64,000 bases of DNA, taken from Rhexocercosporidium sp. MPI-PUGE-AT-0058. Taxonomy: Eukaryota; Ascomycota; Leotiomycetes; Helotiales. Position 1 is the stretch's first letter; every line of letters begins with the position of its first letter. Shown piece after piece: positions 1 to 64,000 of this stretch. The notes under the pieces were generated by a model, which was given only the letters and a program-made list of their open reading frames with translations, had not been told where the DNA came from and searched no databases. The stretch spans positions 62,001 to 126,000 of the forward strand of contig JAGTJL010000019.1 in NCBI GenBank assembly GCA_020746875.1, given 5' to 3'. The translations under genes and the position numbers were made by a program.

Positions 1-562
1 ACTCTTTAATTTACTTCTCCTTGCCGCTCTCCATATTTATATTATTACTTTACAACTCGATTTTACACTTATTCCTCCTTTGCTTATCTTCTCCGCGTTC
101 TTGCTCTCGAATGCCTCGGACCTTGAATACTCCATAGTTCTAGTGTCTTCTCCCTGCCCTCGATATTAATTACGATCTCCTCCCTTACGAAGCACCCTCG
201 AAGTCTGCTTTCCCTTCGCCGCTATTTATATTTCTATTACTCTTCTGCATCTCGACTCTTTATACGACTCTTTATACGGCTGTCGACATATAAACTTGAA
301 CTCGACCGACTATTGTATCGTCAGGCTACGTCGACGCCGAAGCATTTACTCGATCGACCTCTAATCCCTCTTCGAAACCTCCTCCCTCCTTTTTGTCTTA
401 TCTTAGCTGTGGATACCCTCGCTACCCTTAAGGCTTTTCGGGCCTGTAAAGGATTATAATACTTATTATTTAAGTGCTAATAGAGCATACCTTTAATATC
501 CTTGAGAATGTTCTTAAAAAACGCATTTATATTATACGAGTATTAAAAAGGAAAGAAGAGCA
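1..562. other. Pyrimidine-rich leader without a recognisable gene
   Basis: The first 400 bases are rich in ctt/ctc runs on the plus strand and keep many CpG and TpC dinucleotides. No frame on either strand stays open or resembles a family I know. It may be the decayed upstream part of the DUF3435 element that begins at 563. Confidence 0.3.
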
Positions 563-3249
563 GATGTCGAGCGGGGAAGATTATAATTAAATAAAGGTTA
601 ATTTAAATAATAAACCGTTCTTATAGCTGTTAGACGCCGACGATATTAAGGCTAGTATTTATTACGCTAAATAGAAATAGATAAAATATGCTCTTTAAAC
701 TTATATTTTAATAAATTAAATTATATTAATTAAAGATAAGTATTATAAATATCGTTATTTAAGGCATTAGTATAACGCTATTTACAAAAAGAATTACGGC
801 AAAAGGAAGATAATATTATTTTTTTATTAAATTTATAAGACCTCCTTAGCGAGTAAGCGGAAGCCGGGGAATAAAAGGTCTTTTTATATATATTAACGGG
901 ATTTTAAGATACTTTACCGCCGAGTGAATAATAAATACGTGGATGCGAATGATAGACACGAAGTTATTAAAGTAAAGTAATTAACTTTTTACGCCGTATT
1001 TATATTAAATACTAATTTATAATTTAAGTATATTAACGGCACTTTTAAGGCTTAGTTTAAATTACGTATTACGTTTAAATTTAAGCTTATAACCGGATTG
1101 GACGACTTACTTCTCTTTTTTATTTATTATTAAATTAATGATAAATCTGTCTTTCTTATTAAAGACGACTGTTATAATATTATTATTATAATATTATTTT
1201 AAGCTTATATAAGCGGTCGACTAGCGGAATTCGTTTACGTATTAAAAGGCAAAGCCAGCGAAGACTCTCTCGGCGAGAGGGAAGAGGTTAATAAGAACGC
1301 TTACCCTTGTAACCTAACGTATTATAATTACGACGAGGATAGTAATATTAATATTAATAGCTATGATAATAATACTAACGATAACCTTAAATCTGACAAT
1401 AATATAATATTTAATTTTAAGAATAATAAAAGCGATAACAGTACTTTTGATAAAAATATGAACGAGTACTCCGGCTATCTTAGCGATAGTATAAATATTA
1501 TTATAATAAAGGATACGAACGAGTGCTATACGGCCGAGACTAATAAGTATAGAAAGCCTTTACGCCAGAATTTGGACTTCGTCGAGCTTAGCGAGTTCGA
1601 GGAGGTCAAGCGGTAATATAAGGCGCTTTATTATAAGGATATTTGTCTTTAGATTATATAAAACCCGAAGCGGGGAGAGAAAGACTTACTAGTTATAAAG
1701 GTTCATTTACAGTATTACAAAAGGGTAAATAATAAGCTTAAGCTATATATTACGCTTCCGAGATAATCGAATCCTACTTAACTTAACTCTTATAATACGA
1801 CCTTCTTCTTTAAGGAGAATCCCCTTCTTATCCTTTGCTTAATCTCTTATATTTTAACTCGTGTAATCCGCGATAACGCAATCTTTATTAATAGTTATAC
1901 GTCGATTAAGCCTTTTTTTAATACGGATTTAAAGGGTCAGAACGTGAAAGTAATGAAGGTCTATTAAAAGCCGGAATGGCTTAAGCGACCTCTCTTTCGG
2001 CTATTATTCTGGATTATAAACGGCTAAGTAAAATCGACGATTAAATTAATATTTTACTCGAAGCTTGCCTTTTATTTAAATCGTCTTAAGTAAGACGCGG
2101 GCTCAGAAGACTTGCTGACGAGCTACTATTTCCGCCGAAGCCTTACTAATACTATTAATAATATATATCCTGTATTATATTATCAACTTCTTAAGGCTAA
2201 TAGTTAATTTAAGTAAGGCCTTCGATATTATACGAGATTAAAGTATAAAATATAATCCTTTTACGGGGGTTTTTAATAAAGCATATAACAATTAAGTAAT
2301 AAGATTTAATATATAAGACGCTTATTTTAAGAATGATATTATTAATAATAAGCTGACTTAGGCCTTTACTTACATAAGCATTCGATATCACTCTAGCGCT
2401 TTAAAGGAAGTTCCCCGAGAAGTAATAAATTAATTCCTTATTATAAATTTAGAGATTGCCGTCCTTAAATAATAATTTAAAGAGTTATATACTTAAATTA
2501 AGTAAAAGTACAAGTTCATTAACCGAGCGCCTAAAGATATTTAAAAGACGCATAAGAAACTCGGCTAATAGCTTAAGGTTATAATAAAGAGTTTAAAAAT
2601 TAAGCTTAAAGCTGAATATAAAAAGGATTACTTCTTTTATATTTATAATAAAATAATAAAGCGGTAATTAAATAAGCCGCTAAACGGGACGGTAGTAAAG
2701 AAAAGAGTTGAGCCTGTTATCGAATATTAATTCAAAGAATAGATACGGTTGCAGCTAGTCTTTTATAATTTCTTTAAAGACCTCAGTTCTTAAGCTATTA
2801 TTACTTAAAAGGTTTATACTATTAATCTTTAGATTGCGCTCGTATTACGAAAAGAACTTATAACTCGCTAGCCGCCGTCCGCTTTAGCTTATAAAGATCC
2901 TTTTAAAAAAGAATCTCTTATTCCGGCCCTTACTCTTACTCTTACTTTCGATTCCTTCTTACTAAATAATAAGTTTCCCTTTGTCGTCGAAAAGACTTAA
3001 TGTATATTTTGTATTAATAATAAGGCGCTCTTATATAAGTAAAAAACGCGTAAATTTCGCTAAGTATTATATATATAGAATTATATCGAGAATATTTACT
3101 TACGTAAGATATTAATAGAATAGCGAATCATTTGTTACCACCTTATTTATAAGGTTAAAAGGTTAATACTCGACGGCGCGATATTCTTTAAGAATCACGT
3201 AGCGATAGTCCACGAGATCCACTTTCGACTTAAAGTTTGCTTAAGATGA
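563..3249 (+). pseudogene. RIP-killed DUF3435 (tyrosine-recombinase-like) gene, full length
   Basis: Relic of a fungal DUF3435/FluG-domain protein. The frame starts at an ATG at 563 (MSSGEDYN...) and runs with TAA/TAG at likely Gln/Trp positions to a TGA at 3247-3249. An acidic Asn/Asp/Ser-rich stretch lies at about 1320-1520, where family members carry an acidic spacer before the recombinase core. The last 40 codons give a C2H2-like tail with the motif FFKNHVAIVHE, typical of the family C-terminus. Length of about 895 codons fits the family; the span is not a multiple of three, so at least one indel is present. Known of the family: it belongs to the tyrosine recombinases that include Starship captains. 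I infer a former mobile-element recombinase, now dead. The catalytic Arg/His/Tyr set cannot be read with confidence. Confidence 0.7.
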
Positions 3250-5229
3250 AATTTTTAGCTTAGAAGTTATCTTTAATAATTATACTTTTTTTTTAATTAA
3301 ATAAATCTGAATCTTATAGCTTTTAAGATTATATATTACGGACTAACTTAATTATAATAAAGCAAAAGTATATATATAGCCGGCAACAGATTATAATTAA
3401 TCTCTTTTACTTATTAAGTATTATTTTTGCAAACCGACCTTCAGCGTTATTAAACTTACGCTATTACAATATTATAATGACTTTACTTCGGGACCTTAAT
3501 AGTAAGCCTTATCGGATTCTGATCGAGTTTATATACGAATTTATAAAGAAATTTCTTAGTACAAAAGATATATAAGTCCGACCTTAGGCATTTTCTTATC
3601 CGCCCGCTCCTTTTCTTTTATTTTAGCTAAGACTTACGACTTATATAAAAGCTAAAAATATATTTCCAGTCTCAAAAATTATTTTCAATCCGTCCCTTAT
3701 CCTTAATTTACACGTCGCCTTCTTAAGTCTTATTTTTGCCGATATTGCGTTCTTAGCCCCGAGCCTTATATTAACTAAAAAGATTAGCGAGCTAGATATC
3801 CCGCTTAAATATAAGTAACTGCTTTTGCATTTAAAGCCCGAGATAGCTAATATTCCCGTCTTCCGTAAGTCTATTAAGACGCCTTATAATTAAGAGATCT
3901 CGCCCGACCAGCTACTACTTTATACGATTCTTTTAAAGTAAATGAAGCGGCTCGGCGTACTTATTAAGTTCTTGTAAATCACGCGTCCGTACTGCTTCTA
4001 ATACGGTATAAGTAACGCTTTTAATTAAAGCGGTGCGTACTATATAATCCCTTTCTTATAACCTCGCTATACGCTATACTAATCGTAAACTAATAAGTAA
4101 CGTAAGTAACGCGCTCTAGAATATAATAATATAATACGCGAAGATTAATACCTTTATTAAGCATTACTTCCGGCGGATAATTACCGCTAATACGCAAGCT
4201 ATTATCTCCGGCTATGAACCTCAGCGCAACTTAATGCGAGCGGCCTGTCGGATAACTCGTTGGATTAATTCTAACCGGCCGTAAGAACTCACGCTTTAAG
4301 AATCCCTATCCGTTAATTAAGATCCCGTCGTTTACCGTCTTATTATAGAGTAGAAAAAGTAGAAGCGCCGCTTTTAAGGCACGGCGATATAATAGCTAAA
4401 GTACTAGATTATTAGCTAGGCAATCTTTAATACTAAGTAGCGGTTAAGAGCAGCGCTCCTTAAGCACGTTTAAAAGCGCTAAGATTTAAAACACCCGGTC
4501 GACGAGATCGAGCGGCAGCTCTTTAGCTTTAAGCTTAGTTAAGAAATAAAAACTACTTTAGACTAAAACGATAAGATGCCCCCGCTTTAAAAGCGCTTAA
4601 TCGAAACGGTAATAACGCTCCCGGGCACGATTATTAAAAAAGAGTTCCGCCGCCGCAATGCGGCTATTAATATAATCGTTGCTTATTATTATTTTTAGGA
4701 AAGAGGAGCTATTATTATATTACGTAAAAGGTTGTCGACGCGATAAACGAGTCCGATATCGTTAAAAGAAATCAGCCTTTAGCTAGCAGCCGCTTAAGCC
4801 GAAAAGTAAGCGTTAAGTGACGTTATATTATTAATATTTACCGAGAAGAGGATTATTATTTGCTTCTTTTACTTAAAGGAGTAGAACTTGTCGTTCAAAA
4901 AGCGGACTTATAAGTTTATTAATCCAGGAGATTTGATAAAGCACTTTAAGCGAAAGCATTTAGCTTATATTAAAAAAGGGGATCGGCTTTAATATAAAGT
5001 CTGTCGAATGGGGCTAGAGTATAAGTAGCATTTCTAGAATTACGTAAAAAACATTTACGGGACCGTTTTTTAATACTTTTAATAATATACTTAAGGGCGT
5101 AATATTATTACTTAATAATATAAATCTCAGGGACTTATTCTTAATTACTTAAAGCATTTTAAAGGCCACGTAAGGATAGCGCACGGTATTTAACTCCGGG
5201 AATTAAAGTTTATGCGTTTATTAAAATAA
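3250..5229 (+). pseudogene. Second DUF3435/FluG-domain relic, N-terminally truncated
   Basis: Directly behind the first relic a second, different DUF3435 member is readable. In order: ANRPSALLNLRY (about 3430), MTLLRDLNSKPYRILIEF (about 3478), FRKSIKTPYN (about 3860), ITRPYC.YG (about 3975, the conserved recombinase box), GYEPQRNLMRAACRITRWI (about 4205), LPGTIIKKEFRRRNAAI (about 4620) and the C-terminal zinc-finger pair HFKRKHL (about 4935) and HFKGHVRIAHGI (about 5150). The frame closes at TAA 5227-5229. The roughly 250-residue N-terminal half expected for the family is absent, so the copy is truncated where it meets the first relic. About 25 extra residues precede the HYF..RI segment relative to the family. 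Stops are TAA/TAG as expected from RIP. Family assignment is firm; whether it was an independent element or part of a composite is unknown. Confidence 0.72.
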
Positions 5230-8200
5230 ATTACGTTTTATTTTATATATAAATCTCTTTATTTATATTTATTATATTAATAAAGTCGTCACTCTCGTTC
5301 GAGGAGTTTATAGTGACTGAAAATATAAGTGGCGTAATAAGTAAGGTTTGTAATAAAAAGAAAGAGATTCGTTAAGAGCTACTATTTGCGACGCTAAGCG
5401 ACTTAATTAAGCATTTTTAAGCGGAAACCTTTAAGTAATATTCGATAAGGAGATGGGATTAAGTGATTTTCTTAAAGTACAAAACGAGTCTTCAGAATTA
5501 TATAGCGATAATTCACGGAACAGTTTCTTAATCATTAGGTAAACTCGAACATGTTCTCCGGCGAGCGTGGGTATTAGAGATATATAGCGCTCTCGAGCAA
5601 AATAAAGGGGTGTGTATAAGGGACTTTTTACGAGCCTTTAACTTATTAAATTAAAATATAGACTTTTTGAGCAGGCTAGTATTGCCTTCTTTAAGTCTAC
5701 ATTAATTAATATCTAAAAGTAACAGGTGTTATAATTGCAAGCGAATCTTATAAGCTTTTAAATAATGTTAAATTATTTAGAATAAATATCGGGCTAAAAT
5801 TAGAAGTTCCGCGTTCGACTTCATACCTATAATACATATTAATATAATATAAATAAAACCTATTCACGCTCTATCACAAGCTAGGCGGCTTTTAATTAAT
5901 CATAATAACATTAAATAAGTATGATGAGTTATAAGAGTATATATTTAAAGAAGTATATTTATAAATCTTAAGAAAGGCTTAATATTTCCTTAAGCGATAT
6001 TTATATATACGCTTCATCGACGAGGATATTTTCAGAGTTCTTACTTAAAGTTTCGATTATAATCCGCCAATAATAACTTTATATTTCTTTTAGTAATTAA
6101 AGTTAGTTTTACGCTTTAAGTTTCTTTTACGGATGATTATAAGGGCCGATTAATATAATAATCCTAAACTTTTAGACGTTAATAAAGCCGGCGTTAATTA
6201 GCTAGCCTTAGAGTTTATTAACGGCCTCGAATTCCATCCCGGACTTCTTCCTTACCTCGATTATTGTTTATGTCCAGTTAAAAAGCACCGAATTATATCC
6301 TTTTAAGTAAATATTATATTCTATTAGCTCGATCTATCTTCCATACTTAATTCCTTTAATATAATTAGAATACTTTTTAATAAGCGTAAAAGGGATTTAA
6401 ACTTTATTTATATTATTTGCGTAATAAGTTTGATTAATTTTTCATACCGCCGTTTATTTTATAAACGTAAATTAAGTCCTAATTATTCTTTATTTTCTTA
6501 TATTGATTTAAGTTAATATTATTTATAGCGAATTTAACGTTTTTAAGTAGCCCGGCTTATATAAGTGTAATATTAATGCCGAATACTTTAGCAGAAGAGT
6601 ATTTTACTCTAAAATTATTATAATAATTTAATATTAAAATTATTATAGCCGAGGATAAACAAATATTAGTTATTTTCTTGTCTTAATATTAATATTAAAA
6701 ACCTTCTACTTAAAGTTAAAAATTAGAATTAAAATATTAATAATCCTTATATAGCGTTTAAACACCGGCGTAAGTATGAGCATTTCCTTTAATATTTCTC
6801 CTTAAATACGGTAATTAAAAAACTTAGCTCTAGAATATAATTAATATAATATTAATATACCTTAACCTTATACGGAATTACTCGGCGGTATCATTTGGTG
6901 CTTAAAATAGTCTACCGTAACTTATAATTTATTAATAAAACGTTTAAATTTAAAGGCTTTAAAATAATAACCTTAGCTATAATAACACCTTTTATTTTTA
7001 TATATAAACTCATTTATAATTTACTTTATTTCCGTAGTATTTAAAAAATTAAATATAATATTATATCCCTCGTTATCCGCTTTAGAGTTTACTTATAAAA
7101 ATCTAGTCTAAGGGCTAAGTAATTCAGTGTTCTCGGAATTACATTAAGCGAGGTCTCGGCAGGAAGGGTTTTAAGAAGGCGGTTATTGAATAGGCCGGCA
7201 ATAAAATACACTGGCCGGCTTTAGATTCTTTTTCTAGCTTACGGTTTTTAATAAATTAATAAAAAAAAATAAAGTTAAATAAACGGCAGTTAAATACAAC
7301 TTAATCTTCTTAAAAAGAAATTATTTATTCTTTACTATATAAATCCTTAAGTAAACACATTATAACTCTCCCTTTTTGTATCGATTATAAAATGGCCGGC
7401 GTTCGTCGTATTTCACCCTACGCGACCTATTAAAAAGAGTAAATTAATATATAAGTATATGCAGAAAACGAGAGACTAGAGTCTGTACTTATAAATAGTA
7501 TACTTAGTCTTAACTTTTGACTTAGAAGTACGGCGTTTTTTTTCTTTTTAAGTTAAAGTTTAATAAGGAATTTAATATAAGTCAGCCAAACGGTTAAGAT
7601 ACTTTTATATTCACTTTTAAATAGTACTTTAATAATATATTCTTTATAATTCTCGGTCGTTATAAAACGAATTATAGACAGGAAGACGCTCTTAGAAAAT
7701 AATATATTTCTTATAATAAAGTCGCTATAAGAAGTAAATCAGTGGAATTACGGATTCTTATATATAAGGTGCGGTAAGTTAATAAGAATATAACTAAAAG
7801 TCTGTTTTTGACTCGTTTTTCAATTAGCTTATGTTAAAATCTTAAATTCCCGTTTAATGTCTTGGCCACAAATAGCGTCCTATAGCTTAAGGTAAGGTGC
7901 GTCTGAATCGGGTTGCCTTACGCACGTTCGTATTAAATAGAACGGTTTAGAACTAGTATTAAGCCGGCTCACGCACTATAAAGGAATTAATTATTAAGAC
8001 GTAAGTACACATAAACAGGACTCGTAGATCCAAAATTAATAATATTTTACGGTATATTATTAAGAACTATAAAAAGAAAAGGAAAAGATATGCGGACTCG
8101 AAGGGAATGAAATTATATAAAGATTAGATTCGTAAGAACTCGTATTGCGGTTATATATTACTTTAACTCTAATAGTCCTGCTTCCTTTCGCTTGCTATAC

Positions 8201-9753
8201 GCAATAATTAAGTGTTCAAACGAATAAGAACTACTTTTTAAGAACGCAGCCTCGATTTCCTCGAAATCCTTTTTAACTTAGTTATTAATATTGACTTCTT
8301 AAATGTCTTAAATATTATATTCTTTTCCTTCCTCCAGCTTCTTATATATTTTCTTAAATAAGTTCTCAATCTCTAAAGCTAAAAGTACGTTTTACTAGTT
8401 CGATAACAAATAAATAAAGCAATACGTAAATCGAGAGTTATATTATTTAGCTTAAAGGTTTTTTTTAGACTTTCGTCTTATGAGTAATAGTATTACTTAT
8501 TAATATATAGCGAATCGAGATAGCAAGTTCTATAAGAAGTAATATACTTTATTCTTTTCGGCGGGTATAAAATACGTTATCGCCTACTTAAATATTATAT
8601 ACGGTATTATTTAAGGCCATCGAGTAAATACAGATAAAATAATAGCAGTAAAAGTGAGAGTAGGTATAAATATATATTATAATAATTATAAGTGATATAT
8701 ATTTTAAAATATATAGTACAAATCAAACTATATCGAACGCTGCATATTCTTATATATAAATAAAACTTATATTTTAAAAATGTATTATATTAACGTCCTA
8801 AAAAATACTTAATAATAAAAGAAAAAACTACGCCTTTTTCATCTTTTATAACTCGGGCTTTAATAAACAAACATTAGAGTTCTTAAAAGGAAATGCTTTA
8901 TTTAAGTTAGTTTAATTAGTAATGCCCGGCAATCTTCTACAGCTAATTAATAAAAGCTCTTAAAAATAGAAAGTCTTAAACGAATTACATCGTTCGTCGA
9001 GTTTATTAAGCTTATTAATGTTATATTTTTATAATAAGCTTTTAAAATAATATAACTCACTTAAATTCTATAGCTACTATAGCAAGAAGATATTGTCTTT
9101 ACGACGTCTTATAATTTATATATTATATTATAACGGTATAACGTCGGTGGCCACACCTAAATTCGACTTAATTATAATTACATATAATAATACTTAAAAG
9201 TAATTACTATCGTCGATCGATAAATTAATACTCCTTAAATGTGCTAAGTATAATAAACACCGGGCTGGCAAGAGAGATATTTGAATAAATTGCAACTGCT
9301 TTTAAGTCAAAAGAGACATGCATTAAACAAGGCAAATATAAGGGATCGAAGGTCCGATTTAATTTACATAAAGATTAAACAAAAATCCTTTATAATTATT
9401 AAGACTTAAACTACGGACTTTTAATTAAGAATGTCTTATTCGTTATATTAATAAAAGATAGAAAATAGCGGCAAAGTAAAGAGGTCCTAGTTGCCTCGTT
9501 TATAAAAATAGCCCGTTCTTAATACAGGCCGTACTTAAAATGAATTTCCTTTTTTATTTTATATATAAAATATAACTTTAAGTAAACGAATTAAAGAAAT
9601 AAAAGTCTATTATTTATTATTATAAGTCTTTTTTTAAAGCGTTACTTTTTAAAAGGAAATAAAAGGAATATAATAAAAGGAGTCTTATTTTAAGTATAAG
9701 ATAATAAGCGAGGTTTACTTAGTATTAAGGGGTTATAATAGGTTATATTGCGC
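5230..9753. other. RIP-degraded DNA, no gene recognised
   Basis: About 4.5 kb of very AT-rich sequence with dense TAA/TAG in all six frames. Short readable stretches occur (for example minus strand about 6100-6600) but none resembles a family I can name and none stays in one frame. Most likely decayed transposon sequence. Confidence 0.4.
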
Positions 9754-9918
9754 AAACCGGACTAATAAGGCTTATAGTCCGCCTTAATTATACTTATATA
9801 AACCGAACTAATAAAGATCATAGTCTTCCTTAACTATATTATATAAACCGGACCAGTAGGGCTTATAGTCCGCTTAATTAAACTAGATTAACCGGACTAG
9901 TAAGAGTCGTAATCCCCT
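9754..9918. repeat. Tandem repeat, four copies of 45-46 bp
   Basis: Copies start at about 9754, 9800, 9845 and 9890. Each begins aaaccggactaataag (variants) and contains a ttatagtccgcc-like core followed by a TA-rich spacer. Copies differ at scattered C/T and G/A positions, as expected when RIP acts on an existing array. Confidence 0.85.
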
Positions 9919-10527
9919 TTGTACTTTAAAGGGCTACGTTTATATTAAAAATAATACTGTTTATAAATATTAATATATTTTAATAATAACTCCGCTTAAT
10001 ATTCTATTTACTTTAAATAAAGCTCTTATTTATAACTATACTGGCTTTACTCTTAACGAGCTAGACTATATGTATTAACGATTAAAGCGTGTTTTAATAC
10101 TTATTAAGGCTAGTTATAAAGTAAGAGATATTTTAAGTAAATTTTAAAAATAAATAATAAAAAATAAAAAAGAAAAGGAAAATCCATACTAAAACCACAC
10201 AATATAAGTAAAGTTTAAGGAATTAGTATTTAGGTCCTACTATTTAAAAGCTTTAAAGATTAATTTAAGAGAGATTCCTCTTACTGCCTTTATTAACTTA
10301 CTTTAGTTTATTAACTTAATAAGCTTAAATGCACTCATAAAGTCAAAGATTGCTTTTAATAAAGCAATTAATTACTTTAGGAAACAGTTAATAAAACATT
10401 AGATTCCTTTTAAATATTATATATTTAATAATTAAAATATAAAGTTTAATAAAAATAAAAGATACTAAGAAACGAGCCGGCTTTTATTAATATATTAAAA
10501 TTTATTACTTAAAAGCTTAAGTATATC
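9919..10527. other. RIP-degraded DNA, nothing identified
   Basis: AT-rich, with stops in all frames; no repeat or motif stands out. Confidence 0.35.
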
Positions 10528-11420
10528 CCAAACCCCATAGGCCTGTCCGTCGCAAGCGCAAATGTGCGCCACCGAACCCGTTATCAGTAGTATACATTTT
10601 AAATAATAATACCACGGGCTTCAGCCTATTATCCATTACTATTTATTCGATTTAAAAAGTTATTAATTTTTAATTTTTAAACGATACCTTTAGGGACTTA
10701 GCAGTGCTACTGGTTTTCCTTAGACTAAGTGTTATATTAATTAATATGCTCTATTACGTTATTAAACTAAAGAGGTTTTTTAATTAAGTTAATAATATTA
10801 AGGAAGTTTCTCTACTAAAGCTTAACCTTTATTTCCGAAGCGTCGAGAGGCTTATTAAAGTTCTTATAGCGCTAGAATCTTAAGGATTAATTTGTATAAC
10901 TTAAAAGAAGTAAACTATTACGGCCTAGCTTAAGCTACTATCACTCTTCGAGGGTAAGGTCCGTTTTATAAAAAAGTCTATAGAATATAAGGCTACGCTC
11001 TTTATCTTCTATTCATTTCCTAAAGATTTAGACGCTCGTCATAAAGATAATAATAAAATATAAGTAATAATACAAACTAAGCTAAATCCTTAATAACTAT
11101 TAACAATAGGTTCGAAGAATTATATAAATCTCATTTACTTTATTTAAAATATATCTTAAAATACTTCGACGTACTAAACAATTCAGATTTCGCCAACCAG
11201 TTTTCTTATTAATAATAAATTTAAATCGTTCATAGTTACTTATTAGCTTTAATGTTTTCGACCTTAGACTGAAAACTGCGCGTCCTTACGGCTACGAAGA
11301 AGATTTTGATTACTAGTTAAGCTAATATATGACTATTAAAAAAGCTATAATTTCGAAAAGATGTCTTATGCTACTTATATCCGCCCGGTAGTAATTTCTA
11401 CGGTATTCCAATAGTAAATC
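10528..11420 (+). pseudogene. Uncharacterised reading-frame relic with basic N-terminus
   Basis: One plus frame can be followed for about 300 codons, broken by TAA/TAG and one TGA. It opens with a GC-richer Arg/Lys cluster (RRKRKCAPP at about 10540), suggestive of a nuclear-localisation-like patch, then a mainly hydrophobic and basic sequence. I do not recognise the family and a TE origin is quite possible. The only evidence is frame continuity and the local retention of CG-rich codons. Confidence 0.25.
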
Positions 11421-14400
11421 TCAATTTAACTTATGTTATTAACTCACGTATTCTTATTATAAAATAATATTTATTTGCTATATAAGTTATGATTTATAAG
11501 AATGAGCTCTCTTATAGTTAGTATAAGTTAGAAAACTTAAATTAATTAAATATAAGTCGAATTAAAGAACGGCGATATTACGATAAAAAAACTTGTTTTT
11601 AAATAAAGATTTATTTATATATAAGGGAATTTTCTAGGGTAAAGTTACTCTTAAATAAGTATTAATAAGGTTCTTCGTTTTAGATTTTAAAGGGCCTTTA
11701 CTTCTTGTATTATATGTTTATGTCTTACGAGCTTAATAACTTCACATATATATAAAATATTATATTATTGCTTACATTTTCGAATACACTGACAAGTGTT
11801 AAAGAAAGACGCGTAATTCTTATAATAGTTAATACTTATTTTATAACGGGATTAAAGTCTTTAAGGGAGAGTCGTGTATTTTATAAGACTCGTTAGTCGT
11901 TAAATAAGATTAAAACTATTTATTATTTTATAGAAAACGTATATACAGAGAAGTCGAGTAATAGCCTCGCCTTTAGTATTCGAAAATTCTCGGTATTAAT
12001 TAGACTTATAATTATTACATACTTAAAATAGCGTATTAGAGGCTCTTTAACCGGGGAAAAAGCTCTTTCGCGTTAGATAAGTATATTTAATACTAGGAAA
12101 TAATTAATAACGAGCTTAAGTAAAGCTTCCTTCCCGTAGACGATCATTTATTATATTATATATAATATTATTTATTTACTTAATTAAACCGATAATATAA
12201 CTTAATACATATTATTAACTCATAGCTTTTACTAAAAAACCGGCCGCTAGTATTAATACCTCGCTTTAGGCTCTATCTGGTTCGATATAATCTAAGAGTA
12301 AAACGCAAATCATAGCTTAAAGCAGTTATTCGACCTAAGCCACGTCGATTATATAATAAAGCAGGGGAAGACAGGATTTCCATTTAAAAAGGGTAGCCTT
12401 AAATTATATAAATAAATAAAACGTACATATATATTTAATTCTTATTATATGCTTAAGACAAACTAATAAAGATTTATAAAGACTCTTTACTCGCACTTTA
12501 ATAATTATAAAATATAAAGGACATTACCACTAAGAAAAGCACTTCTTATAATAAAAATATTAGTCCTTCTGAAGTTTTCCTTAATATAACGGATTATATT
12601 TTTTATTATTTTCACAATTATAATATATTTAAATCCTTCGAGCTCTTTTTATATTCGAACATTATTACTTTAAATATATAATAAGCTTATAATATTCTTA
12701 TTTATTCACAAATCTATTAAATCTCTTAAGTATTAAATTTCGATATATTCTTAAGAAAAAGCTTTATATTTAGTTTTTCCCTTTTTATTTAATCGAATTA
12801 ATCTGTGTAAAAGATTACACCTTTTACTTCCCCGAAAGTATCTTTATAAAAAGCCGCGTAAATAATCTTCAATAAAAGATATAAATCTCGAGGTGAAGAT
12901 TTATTAAATCCGTAATTAAAAATTAATACCGCACTAGCATAACTATTAAAATATTAAACACGAGCAGGCCTTTAAATAAAATGAATATACTTAAAACGCC
13001 GCTCGAAGTCAAACCAATTAACTGTCTTTTTTATATTAATATTATTATAACTATTATTAATAAATTAGGTATTCTCTTTATCTCTTACGACTTCATTTTT
13101 ACCTAAAAGCTTAACGTTCTACAAGCCATAAGTAATATCCACCGATATTAAAAAGTTCGGCTATAATAATTTTATATATAATTCCACTAAAGATAATGTA
13201 AAAGTAATATTATATTATTAATAAGATATATTTAAATTTACTTTCATTTTATATTTAAATAAGCTTTTTTTAATAATAATTTAAAATTCGTTAATAATAT
13301 TCTTTTCCTTTACTTATATTTATAATACTTTTAATATACTTTCGACTTAAGGCATAATAACTATAATTAAATTAATTTTAAAAATACCTACTTTATACTA
13401 GGCTATCTTTTTAATAGTATAACCTAGGACTTAGATATAATCGATTCCAATAGTCGTAATACCGGTTATTATTAAACGAAGGAAAATATTCGTCGAATCT
13501 CGTTTACCACTAATACCCGTCTCGATAATCGTAATATCAACTTTTTTTAAAATTAAAATATAAATACTTAATAAGGCTAAGAAACTAAAATATCTTAAGA
13601 TAAGCGGAGTAAACAGTCTTTATTAACTTACGAGCGCGCGAATCTTTCTATTAACCTTCCAGACGTAATATATAAATAAAGATTTAGGGATTTTCTTGTT
13701 ATTAATTAAAATTCGCTCGTATACGTTTATTTAATAAAATAAAATTAAATAGTTAATTTTTTTAAGCTTTATTATACGTTTTTAGTATTCTATTAAAATA
13801 TAGTTGCAGTAATAATATATAATACCCTTCCCTTTAATTCCTGCTACATAAATTACTTTAAGTATATTTACTTAATTAATTTAATAAGTTATTAATTAAA
13901 ATTAATAAGAAAGAAGAAATATATTACCTCACATCTAAGTAGGCTAAGCCATCTCATAGTCCTTACTTTTAGGCTTTTAATAGCTAATTAATGCCTCGGA
14001 ATATTTGTAAGGCAAAGCTAATACCGATTGAGAATATATAATACTTCTTTATAAAATTTAATAAAATTATATAATATAAGTTAATATTTTTATTTCGTAA
14101 TTTTCTTTAATAACTTTAATAAAGTCAAACGAGTGGCTTATACGTAAGATAATCTTACTTTTATTAATTATTAAAAAGCCGAAGAATTAATAATTATAAA
14201 GTATAAACTTCCGTAATATAGTAATGCTTTAATGTAGAATAGTATAAAATAAAAATTAAAGTAAAAGGAAATCAAATGCGCTTAATTTTAGTATAACTCC
14301 ATTAGATATACTTATAGAAGGCTTTTCTTAATATTATGTAAATTCATAATTATCCTAGGAATATCGGGAACTATAAGCTTTGTTTTTAAGATATAATATA

Positions 14401-14720
14401 AGGCGCATTAATTAAGAAGTAATAATTAGCAGAATATAAGACGTTTCCAGGCAGTTATAAAGATATTCACATAATTAATGCTTCTTACTAGCGGAAGCGA
14501 TTTTATAATTAGTTTATACGTAATTATATATAAAGCGGAGGCTCTATAAATAAGTCAGCTGCTTAACGCTAATAACCACCGAATTAAATACTTTTTATAA
14601 TATCTTTATAATATTTGCGTTTATATTTACGGCTAAGATTCTTATTATATTTTAGACCGAGCTAATATATATTTTTAAAAAGACGTATTATTTTTATTAT
14701 AAAAAATAAAAAAACGACAT
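11421..14720. other. RIP-degraded DNA, no gene recognised
   Basis: Very AT-rich. Several short open stretches occur on the plus strand (about 11790-12110 and 12290-12410) but they change frame and match nothing I know. No TIR or tandem repeat was seen. Confidence 0.35.
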
Positions 14721-16045
14721 CTATGAAAAGTTCCGACGGCAAGCATCCCTTATCGAGGTAGCTAATAGGCAGCTTACTACTATATTTAACGATAAATTGT
14801 CGGACGTCACGGCATTTTAAGCGGCAAAATCGGGGATTTAAATAATAAAGGATATTAGCTAAGAAAAGGGGTCAGCGGGTGAGGAGCGAGGTAGGCGGGG
14901 TAAGGAGCGAGGTCGGCGGGGTAAAGAACAGGCTTAATTAAATAAAGGGGTAATATAAGGGAAATAAAAGCTAGACTAAATTAAATAAAAAGGCGTTCAT
15001 TTAATAAATCGAAAATCTTATTATGTCATACTCTTTTTAATATTAAAGTTTATAAGCTTAGTGTCGGCTTTAAGCTCTTTAAATACTTCCTACTTATAAT
15101 TAATGACTTTTAAAAGTTGTAATTTCCACTTTAAAATATATAATTAACTGGCCTTATAACGTATATAATAACTTTTTAAGTAAAACAGAAATTAATCGAC
15201 CTTCTCTGATTTTATACGGTCTAAGGCTTTAAGTAATAAAGTTAAATAATTAACGGATTTAATTAAAACCCAGCCGAAAATATATAAAATACCTAAGATA
15301 CTTTAATTAGCGGGTCCAGTTCTTAGTCTTAGTCTAATAATTTTAATAATTCTGATGATTTACTACCGAACGATTTATCTCTCGAGGTAGTAGCTCGGAA
15401 ATATCTTTGTATCGCGATAAAAGAGCTTAAATATATCTTAAGTATAATTTTCGAAAATATTCAGAATTTTTTAAAAGGGCAGCTTATTTAAAGGAGTAAA
15501 CTCGGTAGCTTATAGTTAAGAGACTAAATACTAGTATTATTACGTTAACATTTATAAAGCGACTAAGGAATACGCCTTTACAAGCGCCGGTAAATATATC
15601 TTTACTTTTTAGCCTTAGTTTTAATTTAAAGTCACTTTTAGAAAAGCTGTTTTAAAATTAATTTTTAAATAAGCGAAATTACGCGGAAGTAATAGCTAAG
15701 TTTAGAGTTATACGGTTTAAAGGATTACCGAGGGATTTAGTAACGGACGTTATTCTTTTATAAAAGTATTATAACTTTAGGCTTAATAAGGAGGAATAAG
15801 TTAAAAATATTAATAAAAACTAAGTTATAACGGTGGGCGATTGTAACTTAAAGATTTATAAGTCGTTAATAAAAACGCAGTTCGCAAATAATATTTTAGT
15901 AAAGTATAAAATAACTGCTTATTATAAATTCGCTTTTAAGTATACTTTTCATTTAAAATCTAAGATATTATTAAATGTCGAAGGCTTTATAAGTTATTTA
16001 TACTCTTATTATGCCTCCGAACTTCTAACCGATAAGTACTGTTGA
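14721..16045 (+). pseudogene. Uncharacterised gene relic with GKERGRR heptad repeats
   Basis: A plus frame from about 14730 reads QASLIEVANRQLTTIFNDKLSDVTAF and continues through a basic, glycine-rich insert in which a 21-bp unit encoding GKERGRR is repeated about 2.5 times (about 14877-14935). After a frame change near 15400, a second stretch to the TGA at 16043-16045 is the most open part, with 70 codons free of stops at its end (15833-16045). The left TIR of unit A starts only 45 bp downstream, so the element may have landed in or just behind this gene. No family is recognised. Stops are TAA/TAG in likely Gln/Trp positions, so RIP explains the decay. Confidence 0.35.
14877..14935 (+). repeat. 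21-bp coding tandem repeat (GKERGRR)
   Basis: About 2.5 copies of a 21-bp unit (ggtaaggagcgaggtcggcg and variants) in phase with the surrounding frame, giving Gly-Lys/Glu-Glu-Arg-Gly-Arg-Arg heptads. It is much GC-richer than its surroundings. Confidence 0.75.
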
Positions 16046-16089
16046 AATTATACGTAAAGCCGGTTAATTGGGAATAAGACTGTCGAAGG

Positions 16090-16196
16090 TACAGTCGATT
16101 ACAAAATCGGCTTCCTTTTCATACTCGCTAGAAGCTTTTTAGCCTTACTTATCAGAAGAGGCTAAGCTAAGTGCTATGCGACTAAGGAGCTTTATA
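16090..16196 (+). repeat. Left TIR of unit A
   Basis: Matches the left ends of B and C over about 100 bp, including the inner imperfect palindrome ttagcc...ggctaag and the trailing atgcgact (catatgact in others). Confidence 0.75.
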
Positions 16197-16413
16197 TAAA
16201 TTATTATATCTTTAGGCTATTGAATATATTTAAAATTAAAGCTTTTAGAATATTAATAATAATATATAAAGCTCACTTGCCTTAAGCTTTTCTTTATTAA
16301 AATTAGAAAAATAAAAAGAATATGAATTGTTTAATTATCTTAATATAATAGTTTTTAAAAGCCGAAAGTAATAATATTTTTTTTTATTAGTTATTATTAT
16401 TTTAATACCTTTT

Positions 16414-19400
16414 TTAAGTAAAAAGTAACTTAACGACGGCCTCATGCCCGTTCATAGCTGCCTATAACAGCGGCGTCTAACCGTTTAAGTCTTTCGAGTC
16501 AGCATCGACACCTTTTATCGCGAGTAATAGCTTGACGGCGGCTTTATGCCCGTTTTTAACTGCCTACTACAACGACGTCTCACCGTCCTTATCTTTCGAA
16601 TCAGCATTAACGCCTTTTATCGCAAGTAATAACTTAACGACGGCCTCATGCCCGTTTTTAGCTGCCTATTATAGCGGCGTCTAACCGTTTAAGTCTTTCG
16701 AGTTAACATCGACGCCTTTTATTGCAAGCAATAGCTTGACGACGGCCTTATGCCCGTTCTTAGCTGCTTACTACAGCGGCGTCCGATTGTATTTGTCTTT
16801 CGCGTCGGCGTCGACGCCCTTCTTGAGATAAAACGTAAGGATTACTTTATTCTTATACTCTGCTAAATAAGAGCTAATAGTTCTTCGCTAGGAAAAAATA
16901 AAGTCGCGTTCAAAGCTGGCCCATTTATATTTAAGGTAATAATACTGCTTTTAAAGGCTGTGAAGCGAGGACGATAAAGGCTGGCTATCCATTTAGATTT
17001 TTAAAAATATCTGAATTATATTATTACTTCTAGTGGCTAGCGCGGCAAATATTAAGAGCCTGTAACGCTTATCCTTAATATTAAAGCAGGACTCCTTCTG
17101 TGGATAGATTCGAATAAGGTCAGCTAAGTTCCTCTCGGCAAGGATATAAAAGAGAGTAGTTAATTCCGTATATTGCCGAATATCAAACTTTTTAAGAAGA
17201 TTATTAAAGAGTATCTATTATTAATAAAAGAACGAAATAATAAAATCTCCTTATTTTATTGTATTCTGTTAAGCATTATTAGCGTGGTAAAGGATATTAA
17301 AAACTGAATATTCGAGAAATGAAAACTTTAAGTTAATAATCTTTTATAATTATTTTGCTTTAGCAGCCTTTAATAAAGGGGCCGGTATATTAAAGTCTTT
17401 GTTAATTAAAGCTTTTAATTAAGCTAAGCAGCAATTCCTCAAAATTTCGTAGCTATAACCCACGAAGTTGCCGGAAACCCTAAATTACTGGCCCTCGTAT
17501 TTACTTAATAAGAAGTCTTAAATAGATTCGTAAATAAATTAGACTTCGAATGCCTTATTCCGCGTGACTTTAGTTAAGCCTTTTAAAGAACTTCTTATAA
17601 ATGTCTTTATTTAGTCTAACTCTATATCGTCTTAGTCTTAATAACTCGAAAAATCTTCGTCGAAGCCAAGCTGAATAGTAAAGTAAAGCTCCGGCGGCTT
17701 TAAAGGGCGAATTACAAAAAGAATCTATTTAAGACAAACTTGCAGCCGCTTAAAGTTCTTTTTATCTTTCGTAAAAATTATCTTAAATAAATTATTTAAT
17801 TTCGGCGGGATATCTTTAAGGCGCTCGTGGATCTTTTAAATTAAAATAAAATTGCCGAGGTATTTAGAGTTAAGAATATCGAGGACTAAGACGACCTAAA
17901 GAAAAATGCTAAAAGATTTTTCGAAGATACCGGACCGAAGTGACTCAGCTTACTTCGACTTGCCGAGCCTGAGTTTCGCCTTAATATATTACTTAATGTC
18001 TTTTATATGGCCGATTTCGTCTTTTAAAATGACTTCGATGCCCTTTTAAATAATTATAATTAAATAATGCTTACTTAAGAAGTAAATCTATAACCGAACT
18101 TGCGTTTCTCTTGCGCGATCGCACAGCTCCTTAAAAAAGCAAACTATATTCGTAACCTGACTTTTGTCGTATTTATTTAATATATTAACGAATATCGTTA
18201 ATAACCGACTCCTAAGTCTTTAAATAGCATGCGTTAGTATTTACTTTAATACTTCCTTATGCTATTTATTACGTTAAATAACTCTCGCGCTATCGGCCGT
18301 TAATTACTTTAAATTATTTTTACATTCGGCTACCTTTTTAAAGAATTAATGAAAAAAAAAGCGATAAAGACCTATTATTGACTTCTCCTCGACCGTACCC
18401 TGTGCGAAGAAGAAGAACGATAAAGTAATTTATAAGGAATTGCCTTTAGCGTTATACTTAAAAGTTTTAAAAAGAAGTTTCATTAAAGTTAATTTCTTAA
18501 TACCGGGATAGCTTTTAATTTAAAAGAAACCGCTATACTCTGGCTATTAGTTTACGTCGTGCTAAAATATATATTCGGGCTTATTAAAAAACCAGCGACA
18601 GGTCGTGCTTTAGGCGGCTGTCAGGCTTATTAAGCGCTCGTCGATTTTGGTGAAGTATAACTAGTCTATTAATGATTAATATATAATGGCCTCAGTATTA
18701 TGGCTATCTCTTTAAGCTAGCTCGTTTTAGATCGCTGGTAAGAAGTTTAATTATTAGCCGTTAATTAATATTACGTTATTATAAATATAATTATTCTTTA
18801 CTTACTGTTAAATACTGAATAAACTAACTTGCTCTTAAGAAGATCGAAGTGTGATTAAATCGGTAATGATTTCAACCGCTTTGAGGATCTGAAACTATTT
18901 AAGAAAGCTAATAATTCGTCATACTTACGCTTCTTCGAACGCTTGTGAATTTTATTTTAAAGCTTCTTAAATGCTTCTTATACCCCCTTACTATAAATAA
19001 GTGATATAAAGACGTCGAAAATACTTAATAAGGAGTAAATCCTATCTTTTTCACGCTTAGTTTAACGAATTTCTGTTTATAATATTTTCTCCTTAATATT
19101 AAACGTAAATAGTGCAATATTTTAAAGAGCCAAAACCCTAATCCCCGTTATTTTATATATCTATCGCTTTAGCGATTTTTTATTACTTAGTCGTTTGCCA
19201 TTCGAGCAAAAGAATTCAACTGATTATAAGGCAATAAGCTCTTAAAGGGTCTAGCCATAAGTAAACCATCGACTTTTCCGAAAAGTAGCTTATTACGACT
19301 ACAAGAATAGGTCGGCTTAATTATAATCGCTTGTCGAAATATTTAATAAATAAATATAATATTTAGCCGTATTATAATACCAGCGAAATATAAAGTTAAT

Positions 19401-19682
19401 AGCTTCTGCGAGCTCAGTATTATTCGCTTTATCGATATAATAAGTATTTACTTAAAAGTATCGCAAGCCGTCGCGCTCGGCTTGGTCTTTATAGAAGTCG
19501 ATCTTCTTATAACTAGACTTATTGCTATTAGTATAATTTATTAAGTCCTAGAATATGACTTCTTCTGTATTCGCGCCTTATATGTGCGAAAGGATAGTAT
19601 ATTTGGGAATATTATCGCTGACGAAGTCCTCGGTCAAATTGATTTGGCTAGTATTATTGCTTTCTATTTACAGAAGACGTAT
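16414..19682 (-). pseudogene. NLR A: HET-NACHT-ankyrin receptor relic
   Basis: Minus-strand relic of a heterokaryon-incompatibility-type STAND protein. N-terminus: HET domain, with the start codon RIP-changed to ATA at 19682-19680 followed by RLL, then KYTILSH, YKKIDFYKDQAERDGLRYF, INFIFRWYYN and KSRWFTYG.TL.ELIA (19680 to about 19200). Middle: linker FFNKPEY...PEYSG, then a P-loop at about 18495-18515 read as YPGIKKLTLMK, where GSGKS is expected, and a STAND core ending FIYES..DFLL (about 17530). C-terminus: four 33-residue ankyrin repeats (16414-16830), each close to TPL..AAKNGHEAVVKLLLA, closing at TAA 16414-16416. HET-NACHT proteins are known fungal allorecognition and cell-death receptors. 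Stops are TAA/TAG and the span is not a multiple of three, so the gene is dead by start loss, stops and frameshift. It is the sole gene of unit A. Confidence 0.8.
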
Positions 19683-20045
19683 TAATTAGACTAGAATTTC
19701 AAGGATATTAGGAAAAGGGGGTTCTCGAATTTATTAAAGAGTCGGCAAGTATATATAATTATTTATTGAGTTGTAAGTTAAGAATGCATTTAAAATGACA
19801 GCTTTATAAGACCTTTATAATGTCTTAATATTTAGGCAGAAATTCAGCTTCGAGGGAAAATCAGCTAGTTATAATAACTCTAGCGTGTGGCTCGTGTGGC
19901 TGAATTTGAGTGATCGGGGCGGAAGCCGATTTCGCTAGCCGCGGTATTATTTTCGCATTTATTGCTTACGTGAAACGTTATTAAAGCTAGGGCTAAGAAT
20001 CTTCTAGCGAGTGTGGAGGGGAAACCGATTTTGCAAGTAATTATA
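19682..20045. repeat. 5' flank of NLR A and right TIR of unit A
   Basis: The right TIR occupies about 19985-20045 and is inverted relative to 16090. The 19870-20110 stretch keeps near-normal composition with many CA/TG dinucleotides, unlike the erased gene beside it. It would contain the promoter of NLR A; no core promoter can be named. Short open frames here on the minus strand cross the TIR and look incidental. Confidence 0.55.
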
Positions 20046-20929
20046 TGAAAAGATGGGTTGCAAATGACAGTTTGGGGTGCAGCCGAAGGCAATGTACTTT
20101 AGCGTTCGAGCTTAAGGCTAATTCTTTACTTGTTTTTTATACGTTCCGGGTTGCGAATAGAGGCGATCTTTCGGAAGAAATAGGCTTCGGTAATTCAAGA
20201 TAGTTTGCTAATTCTTTAATTCCTTTTTATTCCTCGTTCTCATTACTCTCCGCTTTTTTATTTAATTTATTCCTTACCCTTACGATAAAGGTGTATTATT
20301 TATAAAAAAGCTCCTTAATGTTAATAGGCCAACCGACTCTATTTTGCGCTAGACGTATTAGGTTTATTATAACTCTTAACGTATTTTTTAGTCTTATATT
20401 ATTAAATGAAATCTAGTATTTATAATAATATAAAAAGACTTTTATTATATAATTAATAATAAAAGATTAAAAACGAGAAAGAAAGAGATTCCTTAAAAAT
20501 CCCCGGCTTAAATTTAATTACTTAAAGCTTATGCGTCAAATAAGTAAAAGTAATAAAAGGTACTTTTCTTTACGTTCTATTAATCGTTTAATTAAAGAAA
20601 TATTTTCGAAAGATATCTCTTATTGCCTGGCTTTAATTAAGTTAAGCTTATTTAATTTCGTTAACTTAATTTAAGTCTTTGCTTCAAAGTATTAATAACT
20701 TTTAAAAAAATTAATTAGATTTCCTTTAATAAAACCTTATATACCGAGATTTACTAAATATAAATTCGCATTCCTATTATATAAAAAAAGTAAGTCCTCC
20801 GGTTCGTCGATAAAGATCAATTTTTAAAGTTTACTAGACTGCCTTAAAAACGTAATAAGGCCCCAAAAGTAATATACTTTTATTTTAATTATAAGAGTTT
20901 ATATTAATCGAAAAGCTATGCCGAGGATA
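20046..20929. other. RIP-degraded DNA between units A and B
   Basis: AT-rich with no recognised gene. The first 100 bp are less mutated and continuous with the right end of unit A. Confidence 0.35.
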
Positions 20930-21780
20930 CTTACTATTTTGTCGATATTTATATATTCTTTAAGAAGATTTAAAAAGATAGTGTCTCGAGACCAGTCGAT
21001 ATAAATAAAAAAGAGGTTTTCATTAGAAAAGGTAACGGTCTTATATCCTCTTAAAGCTTCTCGTCGAGACTCTTAATATACGCTTTGAATTATAATTGAT
21101 TTCGTTTTTATTTTTATTTCTTTAATAAAATTCTCTAAGTTAAGTTCTGAGGTAATGATAATTATACGGCGAAATAAGGTTATATTTTAGATTTTATTTT
21201 GTAATTCGGGCGGAAGTTTCCGGAATCCAGGAAAAGATAGTAGTATATAAATAATAATATTATTACTTATAGAGCTATTACGGGCTTCGCTTAAAAGAAG
21301 TAGTATATTACGTCTCGTTAATAGCGGTTATTCGCAAGGGAGGCTGGCTATAAATTACGGTAATATATTTTAAATAAGCTTACGAAAACCTAATTAAAGT
21401 AAAATAATAAAGACGTTATATAATTGCTTTAAGTATTAAATATATATTATTAATGGTAATAACGTAAGAAGAATTTGCTTACTTAATATATTACTTAAGT
21501 TTAATTATTAAGAAGACCTTAAGGTAAGTTTTTTTATACGAGGCATATGCTAAAATAAGCACTTGCGGATTAAGCTATACCCCGCCGTGTTTTTAAAACT
21601 TAAGCGAACTCTTAATTAAGCGAGCTCTTATTTCTTATTTTAGGCCCCGCTTAATTAGCTACCGAGGACGAAGACTTTACGATAGAGTATTTTTATACTC
21701 GAAGGATAAGCCAGTCGCTAATAAGCTGGGGCTTAATATCCAAGATAAGCCCTTTATTATAATTTGTCTTCATAAAAGGT
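20930..21780 (+). pseudogene. Uncharacterised gene relic next to unit B
   Basis: A plus frame from about 20930 reads YYFVDIYIFF...RPVDINKKEVFIRKGNGL, then RAITGFA..KQYITSR (about 21270) and FAREAGYKLR (about 21335). After a frame change near 21455 it continues as RRICLLNILLKFNY and LYPAVFLKLKRTLN up to the left TIR of unit B. Breaks are mostly TAA/TAG with some TGA. The character is basic and hydrophobic-helical; I do not recognise the family. Ending at the TIR suggests truncation or interruption by unit B, but no continuation was found on the other side. Confidence 0.3.
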
Positions 21781-21786
21781 TAGTTA

Positions 21787-21890
21787 TACAATCGCTTATA
21801 AAATCGGCTTCCCCTTCATACTCGCTAAAAGATTCTTAACCCTTATTTATTAGAAGAGACTAAGCGAAGTATTATATGACTAATAAGCGG
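21787..21890 (+). repeat. Left TIR of unit B
   Basis: About 100 bp alignable with the left ends of A and C: caatcgctt.ataaaatcgg, ctcgctaaaagattctta, gaagagactaagcgaagt and atatgactaat. Confidence 0.78.
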
Positions 21891-22398
21891 CAAGCAAGTT
21901 ATAATGTAGTATAATAAACTTTAAAACTTCTCTTATAAAAAGTCGGCCTTATTTTACGTATTAATCCTTGTATATAGCCTTGTCGCTTTTAATAAGCGGG
22001 TGCCCGGGTTACGCTCCGATAATGCCTCTCCGGGACGGATCGTTACGTAATCGCGTAAAGCTAAGTGGGGAAGCATGGAGCTGCGGCTTGATAGCTGGTT
22101 TATACGTTTAGCGCCCGAAGCAAGAGCCGATAACTATTATTCAATAATATTATTATTATGATTCCTGCCAAACTCGCTCCGTAAGAATTCGACCTACGTC
22201 TTAAGATCTCTCGATCATCAAGTCTCGACAGAGGTTGCATATTCGATTAAATCCTTTTCTAGTCACAGCTCTTATATCGGCGACACTGCTAAGTGCGAAT
22301 TCCACCTAGCTCGACATTGCTTTCACGACCAAACCTTGCGATAGATCCTCCGGTAAATATCTGTAACTCTATTAATGAATTGAGACTAAGAATAGTAG

Positions 22399-25300
22399 AT
22401 ACAGAATAAATCTGCCAAAGAAGCTGCGCGACGCCAAAAAGAACTCTTAGTACGACTACGCAACGACCTGAAGAACAATCGACTCGCGATCATAACTAGT
22501 ACGAGAGTCACACTCAATATGACGGCAGACATATCTGGGAAACCTCTCTCTCGAATCACATGGACGGGCTTAATGCGAAATAATCTGGACTATCTGGTTA
22601 ACGAGGGCTACGTAGACAGATCTAATCGGCGGACGAGTCGGGCATATAACGCGCTCGAGGATCCAGAAATCGACGGCCTCTTAAACACTATAAACATTTT
22701 GAGTAATCAAATGCAGTAATAGGGCCAATTCCTTATATAGTTAAAGTCGGTGTTTGGAAGTCTAAGTCAGGAAACCAAACATCTTAATCTTCTAGACATG
22801 CTTAAGGCACTACACGAAAGAGAAGCAACCTTATTAATAATAAATTACGACGATGTTCTCGAGAAATACTGTAGATTACAGCGCGTTAGTCGATCGAACC
22901 AGGATAATATTTCAAGGTTTCAGCGTAGAAATTTCAATAAAATCTTCTATATATATAAGAGCTATTATAACCCACACGAGGTCGTCTTAGATATAACAAA
23001 TTATTATAACGTAAAGCATTCAGACGGAGTACAAGATATACTTAAAACCTTCTTATAATATAAAATTATATTATTTGTTAATTACGGCTTAAGGTTAGAA
23101 GATCCAAATTTCGATACTCTCTTAAGATAGGCTAATAAACGGCATAAGAATATCTTATATCGGCACTATTTGCTTATTCGAGACGATAATAGCGTGAAGT
23201 ATCAGCCGCTAATAAGAATAAAGTATAATCTAAGATACGAGGATCTTATTATATATTTGAAAAAGCTATTAGATAATCAAACAGAGAAGCAAAGCCCGGA
23301 ACTACTTATAAGCTTAAATTTAGTAAAAAATAAAGAGAAATAATATAATTTATATTCTTCGCTATTATAAGATTATATTCGTAATATGCTTTTATAAATT
23401 ATAATTAACTTTAATCAGCTTTTCTAAAACTATTTAATATATTATTTTTTAGCTGTAATAAAGATTTCGTTAGCCGCCAATCTTATTTAAATCAGCTGAT
23501 CACAATTCTACACGCCGAGGATACCGAGGAAGACTATTATCGTATAGCTCTAATAAGCCTTAATAAGGTCGGAAAGACTTAAATTGCCTTGGAATGCGCT
23601 TTTCAGCTCCAGTCGATTTCTCCGACGTGCTTTGTGTTTTAAGTCCGGATTAGTGATCGAACAAGTTTTGATAATACGTTTCGCGATATTAGACAGCAAC
23701 TCAAGATTCCCAGACTTAAGGACGATAAAGCAGACGTTAAAAGATTAATTAAGATTAAGTTATCTTAAGAAAACATAAGGAAATAGCTCATAATTATAAA
23801 TAACGCGGATAACCTCGAAATATTCTATCGCAACGATTAAGATAGAGGATCGAGTGCATTATCCGAGTAGCTTCTTTTCAGTATTCTTGGAGCGATCTTA
23901 TTTACGACCCGAGATCGCGAGGCTGTTATAAGATACGCTGGCTTAAATGTAATTAATATAAGCGAGATGAATAATAAAGAAGCCAGAAAGCTCCTCCAAC
24001 GAAGTCTTCGAGAAAAGCAGCTTATTAATAATAATAGCAGTATAATAAAGCTGCTAGAATTACTTATTAATCTTCTATTAGTAATAATGCAAGCAGCCGC
24101 ATATTTAAATGCTAAGGATAGTATTATTAACGAGTATCTCAGAATCTATAAAGAGAGTAATAAGAATGTTATCAAGCTATTAAGTAAGGATTTTGAAGAC
24201 GTTAGAAGATATCCGGGGATGAAAAACTTAATCGTTACGACGTGGCTTATTTCTTTTAAGTAAATCTAGGACCGAAACCCTTTGGCAGCGGATATTATAG
24301 CTTTTATTTCTTGTATTAAAGAATAAGATATTCCACGGGATCTATTACTTTTAGCTTCCGAATTCGATAAGACAAAGGCACTTAGTACTTTAAAAGCTTT
24401 TAGATTTATCAAAGAACGCGTTAGTAGAATATCATATGATATGCATCGATTAGTTTATACGGCGATATAAAACTAGTTAAAGCTTAAAGACGAATAAAGA
24501 AGTTAGTAATAAAAGAGTCTAAAACAGATCTCGAATACTTTCCCGTGGCCCTAGTATAAGAATAAAGATATGTAGATAATATATTTTTTTCACGCGTAAT
24601 ATATAATTACTACTTTTAATATAGGCTTTAATAGAACAAAAGAGATGAAGAAGCTACTAAAGAGATTATTACATAACGTAAGATAATATTCCTAAATCAA
24701 AGACTAATACGCAGAGGCCGAGGCTATATACTAATAGACGCTGCAGCTTAAAGAAATAGTACTCGGCAAAAAGCATTTAAGCACGCTCGCGAATATAATA
24801 AACCTCGCATCTGCGCTTTATAGCTAAAGCAAATACGCAGAGGCCGAGGCCATATACCGGCAGACGCTATAGCTTTAAGAGATAATACTCGGCAAAAAGC
24901 ACTTAAGCACGCTCGCGAATATAATAAACCTTATATCTGCGCTTCACAGCTAAGGCAAGTACGCAAAGGCCGAAGCCATATACCGGCAGACGCTGTAGCT
25001 CTAAGAAATAGTGCTCGGTAAAGAGCACTTAAATACGCTCGCGAATATAATAAACCTCGTATTTGCGCTTTATAACTAAAGTAAATACATAAAAGCAGAG
25101 GCCATATACCGGCAGACGCTGCGGCTACAAGAGACAGTGCTCGGCAAAGAGCATTTAAGCACGCTCGCGAATATAATAAACCTTGTATTTGCGCTTTCCA
25201 GCTAAGGCAAGTACGCAGAGGCCGAGGCCATATACCGGCAGACGCTGCAGCTCCAAGAGATAATACTCGGTAAAAAGCACTTAAATACGCTCGCGAATAT

Positions 25301-25874
25301 AATAAGCCTTATATATGCGCTTTATAGCTAAGGCAAGTACGCAAAGGCCGAGGTTATATATCGGTAAACGCTATAACTTTAAGAGATAGTATTCGGTAAA
25401 AAACACTTAAGCACGCTTTTAAGTATAATAAACCTCGCATTTATACTTTATAACTAAAGCAAGTATATAAAGGCCGAGGCCATATACCGGCAGACGTTAT
25501 AGCTTTAAGAGATAATACTCGATAAAGAGTACTTAAGTACGCTCTTAAATATAATAAACCTCGTATTTACGCTTTATAACTAAGGTAAGTACACAGAAGC
25601 CGAGGTTATATACCGGCAGACGCTACGGCTTTAAGAAATAATACTCGGCAAAGAGCACTTAAGCACGCTCGCGAGTATAATAAATCTCGTATTTACGCTT
25701 TATAATTAAAGTAAATATATAGAGGCCGAGGCCATATACCAGCAGACGCTGCAGCTCTAAGAGATAATACTCGGCAAAAAGTACTTAAATACGCTCGCGA
25801 GTATAATAAACCTCGCATCTGCGCTTCATAGCTAAGGCAAGTACGCAAAGGCTAAGACTATACGCCGGAAGTAA
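22399..25874 (+). pseudogene. NLR B: SIR2-like-NB-ARC-TPR receptor relic
   Basis: A probable start, ATG changed to ATA at 22399, leads into a SIR2-like domain: KPLSRITWTGLMRNNLDYLV (about 22540), TLLIINYDDVLEKYC (about 22828, the family TNYDD motif), YKSYYNPHEVVLD (about 22957, family HGSY.DP) and LFVNYGLRLEDPNF (about 23072, family GxG..DPNF). Many expected Gly/His are RIP-changed. NB-ARC follows: SLNKVGKT (P-loop, about 23558), LIIINNADNLEIF (Walker B, about 23790), ILFTTRDREA (about 23890) and RYPGMKNLIVTTW (about 24207). Nine 42-residue TPR (kinesin-light-chain type) repeats of 126 bp fill 24700-25860, each around AEAEAIYRQTL....LGKKHLSTLANIINLASAL. SIR2 domains on STAND proteins are NAD-consuming effectors in known prokaryotic and some fungal immunity proteins; that role is inferred here. 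TAA at 25872-25874 is taken as the end. The N-terminal third is far less RIPped than the rest. Confidence 0.82.
24700..25860 (+). repeat. Nine near-identical 126-bp TPR-coding repeats
   Basis: The phrase ctcgcgaatataataaacct recurs every 126 bp from about 24785 (24911, 25037, 25163, 25289 and on to about 25793). Units differ mostly at C/T and G/A, meaning the array was almost homogeneous before RIP. Two units (near 25415 and 25541) show ctctt/cttttaag variants. Confidence 0.9.
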
Positions 25875-26532
25875 TAAGGTAAGCTTTTGATAATAATATA
25901 ATAGACTTTATATTACCCTCGCTAAGATTCTCAGGAAGTATTAATAGGTTTCGATGAAAGCAGGACTTTATATATAATATATTTTCCTTATATTTTTATT
26001 TTATAAAAAATTAAAAAGAATATACGCTTTTATAATAGCTTGTAATCGCCACCTAATTTCCAGTATCTTCTAGAATAATTATATATATCAGCTATAATCG
26101 TTGCAAGCCGCCTTATTTGAAACGGCAAAGATTCATATAAGAATTAACGCGCGAAGTAAGGCTGACTTTGAAACGAAAAAATATAACTTATAAGAGAAGC
26201 CGGTTTCGAAGTTTACTGTATAAATACGGTTATAATAAGATGACGTTTTCAGAAGATATTCTATAGGCTTCGATATCCGTATTTATCGAATAATTCTTCT
26301 CTTATAATTTTATAATTTTAATAAAGAAGAGCTTAAGAGAAGAGAAAATTATATATTATTCTTATAATATAATATTCTAAAAGTTTGAAGTTTATTCCTT
26401 CGGTCCGCAGCGTGAGAGGTATATAAGCTATTACTTTCTAATTACATAATACTGCGCTAGCTTATTCTGGTATATATGGCTCGCAATCTTCTAACGAGTA
26501 TGGAGGGGAAGCCGATTTTGTAAGCGATTATA
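25875..26532. other. 3' flank of NLR B and right TIR of unit B
   Basis: About 600 bp of AT-rich non-coding sequence ending in the right TIR (about 26484-26532: atcttctaacgagtatggag, then the gccgattttgtaagcgatt end). Similarity to the left TIR is clear over the outer 45-50 bp only. Confidence 0.65.
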
Positions 26533-27340
26533 AAAGCGGTGATAATATCTAATTTTAATCTTAATTCTTAGCTCTTTCTTTACTTTTAAAGAATAAATTA
26601 TTTTATATAAAACTCTAAGATTTCTATTTCCCGTTATCGTACTTAAAGCCGACGTAAGCAATAATTACGATTTCCACTAGTTATTTAAGCTATTCCTTTT
26701 AAATATTATTTCGTAAAAGCTTATATTAAATTACTTTAATAAAAATATAAGTTTATTTTAATAAAAAGGCAATTTACCTGAAGGAAATCCTTTATTAAGA
26801 TAGCGAATGTAATAGCGGTAAAGAAGTCGACCGTATTATTGTCAAAAGAATACCTACTGAAATCCTTTAAGCTAATAGCGCTATCGTTTTTATAATATTT
26901 TTATATTAAATTTATTATAATATAGCTTATTACTTTCACGTCCTTCAGGCGTAGTTGACTCGACGTGATCTCGCGGCAGGTCTTTTAGTTAATTACGGTC
27001 GATTAATATAAATATAACGGAGTTATATTAGCCTTTTGCTTATTAATCTTAATAACGCTCTTAAAGGAAAGTAAAACGTTAAAGTAATTTAAGGAGTTAT
27101 ATTTTAGATTTTACTTCCTAAGATATATTATAGCTTTTAAAATTTATATACGTTAATAAAAACTAGGTACTACTTTTTAAAAGCTTATTTAAAAGAGAAT
27201 AACTATTAGCTCGAGTATCTTAAGATAAAGTAGAGAATTCACGACTTATATTAGCGAGATAAATATATAATCGAATATTATATAATACGAGTCTTTAAAG
27301 CTGAAGCGTTATAATATTAATAAGAAATTAGCGTGACGGA
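26533..27340. other. RIP-degraded DNA, nothing identified
   Basis: AT-rich. A plus frame can be followed loosely from about 26770 (FTSFRRS.LDVIS near 26940) toward the next feature but it is too broken to call. Confidence 0.3.
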
Positions 27341-28600
27341 TTCTTTATAATATTTGCAGCTTTAAAGCTATATTTAAATTAAAAAATCTCTTTATAATAA
27401 AAGAATCTCTTTTATTCCTTCGATTAGACGCGATTATAATAAACCCACTGAAGTTTAATTCATAATTACTTTAGAGGCTCTTTTACGGTAATTCGTTTTT
27501 AATATTTAGAGAATCGAGAACACTAACGCTTTACTTAACTGCTCGAACGATCGTAAAATCTTTATAGCTAGACTTAGTGAGAATTGCGTTTTCGATTACT
27601 GTCGTGACCTTTTAATACTTTATAATAGTAAGTCCTTATTTAATAAGCGCCTCTAGCTTCTTTGAATTTAATATAACATGCCTATTAGAGATTATTATTA
27701 TAAGACTAGCTAAACTAAGCGGTAAAATATTAATTAAGTTGATTTTAGTGCCTCGATCCGAACTTTTTGAGTCCATTTTCTTTTATATATATAATATAAT
27801 AAAGATAATAGCTCGCGATTCAGCTTTACTTTATACGTTTAGAGGTTATAATTACCTTTTACTTCAAGATATTTACAATATAATAATAAGGCCGCAGACT
27901 TTAATAAAGTGTTATATTTCGCGTATATTAAATATTAAAAGTTATTATATATTTAATTTGTAGTTAATGCTTATATTAAATAATATTACTGCTATATACT
28001 TAGTTTTCCATTTACTTATTACAATAATTCTTTATATAAACTTAAGTCTAAGTATACACAAATCGAAGTAGATGCCCTCTTAACGACTTAAATCCTTTTC
28101 TTTATTATAAAGTAAAATTTAAATATAAGAATATGCCCATTTTATTTAAACTAATTATTAATATATGACTTCTTTAAAAATAAGCTCATTTATATATCCC
28201 TTTATATTCTTTCGATTCTAAGTATTCGCAAATTTTAATATAAATAAAAATACGCATATATATATATTTAATATTACTGAATGCTTAAATTGCCGGAGGA
28301 AATAAATTTAAGCACATATAAATTTAAACATTAAAACATTCGGCTTCTTTTAAAATAAGGCAGAATAATATTACTTAAATAAAGAAATATAAATTAAGTA
28401 TTTAGTAAATTTTAATATTCCTATTTTGTTTTATGTCCTAAGAGCAGGACCTTTCGAGTAGTAATATCCTAGGACTTGGATAACCCGAGGAATAGTGCTT
28501 TTTTAAAAACTTTCTTTTATTTATAATAACGTCTTAAAAAACTATTTTTAAAAGGTCCAGTCTCTTTTAAGCTTTCTCTTTTATATTAAAATAAATTAAG
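27341..28600 (+). pseudogene. Uncharacterised gene relic with CxxC motif
   Basis: One plus frame can be followed for over 400 codons with only TAA/TAG breaks. It includes a 75-codon open block (about 27739-27963: RDSALLYTFRGYNYLLLQDI), a Cys pair ECLNCRRK (about 28280) followed by a segment rich in Gln-type stops, and RAGPFE..YPRTWITRG (about 28445). The single continuous frame over 1.2 kb argues that it was coding. The Cys pair and basic tail resemble a nucleic-acid-binding or zinc-binding segment, but I do not recognise the family. Confidence 0.35.
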
Positions 28601-30420
28601 AACATTTTCTTAATAAAGACTCCTTCTTAAAGCTAATAGTCTCCTTAAAAATATCTCTTAATAGCTTTTTACGTTAAAAATTAATACTACCGCCGCATTA
28701 TTGTCTGTTAAAAGGAGGCAATTATAATTATACGGAGGTAATACGTTAATAAAACCGTAATTTACCGATTTAAGTCTTTTTTAAAGAATATATTATATAT
28801 TTATATACACGGAAACACTTATAATTAAATTAATTTTGTATTATATGTTTACTTGCTTAATATGAATATAAGTGACTTTATTTGCCTTTATAACTCTTGC
28901 CTCTATAACATTTGCCTTTATAATACTTGCCTTTAAAAACTAAGATTAAATTACTTAAGTTAATAGTCTAGCTTTACTAACCTTACCCCTGCGTATATGT
29001 AGCCCTATACTAAAGCTTGTATTTAATTTCTTATATTATCGTTATTAAAGACTTTATATTATTAATTTTATATTCATAAGCTTCTAGGCTATTTACTTAT
29101 TATTAATATTTTATTATTTCTTATAATATTCTTTATTTCCTCGGACTTAATGAGTCGTAATTTTTATACTTTATTTAACTCCTCGTTCTTTATTATACTT
29201 AAGTCCTGTTTTATTATTTTTTTCTCAAGTTTCTTTATATTTTCTCTTAATACCTTTTTTTAAAAGATTTAAAATAAGTTTATAAGACTTAAATATATAA
29301 TTACGCGTTCCCTAAAAGGGATTACTATATTATAAAACTTTAAATATATTATAATAAAAAGGATCTGGCTAGACATTTAATAGTCGAATTTACTACTAGA
29401 AAAGTAAGGCTACGTATACATTTATTATTTAATTTATTGTTATTTAAAGTATTATTTAGAAACGATTAGGCCCTAATACCGTCGGCTACTTGCGTTAGTG
29501 TTTATTAAATATATAACTTAACTTCTTACTTTAGTTTTGTATTTATTAAATTAAACGAATTCGCCGCGTGCGACTTAGCCGAGCGTTATAGCTATAAATG
29601 AGTTTTTTTAAGCTAAATAAATGAGCCGTAATATTAAACCTACTAGTTACCATTAAAACGCTTTTATATTCGTTTATTATAATATTAATATTATACGGCC
29701 TATTAAACATTACTATAAGATTCCTGAGGCGACCATCCGTAGTATAATATAAAAGCTTTTACGTAAGACTTTATTAGGGTTTAATAAAGAGTTTAACGAT
29801 ATTTTACTTTTCAAGTATTTAAGAAATTACTATAAACGAATAAGTTTATAAAAAGGATAAAATATTAATAAAAGACATTTAAAAAATTTATAAATTAATA
29901 TATTATTTATTATCAATCTTAAGTCCCTTTTCGAGTCGAACACGTACGTATATTACGCCATAATAATCCGTAATAATAATATAAGAAAGATAATATCGAA
30001 AGATACCATTTTATTATGTAATAAGACAAATCTACATTAAAAGCAATAATAAAAATATTACTATTAAAATATAAATATATATTAACAGAAATGCTTTTTT
30101 TAATAAAAAATAACGCTAAAGAAAGTAAATAATAATTATTATAAAGGCTTAATATATCCGGAAGAAGAATTCATAAGATAGTCGCCGGAAAATTAAGATT
30201 GTTAGTAGAATAAGGAGATTAAGTAATAATTCTCTATATAAATAATTAATTTTATTATTTAAAATAAAATGAAAAAACTTATTATAACCGCAAATAAATT
30301 TTAGGGAACGTCTAAAGGTAAGAATATCTTAGATTTAATTATGACTAGAGTATAAATAATACTTAATAAAAACGCCATAATACCTGTGGAATAATAAATA
30401 AAGTATATAATTTTTAAGTA
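28601..30420. other. RIP-degraded DNA with a short 15-bp repeat
   Basis: No gene recognised. At 28880-28935 a 15-bp motif (ttgcctttataactc and variants) is repeated 3.6 times; on the minus strand it would encode KGKYY/KGKCY-like pentapeptides. Otherwise featureless AT-rich sequence. Confidence 0.4.
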
Positions 30421-30840
30421 AATCTTAAGAATATTTCCGAGAAATATAAGGTGTGGCCCAGCGAAAAAAGGCATTATATTAATAACTGCGAGTGTCCTTA
30501 TACGGCGGCTAATCTCGGCAATTATAGACGCTAGAAAGGATACGCAAAATATATTTGCTATAATATAAATTAATTATATTATTATAACGGCTAGATTTTA
30601 TAGGCCTAAAAACCTATATTAATAGACGAGTCTAAGGTATATAAGATGCCTCGATAGCAAAAACATATACCGGATAATCTTATAAAAATATTAGCGTAAA
30701 TAAATTAAAATAAATATTAAAAAGATTTTTATTATTATAAATACATATATTTAAGTCCAGTTTATAATAAAATTTATTAAGCCTTAATAAAAGCACTTAA
30801 AGAGGACGATAAGGAAGGCACCGAAGAGGTATGAGTAAGT
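30421..30840 (+). pseudogene. Uncharacterised coding fragment with CxCP motif
   Basis: A plus frame reads ISEKYKVWPSEKRHYINNCECPYTAANLGNYRR (split by no stop), then further fragments with TAG/TAA at Gln-like positions, KVYKMPR..KHIPDNL and YLSPVYNKIY, ending near the TGA at 30830. The Cys-x-Cys-Pro and later Cys suggest a small zinc-binding module. Family not recognised; it may be part of a transposon protein. Confidence 0.3.
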
Positions 30841-32937
30841 GATTTTTAACTTTTATACTTGCCTTTAAATATTTATATAATCGATTTAAAAAAGAAATAA
30901 AAAGGGTATTAAATATAGAAAGTTAAAGTAACAATATAATTAAGCTTTTAACAAACTTTAATAATATAGCATACATTAAGTACGCGCTTTAGCGCAGAGT
31001 AAAGTTAAGTAAATATTAAAAATAGTTTTTAGCCTTTTTAATAAGCGTTATTTAAAAATACTTTTAAATATATATAAATTTAAATATATGCCCTGTAAAA
31101 AATAAATATAAAAGTACTTTTTATTTTATAATACTACTTTAAATATATATTAAAATAAGTATGTATTTTATATTAAATACGAAATATAAAATCCTGATTT
31201 ACGAGATTAAAGATATAATTTATTAAGAATATATTAATATAAAATTGGAGCATTAGATAAGTTAATTAATAGCTAAGAATAATTTTGGAATAATTGTATT
31301 TATAGAATTCATAATTGAAAAGCTAGCCTTTAAGAAGGCTTTTGTAAATAAACTACTAATACTTTTACGACCCCCTTTATTAAACCACAGGTTAACTTCT
31401 GCCAAAAAACACTATGCGTATTACTAGTACTATTATAAGTATAGTCCTGATTATTATTATTACTTTAAGAATACTTCTCGAAGTATACTTTATCGCTTAA
31501 TATTAAATTATAAACGCGCGACTTCTAAGCTTTGCAAAGAAAATAACGGGTAGAAGTAATAACTAAGAAAAGGGCTAATAATAATAGTCGTTTTAGTAAT
31601 ATTAATCTGGCTTAGCTACGGGGGTAGGCACACTTCTTATATAAGCTTAAAGTGCTGCCACTAACCTTACTTCATAAATATTAAGGGTATAAGGCTTTAA
31701 GTGAACTATATTATTATAACTATAAATCAGCTTAAATATACTCGGTCTATTATAATTAAATCCTAATTAAGCCTTTTTTTAAAATTACTATTTCTTAATC
31801 GAGCATTTTTAAATTAAGTATTAATTAAAACCAAATGTTTTTAAAACATTTATTATATTTTTAATTTATAATAAATAATTACTTGATTATTTTAAAATAA
31901 ACACATACTAAAGTAATAATTGAATCGACTGGATTATTTATAAAGCTTTTACCGTTCGACTCTTAAATTCGCTATATTTTATTTTTAATATTTTCGTTTT
32001 AAATACGTTAAGATATTTGACCGCATTTTAGTATTACTTTAACGGCGGCTCCGCCATATAAAGCGCATATATATAAATCTTCTGAATAAGTTCTTAAGAA
32101 AAGATTTCTTTTATATACATAAGGGCCTTTTATTACTTTTTTCTCTTAAAAGTATATAATTATTAGGAAAGCTTTTTAAAATGTGGTTAAGATCTCCTTA
32201 AGATAATTATATTCTTATTAAAACAGGATTTATAGAACCTTTTCTGGCTAATTACTTAAGAAAGTACTTTTCTTAAGTTATAATCTGCGAGTTTTTAAAT
32301 TTAGGAAATATAAGACTTCTTTAAGTATTCTTAAGAACTAAGCATCTTAATATTACTGAAATATACGATGTGTATTATTACAGTAATAAAATATTTATTA
32401 TTTTAAAGTACTTCGAATTATCTTTAATTAATATTAACTTTTTATCCTTTCCGTTCGATAAGTAGGAGGTCGCCACGATTATTATAGAAGTAGATTAGCC
32501 GCATTATTTGGAGGTACTTACTCATAGTAATAGGTCTTGAGCGAGTCGGCTTACTTTTTATTAAAAGGAATATCTTATAAAAAGTTATTTATGTTTAATA
32601 TTTAAATATTTATAAAAGGAAAAATTAAGATTAGTAAAAACGACTTTTAATATGCCCTCAGACTTCCTAACTAGGATTTAATTTTAGATTTAGAGTAATA
32701 TAGGCGAAAAGCACCGAATAAAAGTATACGATTCGCGTATGCCCTCCTCGATCTGCTATTTATAACAACTATTATAAACGAAATATTATTATTAAAATAT
32801 AAAAAGGAGGTCTGGCCCGAACGGGTTATTGATTTTGTGTCGTATTACTTAATTAGTTTAATTTAAAGTTTACTAAGAGTAAGTAATATAGCTTAGTCTA
32901 TGTTTTTATTATTAATAAGACAGCATCTTTTCCTCGA
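30841..32937. other. RIP-degraded DNA, no gene recognised
   Basis: AT-rich with dense stops. A less mutated island at 32460-32540 and another at 32690-32830 do not give a usable frame. Confidence 0.35.
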
Positions 32938-33297
32938 TAATGCCAAGGCCGCAAGCAAGCTAGCGCTAAGGGTACGACTCGCCATTAAAGCATTAAAGAT
33001 AAACTTATTAAATATAAATAAAAAGTCGGCAACCCAGGCTGTATTTAATAAGATAGATATTTTGTAACGTATAAAATAGTCGAAATACTTAAATATTAAT
33101 AATAAAACATACGTTAAGCTGGCGTTTCATCCTGCATTAGTCTATTTATTAGATCCGCTCCTGACCTATACGCCACTTAAGGCGTAGATTCCACGTATTT
33201 AAAGTCTATTAACCCAGAGATTAGCGCACGCCTGGAAGCTGCGCCCTAAGAGATAAGTATAAGAAAGTGGCCATTTCCTTCCGTTCTCTTTTTAAAT
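32938..33297 (+). pseudogene. Uncharacterised coding fragment
   Basis: A continuous plus frame of about 120 codons: NAKAASKLALRVRLAIKALK, KKSATQAVFNKIDIL, YVKLAFHPALVYLLDPLLTY and RLAHAWKLRPKR, interrupted only by TAA/TAG. It is alanine-, leucine- and lysine-rich and probably helical. It lies upstream of a second fragment (33494-33681) and unit C, and may belong to the same former gene, though the frame between them is not continuous. Family not recognised. Confidence 0.35.
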
Positions 33298-33493
33298 TTC
33301 GACTTTTTCGACCCTCATCTTCTTTAAAATAAACGCGATTATAACGAAGTCGAATATAACCCCTCTCCCGCGGGAGAATCTTACTTAAAAAGCTTATAAT
33401 CCTTACACGCGCTCTTTAAAATCGATTGAAATTTAAGTCTTAGATTAAGGTAGCTCGCTATAAAGACAATTCTATAATTATATTAATATTTAA

Positions 33494-33681
33494 TTAAAAC
33501 GACCAATTAAGTTAAAAGAAATATCTTCGGAGCCACTTATCTTCGGAATCTGGAAAAGGAAACGTATAATAAAGTCAGATAAATTCGGACATGCAGATAT
33601 TAGAGCGAAGGATGAGGTAATAGAAGAGTTTGCTAAAGTCGGCTATAAAACCGGCAAGAATATATTATAAAAGGCGCCGCA
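33494..33681 (+). pseudogene. 5' fragment of a gene possibly split by unit C
   Basis: A plus frame reads KEISSEPLIFGIWKRKR and KSDKFGHADIRAKDEVIEEF with only one late TAA before the left TIR of unit C. The first bases past the right TIR (41502) are again coding on the plus strand. The two pieces may be one gene interrupted by the 7.8-kb insertion. Function unknown. Confidence 0.4.
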
Positions 33682-33780
33682 TACATAGCTTCTAAAATAG
33701 CTTCCCCTCTACACTCGCGAGAAGATTCTTAGCCTTACCTACTAGAAGAGGCTAAGCGAATAATCATATGATTAGCAAGC
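33682..33780 (+). repeat. Left TIR of unit C
   Basis: tacatagcttctaaaatagc, then cttcccctctacactcgcga, gaagattcttagccttacct and gaagaggctaagcgaa, ending in tcatatgattagcaagc. The outermost bases deviate from the family (two bases shorter than caatcgcttgcaaaatcgg). Confidence 0.8.
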
Positions 33781-34351
33781 CGCATGCACGTCACGACGCC
33801 TATGAGTTATCCCAAATACAGTATAGTATTATAATGACCTGCGCTTTACTCCCAAATGTAGCTGACTCCGCATAAGGCTGACTCCGCAGAAGGCCGACTC
33901 TAATTCACCGCAGTATAAAACCTTATTATCGCAATACGTCTTTTATGCTTCGACAAACACTGCGAAAGGCGATTCCGTATAAAGTACTCTGTAATTTTTA
34001 TTAAAAATTAAAGTTATCTACCATAAATCTCTCGGAGTCGAAAACTTCACAGGTTAACTGGATTTGCTTCGTATGGCTTTGCTAATATGTCGCCCTCGCA
34101 GTTCAGGCCATACCTGAGCTTACTAGGCCGCAGGCGTGACGCTTACAGCCTTATTCTACTTTCTTAGTCCCGACTTAAAGATTATCTTTCCTCTCGGTAA
34201 ATATTATCTTCTATTTCATCTTCTTCTTTACGCTACTTTCGTTTATCGTAGCACTTTTCTTCTTAATCACTACCGCTTCCGACGTGCTTATTACTTGTTC
34301 GCTTATTAAGGATTACGCACGATTGACTACGGTCGACTGCAGCAGCCGAAG
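33781..34351. promoter_or_regulatory. 5' flank of NLR C, subterminal repeats
   Basis: About 570 bp of near-normal composition between the TIR and the NLR start. The short motif ggctgactccgca (variants) recurs two or three times at 33860-33900. It should hold the promoter; no core element is assignable. Confidence 0.35.
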
Positions 34352-35545
34352 ATGTTTATTATTGCTTTTAGTAGTATATCTCGGACTGATAACACGGATG
34401 GATCCGTGATAAAATCGCTCGAAATTGCGCTTTTAGAGTTCGGAAGCGTCCTTACTGATAATGAGAAAAAGCAATTACAGCAGATTAAAAGCGTGCCTAA
34501 TGCTTCCGCTGCACTCGTCTTCACTGCCAAGCTGGATGCATCAAATTCGACTCGACGAGGAAAAAGCATCGGCGCTCGGGCGTATTCTATATTGCAATCA
34601 ATCCAGCAGTTCTCTACGATCGTCGACACTTTCGTTTCATCTTATCCGGATATTGCAGCACTTGTTTAAGGCAGTGTAAAGCTTACAGTACTTATAAGTT
34701 ATCCGTCGAGACTCTCGAGGAGGCGAAATAGTGTTTGGACTGAACCCAATAATGCTTCTAGATTGCAGCCAACATTACGTCGTACTTCGAATCCTTTGCT
34801 GACCTGTTCATGAGTCTTAATAAACTTTTCCTCCAATTCGATGAATATCAGCTTCTCTTTCTTAACTCGCCCGCATTTCGGGAGTTAATATGCAGATTCC
34901 ATGCCTCTATTATTCAATTATGCAAGCAGGCTATTCTGCTAATACGATAGCTATGCAAGTGACCACAACTTATTATAGCGAGCTTTATTAATCTAAAGAC
35001 TGGAGGGGTAAGGAAAATAATAACGGATTTGCGCGGTAAGCTTCGTTCCCAAATCGAGAATATCTAAAGTTGTACTAATAATATTAAGAACGCTATTACT
35101 CTGGCCAAAGCTACGTCTGATCGAAGAGAATAGGCTTATCAGGAGCAAGAACGAAAGCGTGCAGCTAAATACAGAAAGCAATTGTCGATTTTCGCGTCCC
35201 GATCTCAGAAAGAACTTGAAAGTGCTAGAGAATAGTAAATGCAAAGAGATTAGGACCTGCTAAGTAATTTTCACGGCTTTCTTATCGATCTTACATTAAC
35301 GAAGGCAAGGAAAAAGAAAACGAAACTCCTGGACTTATTATTAACGTATGCATACCAAATGAACTTTTATTAGACTCGCAAAAAGCGGCATATTAACACC
35401 GCTACGTGATTGTTTTCAACTCCAGAATTTGCTAAATAGAAGGACGGTGAAGCGCCCTTAGTATTTATTTTGACCGGCAAACGTAAGTTTACTGCTTTGC
35501 TTTAAAGCTATACTAATCTACTCGTAGTTGGTTCCGGGAAGACGG

Positions 35546-36000
35546 CACCAGTGGGTAACAGAATTCGGTAACCACACCCTAGAATTAAGCGATCCTCACC
35601 AAGAATCGCTCATTCCAAGAAAGTGTTACACGCTAAGCTATTTATAAATAAGTCTAATATTTTAATAACTTTTATAAACTAACTGAAAGATTATACTGTG
35701 AAAAGGACTAAAGTTTAAAGCTATAAAATAAAAAATTAAAGGTTTAAATGTATTTTAGGTACTAAAAATACTTTTATTTTCTTAGTGATTTTTAATTTAT
35801 AAAATAACTTTTATTATAATAGCAATCTTTAAAAAAATGAATAACCCAAAAGTTTAAGATTATAGATCTTAATATTATTGAAGATTGATTATTCTTTTTA
35901 ATTAGTATTTATTGCTTAAATTAAAGTAGTAAAGGGTGACTTTGGGTGAGGATCGCTTAATTTCTAGGGTGTGGTTACCGAATTCTGTCACCCACTGGTG
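35546..36000. mobile_element. 455-bp MITE inserted at the P-loop of NLR C
   Basis: Perfectly bounded by inverted repeats of about 57 bp: left caccagtgggtaacagaatt, then cggtaaccacaccctagaa and ttaagcgatcctcacc; the right end is the reverse complement with few differences. The flanking direct repeat is acgg (35542-35545 and 36001-36004). The interior is AT-rich without an open frame. The caccagtg terminus and 4-bp target duplication do not let me assign a superfamily. Removing one acgg and the insert makes the P-loop frame continuous. Confidence 0.88.
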
Positions 36001-37739
36001 ACGGTGCTTATACTAATACTTCTTCAACTTTCTGCATATCGTTTGCTGACGAGGACTTCAGATCGAGTATCATTGACTGCCTTTATTGCGAGAGAATAAG
36101 AACTAATAAGCTTATCACTTTCGTCTTTCCCCGTTTTAACGACTTTATATCACTTAGCGCCGCAATCGTATTAAGATCTATTATCCGATAATCCCTTAAG
36201 CCCGACGATATAACTGGGGAAGTCGAGAGATATTTAAGCAGATTTGAGATTATTTACGTAAACATAGATATAATTGGCAAGTTACTTCAGTATTATATCA
36301 ATAGATTTTCTACGCTCTATATTGTCATCGATGCTTTAGATGAATTCGAAAAGAAGGAGCGTAACGTCCTGCTTCGAAGTCTCTCATCTGTTATATTAAT
36401 TCCTAATTCTAAAGCGAAGCTTTTCCTTGTCGGCCGAAGCAGCGTATTAACGGATATCCGAAGATAGTTCCCAGTTTCTCAGGAGAAGTCTGCCGATTAT
36501 CGTGAAGTCCAGGCCGATATTAAGGCATACACGCGAGAGACCATAACTCTCAGGCAGGGGGAACTCATACTACAGGAACAACTTATTTTATAAGACCCTG
36601 CTTTAGCTCAGGAAATTATTAAAGCGTTGATTAATAGTGCGAACGGCATATGTATGCTTACTTCTTGAAGATCGAATAGCTTTGCTAAGTTTGGCAGGTT
36701 TCTCTGGGTCGATTACCAAATTGCGGAAATATGCGAGTGCACTTGCGACGACGAGATCCGGGAAGTGCTTAAAACTCTCCTTAAAAACTTGGGAGAAACT
36801 TTCGACCGCGCTATAAAACGGATCGTGAAGCGTAGCTCTGCTAAAACTGCCAGCCGCATTTTCCAATAGGCTGCAGCAACCAAACGAGCGCTCACACTTG
36901 ATATACTGAGGGAAGCCCTCTTATATAAGCCTAATATACCCTATTCTATCGCAAGAAAGAGACCAAACGGCCTAGAGCGCATCACTACATAGTATAAGAA
37001 TCTAGTCTAACTAGACGAGGAATTACAAATTGTTCAATTCACTCATCGCAGCGTCCTATAGCATCTCTTAGAATAACCATCAGACTCGAGCTTACAGGGT
37101 TTTTATATTAAGTTGGAAGAAGCCGATCATTTTATTGGCGAGATATGTATAACTTACTTCAATTCGAACGATTTTAAGACTGATTTGATTCGAAATCCTG
37201 CAGCTCTGCCAACTCGTCTTCCGAATTATATTATTAAAAAAACTTTGGAAGTTGAAGGAGTTATATCACGCATAATGCGTATGACGCAGAGGCTATACCC
37301 CTAGAGCCATCAAAAATCCACAAATAATAAAGAGAGCATAATAGTGATCAAGAATAGTCTCGAAGACTCGATAGCTACGTTACAGTTAGGACACCCTTTC
37401 CTCGAGTACGCTTTAGACTACTGGCTATTTTACACTCGCAATTTTAAAGAAGGCAAATTTATAACTTGGAATCTATAGAAGCAAATAATACGCGGCTCGC
37501 ACGGTCTGGCGAGAACTCCTTGGTTACTGGCAGAGTTTCACGACCGAGTCCTTATCGTTTACGAATAGATTGATAAGCACGACTATTTTGTAATATTTCT
37601 ATAAATTATATTTATTACTGGACTAAGTTCTATAGAAGGGGATGCCTTGATATGCTATTATGCAGCACTTGGCCGCTTGAATTATATAAATATCTTGATT
37701 AATTTCGTCAAGCATAAGAAAGGGTTTTCATAAGGACTT

Positions 37740-39480
37740 TTATATATTATTAAGAGCGGCCATTTGAAGGTCGTTTAAAGACTCCTTAATATTAAGGCTG
37801 ATATTAATACTATTATTGTTATTAAAGGAGGTAGACGGACTGCGCTATAAGCAGCTACTAAGGGCGGCCATTTAAACGTCGTTTAAAGACTCTTAAATGC
37901 CAAGGCTAATATTAATATTATTATTATTATTAAGGAAGTAGACGGACTACGTTATAAATAGTTATTAAGGGCGGCCATTTAAACGTTGTTTAAAGACTCC
38001 TAAATGCTAAGGCTAATATTAATATTATTATTACTATTAAAGGAGGTAGACGGACTACGCTGTAAACAGCTATTAAGGGCGGCCACTTAAACGTCGTTTA
38101 AAGACTCCTAAATACTAAGGCTAATGTTAATACTATTACTAATTATAAGGGTGGACGGACTGCGCTATAAGCAGCTGCTGAGGGCGGCCACTTAAAAGTC
38201 GTTCAAAGACTCCTTAATATTAAGGCTGATATTAATACTGCTATTACTGTAAATGGACGGACTACGTTATAAGCAGCTGCTGAGGGCGGCTACTTAGAGG
38301 TCGTTTAGAGACTCCTTAATATTAAGGCTAATATTAATACTATTACTGCTGTTAATTGAGGTAGACAAATTACGGTATAAATAGCTACTGAGGGCGGCCA
38401 CTTAAAAGTCGTTCAAAGACTCCTTAATATTAAGGCTGATGTTAATACTGCTATTACTGTAAATAGACGGACTACGTTATAAGCAGCTGCTGAGGGCGGC
38501 TACTTAAACGTCGTTTAGAGACTCCTCGATGCCAAGGCTAATGTCAATATTATTACTATTATTAAAGGGGGTGGACGGACTGCGTTGTAAGTAGCTGCTG
38601 AGGGCGGCCACTTAAACGTCGTTCAGAGACTCCTTAATGTTAAGGCTAATATCAATACTACTATTACTGCTGCTAATTGAGGTAGACGAACTGCGCTGCA
38701 AGCAGTTACTAAGGGCGGCCACTTAAAGGTCGTTTAAAGACTTCTAAATGCTAAGGCTAATATTAATACTGCTATTACTACTAAAGGAGGTGGACGGACT
38801 GCGCTATAAATAACTACTAAGGGCGGCCACTTAGACGTCGTTTAAAGACTTTTAAATGCTAAGGCTAATATTAATATTACTATTAATTATAAGGGTAGAC
38901 GGACTGCGCTATAAGCAGCTATTAAAGGCGGCTACTTAAACGTCGTTTAGAGATTCCTAAATATTAAGGCTAATGTCAATACTATTGCTTTTATTAAAGG
39001 GGGTAGACGGACTACGTTATAAGCAGCTATTGAAGGCGGCCACTTAAAAGTCGTGCAAAAACTCCTTAATATTAAGGCTAATATTAATACTATTACTGTT
39101 ATTAGTTAAGGTAGACGAACTGCGGTGCAAGCAGCTGCTAAGGGCGGCTACTTAGAGGTCGTTCAGAGACTCTTCGATGCTAAGGCTAATGTTAATGCTA
39201 CTACTGCTGTGGATAAACGGATTGCGTTATAAGTAGCTACTGAGGGCGGCCACCTAGAAGTCGTTCAGAGACTCCTAGATGCCAAGGCTAATATTAATAT
39301 TATTACTACTATTAAAGGGGGTAGACGGACTGCGCTATAAGTAGCTACTAAGGGCGGCCACTTAAACGTCGTTTAAAGACTCCTCGATGTTAAGGCTAAT
39401 GTCAATGCTGCTGCTGCTGCTGGTTAAGGTGGACGGACTGCGCTGCAAGCAGTTGCTGAGGGCGGCCACTTGAAGGTTAT
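37740..39480 (+). repeat. About 17 near-identical ankyrin-coding repeats
   Basis: Unit of about 100-108 bp with fixed phrases: gacggactgcgctataagcag, then gagggcggccacttaaacgt, cgttcaaagactcct and aaggctaatattaatac. Each encodes GGHLKVV.RLL.AKADIN-like ankyrin repeats; length variation comes from the variable attattactatt/aaaggaggt part. Repeats are more alike than independent selection would leave them. Confidence 0.92.
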
Positions 39481-39514
39481 AAAATTATTGAAATCTTTTA
39501 GTGCATGCAATTGA

Positions 39515-40016
39515 TATTATTAGCGCTTTTATCAGTGCTAAGATTGCTTTTATAGGCATTTCATTTATTAATCGGCCGCGAATGAATCTAGTATTATCGT
39601 TTATTATTCAAAGTAAATATTAATAATCTAATTATCTTTTGTTAAGCTTCTTTATAACGATCCTAAGTCTCTGCCGTAGTAGCTTACCGGTATAAGGACT
39701 AGAGGCTTTTGACGTATAAAGATAAGTATATCAGAATAAGAGTTTAGTAATACCGATTTGTTACTAAGTAAGTTTGGTTACTAAGTATTAGAAGAATACT
39801 ATTTGAAGTTAAGCACGGAGCTCTTATCAGAAGGGAATGCTATCTACTTATATAGAACCTTCCTGCCTTTGGATCTTAAGGCCCAAAATACAATATCCGT
39901 TACGTGATCACCACCTGTAGTTCTCTGTGTACCCAATAGTAAGCCGAGCATTATGCGGCGCTTATATATACTAGGGAGCTCAAAGGTATCGTGACCTTTA
40001 TATTACTTGCTAGTTA
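39515..40016. other. 3' flank of NLR C
   Basis: Non-coding segment between the ankyrin gene and the right TIR. No second gene or repeat seen. Confidence 0.4.
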
Positions 40017-40083
40017 TATGACATTACGCTAAGCCCCTTCTGATAGGTAGGGTTGAGAATCTTTTAGCAAGTATAGAGGGGAC
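40017..40083 (-). repeat. Right TIR of unit C, inner part
   Basis: Reverse-complement match to the left TIR of C: tatatgacattacgctaagc, ccttctgataggtagg and gagaatcttttagcaagtat. It continues after the Tc1 copy at 41473-41501 (aggggaatccgattttataa, gcgattgta). Confidence 0.82.
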
Positions 40084-41472
40084 TATCGATGTGGGTATTA
40101 AGTGGCCGTTTGAGGCACGTGCGCTCCCTACTAAAATTAAAGTAAATAAATAATAATATATTAACTTTAATACTTTATTATTTGGCCCTCTCTTTCCTTA
40201 CAAGCTTTTAATTTACGAGGATACTTATTAAATAGATTTTGAATGGATTTTTGAGGTATGTCCTTTATGAAAACACGGGTAAATCGCTTTAAAGCTCCTT
40301 TCTAACTCGTATTTCGTCTTATATGAAATCGTTTTTTCAACGGAGCCGCAAGTGATTCAAAAATAAAGAAATCCGGTGATACGCCTGGTAAAGCGAGTAC
40401 TTTAAGGTTATTTGCTTAAACCTAATTGTCGGTTTCCTTAGAAAGATATGCTGAATCGGAATCGTAGACGAGAATTAAGCCTTAAGAGCGAAAGTCGTCC
40501 AAAATCTAAGGGAGGATTTGCTCAATATAGCACTTCGATATTATTTTGCTATTAGAATTGCCTGCGTTATACGGAATCATCTTTCGATAATTGTATCTTA
40601 CGAGGACGAAGATATTAAAGAGCTTTAAATAAGCGTCTTCACGAGCCTTTGCGTTCACATCTTTCGCGGAAACCTTCTTTTATTAAATATTATATAAAGC
40701 ATATCGATGTTCTTTCCCTTTTTTTCTCTTAATTTATCTTGTAACTTCCGTTCCAATTCTTATATGAAACTCATTATAATGTATTATATTGAACCAGTCT
40801 TTAAATTCAGGACGATCCTTTTGTTATTCGATCCTCCAATCTTCTCGCGCAGATACTTGATCTTTTATAAGCTTTTTTTCTTTTTCGCAAATCGCAATAA
40901 TCAGGTTTTCGTTTTCCTTACAGATATCTCGTACCGTTCGATCTTCAATTAATCGTTACCCCGGAGGATTAAAGTATATGGTTTCCGGTAAGTGAACTCC
41001 AGCCGTTATTGTAATATTTGTCCACGGAAGACCTTTATCGGGAATAAAAGTCGAAGGATCTTTTAAATAATTAGAAATCGTAGCAGAATCGTCTCTTGAA
41101 AGTCCTCTTCGCCGTCCACGAGGATCAGGGCCCGAATCAGGTCGATTATAAAGCTTCCGAGGGGAATAAGAAATAAGAGTTCGTGATTAAGAGCGAGATA
41201 AAAGGCCGGAAATCTTCTAGACGAGGGAGTAAGGGATCGGAACGTTTAATTTTTGTTTTATAAGTTTGCAGACGATAATAGCGGTTCGCGCAGGAGTTTT
41301 GGCATGTCCCGATCTATTGAAAGTAAGATTAAGTGGAAGAATATAATCTTTTTTGCGTCGAGAGCGTCGGCGAGCTATCGTTAAGTTATTGTTTATAAAA
41401 GATAGTTTGTTTACCTTGATTTTGGTAGGGAGCGCACGTGCTTTAAACGGCCACTTAATACCCACATCGATA
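40084..41472 (-). mobile_element. Tc1/mariner transposon inserted in the right TIR of unit C
   Basis: A 1.385-kb element (40086-41470) between TA dinucleotides, with inverted termini of at least 60 bp: tcgatgtgggtattaagtgg, then ccgttt and gcacgtgcgctccctac. It codes for one transposase on the minus strand. Composition is close to normal, with fewer RIP changes than its surroundings, so it is probably a young arrival. The flanks read aggggac-TA and TA-aggggaat, an extra near-duplication beyond the expected TA that I cannot explain. Confidence 0.87.
40167..41465 (-). pseudogene. Tc1/mariner DDE transposase, lightly RIPped
   Basis: Exactly 433 codons from about 41465 to TAA at 40169-40167, one frame throughout, broken by only a handful of TAA/TAG. 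N-terminal DNA-binding half: MGIKWPFKARALP (this part overlaps the TIR, so the true start may lie further in), then ARRRSRRKKDYILPLNLTF. Catalytic half: YNEFHIRIG (first Asp position reads Asn), EHRYALYNI, NYRKMIPYNAGNS, LILVYDSDSAYLSKET (second Asp) and LPGVSPDFFIFESLA (Glu intact), then a C-terminus KKRFHIRRNTS...KACKERE. This is a well-populated fungal Tc1/mariner group. The Asp-to-Asn change plus stops make it inactive; it could be repaired by few changes, implying recent arrival. Confidence 0.87.
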
Positions 41473-41501
41473 AGGGGAATCCGATTTTATAAGCGATTGT
41501 A

Positions 41502-41687
41502 TTCTCCTCGGGCTTATCTAAGAACTCTTATCGAGTATCGGAAACGCTGAATACTATCGAGGAAGCAGTTAAGGGAGCTCTTAATATAATTTACGAACTC
41601 GGTATAAGCCAGGAGACCCGCGCAACTCAGCATCTTCTTGTAATAGTAAGGAATAATGCTCGAGATCTTCGGGAGGTTCTTGATTAA
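41502..41687 (+). pseudogene. 3' fragment of a gene possibly split by unit C
   Basis: Immediately right of unit C a plus frame stays fully open for 60 codons (SSGLSKNSYRVSETLNTIEE, AVKGALNIIYELGISQETRA, then LLVIVRNNARDLREVLD) to TAA at 41685-41687. It is helical, charged and not RIPped, unlike the DNA beyond it. It is the natural continuation candidate for the fragment at 33494-33681. Family not recognised. Confidence 0.45.
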
Positions 41688-44129
41688 GTCTTTAAGTATT
41701 TTTTTACGTTAAATAATAATAGCTTAAATAATAATTAATAATTTCCATATTATATTTATTATATTTAATGTTCGCTTTTATAACGATTAACTCTTGCGTT
41801 TCCCGGCTTAACTTTATTCTTAAGGAGTCGCACTTCTTATTTTTATATACGTAACGGACTTACTTAATAAGCTATAATTTATTACGTTTCTTAATATATA
41901 GTAATCTTGCGGCTATTTTTCCCTTTAATTTATATATTTATAAAATCTTAAGAAGTAAATGAGTTTCCTCTTATTCAGGTTAGTAAACTCTATTATATAA
42001 GTATTATATTTTTTACGGTTTCTTTTTTAAAAGGTGACTATTAATTTAGGCTATTAAAGACTCGGTATTTGCCGTTTTGTAAAACTATTATTACGGCCTT
42101 AATCCCAGACTCCTTATTTAATCGGTATATATTAATAAATAAGATATTCTTTTTTCTCTTTACCTTCTTATTCCGTCGTTTCGCCGCTTTACGTATATTT
42201 AGAGATATTAAGTATACTGTAAAGAGGTTAATAATAGTATTTTGAATTTAATATAGCTAAATATATTACGGTTTTATAAAAAGTAGCGGGGGTTAAGTAG
42301 AGTGAGTTACTGAATTAAACTTAAGCTTAAATTAAAAGATATTAATTTTATAATATTATAATTTAAATGACTAGTTAAATAGGGGTAATTATATTGTTTA
42401 TATTTTAAATAAGCGCTTCTTCTCCAAGGCCTTTAAAATATAATTATATAAGTTTATACCTCGACATAATATTTTATTAATATAACTTTTAATAAATGCT
42501 AAGTCTTATTTCTCACGAAATACATTATATAAAGATAGTGTAAAGAAGTAAAATACTATTCTTAGTATTTAAAAAGTTATTTTGTCGTAATATATAATAA
42601 TATTATTATAGCGGCTTAAAAGATTTACTTTTACTTCAGAGAAATTTATTTATAAAAGTATACTTTACTCCTTAGTTTATTTTTATATAAAGGATTAGTT
42701 ATCTTAAGTAAGTAATATAAAGAATTATACAAATATCTCTGTTATTACGGGAGAGAAGAACCTCGGATGTTTTTTTGTTATATAATTAAGCCGGCTCTTT
42801 TTACGTATAAAAGACTAACACTTAAAGGTTATATAACGACACGGCATCTTATTTATATTTTATTTAATATATCTTTTCTCTTGCCCCTCTTTTGTTAATT
42901 TTTAATTTTTATATATATATTATTTCTAAATTTAATAAATTTATTATTTATTAAAGCTAGAAAGTCCCCCGGTGCCTCGCTTTATACGACCTCTCTTATT
43001 ATATAATATTAAAAGTCGTTTCCTCTTATATTATTAAAGTCAAATATTAGCTTAGCTATTATAAAAGTATTCTTTATATATATTATTATATATTCTCGCT
43101 TAAATGTTTTTATAATAAATAAAGTTAAGGAATTATATATAACTTAATTATACTTTACCCCGTTCACGGCCTACTCTTAAGGCTTCCTCCTCTTTAGCCT
43201 TTTTCGCCTTATTATTATACTCTTTTATAATCTTTTTTATACCTTATATATTAAATGTTAATAATAATATTAACATAATAATAATCCAGCCCCCTGTGAC
43301 CGCCGCTATAACGATTACAGTAATTAACTAATGCCCACCTCGAGCAGTATAAATGTTAATAATTATTATAAAGAAACTAATTATTAAATTAATTAAGCTA
43401 AGCCTTATAAAACTTCAATTACTTTTTTAAGTATTGTTACTGTCGCTTAACTTATTAAATAATTTAATTTAATATCTACTTATAGTTATTATATTAAATC
43501 CTATACAAGGAGAGTATTTTTATTAAAGCAACTCCATAACAGAATCCAGCTAATTAAAGTAGCGGCAAGTTTTATATAACTTTAATAACGACTTTACTCG
43601 CTTTACCCGCTTTTTTAAAAAGCGTACGAGAATTTCAAATTAATATAAAGGTTTTTAATAAAACGAGGTACCCAGCGAATAATAGCTAATTAAAGACACT
43701 TACGAGGATGTTATATAACTTCGGAATCGTATCCAGTTATAAAAGTATATTAATATATCTTATTTATAATAGTAAATTTAAAATAATTAAAAGCTCTTCT
43801 TAAGGCGCCTCCTTATTAATCGTAATCGCCTTAGTCTTTTTAGTCCGTGAAAGTGGCGGCCGCTAAAGACAGAAAAAGTATAGGGAGTCGGCACAAGGGA
43901 AAGAGCCCGGCATCTTATTCATAATTAATAATAAAGAGGAAGTCTAAGTAAGTAATACCGCCGTTAAGTATTATAAATCTGATTTTTAAAAGCTATAAAA
44001 GGGTTAATTAAGCTTTAGCCATTCATTATTATAGCCTATTTAAATAATATATGTATATAATAACAGCTCAGAATCCGTGCTTAAGAAGCGTAGCCGGGGC
44101 TTATTTAGGATGCTCTTGATTACTACTAA
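41688..44129. other. RIP-degraded DNA between units C and D
   Basis: AT-rich. One short minus-strand stretch at 43160-43260 reads EYNNKAKKAKEEEALRVGRE, a charged coiled-coil-like fragment; the rest gives no usable frame. A GC-richer island at 43830-43960 contains no recognisable motif. Confidence 0.4.
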
Positions 44130-44200
44130 TATAATCGCTTGCAAAACCGGCTTCCTATTTCCTGGCAATCGCAAAAATTCTTCGCTTAGTCTGATTTAGC
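44130..44200 (+). repeat. Left TIR of unit D
   Basis: taatcgcttgcaaaaccggc then ttccta matches the TIR family; the following 45 bp (caaaaattcttcgcttagtc) align only loosely with the inner part of the other TIRs. Confidence 0.65.
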
Positions 44201-44932
44201 GTCCCCTGACCACATTTAACTATATAAGGTTAGGCCGGTTAATCCTTACGAGCCTTCTAAAACAATCTAGAGAGAAGTGGTAAAATATGCTTAGAAATTA
44301 CTTCTACAAGCAATTAAAGTAAATCAAGTAAAAGGATATTAACCGATATCCCTACGAAGCGAAAATCCCGTAATACAATTGGAACTTCGACAAAGTTCCG
44401 ATTATTTTAACCCTATATAATAGTATTTAATTTCGCTCTTGTATATCCTTATTCACTCGTATTTCGACGTTAACTACGAATTTAAATTTCATAAGACGTT
44501 ATATATCGGTTTTTTAATTATATTTAAATAATTATTCGTCTTGTATTTTACTTCTTTACCTAAGGTTTTCTTTCCAACTGCTTAATATTTTCGAAGCTTA
44601 AAATATTATAGAGCTAAAATAGACAAAGGAAATTCAATTTATAATAAGCTACTTTATCTTATTCGAAGGGGAGTAAATTACTATATAAGATAATCGCTAA
44701 GACTATGAATTTTAAGAGTGACAGTTCGGCTATATTTACTGTTTTTACATTTGGAAGCCTTAAGTTAAATATCGGAGATATGGCGTTAGAAGGACTTGGC
44801 TTATAAATAATGAAGTTACGCTACTAAGCTCTTAAGCGCATTTATTAGTCATTATCTTACTTCACCTCTTAATAATAAATATCGGTAGTAAGTTACATTA
44901 TTATAGCATTATTTTATATGTAATTAATTATA
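44201..44932. other. 3' flank of NLR D
   Basis: About 730 bp of AT-rich non-coding sequence between the left TIR and the end of NLR D. Nothing identified. Confidence 0.4.
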
Positions 44933-47900
44933 TTATTTTGTATATACCGAGCTTTTAATCTCTAATTCCTTTGTTTGCCATCTAAGTAATATTATATTAG
45001 AAGATAACGTATAAGGGTGATTAATACCGATAGTCTTAATTTGTAATGCTATATATCCCTTTATGAGCTTAATAACTTCTGTGTCTCGGCTAAGCCCTTT
45101 TTATATAAATATAAGATTGGTCATACTAGTTAATGTAGAAGGATGCTTTGCATTTAATACCCTCTTTCTCGTCTTTATTACTTATACCTCCAAGTCTTCG
45201 GCCTCCTTTTAGCGTCCCTGATTCCAATAAGTCGAAGCTAAGTTAGCGATGCTAGTCAGCGTGGAAGGATGCTCCGCACTTAACACCCTCTTTCTCGTTT
45301 CCATTACTTGCACCTTTAAGTCTTCGGCCTCCTTCCAGCGTCCCTGATTCTAATAAGTCGAAGCCAAGTTGGCCATGCTAATCAGCGTGGAAGAATGCTC
45401 CGCACCTAACACCTTCTTTCTCGTCTCCATTACTTACACTTCCAAGTCTTCGGCCTCCTTCCAGCGTCTTTGATTCCAATAAGTTGAAGCCAAGTTGGCG
45501 ATGCTAGTCAGCGTGGAAAGATGCTCCGCATCTAAAACCCTCGAGCATATCTCCAGTTCTGTCGCTTGCAGCTCTTCGGCCTCTTTCCAGCGTCTTTAAT
45601 TCCGGTAAGTCGAAGCTAAGTTGGCTATACTAATTAGCGTGGAAAAATACTCTACACTTAATACCTTCTCCTTCCTTTTCGTTTCTTGTAAAAATAAGAC
45701 TTTGGCCTTATTATACTTTCTATTACTATAAAGATATATCCTAAATCTCTAAGCTAAATCGATCCTTTTCTTTTTATCTTTCGCAATTATATCAAATATT
45801 AGCATATAACGTATATATAGTAAATATATTCTCTATACGCTTCTGTTTTCGTAATTATGATTTAGGAACACTTCTTTTAATTGTTTAATCGCCTTTTCGC
45901 CCTATTAAGCTATTAGATTATTTTGCTAAAGCCAGTTTCTTATTGTAAGATGTATTAATCGGTGTAGATTAAGAGCCAGGTCTGCCGCTCGCTTGACAAT
46001 AAATAAGTAAGCTTCGAGTGTCCCGATTGCATTAACTACCTTTTTTCGAGACGCTCTTGCCGGAAGAAGAGATTGCGGAATATCCTTTGGATCGATGTAG
46101 GCCATAAACGAGAGGTAGTCGGCCGCGAGAGAGTCGTAATGCCGAATCTGCTTAAATAATATAAGTTATATAATTGCCACGGGGTTTTTAATATTATTGT
46201 ATTTTTTGTTATCTTTAAATTCCTCGTTAAGGAGATTAATAACGTCTTCTTCTTGTTTTATAAAAAGAAATAGATAATCGACAAACTTAATCCCATTCTC
46301 ATTAATATATGTTATTGCCTGAACGATAGCAAGCGGGAGGTAAGTAAGCTCTTTTAGTAAAGCTATAATATCTTTTCTGTTATTAATTAAATTTAGATTA
46401 ATTAAACACTTTTATAATAATTGTATTACTACGGTTTCGTTTATCTCCAGTACTTTTACGATGCTTTACTATACTAGCTTAACGGCTGTCTTTTTGTCGC
46501 GCGTCGTAAAAACGATATATTTTTGCTCACTTTGTGAGAGGTAATTGGTTAAACAGCCGGATCTTAAGTTAAATTAATTGATTTATATATTAATATTATT
46601 AGTATTATTAAATATAAGAACCCACTGTCCCGCGTTTTCTTTACTCAAGTATCCTTGTACGAGGTTTTTAATATTCGCTTTTTTATTGTCTAAGCCAGGG
46701 ATTTTAAGTTATCGGGCGACGTCTATATATGCTTAATGCAGACTTTTTATATTAATCGCGGGTATTTAGATAATTAAGCAATTCCGAAATTAGTCTTTAA
46801 TGCGGTAAACGAGTGCAAGCGCCAACTAAGTCTTTCTTACTCTTCCAAAGCTTTAAACTGTAACTTTTATTATTCGACCACCGATATATAGCTTTTCTTC
46901 GATCTCAGTAAGCTAGATCTCACGATTTATGAACTTGATATTTCTGTCGAATAGTACGATAAACGGAGTATAGTCGGCTATTAAAATTAGCCTTAGCAAC
47001 TCAACTTATAAATTACTTACTTAGCTGCTGCCGGATGATGCGTACGGCGTGTTCTTATACGGTTTAAGTAAATGGCAGATTAATAAGCTAATATAAGCTT
47101 ACATTCACAATAGCAGCAAAAGATATCTCGGTACGATCTATACCGATTAGTTAAGACTGCCTTATTACTATGCGAAATTCTCGATATACATATTCTGCTT
47201 AAGTCTTAAATTCTGGATATAATCTCGTACCCGGAGCTTTTGGGCTATATAGTTCAAATAGCCTTTTATTACAGCTTTTATAGCGCCTTTCTTTTTGTAC
47301 TTATTAAGCTTAATGCTCTGCAGATCCTACTCGACATTAAAGCGGAAATACCGCTTTTTATTAAAGTGCCTAGCCTACCGAGCTATGAACTTCTTCTTTA
47401 TATTCTCCGTCTTAATCGCGATCTTAACCACCATCTGGCTAAGGAACTTAACTAAGCTGTCTTCGAAAGCCTTCTTACTAAGGTTCCCTGTCCTAATAAA
47501 AATAAAGCACTTAACAAGTAGCTTTAAGTCGCCAGTTTCCGAGCATTAGATATTAGCTGCCTCTCCTTTTACCTCGTCTACCGGATTATTAAAACCTAAT
47601 CCGCCATCGGCAAAAGAACGGTCCTCGATACTGACAGAGTCAAAGAAGGTTATTACAATAGACGTCGTAAGGGCCGCTTAGCATATCGTCGCTCGAATAG
47701 TCGATTCATTAGGTAAGCTATAGCTTTAAAGACGGACAATATCTTTTATATTGCGGTCGGTAGTACACATAAAGTTATACTCGTTAGAATCACCCTTCTT
47801 ATATTAGCAGAGTACCCACGTTCGACATTCACGCTCCGTCCCGTCATTAAATAACTCGTTTTTAGGTATATTATTTTATATTACCTTTCGAACCGCTTTC

Positions 47901-48320
47901 TTTAATTTCGCCGAGTCGAACCGGGCTTTAGCTTTCCCGGTCTTACTAAACGGAAAAGAGCTTAATTTCTCTCTAAACATAACTTCCGCGAGTTCGCTGT
48001 AGGCGGTAATACATTTATCCACGTCCATCTCGAGCCGGCTAAGCATAATCGCAATTAACTTATAATAAAGTTACGTATTGCTTGCAAGATATATAAGAAG
48101 CTACTTACCCGCCAGTGCTAATGCCTTCGATAAGATTAAATATTTCATATAATTTAATAAGAAGAAGGTCGCTCTTCGTTCGTTCATTATTCAGATAATT
48201 TATAATATTCTTTAAGATATAAAGCGTTGAGAGGCCTTGCACGCCGCCGCCGTCGAGAGACAGTAGGCACAGCCCGGTATTATCCAGGGGGTTTGGCTTG
48301 TCGTTGCGATACGCCGGCAT
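44933..48320 (-). pseudogene. NLR D: patatin-NB-ARC-TPR receptor relic
   Basis: Start ATG at 48320, MPAYRNDKPNPLDNTGLCLL. Patatin-like phospholipase domain: SLDGGGVQGLSTLYIL (oxyanion loop), GISTGG (about 48108-48125, nucleophile Ser of GxSxG, family GTSTGG) and FADGGLGFNNP (about 47600, catalytic Asp). NB-ARC: SFGRVRKT (P-loop, about 46825-46850, expected GFGGVGKT), QWVLIFNNTNNINI (Walker B region, about 46610), IVFTTRDKKTAVKL (about 46500), ELTYLPLAIVQAITYI (about 46330) and NLHRLIHLTIRN. Five TPR repeats of 126 bp (about 45100-45680) near EAEDLEVQVMETRKKVLGAE, ending at TAA 44935-44933. Patatin-NB-ARC-TPR proteins are known fungal NLRs; the effector is predicted to act on membrane lipids once triggered. 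Both catalytic patatin residues survive; the P-loop is damaged and the span shows a net frameshift. The first 250 codons are lightly RIPped, the NB-ARC heavily. Confidence 0.83.
45100..45680 (-). repeat. Five 126-bp TPR-coding repeats of NLR D
   Basis: The phrase ctagtcagcgtggaaggatgc (variants) recurs at about 45127, 45253, 45379, 45505 and 45631, an exact 126-bp step. Units 45253-45560 are almost identical. The period equals that of NLR B but the encoded consensus differs. Confidence 0.88.
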
Positions 48321-49229
48321 TATTTATTATATAATTAGATTTCTTAGGGTAATTTAGATATGATTTATATAAAAGAATAAATTAAAGTAAGTTTTAATAA
48401 TACGAAAAAGAGTAAGCGATGTCCGGCTATCTAATTGAAGTGGTTTTTAGTTAAAGCTGTAAATACGCGCCTAAATATGCCAAAACCTACCTCACGTGCC
48501 CTTGTAATCTACTAGATCAACGCCGCTAAAGTTTAGAGTTTAGCTACGGACCGTTCTATAAGTTAATATGACTAATCTAAATGCGATTTAAATCTTTCAT
48601 TCTTAAGACGAATTATAATAGCAGTTAAAGTTATGCCTTTCACTTAAATATAATACTAGAATAATTACGGAGGAAAAGAGTATTTTATTATTTCGCTGAA
48701 ATTTATAATATATTAATTACTAATGCGCCTTTATAATAAATCTTTATTTATAAAGCACTAACTCAAGGAGGACGAATCAGCTAATTAAAGAGTTAAATAT
48801 CTCTTATAGTAATAATTAAAACTCGCTAATATTAATAAAATAATTTCTTTCCTTTAATTTCATTTACTCCTTCCTATGCAAGGCAGACGTTTGTTATCTT
48901 ACTAGTCTTTGCCACTTTTATATAATTAAGCTTCCCCGGAGTTTTCGAATAGTCTAATTAAAGCCTCGGGAAAAGGGATTTAATATTATTTAACGGCCTC
49001 CGATTTACGGCTCGAATTTTTCCGGGAAAGAGATTAAGGAAATCCCCTGGTATCGCGGCAGCTAATATAAATACAGAAAGGAGTTTCGTTAACGTAAGCT
49101 TATTCCCGATTATTCTTTTTTCAGATTCTTTATTATAAAGGACTAAAGTCACGAAAACAGACTTATTATAGTTATTTTTGCCTTTGATATTATAATAAAG
49201 GATATATTAATTTATCCGTCCAGAAGTTA
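48321..49229 (-). other. 5' flank of NLR D with an ambiguous open stretch
   Basis: Non-coding for the most part. A 64-codon stop-free minus stretch at 48958-49152 (KLLSVFILAAAIPGDFLNLF, PGKIRAVNRRP) may be the 3' part of the upstream gene after a frameshift, or chance; an alternative frame through the same bases is also plausible if Gln-type stops are ignored. The promoter of NLR D should lie within 48321-48900. Confidence 0.3.
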
Positions 49230-51060
49230 TTATTAAAGTATGGATAATCGAGAGCTTTTCGTATTCTGGGCCAGATTTATTTAAGATTGTGAGGTTATTA
49301 TATTAGGCGCCGGGTCGCACGGTACGAAGTCTGTCGAAGATTCTGCCATCTTTAATATTATATTTATTAAAGAAATCGCCTCCTTCTTAAGTTATTACTC
49401 TTCGGCGAAGCTATTAAAAAGGGAAGTCGAGGACGTGATTTTATATAAGTAAAATATTATGTTTTTTTACGTTACAAAAGAAGTAAATTTTAAACTTATT
49501 GGTTCGGTAGAAAAGCAAGGTACTTAATCCGTTGTTTTGGAAGTTAAATAAGAGCTTTTAATAAGACGTTCATTTAAAAGCGTTATCCCTACTCGTGCTA
49601 TACCCAAGTACTAAAATAAGCTTCTTAGTTATAGTTTTTTCTTATAAAGTAATATCTATTTTAAGTCTTAAGGGTTTAAGTAATTGACTAATTATTCTTG
49701 CGCGCTATTAAATCATAAGCTAATAAAATATTTCTTTTTATAATTTCCGTTATTAAGTTTTAATACTATTAGCGCTATTTTTCTCGAGCTGCTTAATAAC
49801 TTTTTCGAAATTACCTTCGTCTTTAAATTCGCCCGTTAGTTTACTAGGTTTAGATAATATATTTTACAGTTCCTTCTCAACGACTTTCTTCAAGTTCAGG
49901 CGTATAATTGCTTATTATATTTCCTTCTTTAAGTAATCTACGTATTATTAATAATTTAATTCAGAAGCAAAGCGTGCTAAGAGTATTATATTCATTTGCT
50001 ATTGTTCTTCGGCGATACGCTCTAACGTATTCCTCTCGTATTCTCTAAGTCTTTCTTTTTTAACGAAAAGTACTGGCTTTACTAAATTACGAGTAAACTT
50101 AATATATTTTATTATAAGACTTATTACAATCTTTGAATAGTTTATGGATAAATCTTCAAATAAGTACTCCGATACGCCTAGTATAATAAGATCGAGTATC
50201 CGGGTAATATCGGTCGTCTTCGTAAATACTTTCACGATATTATCTAAGGTAAAGCCCGATTCATCAAGCCTTATACGCTTCACCAAAGCATATATAGCTA
50301 TAATTAGTAGATTTTTATTTACGAGATAAGGCTCCATTTAAGAGGAGTCTAGAATTATAATTATCTCTGCCGCCAGAGACTATGCGATCAGGATTTCCTT
50401 AAATAGCTAGCTAAGCTGAGCCGGAGATTCAGGTGCAGTTCGATGAATAGTTCCATCGACTGAAGGCTATAGCGTATCTAATACTAGCGTATGGCTGGTC
50501 GAGCTCTATATAACAGGAGACTTAAGGAAATACCTATCTAATATAGCTAATTTATTATTATAAGTTATAATAAGTATATCATCTTCGGGGAACAGTTTTT
50601 TATTGTCTTTTCTCTAAACAGCCGCTTGCTAAAGGGATTCAGTAATATTAAAATAATATATATTCGTCGAAGTTTCCAAGTTCTTTAAGGCGTGGGGGCT
50701 GCCGCGAGAAGTAATACTAGTACCCAATTCTTCAGTAGACGGCTTGCCACTAATGGACTCACCAGCGCCATATCTGCTTATAAAATCATTCTCGAGGCAA
50801 TTCTGGTCTAGCACTCTACATATCTTGAATCTACGCGCCCTAGCACTTGTTCCTTATATAGCAGTATAAGATCGTTTAGATCGAGCCGCGAGGCGCCCAG
50901 ATATACGGCGAGATTCTATAAGTTCGGTCTCCGCTAATAGAGGGCTAAGGGGAAGAGTCGATGAAGGTGCGAATTCAACCGGAGATAGAAACCGACCTAC
51001 TAATATAGTCTACTCGCCAAAATATTATCGAACAAATAAAGCATTAGTAAAGCTTTAAGA
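49230..51060 (-). pseudogene. Uncharacterised large gene in unit D
   Basis: A single minus frame can be followed for about 600 codons. N-terminal part (51060-50630, lightly RIPped): SFTNALFVR.YFGE.TILVG, RFLSPVEFAPSSTLPLSPLL, AARSKRSYTAI and SISGKPSTEELGTS, a serine/arginine-rich, probably disordered region. Middle: KLFPEDDILIITYNNKLAIL and GTIHRTAPESPAQLS, then a stop-free 113-codon block (49999-50337: YALVKRIRLDESGFTLDNIV, ITRILDLIILGVSEYLFEDL). C-terminal part: charged coiled-coil-like VKKERLREYERNTLERIAEE, YVDYLKKEI and EKVIKQLEKNSANS, continuing to TDFVPCDPAP near 49280. The first Met cannot be fixed. No domain recognised. It is in the same orientation as NLR D and directly upstream, so it could be co-captured cargo. 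Confidence 0.5.
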
Positions 51061-51849
51061 AGTTGATTATGCCCTTATTTATTTGTTTGATTAAGTCGAA
51101 TTGTTAATTCGCGTATTGCTTTATCGTCAACCTCAGGAATATAAAGGATGCGCAGTATATCGCGCACTTTCGGCGCTAATAAGTTAAGAATTAATATTAT
51201 AGTTATTCTGAGGATACCCAATTAAGTACTGAGCTTACTGCAGAGTATATAAATGCTTTATACGAGTGCGCGATGGCTTAACTATTGATTCGACAGACTT
51301 TGCTTTTTTTTAGTAATGTACGATACGACTGCTCCCCAAACAAGGCTTGCTTACTAAGTAATATATAAGCCATTATACATTACCCCACTAACATACTATC
51401 GTCCTATATGCACGAACTATAACCTGCTATTATGGATAGCCCATACGTGATTACACCTATGCATTCTGTAGATATTATAATTAACGAGATATCAAGATGC
51501 CCGCTTACCGCAGTAGGCCGAGATAATATCGAGCTCGGGTGGCTTTAATAAGTATTTCGCAGTATCGTGAAAAGCCTCGATCGCAGTTATTATCGCAAGT
51601 AAGTAATGATGTATACGATTACTTGCGTGACTTATCGCCCTTCGAGCCATCTGTGCCTTTTATACTAGCGCAAATATCGGGGATTTAATAAACAGATATA
51701 ATAAAAGAACCGTTATTTAATAAAGAACTAATTATTATTAATTTTACTTTTCGAAACCACTTTATAAACTAGGATATAAAGAGTAACCGTAGTGATACTC
51801 ACAGCTAACGAGACGAGATATCTTAGCTAAATAAACTCCAATTGCTTTA
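51061..51849. other. Divergent intergenic region of near-normal composition
   Basis: Lies between the minus-strand gene above and the plus-strand gene below. 51100-51680 keeps CA/TG dinucleotides and normal GC, so it is weakly RIPped. It would hold both promoters. No motif assigned. Confidence 0.4.
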
Positions 51850-53026
51850 TATAAATAAATAAGAAGAAAGAAAAGCATATAATAAGCCCGTTCTCAGTTA
51901 TATCTATTACTCGATTAAATAGAAAGTTATATTTAATAATAAATTAATCTTTAAGAATATAGAATAGAATCTTGTCCTAGCGCTAATCTTTTACTAATTT
52001 TTATTCCTATAACTTAAGCTAAAGAAACTCCTTTACAAGAAGCTGCTATTAAATAAGCGTATTAAACTAAATGATATAAATATAGTTATTTCGGTGACCG
52101 ATCGGTTAGAAAAGGATTTTATAAAGCGATTTAATAAAACCGATATTAATTAGTTAGTAATAGAAAAGCAACTTATGACTTGAGAAGAGCTCTTTTGTAT
52201 TAATAAGAAACTAAAGTTAAATATATCTTTTAATTATATAAAAACAGGTCAGCTTTAGACTTCTTTAATAAGAAGGAGTGACATACGAGGTAAATCTTTT
52301 GCTACGTAGCAAATGCGTATTAAAAGTCATATATAATTAAATATTAAAAAAGCATTTACGGGGGAACTATTAGTTTAGTAAGACGTATATAATTTCATGC
52401 GTTGCCCCGGCTTACCTTGCTATTTTAGGCTATATTACTAAAAGGACCTAGTTAAAAAGAAGCATTATAAGCTAAAAACTCATTAACTAAAGGCTCTAAT
52501 ACGTTATATAAAGCACAGCGGCCTTTTACGGACACATAATGACGTTCCCGAGAGTATTCGTGAGCAAATATATACAGAAGAGCAGCAGCGACTTAAAAGG
52601 CATCAAAAGGCTGCTTATATGCCGTCTTTGAACATTCCTCTTATTAATATTATTAATATACTACCTGAATTATTTTCTCAATTATTAATGCCGACCTTAG
52701 CGATAGCAAACTCATAATCTATTCCTTTTCGTTTTGACGAGGTTATAATTAAATCTTTTTTAATTTATAGACTCCGAGATATTACTCTAAAGGAATATAT
52801 AATCTGGCAGTAATTATAAGTTAGTGACGATATATTAAAGATTAAATACATAAATGTTTACGAGAAGGCAATAGAGGCTGATTTGGACCTCGAACAGATT
52901 TACGAAGACTAAAATCCCGACTTTTTTATAAGCAAAGATAATGATAAAGATAAGGACAAAGACTTAAGCGTAAGGCCAGGGGTTGCTCGTCGATTTGTAA
53001 AAGATATTTTATATTGGGTAATATAA
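51850..53026 (+). pseudogene. Uncharacterised gene with CPGLPC motif in unit D
   Basis: One plus frame from about 51860 to TAA at 53024-53026, with RIP-type stops and no frameshift noticed. Helical N-terminal half (LKLKKLLYKKLLLNKRIKLN, VTDRLEKDFIKRFNKTDI). Central Cys motif MRCPGLPCYF (about 52400) followed by KKKHYKLKTH.LKALIRYIK, HNDVPESIREQIYTEEQQRL (about 52530; stop-free), an acidic C-terminus with EADLDLEQIYED (about 52870), a Asp/Lys repeat (NDKDKDKD, about 52935) and a closing VARRFVKDILYW. I recall this layout from uncharacterised fungal proteins often near transposons but cannot name a family. The true start is not visible. Confidence 0.5.
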
Positions 53027-53119
53027 TAAAAGCCTTTCAATAAGACGCATAAAGGATAATAACTATAATGTACGTTAATTTAATAGTATTACTTAAGCGA
53101 CTTTTGCATTTACTAAGGA

Positions 53120-54180
53120 AGACTAAGGCTGGGAATCTTCAAATTATTTATTAAAATTCATTATAATTCTTTAACTATTATCCCAGTATACCTAAAGTGA
53201 CCTTCGGCATTACTCTTTTTGTCCTTAATTATATTAATATATTATTCCAGAAACCTAGCAAAGTCTTGCTCTGGAAATTCTTTGAATATCTGCTAGTGTT
53301 TCTTAATAAAAACCTTTAGCTTAGTAAAGAACTCCTTAATAAGATTTAGATCGAGAGAGTACGGCGGCAAATAAATAAGTTTAATACTTATAATATTATA
53401 TATTTATTTAACTCGCTTAATATAATAAAAGAAAGCATTATCTATAATAAGCATAGATTTTAATTCCGGCCACCTGCTATAATAAAGAAAAAGCTGCTTA
53501 AGGAAATCTTCAAAGACGTCGCTATTTATAGAGCTTTTAAAAACACGCGCGAGAAGGATCCCGTCTTACGAATAGGCTAGTAAAATTTAGTATCGTTAGC
53601 CGCGGTGAAATTTCGAGATATAAACAGGCGTTATACTAAAAGGAGCCTAGCCTGTTTGCCTAAACCCGATCAACTTATTACATCCAGATTTATTAATATA
53701 AACGAAATAATACGATCGAAAGGCGAATAAGTTCCGTAAATAAAAATCCCGAAGGTCTGGATTTTATTCTCTCGCCACTCAGCGAGCAGTCTTCTTTAAC
53801 CATTTTCTTGCCTTTAAAGCCTTACTGATATTAAATATCGATACGAGAATATTAAATTCGTCTTATAAAAATATTATTATTTCCTTTAAGTAAAGCTTAG
53901 GCTTCTTTAAGAAGTGTTCATATAAAGCGTCAATTATTAGAAGTGTGATTGTTCGGGGTCTCTTACTATTATTCGGCAGGGCTTTCGTGGTCCCGTAATA
54001 ACGAACGTTCGAGCGTATTGCTTTAATCGAACGCTTATTGTATTTAGCAGCCTCTGCTATTTTGTTAATCTTCAGCTTCTTATTAAATATTATATCTCGG
54101 ATTAGGTCGTGCTTTAAAGAAGCGAGGTTAAGTGCTATAGCTTAGTCACGTTTGAGTCTGATTTCGATAATAAAAAAAGG
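53120..54180 (-). mobile_element. Second Tc1/mariner relic, near the right TIR of unit D
   Basis: Contains the transposase at 53161 to about 54170. Its own terminal repeats could not be delimited. The sequence just left of it (ctaaggctgggaatcttc at about 53128) resembles the inner part of the unit TIR (ctaagaatcttc), while the outer TIR lies to the right at 54290-54331, so this copy may have split the right TIR of D as the other Tc1 copy did in C. Confidence 0.5.
53161..54170 (-). pseudogene. Tc1/mariner DDE transposase relic (DDE_3 type)
   Basis: Minus frame of about 335 codons ending at TAA 53163-53161. N-terminal helix-turn-helix region: LKHDLIRDIIFNKKLKINKI, AEAAKYNKRSIKAIRSNVRY, RPRTITLLIIDALYEHFLKK. 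Catalytic core: FVYINKSGCNK (first Asp reads Asn), MLIIDNAFFYY (second Asp intact), LIYLPPYSLDLNLIKEFFTK (Glu intact), then a C-terminus NAEGHFRYTGI. The order and spacing are those of the common fungal DDE superfamily endonuclease group of Tc1/mariner. Start codon not visible. RIP stops are TAA/TAG with a few TGA. It is a different subfamily from the copy at 40167-41465. Confidence 0.82.
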
Positions 54181-54289
54181 ATGTATTCTCACGAGTTGAA
54201 GAAGGTCTTTAAATGTGCCGTTCAACGCTAGTCTATATAGGGCTAGACTCGTTTTTGTGAACCCGTACAAGCGAGATTTAGAGTTTGTG

Positions 54290-54331
54290 GCTGCTTTGAT
54301 AGAGGGGAAGCCAGTTTTGCAAGCGACTGTA
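54290..54331 (-). repeat. Right TIR of unit D (outer part)
   Basis: gatagaggggaagccagttt then tgcaagcgactgta; inverted match to 44130 and to the outer ends of A-C. Confidence 0.7.
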
Positions 54332-54779
54332 TCAAATCGGGCCGCCAGCTCAGCACGGTACTTGAGACGGCCATTACCCTCAGTAGTTAACTATGTACTT
54401 ACGTGATTGGAATGCGCGCTTAAATCTAGTGTTAAACATTATTAACGCTTCTTTATATAGTAAAAGCTAGATATTTCATTCGTAGTAATACGTTTGAGCT
54501 CGAACATTCTCAACGCATCGTTATGTAGTCTTTTAATAGATTCCTTTATTTTATTAATATAAAGATTATCCTGTAGGACTAATAATACCGTATGTGTTCG
54601 ATTATTTCTTATTGCCTTAAAACAATCTCGTAAAGCAAGAATCTTAAACTTTATAATAAAAGCCCGGAACTTCTTTTTCTTTTTTATATACTTTTTCGTA
54701 ATTTATTTAACTTTAAATAAGTCCTTTAAATGGACATAAATTAATAATAGTAATATTTATATATTTTTCTTTTAGACTT
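54332..54779. other. Flank right of unit D, nothing identified
   Basis: Near-normal composition to about 54420, then AT-rich. No gene or repeat. Confidence 0.35.
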
Positions 54780-55230
54780 TGAAATAAATCTCGACCTTTT
54801 CTTATTTATATTAATCTTGTGCTAGTCTTTCCCGCTTAAACCTTTTTCGCTCTAACCTTTCTGGCTTTAACTTTTCTTATTTTAACCTTTTTCGCTATAG
54901 CCGTTCCTTTTTTAGCCTCTTTTATAATTTTTTTTACTTAAGCTTTTCTTATTTTTATTATTTTTATTTCTTTTATTTTAACTTTTGTTGCTTTAAAAAG
55001 TTCTGTCTTAACCTTTTTTATATTTTAGCCCTTTTTAAATTTGCTTACTTTAATCTCTCCCGCTTTAATACCTCTTCTAACTCCCGCTATAATCTCTCTC
55101 ACTTCAATCTCTCCTACTTCAATCTCTCTTACTCCAGTCTCTTTTGTTTTAGCCTTTCTTGCTTTAGCCTCCTCTATAGTTCTTCTTCTTATTTACGTTA
55201 TTCTTGCCTTTTTTCTTTTTATACACTTAA
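54780..55230 (-). pseudogene. Low-complexity coiled-coil-coding fragment
   Basis: The plus strand is a pyrimidine-rich run of about 15-bp units (tttaacctttttcgct and variants). Read on the minus strand it encodes an approximate pentapeptide repeat of the ERLKR type (REIEV/RLKRE variants, KPERLERKRFKRERL at about 54860), i.e. a charged, very helical coiled coil. It is probably the coiled-coil part of a larger minus-strand gene whose other parts are erased. Open plus-strand frames here are by-products of the pyrimidine bias. Confidence 0.45.
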
Positions 55231-58200
55231 GGGCTGCGACTAATTACTAATTTAATTTACTTTAAAAGGCTTTTAAAATTAACTTTTATTTTATTTATTA
55301 TAATAAGATAATACGTTATCCGCATTTTTTATGTCCTCGTTTATATTTATAGTATTTCTTATTTTAGACGGCTTATTAAAGAATATAAAGTATATAAATT
55401 TCTAAATAAAAAAAGACGTTATATTATTTCCTTAATTTTATTGTGTATCGTGTAGGTAATCGATATATAGTAAATTACGATTAGCTTTATAAGACTAAAC
55501 ACAGAGGGTCCCACACTTGTCAGCTAGTGTAACATTAAGCCTAAAAGTCATTAAAATAAGCTTTAACCGCGGGTATAGTCGCTTATTATATGTACTTAAT
55601 TATTTTAAAGCCGTAATCTCGTCGAATATAAATCCTAAGTCGCTTATAAGATTAATAAAGTAATATAATACAGAGGGGACTAAATATGCCTTTAGTCGTT
55701 ATAGTAGGTCCTCCTTTTTAAACTCCCGCGACATAAAAGGGTATTCACGTATAGCGAAGGCGAACAGCTGTCGAATTCCATAATTAATTTAATCTATGCG
55801 GTTGCCTTTTTAATAAACGAACGTGTCTTTTCTTTTTTAAATCTTAATATAGCTATCCTTTTAATTAATACTAATAAACCGCTTTTAAAGAGCTTTAATA
55901 AGACTTTTATTTTTTAAAACTTATATTAACCGCCTTATAAGGTCGGTGATAAGCTCTAAATATATAATATTGCGGAATAACGTATATAAGGACGATATAA
56001 GTCCTTCGAATATTTATAGGCGTCGCCAAATCTCTTTACGTTCGAGACTGCTAAAGGCATTAAATATCTTAGCCCTTTGTAACTTGTTGTAAAAAAACCT
56101 TACATTTCTCGTCGATGCTTGCGGCGCTCTCAGTTCTATAGCCTTCATTAACGTCGGGTCGATTTTCTACATTATATATTTATTATTATTAATTAAATTA
56201 AAGTAAAACTTCTTTATACGTTCGACGTAATTCATAATTAATTAACGTAAAATTAATTAAATATATTCGAAAAACAATTTACTTACTTCGAGGCATTTTA
56301 TAGGCATTATCTTATAAAGTATAATCAACTTTATTCTATCTTAAAGACTATAGATTAATAGTAGGCTGTCGAAGGCGTCCGTTTATTTCTTATTATCAAG
56401 TAAGATAATTATATTTTTTACTTTAATACCTTTTAGTTAAGCTTGCCACCGCTACTTAAAGATAAAAATATCTTTATATTAACGCATTTTACGATACACT
56501 TTATTATTAATAAGCTTCTTCTCGTTTAAGTATTCTTTAATAAAGTAAGTTTTTAAGTTAATATTAAGGTCTGGCCGTTGCGGTTAATTTAAATATTTAT
56601 TAATTATATTTAATTATACTTAATAAATAAAGATTAATTATTTACTATTTGTTTATTAAAAAGAGAAATTCTTGGGCGGCTTTAATTTTATATAGTTTAT
56701 GTAAATAGTCAAGCTTATAGTCGCTTATAAAAGTGAGCTCTGGGATATTATATAGTAATTAATGTGTTAAAATACTGGAATTTTATAACGCCGAATTAAG
56801 ATAATCCCGGGAAATCTTTACGGATATATAATTGTACAGTTTTAAGTAATGACATCCTTTTTTATAAAAACACTTCATTAATATTTTTATATATTATTTA
56901 CTTAGCTTCCTTTGTACGTTTGTGCTATCTTAATAAAGACGGAGTACATTAAGGCTAATGTATATAGCGCTTAAATACTTTAAACGCCTTTTAACGTCGA
57001 GTCTAAACTCTTTATCTCGAGCTCGAAACTACCGTATATTTTTTAATAAAATATAAGAGAAGGTTAAGTAATTCTTAAAAGTAACTCCTCGTTTTATATT
57101 ATTGCCTATCTTAAAGCTAATTATATTAATAATAAGATTCTTTAGGTTTTATAAAACGCCTATTATAATAAAGAAGATCTCGAAAAAGAAATAAGCGCCA
57201 AAGGCTTTAAAGTTTACGCCGAAAGAGGCGAGGTATAAATAATTTCACTTTATAAAGTAAGGCAAGGAATAAAGCTCTAATATTAAAGAAAGCTATTATT
57301 ACTTAATCCTTTTACTAACCTCTTAAGATATAATCTACTATTAATACCCCTCCTTAAAATAAGTTAATAAATTAAAGATTCTTTTTTAAATGCATCTTAA
57401 GAAGTAAATCGAACTTAAGACCGGCATTAAGCGGTGTACCGCCACTTTTAAAGATTAAAAACAAAAGTAGAATTTTATTCCTTAAACTCCTTACTCTTAT
57501 TTACTTATAAGTATTAACGCTCCCGCCATACTTTCTTAGCTTTTATTCGAACACGAGCGCTTTAATAAACGTAGGAAGTAAAACTCGATTAGCTAGACCA
57601 CGTGTTACCACCTTATTAACTTTCGCCTTAATAAGTAAGATTTTTTTCTTTTTTAATTTAATATTCTTTATTTTCCTTTTTTTAGCCTTTATCTCTTTAT
57701 AGCTTTTTTTATTATTATTTTCGTTTATGTTTTCGTTAATTATAAAGTCATTTAAGTTAAGCGATTTTGTAATTATGTTTAAATAATTTTATTTTTATTA
57801 AAGTATTAAAAGTGTTATAATTAAAAAGGAAAGACATATTAAATAAAATATAAAATCGAAATCTTCGTTAAACGTTTAAAATAAGTAAAGCTTTCCGTTT
57901 GTATTATTTATAATCTTGAACTTAATATTATAAAACGGCCACACTTTCTTTAACTATATAACTTTCTTTTATATATTTTACTTTTTCTTAAAAAAACTCG
58001 TTCGTTCCGTTTTTATTATATATTATACGATAATGTTTTAGGCCTCGGCTATATTCCGTACGGTATTAATTAAATACATTTAATTTGATTATTAAGTGTA
58101 ATACGGTTATACCTGAAAAGACTTTTGACTTATATAATTACGGAATTAATAACTTAGGCTTATAAATTACGTTTAATAAAACGGCTTTATTTAAGGACGG

Positions 58201-58389
58201 TAGGCGCATAGATACTATAATTTATTAAGTAAACTCTTATTTAAGTAGACTCTTATTTAATATGTATATTCATAACTCTTATAGGAATAAGCGTAAGACA
58301 AATCTTGCCGCCGCGCTTATAAAAAGAGAAGATATCTAGCTCCGTTAATTGCAGCTCGTATATATAATAGTACGGCGTATGGAGCGTTT
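55231..58389. other. RIP-degraded DNA, no gene recognised
   Basis: A minus-strand stretch at 55600-56170 (NRPDVNEGYRTESAASIDEK at about 56140) has some continuity and may be the upstream part of the coiled-coil gene above. The remainder is unreadable. Confidence 0.35.
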
Positions 58390-58780
58390 CTTACTTTATG
58401 AGTAAGCGCGGCGGGAAATATCGCTTTTCCCGCTAGTTTCGCCTCGGCTTGCTTATTTACGTCTAATTCTATCTCGGTCACTTTTGTTTATATTTAACGT
58501 GCGACACTAGTCCTCCTTTACTACCTCTTGCACTATATTAAACTCGAGAATACTATTTTTCATAATTTATATTATAAATTTTACATTTATTTACAAAGCT
58601 TAAATCGTATTATACATATGTTAATAATACTTAATCTTTAATCGCAACCGACCGTTTTCCTTTATTAATTCGTTAATTCTTTATAATAAGTTTAAGGTCG
58701 GCCTCTTCTTTATAGCTTTTAAGAGCTCGGGGGTTGCCTTTAATACGACAGTCTTACCGTTTATTTACTTGATTTTCAAA
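58390..58780 (-). pseudogene. Uncharacterised helical gene fragment
   Basis: A minus frame without frameshift: GKTVVLKATPELLKAIKKRP, then RINELIKENGRLRLKIKYY (coiled-coil-like), FNIVQEVVKED and NKSDRDRIRRK. Stops are TAA/TAG at Gln-like positions. The coiled coil next to a short basic tail suggests a DNA-binding or oligomerising protein; family not recognised. Confidence 0.4.
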
Positions 58781-60989
58781 TTAACTAAGTTAAGCTTTAT
58801 AGGCCTGTCTAACGCATTAGTCTTCGTTAACGATTGCGTAGCTCGGCGTATAATATAATAGTCATTATTCTTTTTAATAAATATATATAAGGGAATTAGG
58901 CGATATATTTAGCTCTTTATTTATTCTCGAGAAGAAACGCTTTTTAAGTTATTTAATTTCTCTTAAGGATATATTATTTTAAGATAATACCTATAATAAA
59001 AGGGATGGTTTCTCGATTTAGGCATATAGCATCGAAGTCCAAAGAAATTAAAGATTTATATATATTATTTTTTAATTCTTATATTTAATCTTATTATTAA
59101 CGTATAATTATAATATTAAATTTATATAAACTCTTTCTTCTTTTCCTGCCGAGCCTTTAGCTTCTTGGGCTTTTTCGCCTTCCTCTTACTCTTACTTTCC
59201 TTAATTATCTTCCGAGGCTTCCGGTTAATGACAGGGGATATTAGGGGTATGACCGCGGGTGCGGTATTAATTAACACATTTAAGGAGTAAGTATTATTAA
59301 CTATTAAATTAAAATATATTAAGACACTCGTTAACCGTTACGAATGTGAAAGAGTTTAGACTTCCTGCCTCGTCTAATATAAAAATGTCTTACTTATAAA
59401 AAGTTATTACTTATTCCTTAAATAACGTAATAAGGTTTTTAGTAGTACTTTTATAAGTGAAAAGTTTTATACTTAAGGATTTAATTACGTTTTTGTGGCG
59501 TTAAAGTTCCTTTTATAATATTTTATTAACTATTTATAATATGTTTATTTTAATTTAATTCCTTTCGCCTTCCTCTTTAAGCGAGAGACGGGTTTGTGCG
59601 CATTTATTGTAAAAGTGCTACTCTAGCTAAAGATATCGTTAAAATGCCATTCGCGACTGTATCTCGTTATTTTGCGCGGTCTCGTTCTGATAAAGAGCCG
59701 AGCGGCTGGCTTTATTATTTTTTATGCTTATTTATAGCTTCTTTTTAAGGTAAAAGAGCTATTTATTAACTAAGTTTATTTACGCTTAAAATCTATTAAT
59801 AATCTTTTCGTTATAATAAAATAAATAAGTATAACTCTCAGAAGTAAGGATTATTTCTTAAGAAGATTAGCCTAATAGCTTCTTAAGAAGAAAAAGATAT
59901 TAACGTTTAATTAGTTTTTTAAAAGATTAAGATATTCTATAGCTATAATTAATTAGTCTTTTAAGACTCGCTTTAATTCAGTCTTTTCTTTTTATATCCA
60001 AGCTTTTATAATAGAACTTCCGTCTTAATTATAAGCATTAATTAAATTTGCACTTTTTTACTCGTTTATTTAAGCGTATACCTGCGTCTACCGACATTAA
60101 CGAGCCGCTTTTCGCACAAATTACTTTTTAGTAAAAAAATCTTACTTTATAATAAAAAGGTTTTACTTTTAAAACTCTACATACGCTAGGTTTAACATAA
60201 GCTAAACGCTAGCGCTAATGCAAAACTAAGAATGCGTGATTAAGGCCCTCGTCATAATTAATAATTTCAATAAATAAGTAAAGTAATTAACCGCGCGGCC
60301 AGGAGTTTATTAAATTATGCCATACCTTTTCCTACATTACTTATTAAATAGGGGAGCATTAAGTCCTAATTTACCTTATGAAATTACATTTAAGAAGTTG
60401 AGGTATTATTATATATTAATTTTAAAAGCAATTATATAAAACATAAGACGTATGAGCCTCTAGGGGAGAGTAAAGCATATCGGTTAGTAATAAGAAATAA
60501 AGGACAAAGGCGTTATTTAGACTAGTAACATTCTTACGTAATTTGCCTCTATAATTACTTAGTTATTAATTTATTACTGGTTTTTCGTTATTAGTTTTGT
60601 TATTAATATAAGAGAAAACCACTCTATTGGGTTAAGTTATAATCTTAAGCTAGCCACTGCTAAACATTTATTTATTTAACTTTAATATTTTTAATAATTT
60701 TTAATACTTTATATTCTTTTTCGTTTACTTTTACTATAATAAATTCTTAATAATCAAACTAAGCTATACGCTGTCCTAGATTCTCCTAATAAGTAGCTTT
60801 AATTAATAATATTTAATTAAAGGATATTACGCTTTTACTAAGTGTACTTAATATAAACTTATATATAATACAGTTCGAAGGCTTTTCATTTTCAATAAGA
60901 CCATTTCACCCGAACTCTACAGGCTACCGTAGGCAGCTAGCTTTATAATTATATTAGCCGATCTATAAGGCTATTAATATAAAAAATAA
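58781..60989. other. RIP-degraded DNA, no gene recognised
   Basis: AT-rich with stops in all frames. Small islands (59140-59260, 59570-59720, 60290-60310) retain CG-rich words but no frame. Confidence 0.35.
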
Positions 60990-61520
60990 TAGTTCCTTAA
61001 GCAATCGCGGGAATAATATAAAAAATCTTCACTTCCCACGCTTATGAAGGGGTATAAACAACTAGGCATCCAAGCAATCGACCTTATAAGCTTTAAAAGA
61101 AATATAAAATAATCTTCGACAAGAGATTAATAACTTCTAACGTCTGGTTATTAATGATTAAATAAAAATTAAAAGCCTTTATACGGAGCTTTTACTATTA
61201 AAGAATAGCGAGGCCAAGGAAAGATTTGACTTTAAAATGGAGTAAAAGTAAAGTAACATTAATAAGAAAATCGAGAGCTATAAGGATTTATTTAATAAAA
61301 TTAAAAAAAAGTTCAAAAAAACGTAAGAATTCACCTCTATATTATAAAATTATATACTTATCTCACTAAGATAAATAGAAATAATTAATTTATTAAAAGT
61401 TAAGTTTAAGCTACCGTAAAAGTCCTTATAAAAAATAATACAAATAATAACATAAAAAGATATAAAAACACTACTTAAAGTAAGTAAATAAAAGGTAGGA
61501 ATAAAGAGAATTAAAATGAC
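60990..61520 (+). pseudogene. Uncharacterised charged-helical coding fragment
   Basis: Plus-strand reading in two frames: SSLPTLMKGYKQLGIQAIDL at about 61030, and after a frame change KIKSLYTELLLLKNSEAKER, FDFKME, NKKIESYKDLFNKIKKKFKK (about 61170-61320). Lys/Glu-rich and probably coiled coil. No family recognised; a transposon origin is possible. Confidence 0.3.
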
Positions 61521-62245
61521 GCTCCGTTTAAATTTTTAAAATAAATTTAAAGCTAAGAATACAGCTATTCTTCAAATTCAGTTTCCTACCTTTATTACGT
61601 CTTCAACGCCTTATAATATAAGTCAATCGGCCTACGCAACTAATATCCCTTTCTTACACTCCTTAAGTAAATAACGAAACAAAAGCGTTATATTAAAAGC
61701 TTTATTAAATATCTCTAAAATTACATCTCAAATCCGTCGATATTATATAACTTCTTCCCCTAATATTAAGTTTTCCCTTTAAAGTTATTTAATTATATTT
61801 AACTGCCCGTCTCTTATTAAGTCGTCCACTTAATAAATTAAGTCTTATAACGTAAAGTAATTACTATAGACGCTTAAACATAAGTAAATAAAGTTTAATA
61901 AATTAAGTAAATCTTTATTGAACGTCTCTAAAAGTCCTATCTTAAAAAGACAAGCGGCTTCTTTCGGTGTCGTCGGCGAGAACCCCTTTAAAATAAACCT
62001 AAGCAAGGCTTAATAAGGGGAGGCTAAAGTGCCTTTGGCGGCATTAACGATATCTTTTAGAACATGTAGGCCTTATATTAATATTAATATAAAGTTATAT
62101 TAAATTACTATAAGTTTTTAATATAAAACTTAACGGCGAAATTAACTTTTGCTTCTTTTATTTAAAAGTATATAAGTAAAGTATTTACTTTTTGAGCTAA
62201 AGAGTTATTAATTTGTTAAACACCCTTAAAGGGGCCCAAATCCTG
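61521..62245. other. Spacer before the terminal satellite
   Basis: No gene recognised. From about 62220 composition rises (ggggcccaaatcctgggg) as the satellite begins. Confidence 0.35.
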
Positions 62246-62481
62246 GGGAAGCGGAGATATAATAGCGGCGGCGAGTGGTACCTTTATACGTCATTCTGCC
62301 TCCTAATTAGACGTATTCTCGTTTCTTACTTAAGTAAATGCCATTCTCTTAATTAAGCGTATATCATTCTCTTAATCAGGGGTCTGCTATTTTCTTAATC
62401 AAATGTCTGCTATTCTCTTTATCCTTAGAGGGCCTATTTATAGATTCTAGGACGCGAAGACGTAATAGCGGCGGTAAATAA

Positions 62482-62642
62482 TATAAAAGAGGTAGATAGT
62501 AGGTCTCGTTCAGCCTTGTCTTTTGCTTTTACTTTTAAAGAAATTCATAGAGAAAATTCTAAATATTTAGATTACTAATTAAAAGAATAACCTTATTGCC
62601 TTATAACGGTGGACGAGACCTACTGTCCACCTCTTATTATAC
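62482..62642. mobile_element. MITE copy 1 in the satellite (about 155 bp)
   Basis: Inverted ends aagaggtagatagtaggtct and (right end reversed) aagaggtggacagtaggtct around an interior containing gaaattcatagagaaaattc. Flanked by TA. More RIPped than copy 2. Confidence 0.75.
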
Positions 62643-63290
62643 CTTTATACGTTATTTTGCTTCTTACTTAAACGTATTTTCGTTTTTTACTTAGGCATAT
62701 GCTATTCTCTTAATTAAAGGTTTATTATTATCTTAATTAAGGGTTTATTATTATCTTAATCAGGGGTCTATTATTCCATTAGTTAAGTGTTTGTCATTTT
62801 CTTAATTAAATGCCTACTATTTTCTTTATTTTTACTTATTTATAGATTTTAAGAAAGCGGAGATATAATAACGGCGGTGAGTGGTACTTTTGTATATTAT
62901 TCTACCTTACTTAAACGTATTCTCGTTTCTTACTTAGGCATATACCATTCTCTTAATTAAGCGTATGTCATTCTCTTAATTAAGGGTCTGCTATTTTCTT
63001 TATTCTTAAAGAGCCCATTTATAGATTCCGGGGAAGCAAAGACATAGTAGCGGCGGCGAGTGGTACCTTTGTACGTCATTTTGCCTCCTACTTAAACGTA
63101 TTCTCGTTCCTTAATTAAGTATATGCTATTCTCTTAATTAAGAGTCTATTACTTTCTTAATTAGAGGTCTATTATTCCATTAGTTAAGTGTCTGCCATTT
63201 TCTTAATTAAATGTCTGCCATTCTCTTTATCTTTAAAGGGCCTATTTGTAGATTCTGGAGACGCGGAGACGTGATAGCGGCGGTAAGTAA

Positions 63291-63448
63291 TACAGTAGGG
63301 GCGGCATAGTGGGTCTCGCCAGCCCTGTCTTTACTTTTACTTTTGAGGAAATTCATAGAGAAAATTCTAGATATTCAGATTATTAATTAAAAAAATAACC
63401 TTACTACTTTACAACAGTGGACGAGACCCACTGTCCACCCCTACTGTA
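63291..63448. mobile_element. MITE copy 2 in the satellite (about 154 bp)
   Basis: Same family as copy 1: TA then cagtaggggcggcatagtgg, right end reversed cagtaggggtggacagtggg, and the same interior word gaaattcatagagaaaattc. TA on both sides suggests Tc1/mariner-type insertion. Confidence 0.85.
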
Positions 63449-63454
63449 CCTTCG

Positions 63455-63615
63455 TACGAAAGGGGGTTTTAAGTGGGTCTCGCCCGCCCTTGTAAGGCAG
63501 CAAGTCATTCTTTCAATCAACAGTCTAATATTCTAGAATTTGCTCTATAAACTTCCTCAAATGTTGAGGCAAAATACTTGGGGTGGGCGAGACCCACTTA
63601 AAACCCCCTTTCGTA
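63455..63615. mobile_element. MITE of a second family, adjacent to copy 2 (157 bp)
   Basis: Element 63457-63613 between TA dinucleotides, with inverted ends cgaaagggggttttaagtgg then gtctcgccc. The interior (catcaaatgttgaggc-like at about 63555) differs from the other MITE. It shares the core agtgggtctcg with copies 1-2 but not the outer bases. Almost unmutated, so a recent insertion. Confidence 0.88.
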
Positions 63616-64000
63616 CGTCATTCTGCTCCTACTTAAACGTATTCTCGTTTCTTACTTAGGCATATGCCATTCTCCTAATTAGGGGTCTGCTATTCTCTTA
63701 ATTAAAGGTCTGCTATTCTCTTAATTAAAGGTCTGCTATTCCATTAATTAAGTGTCTGCCATTTTCTTAATTAAATGTCTGCCATTCTCTTTATTCTTAA
63801 AGAGCCCATTAATAAATTCTGGGGAAGCAAAGATATAATAACGGCGGTAAGTAGTATTACTATACTTTCGTACGTCATTCTGCCTCTTACTTAGACGTAT
63901 TCTCGTTTCTTACTTAGGCATATGCCATTCTCTTAATTAAGAGTCTGCTATTCTCTTAATTAAGAGTCTGCCATTCTCTTAATTAAAGGTCTATTATTCC

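Follow-up and report, generated by a model that had tools for sequence, protein, structure and literature searches.

How a fungus can build large, changing repertoires of NLR and HET genes while RIP punishes duplication is an open question: duplicating receptors for organismal defence should be at odds with RIP, according to a study that found only weak correlations (PMC12258605). A 64,000-nucleotide stretch of the genome of the root-dwelling fungus Rhexocercosporidium sp. MPI-PUGE-AT-0058 (Helotiales), referred to here as the window, contains four intervals, each delimited by inverted copies of a terminal sequence that begins at TA and each enclosing the relic of an NLR gene. Do these units belong to a family of DNA transposons with whole NLR genes as cargo, and is such a family dedicated to them?

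All four inverted pairs put forward in the original prediction are present (listed without strand):

16090..20045, TIR-bounded unit 1, 3956 bp, an inverted end pair
21787..26532, TIR-bounded unit 2, 4746 bp, RIP-mutated and related to the C12:884511-889156 unit
33682..41501, TIR-bounded unit 3, 7820 bp including a nested insertion, left end eroded
44130..54331, TIR-bounded unit 4, 10202 bp, an NLR and a transposase relic

Six ends in the window match the 20-mer with at most three mismatches, as against none in 100 shuffles, and seven of the eight window ends score 34.5-45.1 under a profile derived only from ends located elsewhere in the genome, with five shuffled loci at 8.8 or below. The eighth, at 33682, has lost core bases, yet about 114 nt of it can be aligned with the left end of unit 2 (78%). 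Each interval also holds the single NLR relic anticipated for it, RIP-damaged in all four cases, with these parts:

18942..19664, minus strand, unit 1 HET domain relic (tblastn, 47-49% identity to HET-NACHT proteins that this genome encodes)
18091..18603, minus strand, unit 1 NACHT/NPHP3_N relic (Pfam NPHP3_N, E 9.1e-8, stops read as X)
16420..16884, minus strand, unit 1 ankyrin repeats (102-nt period)
22399..23340, plus strand, unit 2 SIR2-like effector relic (74.5% amino acid identity to the L073 SIR2_2 frame)
23415..25871, plus strand, unit 2 NB-ARC and TPR relic (62% amino acid identity to the L073 NB-ARC-TPR frame; 126-nt repeats)
36063..37265, plus strand, unit 3 relic of a NACHT region (26% identity by tblastn to the L069 NACHT-ANK frame, E 1.45e-18)
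37620..39505, plus strand, unit 3 ankyrin repeats (tblastn and repeat pattern)
44969..46999, minus strand, unit 4 NB-ARC and TPR relic (47% amino acid identity to the L035 frame, itself located at an NB-ARC match)
47573..48019, minus strand, unit 4 patatin-like effector relic (Pfam Patatin, E 7.5e-5; 23.5 bits against a curated cut-off of 27.7)

The architectures read as HET-NACHT(NPHP3_N)-ANK in unit 1, SIR2-NB-ARC-TPR in unit 2, NACHT-ANK in unit 3 and patatin-NB-ARC-TPR in unit 4. The complete fungal NLR layout of effector, NACHT or NB-ARC domain and repeats is found in units 1, 2 and 4, in the last with a sub-threshold patatin domain; a domain search of the unit 3 relic recognised no effector domain. 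Furthermore, the right TIR of unit 3 contains a separate element that was absent from the original prediction, and the end alignment score of the unit rises from 56 to 129 once it is joined across this insertion:

40084..41472, no strand, separate 1.4-kb element inside the unit 3 right TIR, with 87-nt inverted arms (84%)

The four units share one terminal repeat. Searched for with sequence patterns, it matches 126 places genome-wide (100 of them itemised), compared with 21 for the reversed pattern used as a control, and the 111 placed ends form 25 facing, 8 outward and 7 same-direction pairs; three further facing pairs, not part of the original prediction, lie beyond the window on the same contig. 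Alignment of 46 of 47 ends, with one eroded end left out, reveals a common core of 28 bp, with T in 98% and A in 91% of the ends at the TA and no more than 0.21 bits in the flanking columns outside. In a search that made no use of TA, the dinucleotide is present at 42 of 45 20-mer matches with at most two mismatches. Beyond the core, the ends continue for up to about 100 bp in sequence specific to each subfamily, and by inspection of the end alignment the two ends of one unit are usually of the same subfamily. Extra ends adjoin or lie inside some units (L078, at 2729; the window, at 19946), L001 features three ends in a row, and two more lie close together at C34:1881825 and C34:1882071.

Terminal inverted repeats with a TA dinucleotide at the insertion point are features of Tc1/mariner elements, and the units here have both. 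MITEs are short, under about 800 bp, and without coding content; the facing pairs span 855-10202 bp and mostly contain gene-length open frames or relics, which sets them apart from that class. As in Pack-TYPE elements, host coding DNA lies between TE ends with no transposase of its own as judged from DDE_1 and DDE_3 matches, a listed one of which falls inside a pair in unit 4 only (1 of 25).

Cargo was read in 21 of the 25 facing pairs, 4 in the window and 17 outside it, using Pfam domains together with the positions of HET matches; the other four pairs are C1:2220395-2226760, C11:126381-131005, C11:141166-142918 and C11:157111-162048. A HET and/or NLR-type gene is found in 13 and something else in 8. 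Outside the window the count is 9 of 17, as against 0.77 expected by chance even if each of the 21 pairs there is counted. The 17 outside units comprise four NLR or NLR-like ones (L069, L070, L073 and L081, the NTPase domain of L081 being sub-threshold), five with HET and no detected NB domain, and eight with other or unidentified genes, the non-immune cargo between these same ends including LicD, lectin-like and kinase-like genes. Among the matches listed, HET, NACHT or NB-ARC domains lie inside 7 of the 21 outside-window pairs (0.29 expected), and within 3 kb of the ends the pooled immune matches number 12 on the inner side and none on the outer (HET 6/0, NACHT 5/0, NB-ARC 1/0), with the P450 control at 0/0. 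At greater distances P450 stands at 1/0 within 6 kb and 2/0 within 8 kb, and NB-ARC at 1/1 at 8 kb; MFS_1 as a second control family, with 9 of 702 candidates scored, was uninformative. Most NACHT matches are located elsewhere, 77 of 83 having no facing end within 8 kb among the 111 listed ends, and at L075 (HNWD) a single end is visible within 8.1 kb of sequence.

Together, these data demonstrate that the family is enriched for immune genes, not dedicated to them. Strict dedication to NLR cargo was, by the prediction's own terms, to be given up if TIR copies proved mostly to lack NLRs between them, and this is the case outside the window, where NLR or NLR-like units make up 4 of 17. What is supported is a DNA transposon family with whole NLR genes, as indicated by the sharp TA-TIR limits, the facing pairs across the genome and the occurrence of one NLR unit at two sites with the same limits; exclusivity is not.

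The responsible transposase would most likely be a Tc1-type enzyme, a relic of which, likewise absent from the original prediction, is found in unit 4:

53164..54141, minus strand, unit 4 relic of a Tc1-type DDE_3 transposase with 10 stops, located about 190 nt inward of the right TIR

A related DDE_3 copy lies 3.1 kb inside the end at C2:58503, the transposase match at C23:2903091 is just outside an end, and by inspection most of the 17 DDE_3 matches have no listed end nearby (with 100 of the 126 places listed). Because the only inverted partner end for the unit 4 transposase is 9 kb away, unit 4 may be a fusion of two elements; a search for a second left end returned none above shuffled level. 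Mobilisation by a pogo/Fot1-type (DDE_1) transposase instead is improbable. The TA target would fit, the domain is common in the genome (258 candidates, 150 scored), the single end C12:1060978 has one relic 1.6 kb to its inner side, and the matches lean inward (7/4 within 6 kb, 9/5 within 8 kb); within 3 kb, however, they number 2 inside and 3 outside, and none of those listed from the scored candidates falls inside the 21 outside-window pairs. Fot1/DDE_1 elements were also rejected as a source of the ends: using a script that required a TA flank, TIRs were found at 21 of 30 loci, none resembling those of the family, and 9 loci had none.

The best sign of movement is a copy at two sites with identical limits. 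Unit 2 aligns at the DNA level end to end, TIR to TIR, with the L073 unit on another contig, the similarity ends at TA, and 664 of 891 substitutions are C>T or G>A, as is typical of RIP. That short MITE-like elements inserted by chance around genes in TE-rich regions, the units never having been mobile as such, is quite improbable in view of this shared whole unit, the predominance of facing over outward and same-direction pairs, the one-sided placement of immune matches and the matching subfamilies at the two ends of a unit, even though the extra ends described above would agree with it. So would the empty-site searches, in which the unit 3 junction returned only its own two flanks from the genome and six joined junctions had no match among the sequences examined. 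The TA, only 2 bp long, may represent a target duplication; on the plus strand, three flank stretches around units 1-3 contain no TE domains. In the one unit tested for a parent copy, the L073 SIR2 stretch has 90% matches on C8 and C45, but the long one of these belongs to another unit. Passive spread of the ends as part of the flanks of segmentally duplicated NLR loci is very improbable: related SIR2/TPR cargo does occur at ends on C12, C11 (unit 2), C45 and C60, but similarity stops at TA and the same ends surround unrelated genes (HET, NACHT, LicD, lectin-like, kinase-like) in inverted orientation.

In light of the results presented here, we consider it likely that the units form one TA-targeting, mostly non-autonomous TIR family, most likely of Tc1/mariner type (DDE_3), with one host gene each. 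Its members seem to enclose one complete host gene apiece, most often a self/non-self gene, which suggests a direct route by which immune receptors move around a fungal genome. A transposase made elsewhere would bind the ends in trans and, presumably by cut-and-paste, relocate the gene between them together with that gene's flanking DNA. Capture probably occurred where a gene became enclosed by two ends or by an additional nested one, and the over-representation of HET/NLR genes would stem either from their being favoured when moved or from their lying where the element inserts. RIP would then destroy duplicated copies, and the window resembles a graveyard of these, units with long open frames persisting elsewhere. 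More tentatively, the family might shuttle allorecognition genes: HET/NLR units would be kept by selection for new self/non-self specificities, and het loci could come, go and spread in the form of TA-TIR cassettes, perhaps even from one species to another. A vehicle able to relocate entire receptor genes and leave no permanent duplicate would provide a testable answer to the RIP conflict, and predicts receptor presence/absence polymorphism at clean TA sites.

Among titles and abstract openings of the open PMC literature, we found no dispersed TIR family with NLR/HET cargo, the nearest system being ToxhAT. Starships are likewise fungal cargo transposons, for which the original prediction considered NLR carriage possible; they are very large, tyrosine-recombinase-driven and without TIRs, whereas the pairs described here measure 0.9-10.2 kb and have TIRs and TA ends. 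The impala/mimp elements of Fusarium share the TA target and ends that begin CAGT and have a Tc1-type enzyme, the probable type here, and we know of no described gene cargo for them. Pack-TYPE elements, especially the Pack-Mariner elements of plants, are likewise non-autonomous; their TIR ends are typical of the superfamily (TA for Mariner), host coding DNA lies between these, and new DNA is reportedly gained by mobilising neighbouring insertions. Coding-gene fragments in plants are described for them, whereas the present units often contain gene-length frames, in a fungus, with HET/NLR enrichment (PMC8903248). Histone H3 transduplication in a fungal hAT element similarly involves a TIR transposon with a host gene and RIP-damaged copies, there with an 8-bp target duplication, one gene and hundreds of copies (PMC6710886); the family here has TA and a low copy number, and its gene differs among most of the units read. 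Finally, ToxhAT is a TIR-bounded fungal element that includes an NLR-type gene (patatin-TPR) and, nested separately, a gene for a transposase; its ends are RIP-damaged in two of three species. It is a single element of 14 kb with eight genes and 74-bp TIRs, for which no target duplication was found (PMC6737239). In contrast, the Rhexocercosporidium units make up a dispersed family, mostly with a single gene in each.

The four inverted repeat pairs that the original prediction placed in the window are genuine and lie at the coordinates it claimed. Each end is a copy of one TA-starting terminal inverted repeat (TIR), with the family core TA-CAGTCGCTTGCAAAATCGGCTTCCCCTC, and the enclosed cargo was typed by tblastn with long frames of the same genome and by Pfam, with stops translated as X:

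Unit 1, 16090..20045: HET-NACHT-ANK, minus strand
Unit 2, 21787..26532: SIR2-NB-ARC-TPR, plus strand
Unit 3, 33682..41501: NACHT-ANK, effector domain not found, plus strand
Unit 4, 44130..54331: patatin-NB-ARC-TPR, patatin under its cut-off, minus strand

Seven of the eight ends score 34.5-45.1 on the TIR profile vs at most 8.8 for five shuffled loci, and a core 20-mer search of shuffled sequence returned zero matches. At the left end of unit 3 bases are missing from the core and the adjoining sequence is kept; a different element, bearing 87-nt arms of its own, has inserted into the right end, which is therefore older than that insertion. Unit 3 also contains, at 35543-36003, 461 bp flanked by 42-nt inverted ends (95% identity) that may be a young MITE-like insertion.

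Genome-wide, the 20-mer with up to 3 mismatches finds 77 places vs 1 for its reversed control, and a 25-mer including the TA finds 126 vs 21. The working set of 111 ends comprised 100 of the 126 25-mer places, 10 from the 20-mer and the eroded window end; among these listed ends, neighbors at most 16 kb apart form 25 facing pairs, 8 outward and 7 same-direction. Past the window, C11:126381-162048 holds three further facing pairs, making seven within ~84 kb of this contig. Three same-direction ends inside 0.8 kb at C25:117181-120200 (L001) could point to nested insertions or to additional ends available for capture.

Cargo was read in 21 of the 25 facing pairs, namely the four window units and 17 outside (L069-L074, L076-L085 and L002), where L069 and L070 had been picked early because of their NACHT hits and are nonetheless among the 25:

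L069: NLR or NLR-like, NACHT-ANK
L070: NLR or NLR-like, DUF676 esterase, NACHT region and ANK
L073 (C12:884511-889156): NLR or NLR-like, SIR2-NB-ARC-TPR
L081: NLR or NLR-like, HET, sub-threshold NTPase and TPR
L071, L078: HET, NB domain not detected
L074: HET and ANK, NB domain not detected
L080: HET and zinc fingers, NB domain not detected
L082: HET (by HET genome hits), stops present, NB domain not detected
L072: other, fucose-lectin-like, sub-threshold
L076: other, without family, membrane-like as judged by eye
L077: other, PigL_N, weak
L079: other, SH3, weak
L083, L084: other, Pfam family absent in both
L085: other, APH-like, sub-threshold
L002: other, LicD

HET and/or NLR-type cargo thus occupies 13 of the 21 units read, 9 of 17 outside the window. 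In one unit on C56, the HET frame spans 741 codons and is 100% identical, over 81% of its length, to a 601-aa Rhexocercosporidium sp. MPI-PUGE-AT-0058 protein. Single ends at C45:1009545 and C60:831981 each face sequence resembling the TPR part of L073, and the locus at single end C12:1060978 (L005) contains WD40 repeats; the HNWD-type HET-NACHT-WD40 gene at C34:2374494-2378509 (L075), in two long overlapping frames, has a family end on its right side only, within the 8.1 kb fetched. Two stretches, C8:1981533-1982714 (adjoining a NACHT hit, C8:1980588-1981127) and C45:66821-67336, share 90% DNA identity with the SIR2 region of L073, a likeness that suggests recent effector-domain exchange between NLRs.

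Among the matches listed, HET, NACHT or NB-ARC falls in 7 of the 21 pairs outside the window vs 0.29 expected, P450 in 0/21 vs 0.11 and DDE_1 in 0/21 vs 0.17, the expected counts being crude in that they presume a uniform spread across the genome; with all first-look candidates taken as real, 0.77 would be expected for the 21 outside pairs vs 9 of 17 read. This enrichment is that of one genome, with cargo read in 21 of the 25 facing pairs. P450 is a small control (92 of 99 rows, the 7 omitted being second pieces of already counted genes), and MFS failed as a control family. NACHT hits lie mostly outside units (77 of 83).

Matches inside/outside ends, among the matches listed (150 of 526 candidates for HET, 150 of 258 for DDE_1)
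Up to 3 kb: HET 6/0, NACHT 5/0, NB-ARC 1/0, P450 0/0, DDE_1 2/3
Up to 6 kb: HET 7/0, NACHT 5/0, NB-ARC 1/0, P450 1/0, DDE_1 7/4
Up to 8 kb: HET 7/0, NACHT 6/0, NB-ARC 1/1, P450 2/0, DDE_1 9/5

Evidence of mobility comes from unit 2 and L073, which align end to end at 69-94% per 150-column window, with only 63% and 60% in the two terminal windows, flanks included, and one window mainly of gaps (32 bases aligned). In a genome search with L073, query 678-4646 aligns to unit 2 at 80%, ending at TA, and ends common to many other units likewise break off there; across 46 ends, flank columns carry at most 0.21 bits each and conservation begins at TA. By our reading, the post-core sequence is of three kinds (A, B and C), and the two ends of a unit usually share one kind. 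The search for an empty site in this one genome was negative, both for the unit 3 junction against the genome and for six joined junctions against the sequences examined.

The window's NLR genes look like RIP relics: the longest stop-free frame is at most 142 codons, TA/AT is 1.06-1.70, and 664 of 891 differences between unit 2 and L073 are C>T or G>A, with C>T commonest preceding A (177/308). Directly outside unit 4, a 142-codon open frame runs across 15-nt repeats (54815-55240); repeats spaced 23 nt occupy 62240-64000, and 63453-63489 forms a 37-nt inverted repeat (97%) with 63581-63617.

As to the enzyme, pogo/Fot1-type DDE_1 loci are an unlikely source of the family, as TIRs were recovered at 21 of 30 (9 yielded none) and 0/21 match the family ends. 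Two places probably tie the family to a Tc1-type DDE_3 transposase, judging from domain matches: one in unit 4 (53296-53631), and the strongest of the genome, situated on C2 at 3.1 kb inward of an end. A protein database search with the unit 4 relic gave 58 relatives, among them records labelled Tc1-like transposase in Aspergillus, Colletotrichum, Rhynchosporium, Glarea and Lachnellula and one labelled hypothetical protein in Pseudogymnoascus; 17 pieces of the genome match the relic. For the right TIR of unit 4, an inverted partner closer than 44130 was not found above the shuffled level; since 44130 is the sole such partner, unit 4 represents either a single element bearing NLR and transposase alike or a fusion of two elements.

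TIR elements that carry genes have been described in plants as Pack-TYPE (PMC8903248) and in fungi as hAT elements with H3 transduplication (PMC6710886) and ToxhAT, which carries a patatin-TPR NLR-type gene (PMC6737239). Such units are not described in the term-matched passages of PMC1805685, PMC2873952, PMC9262711, PMC12222747 and PMC12258605. What is new, within the literature searched, is a fungal family that targets TA and is probably Tc1-like, with a differing gene in most units and a strong HET/NLR bias.
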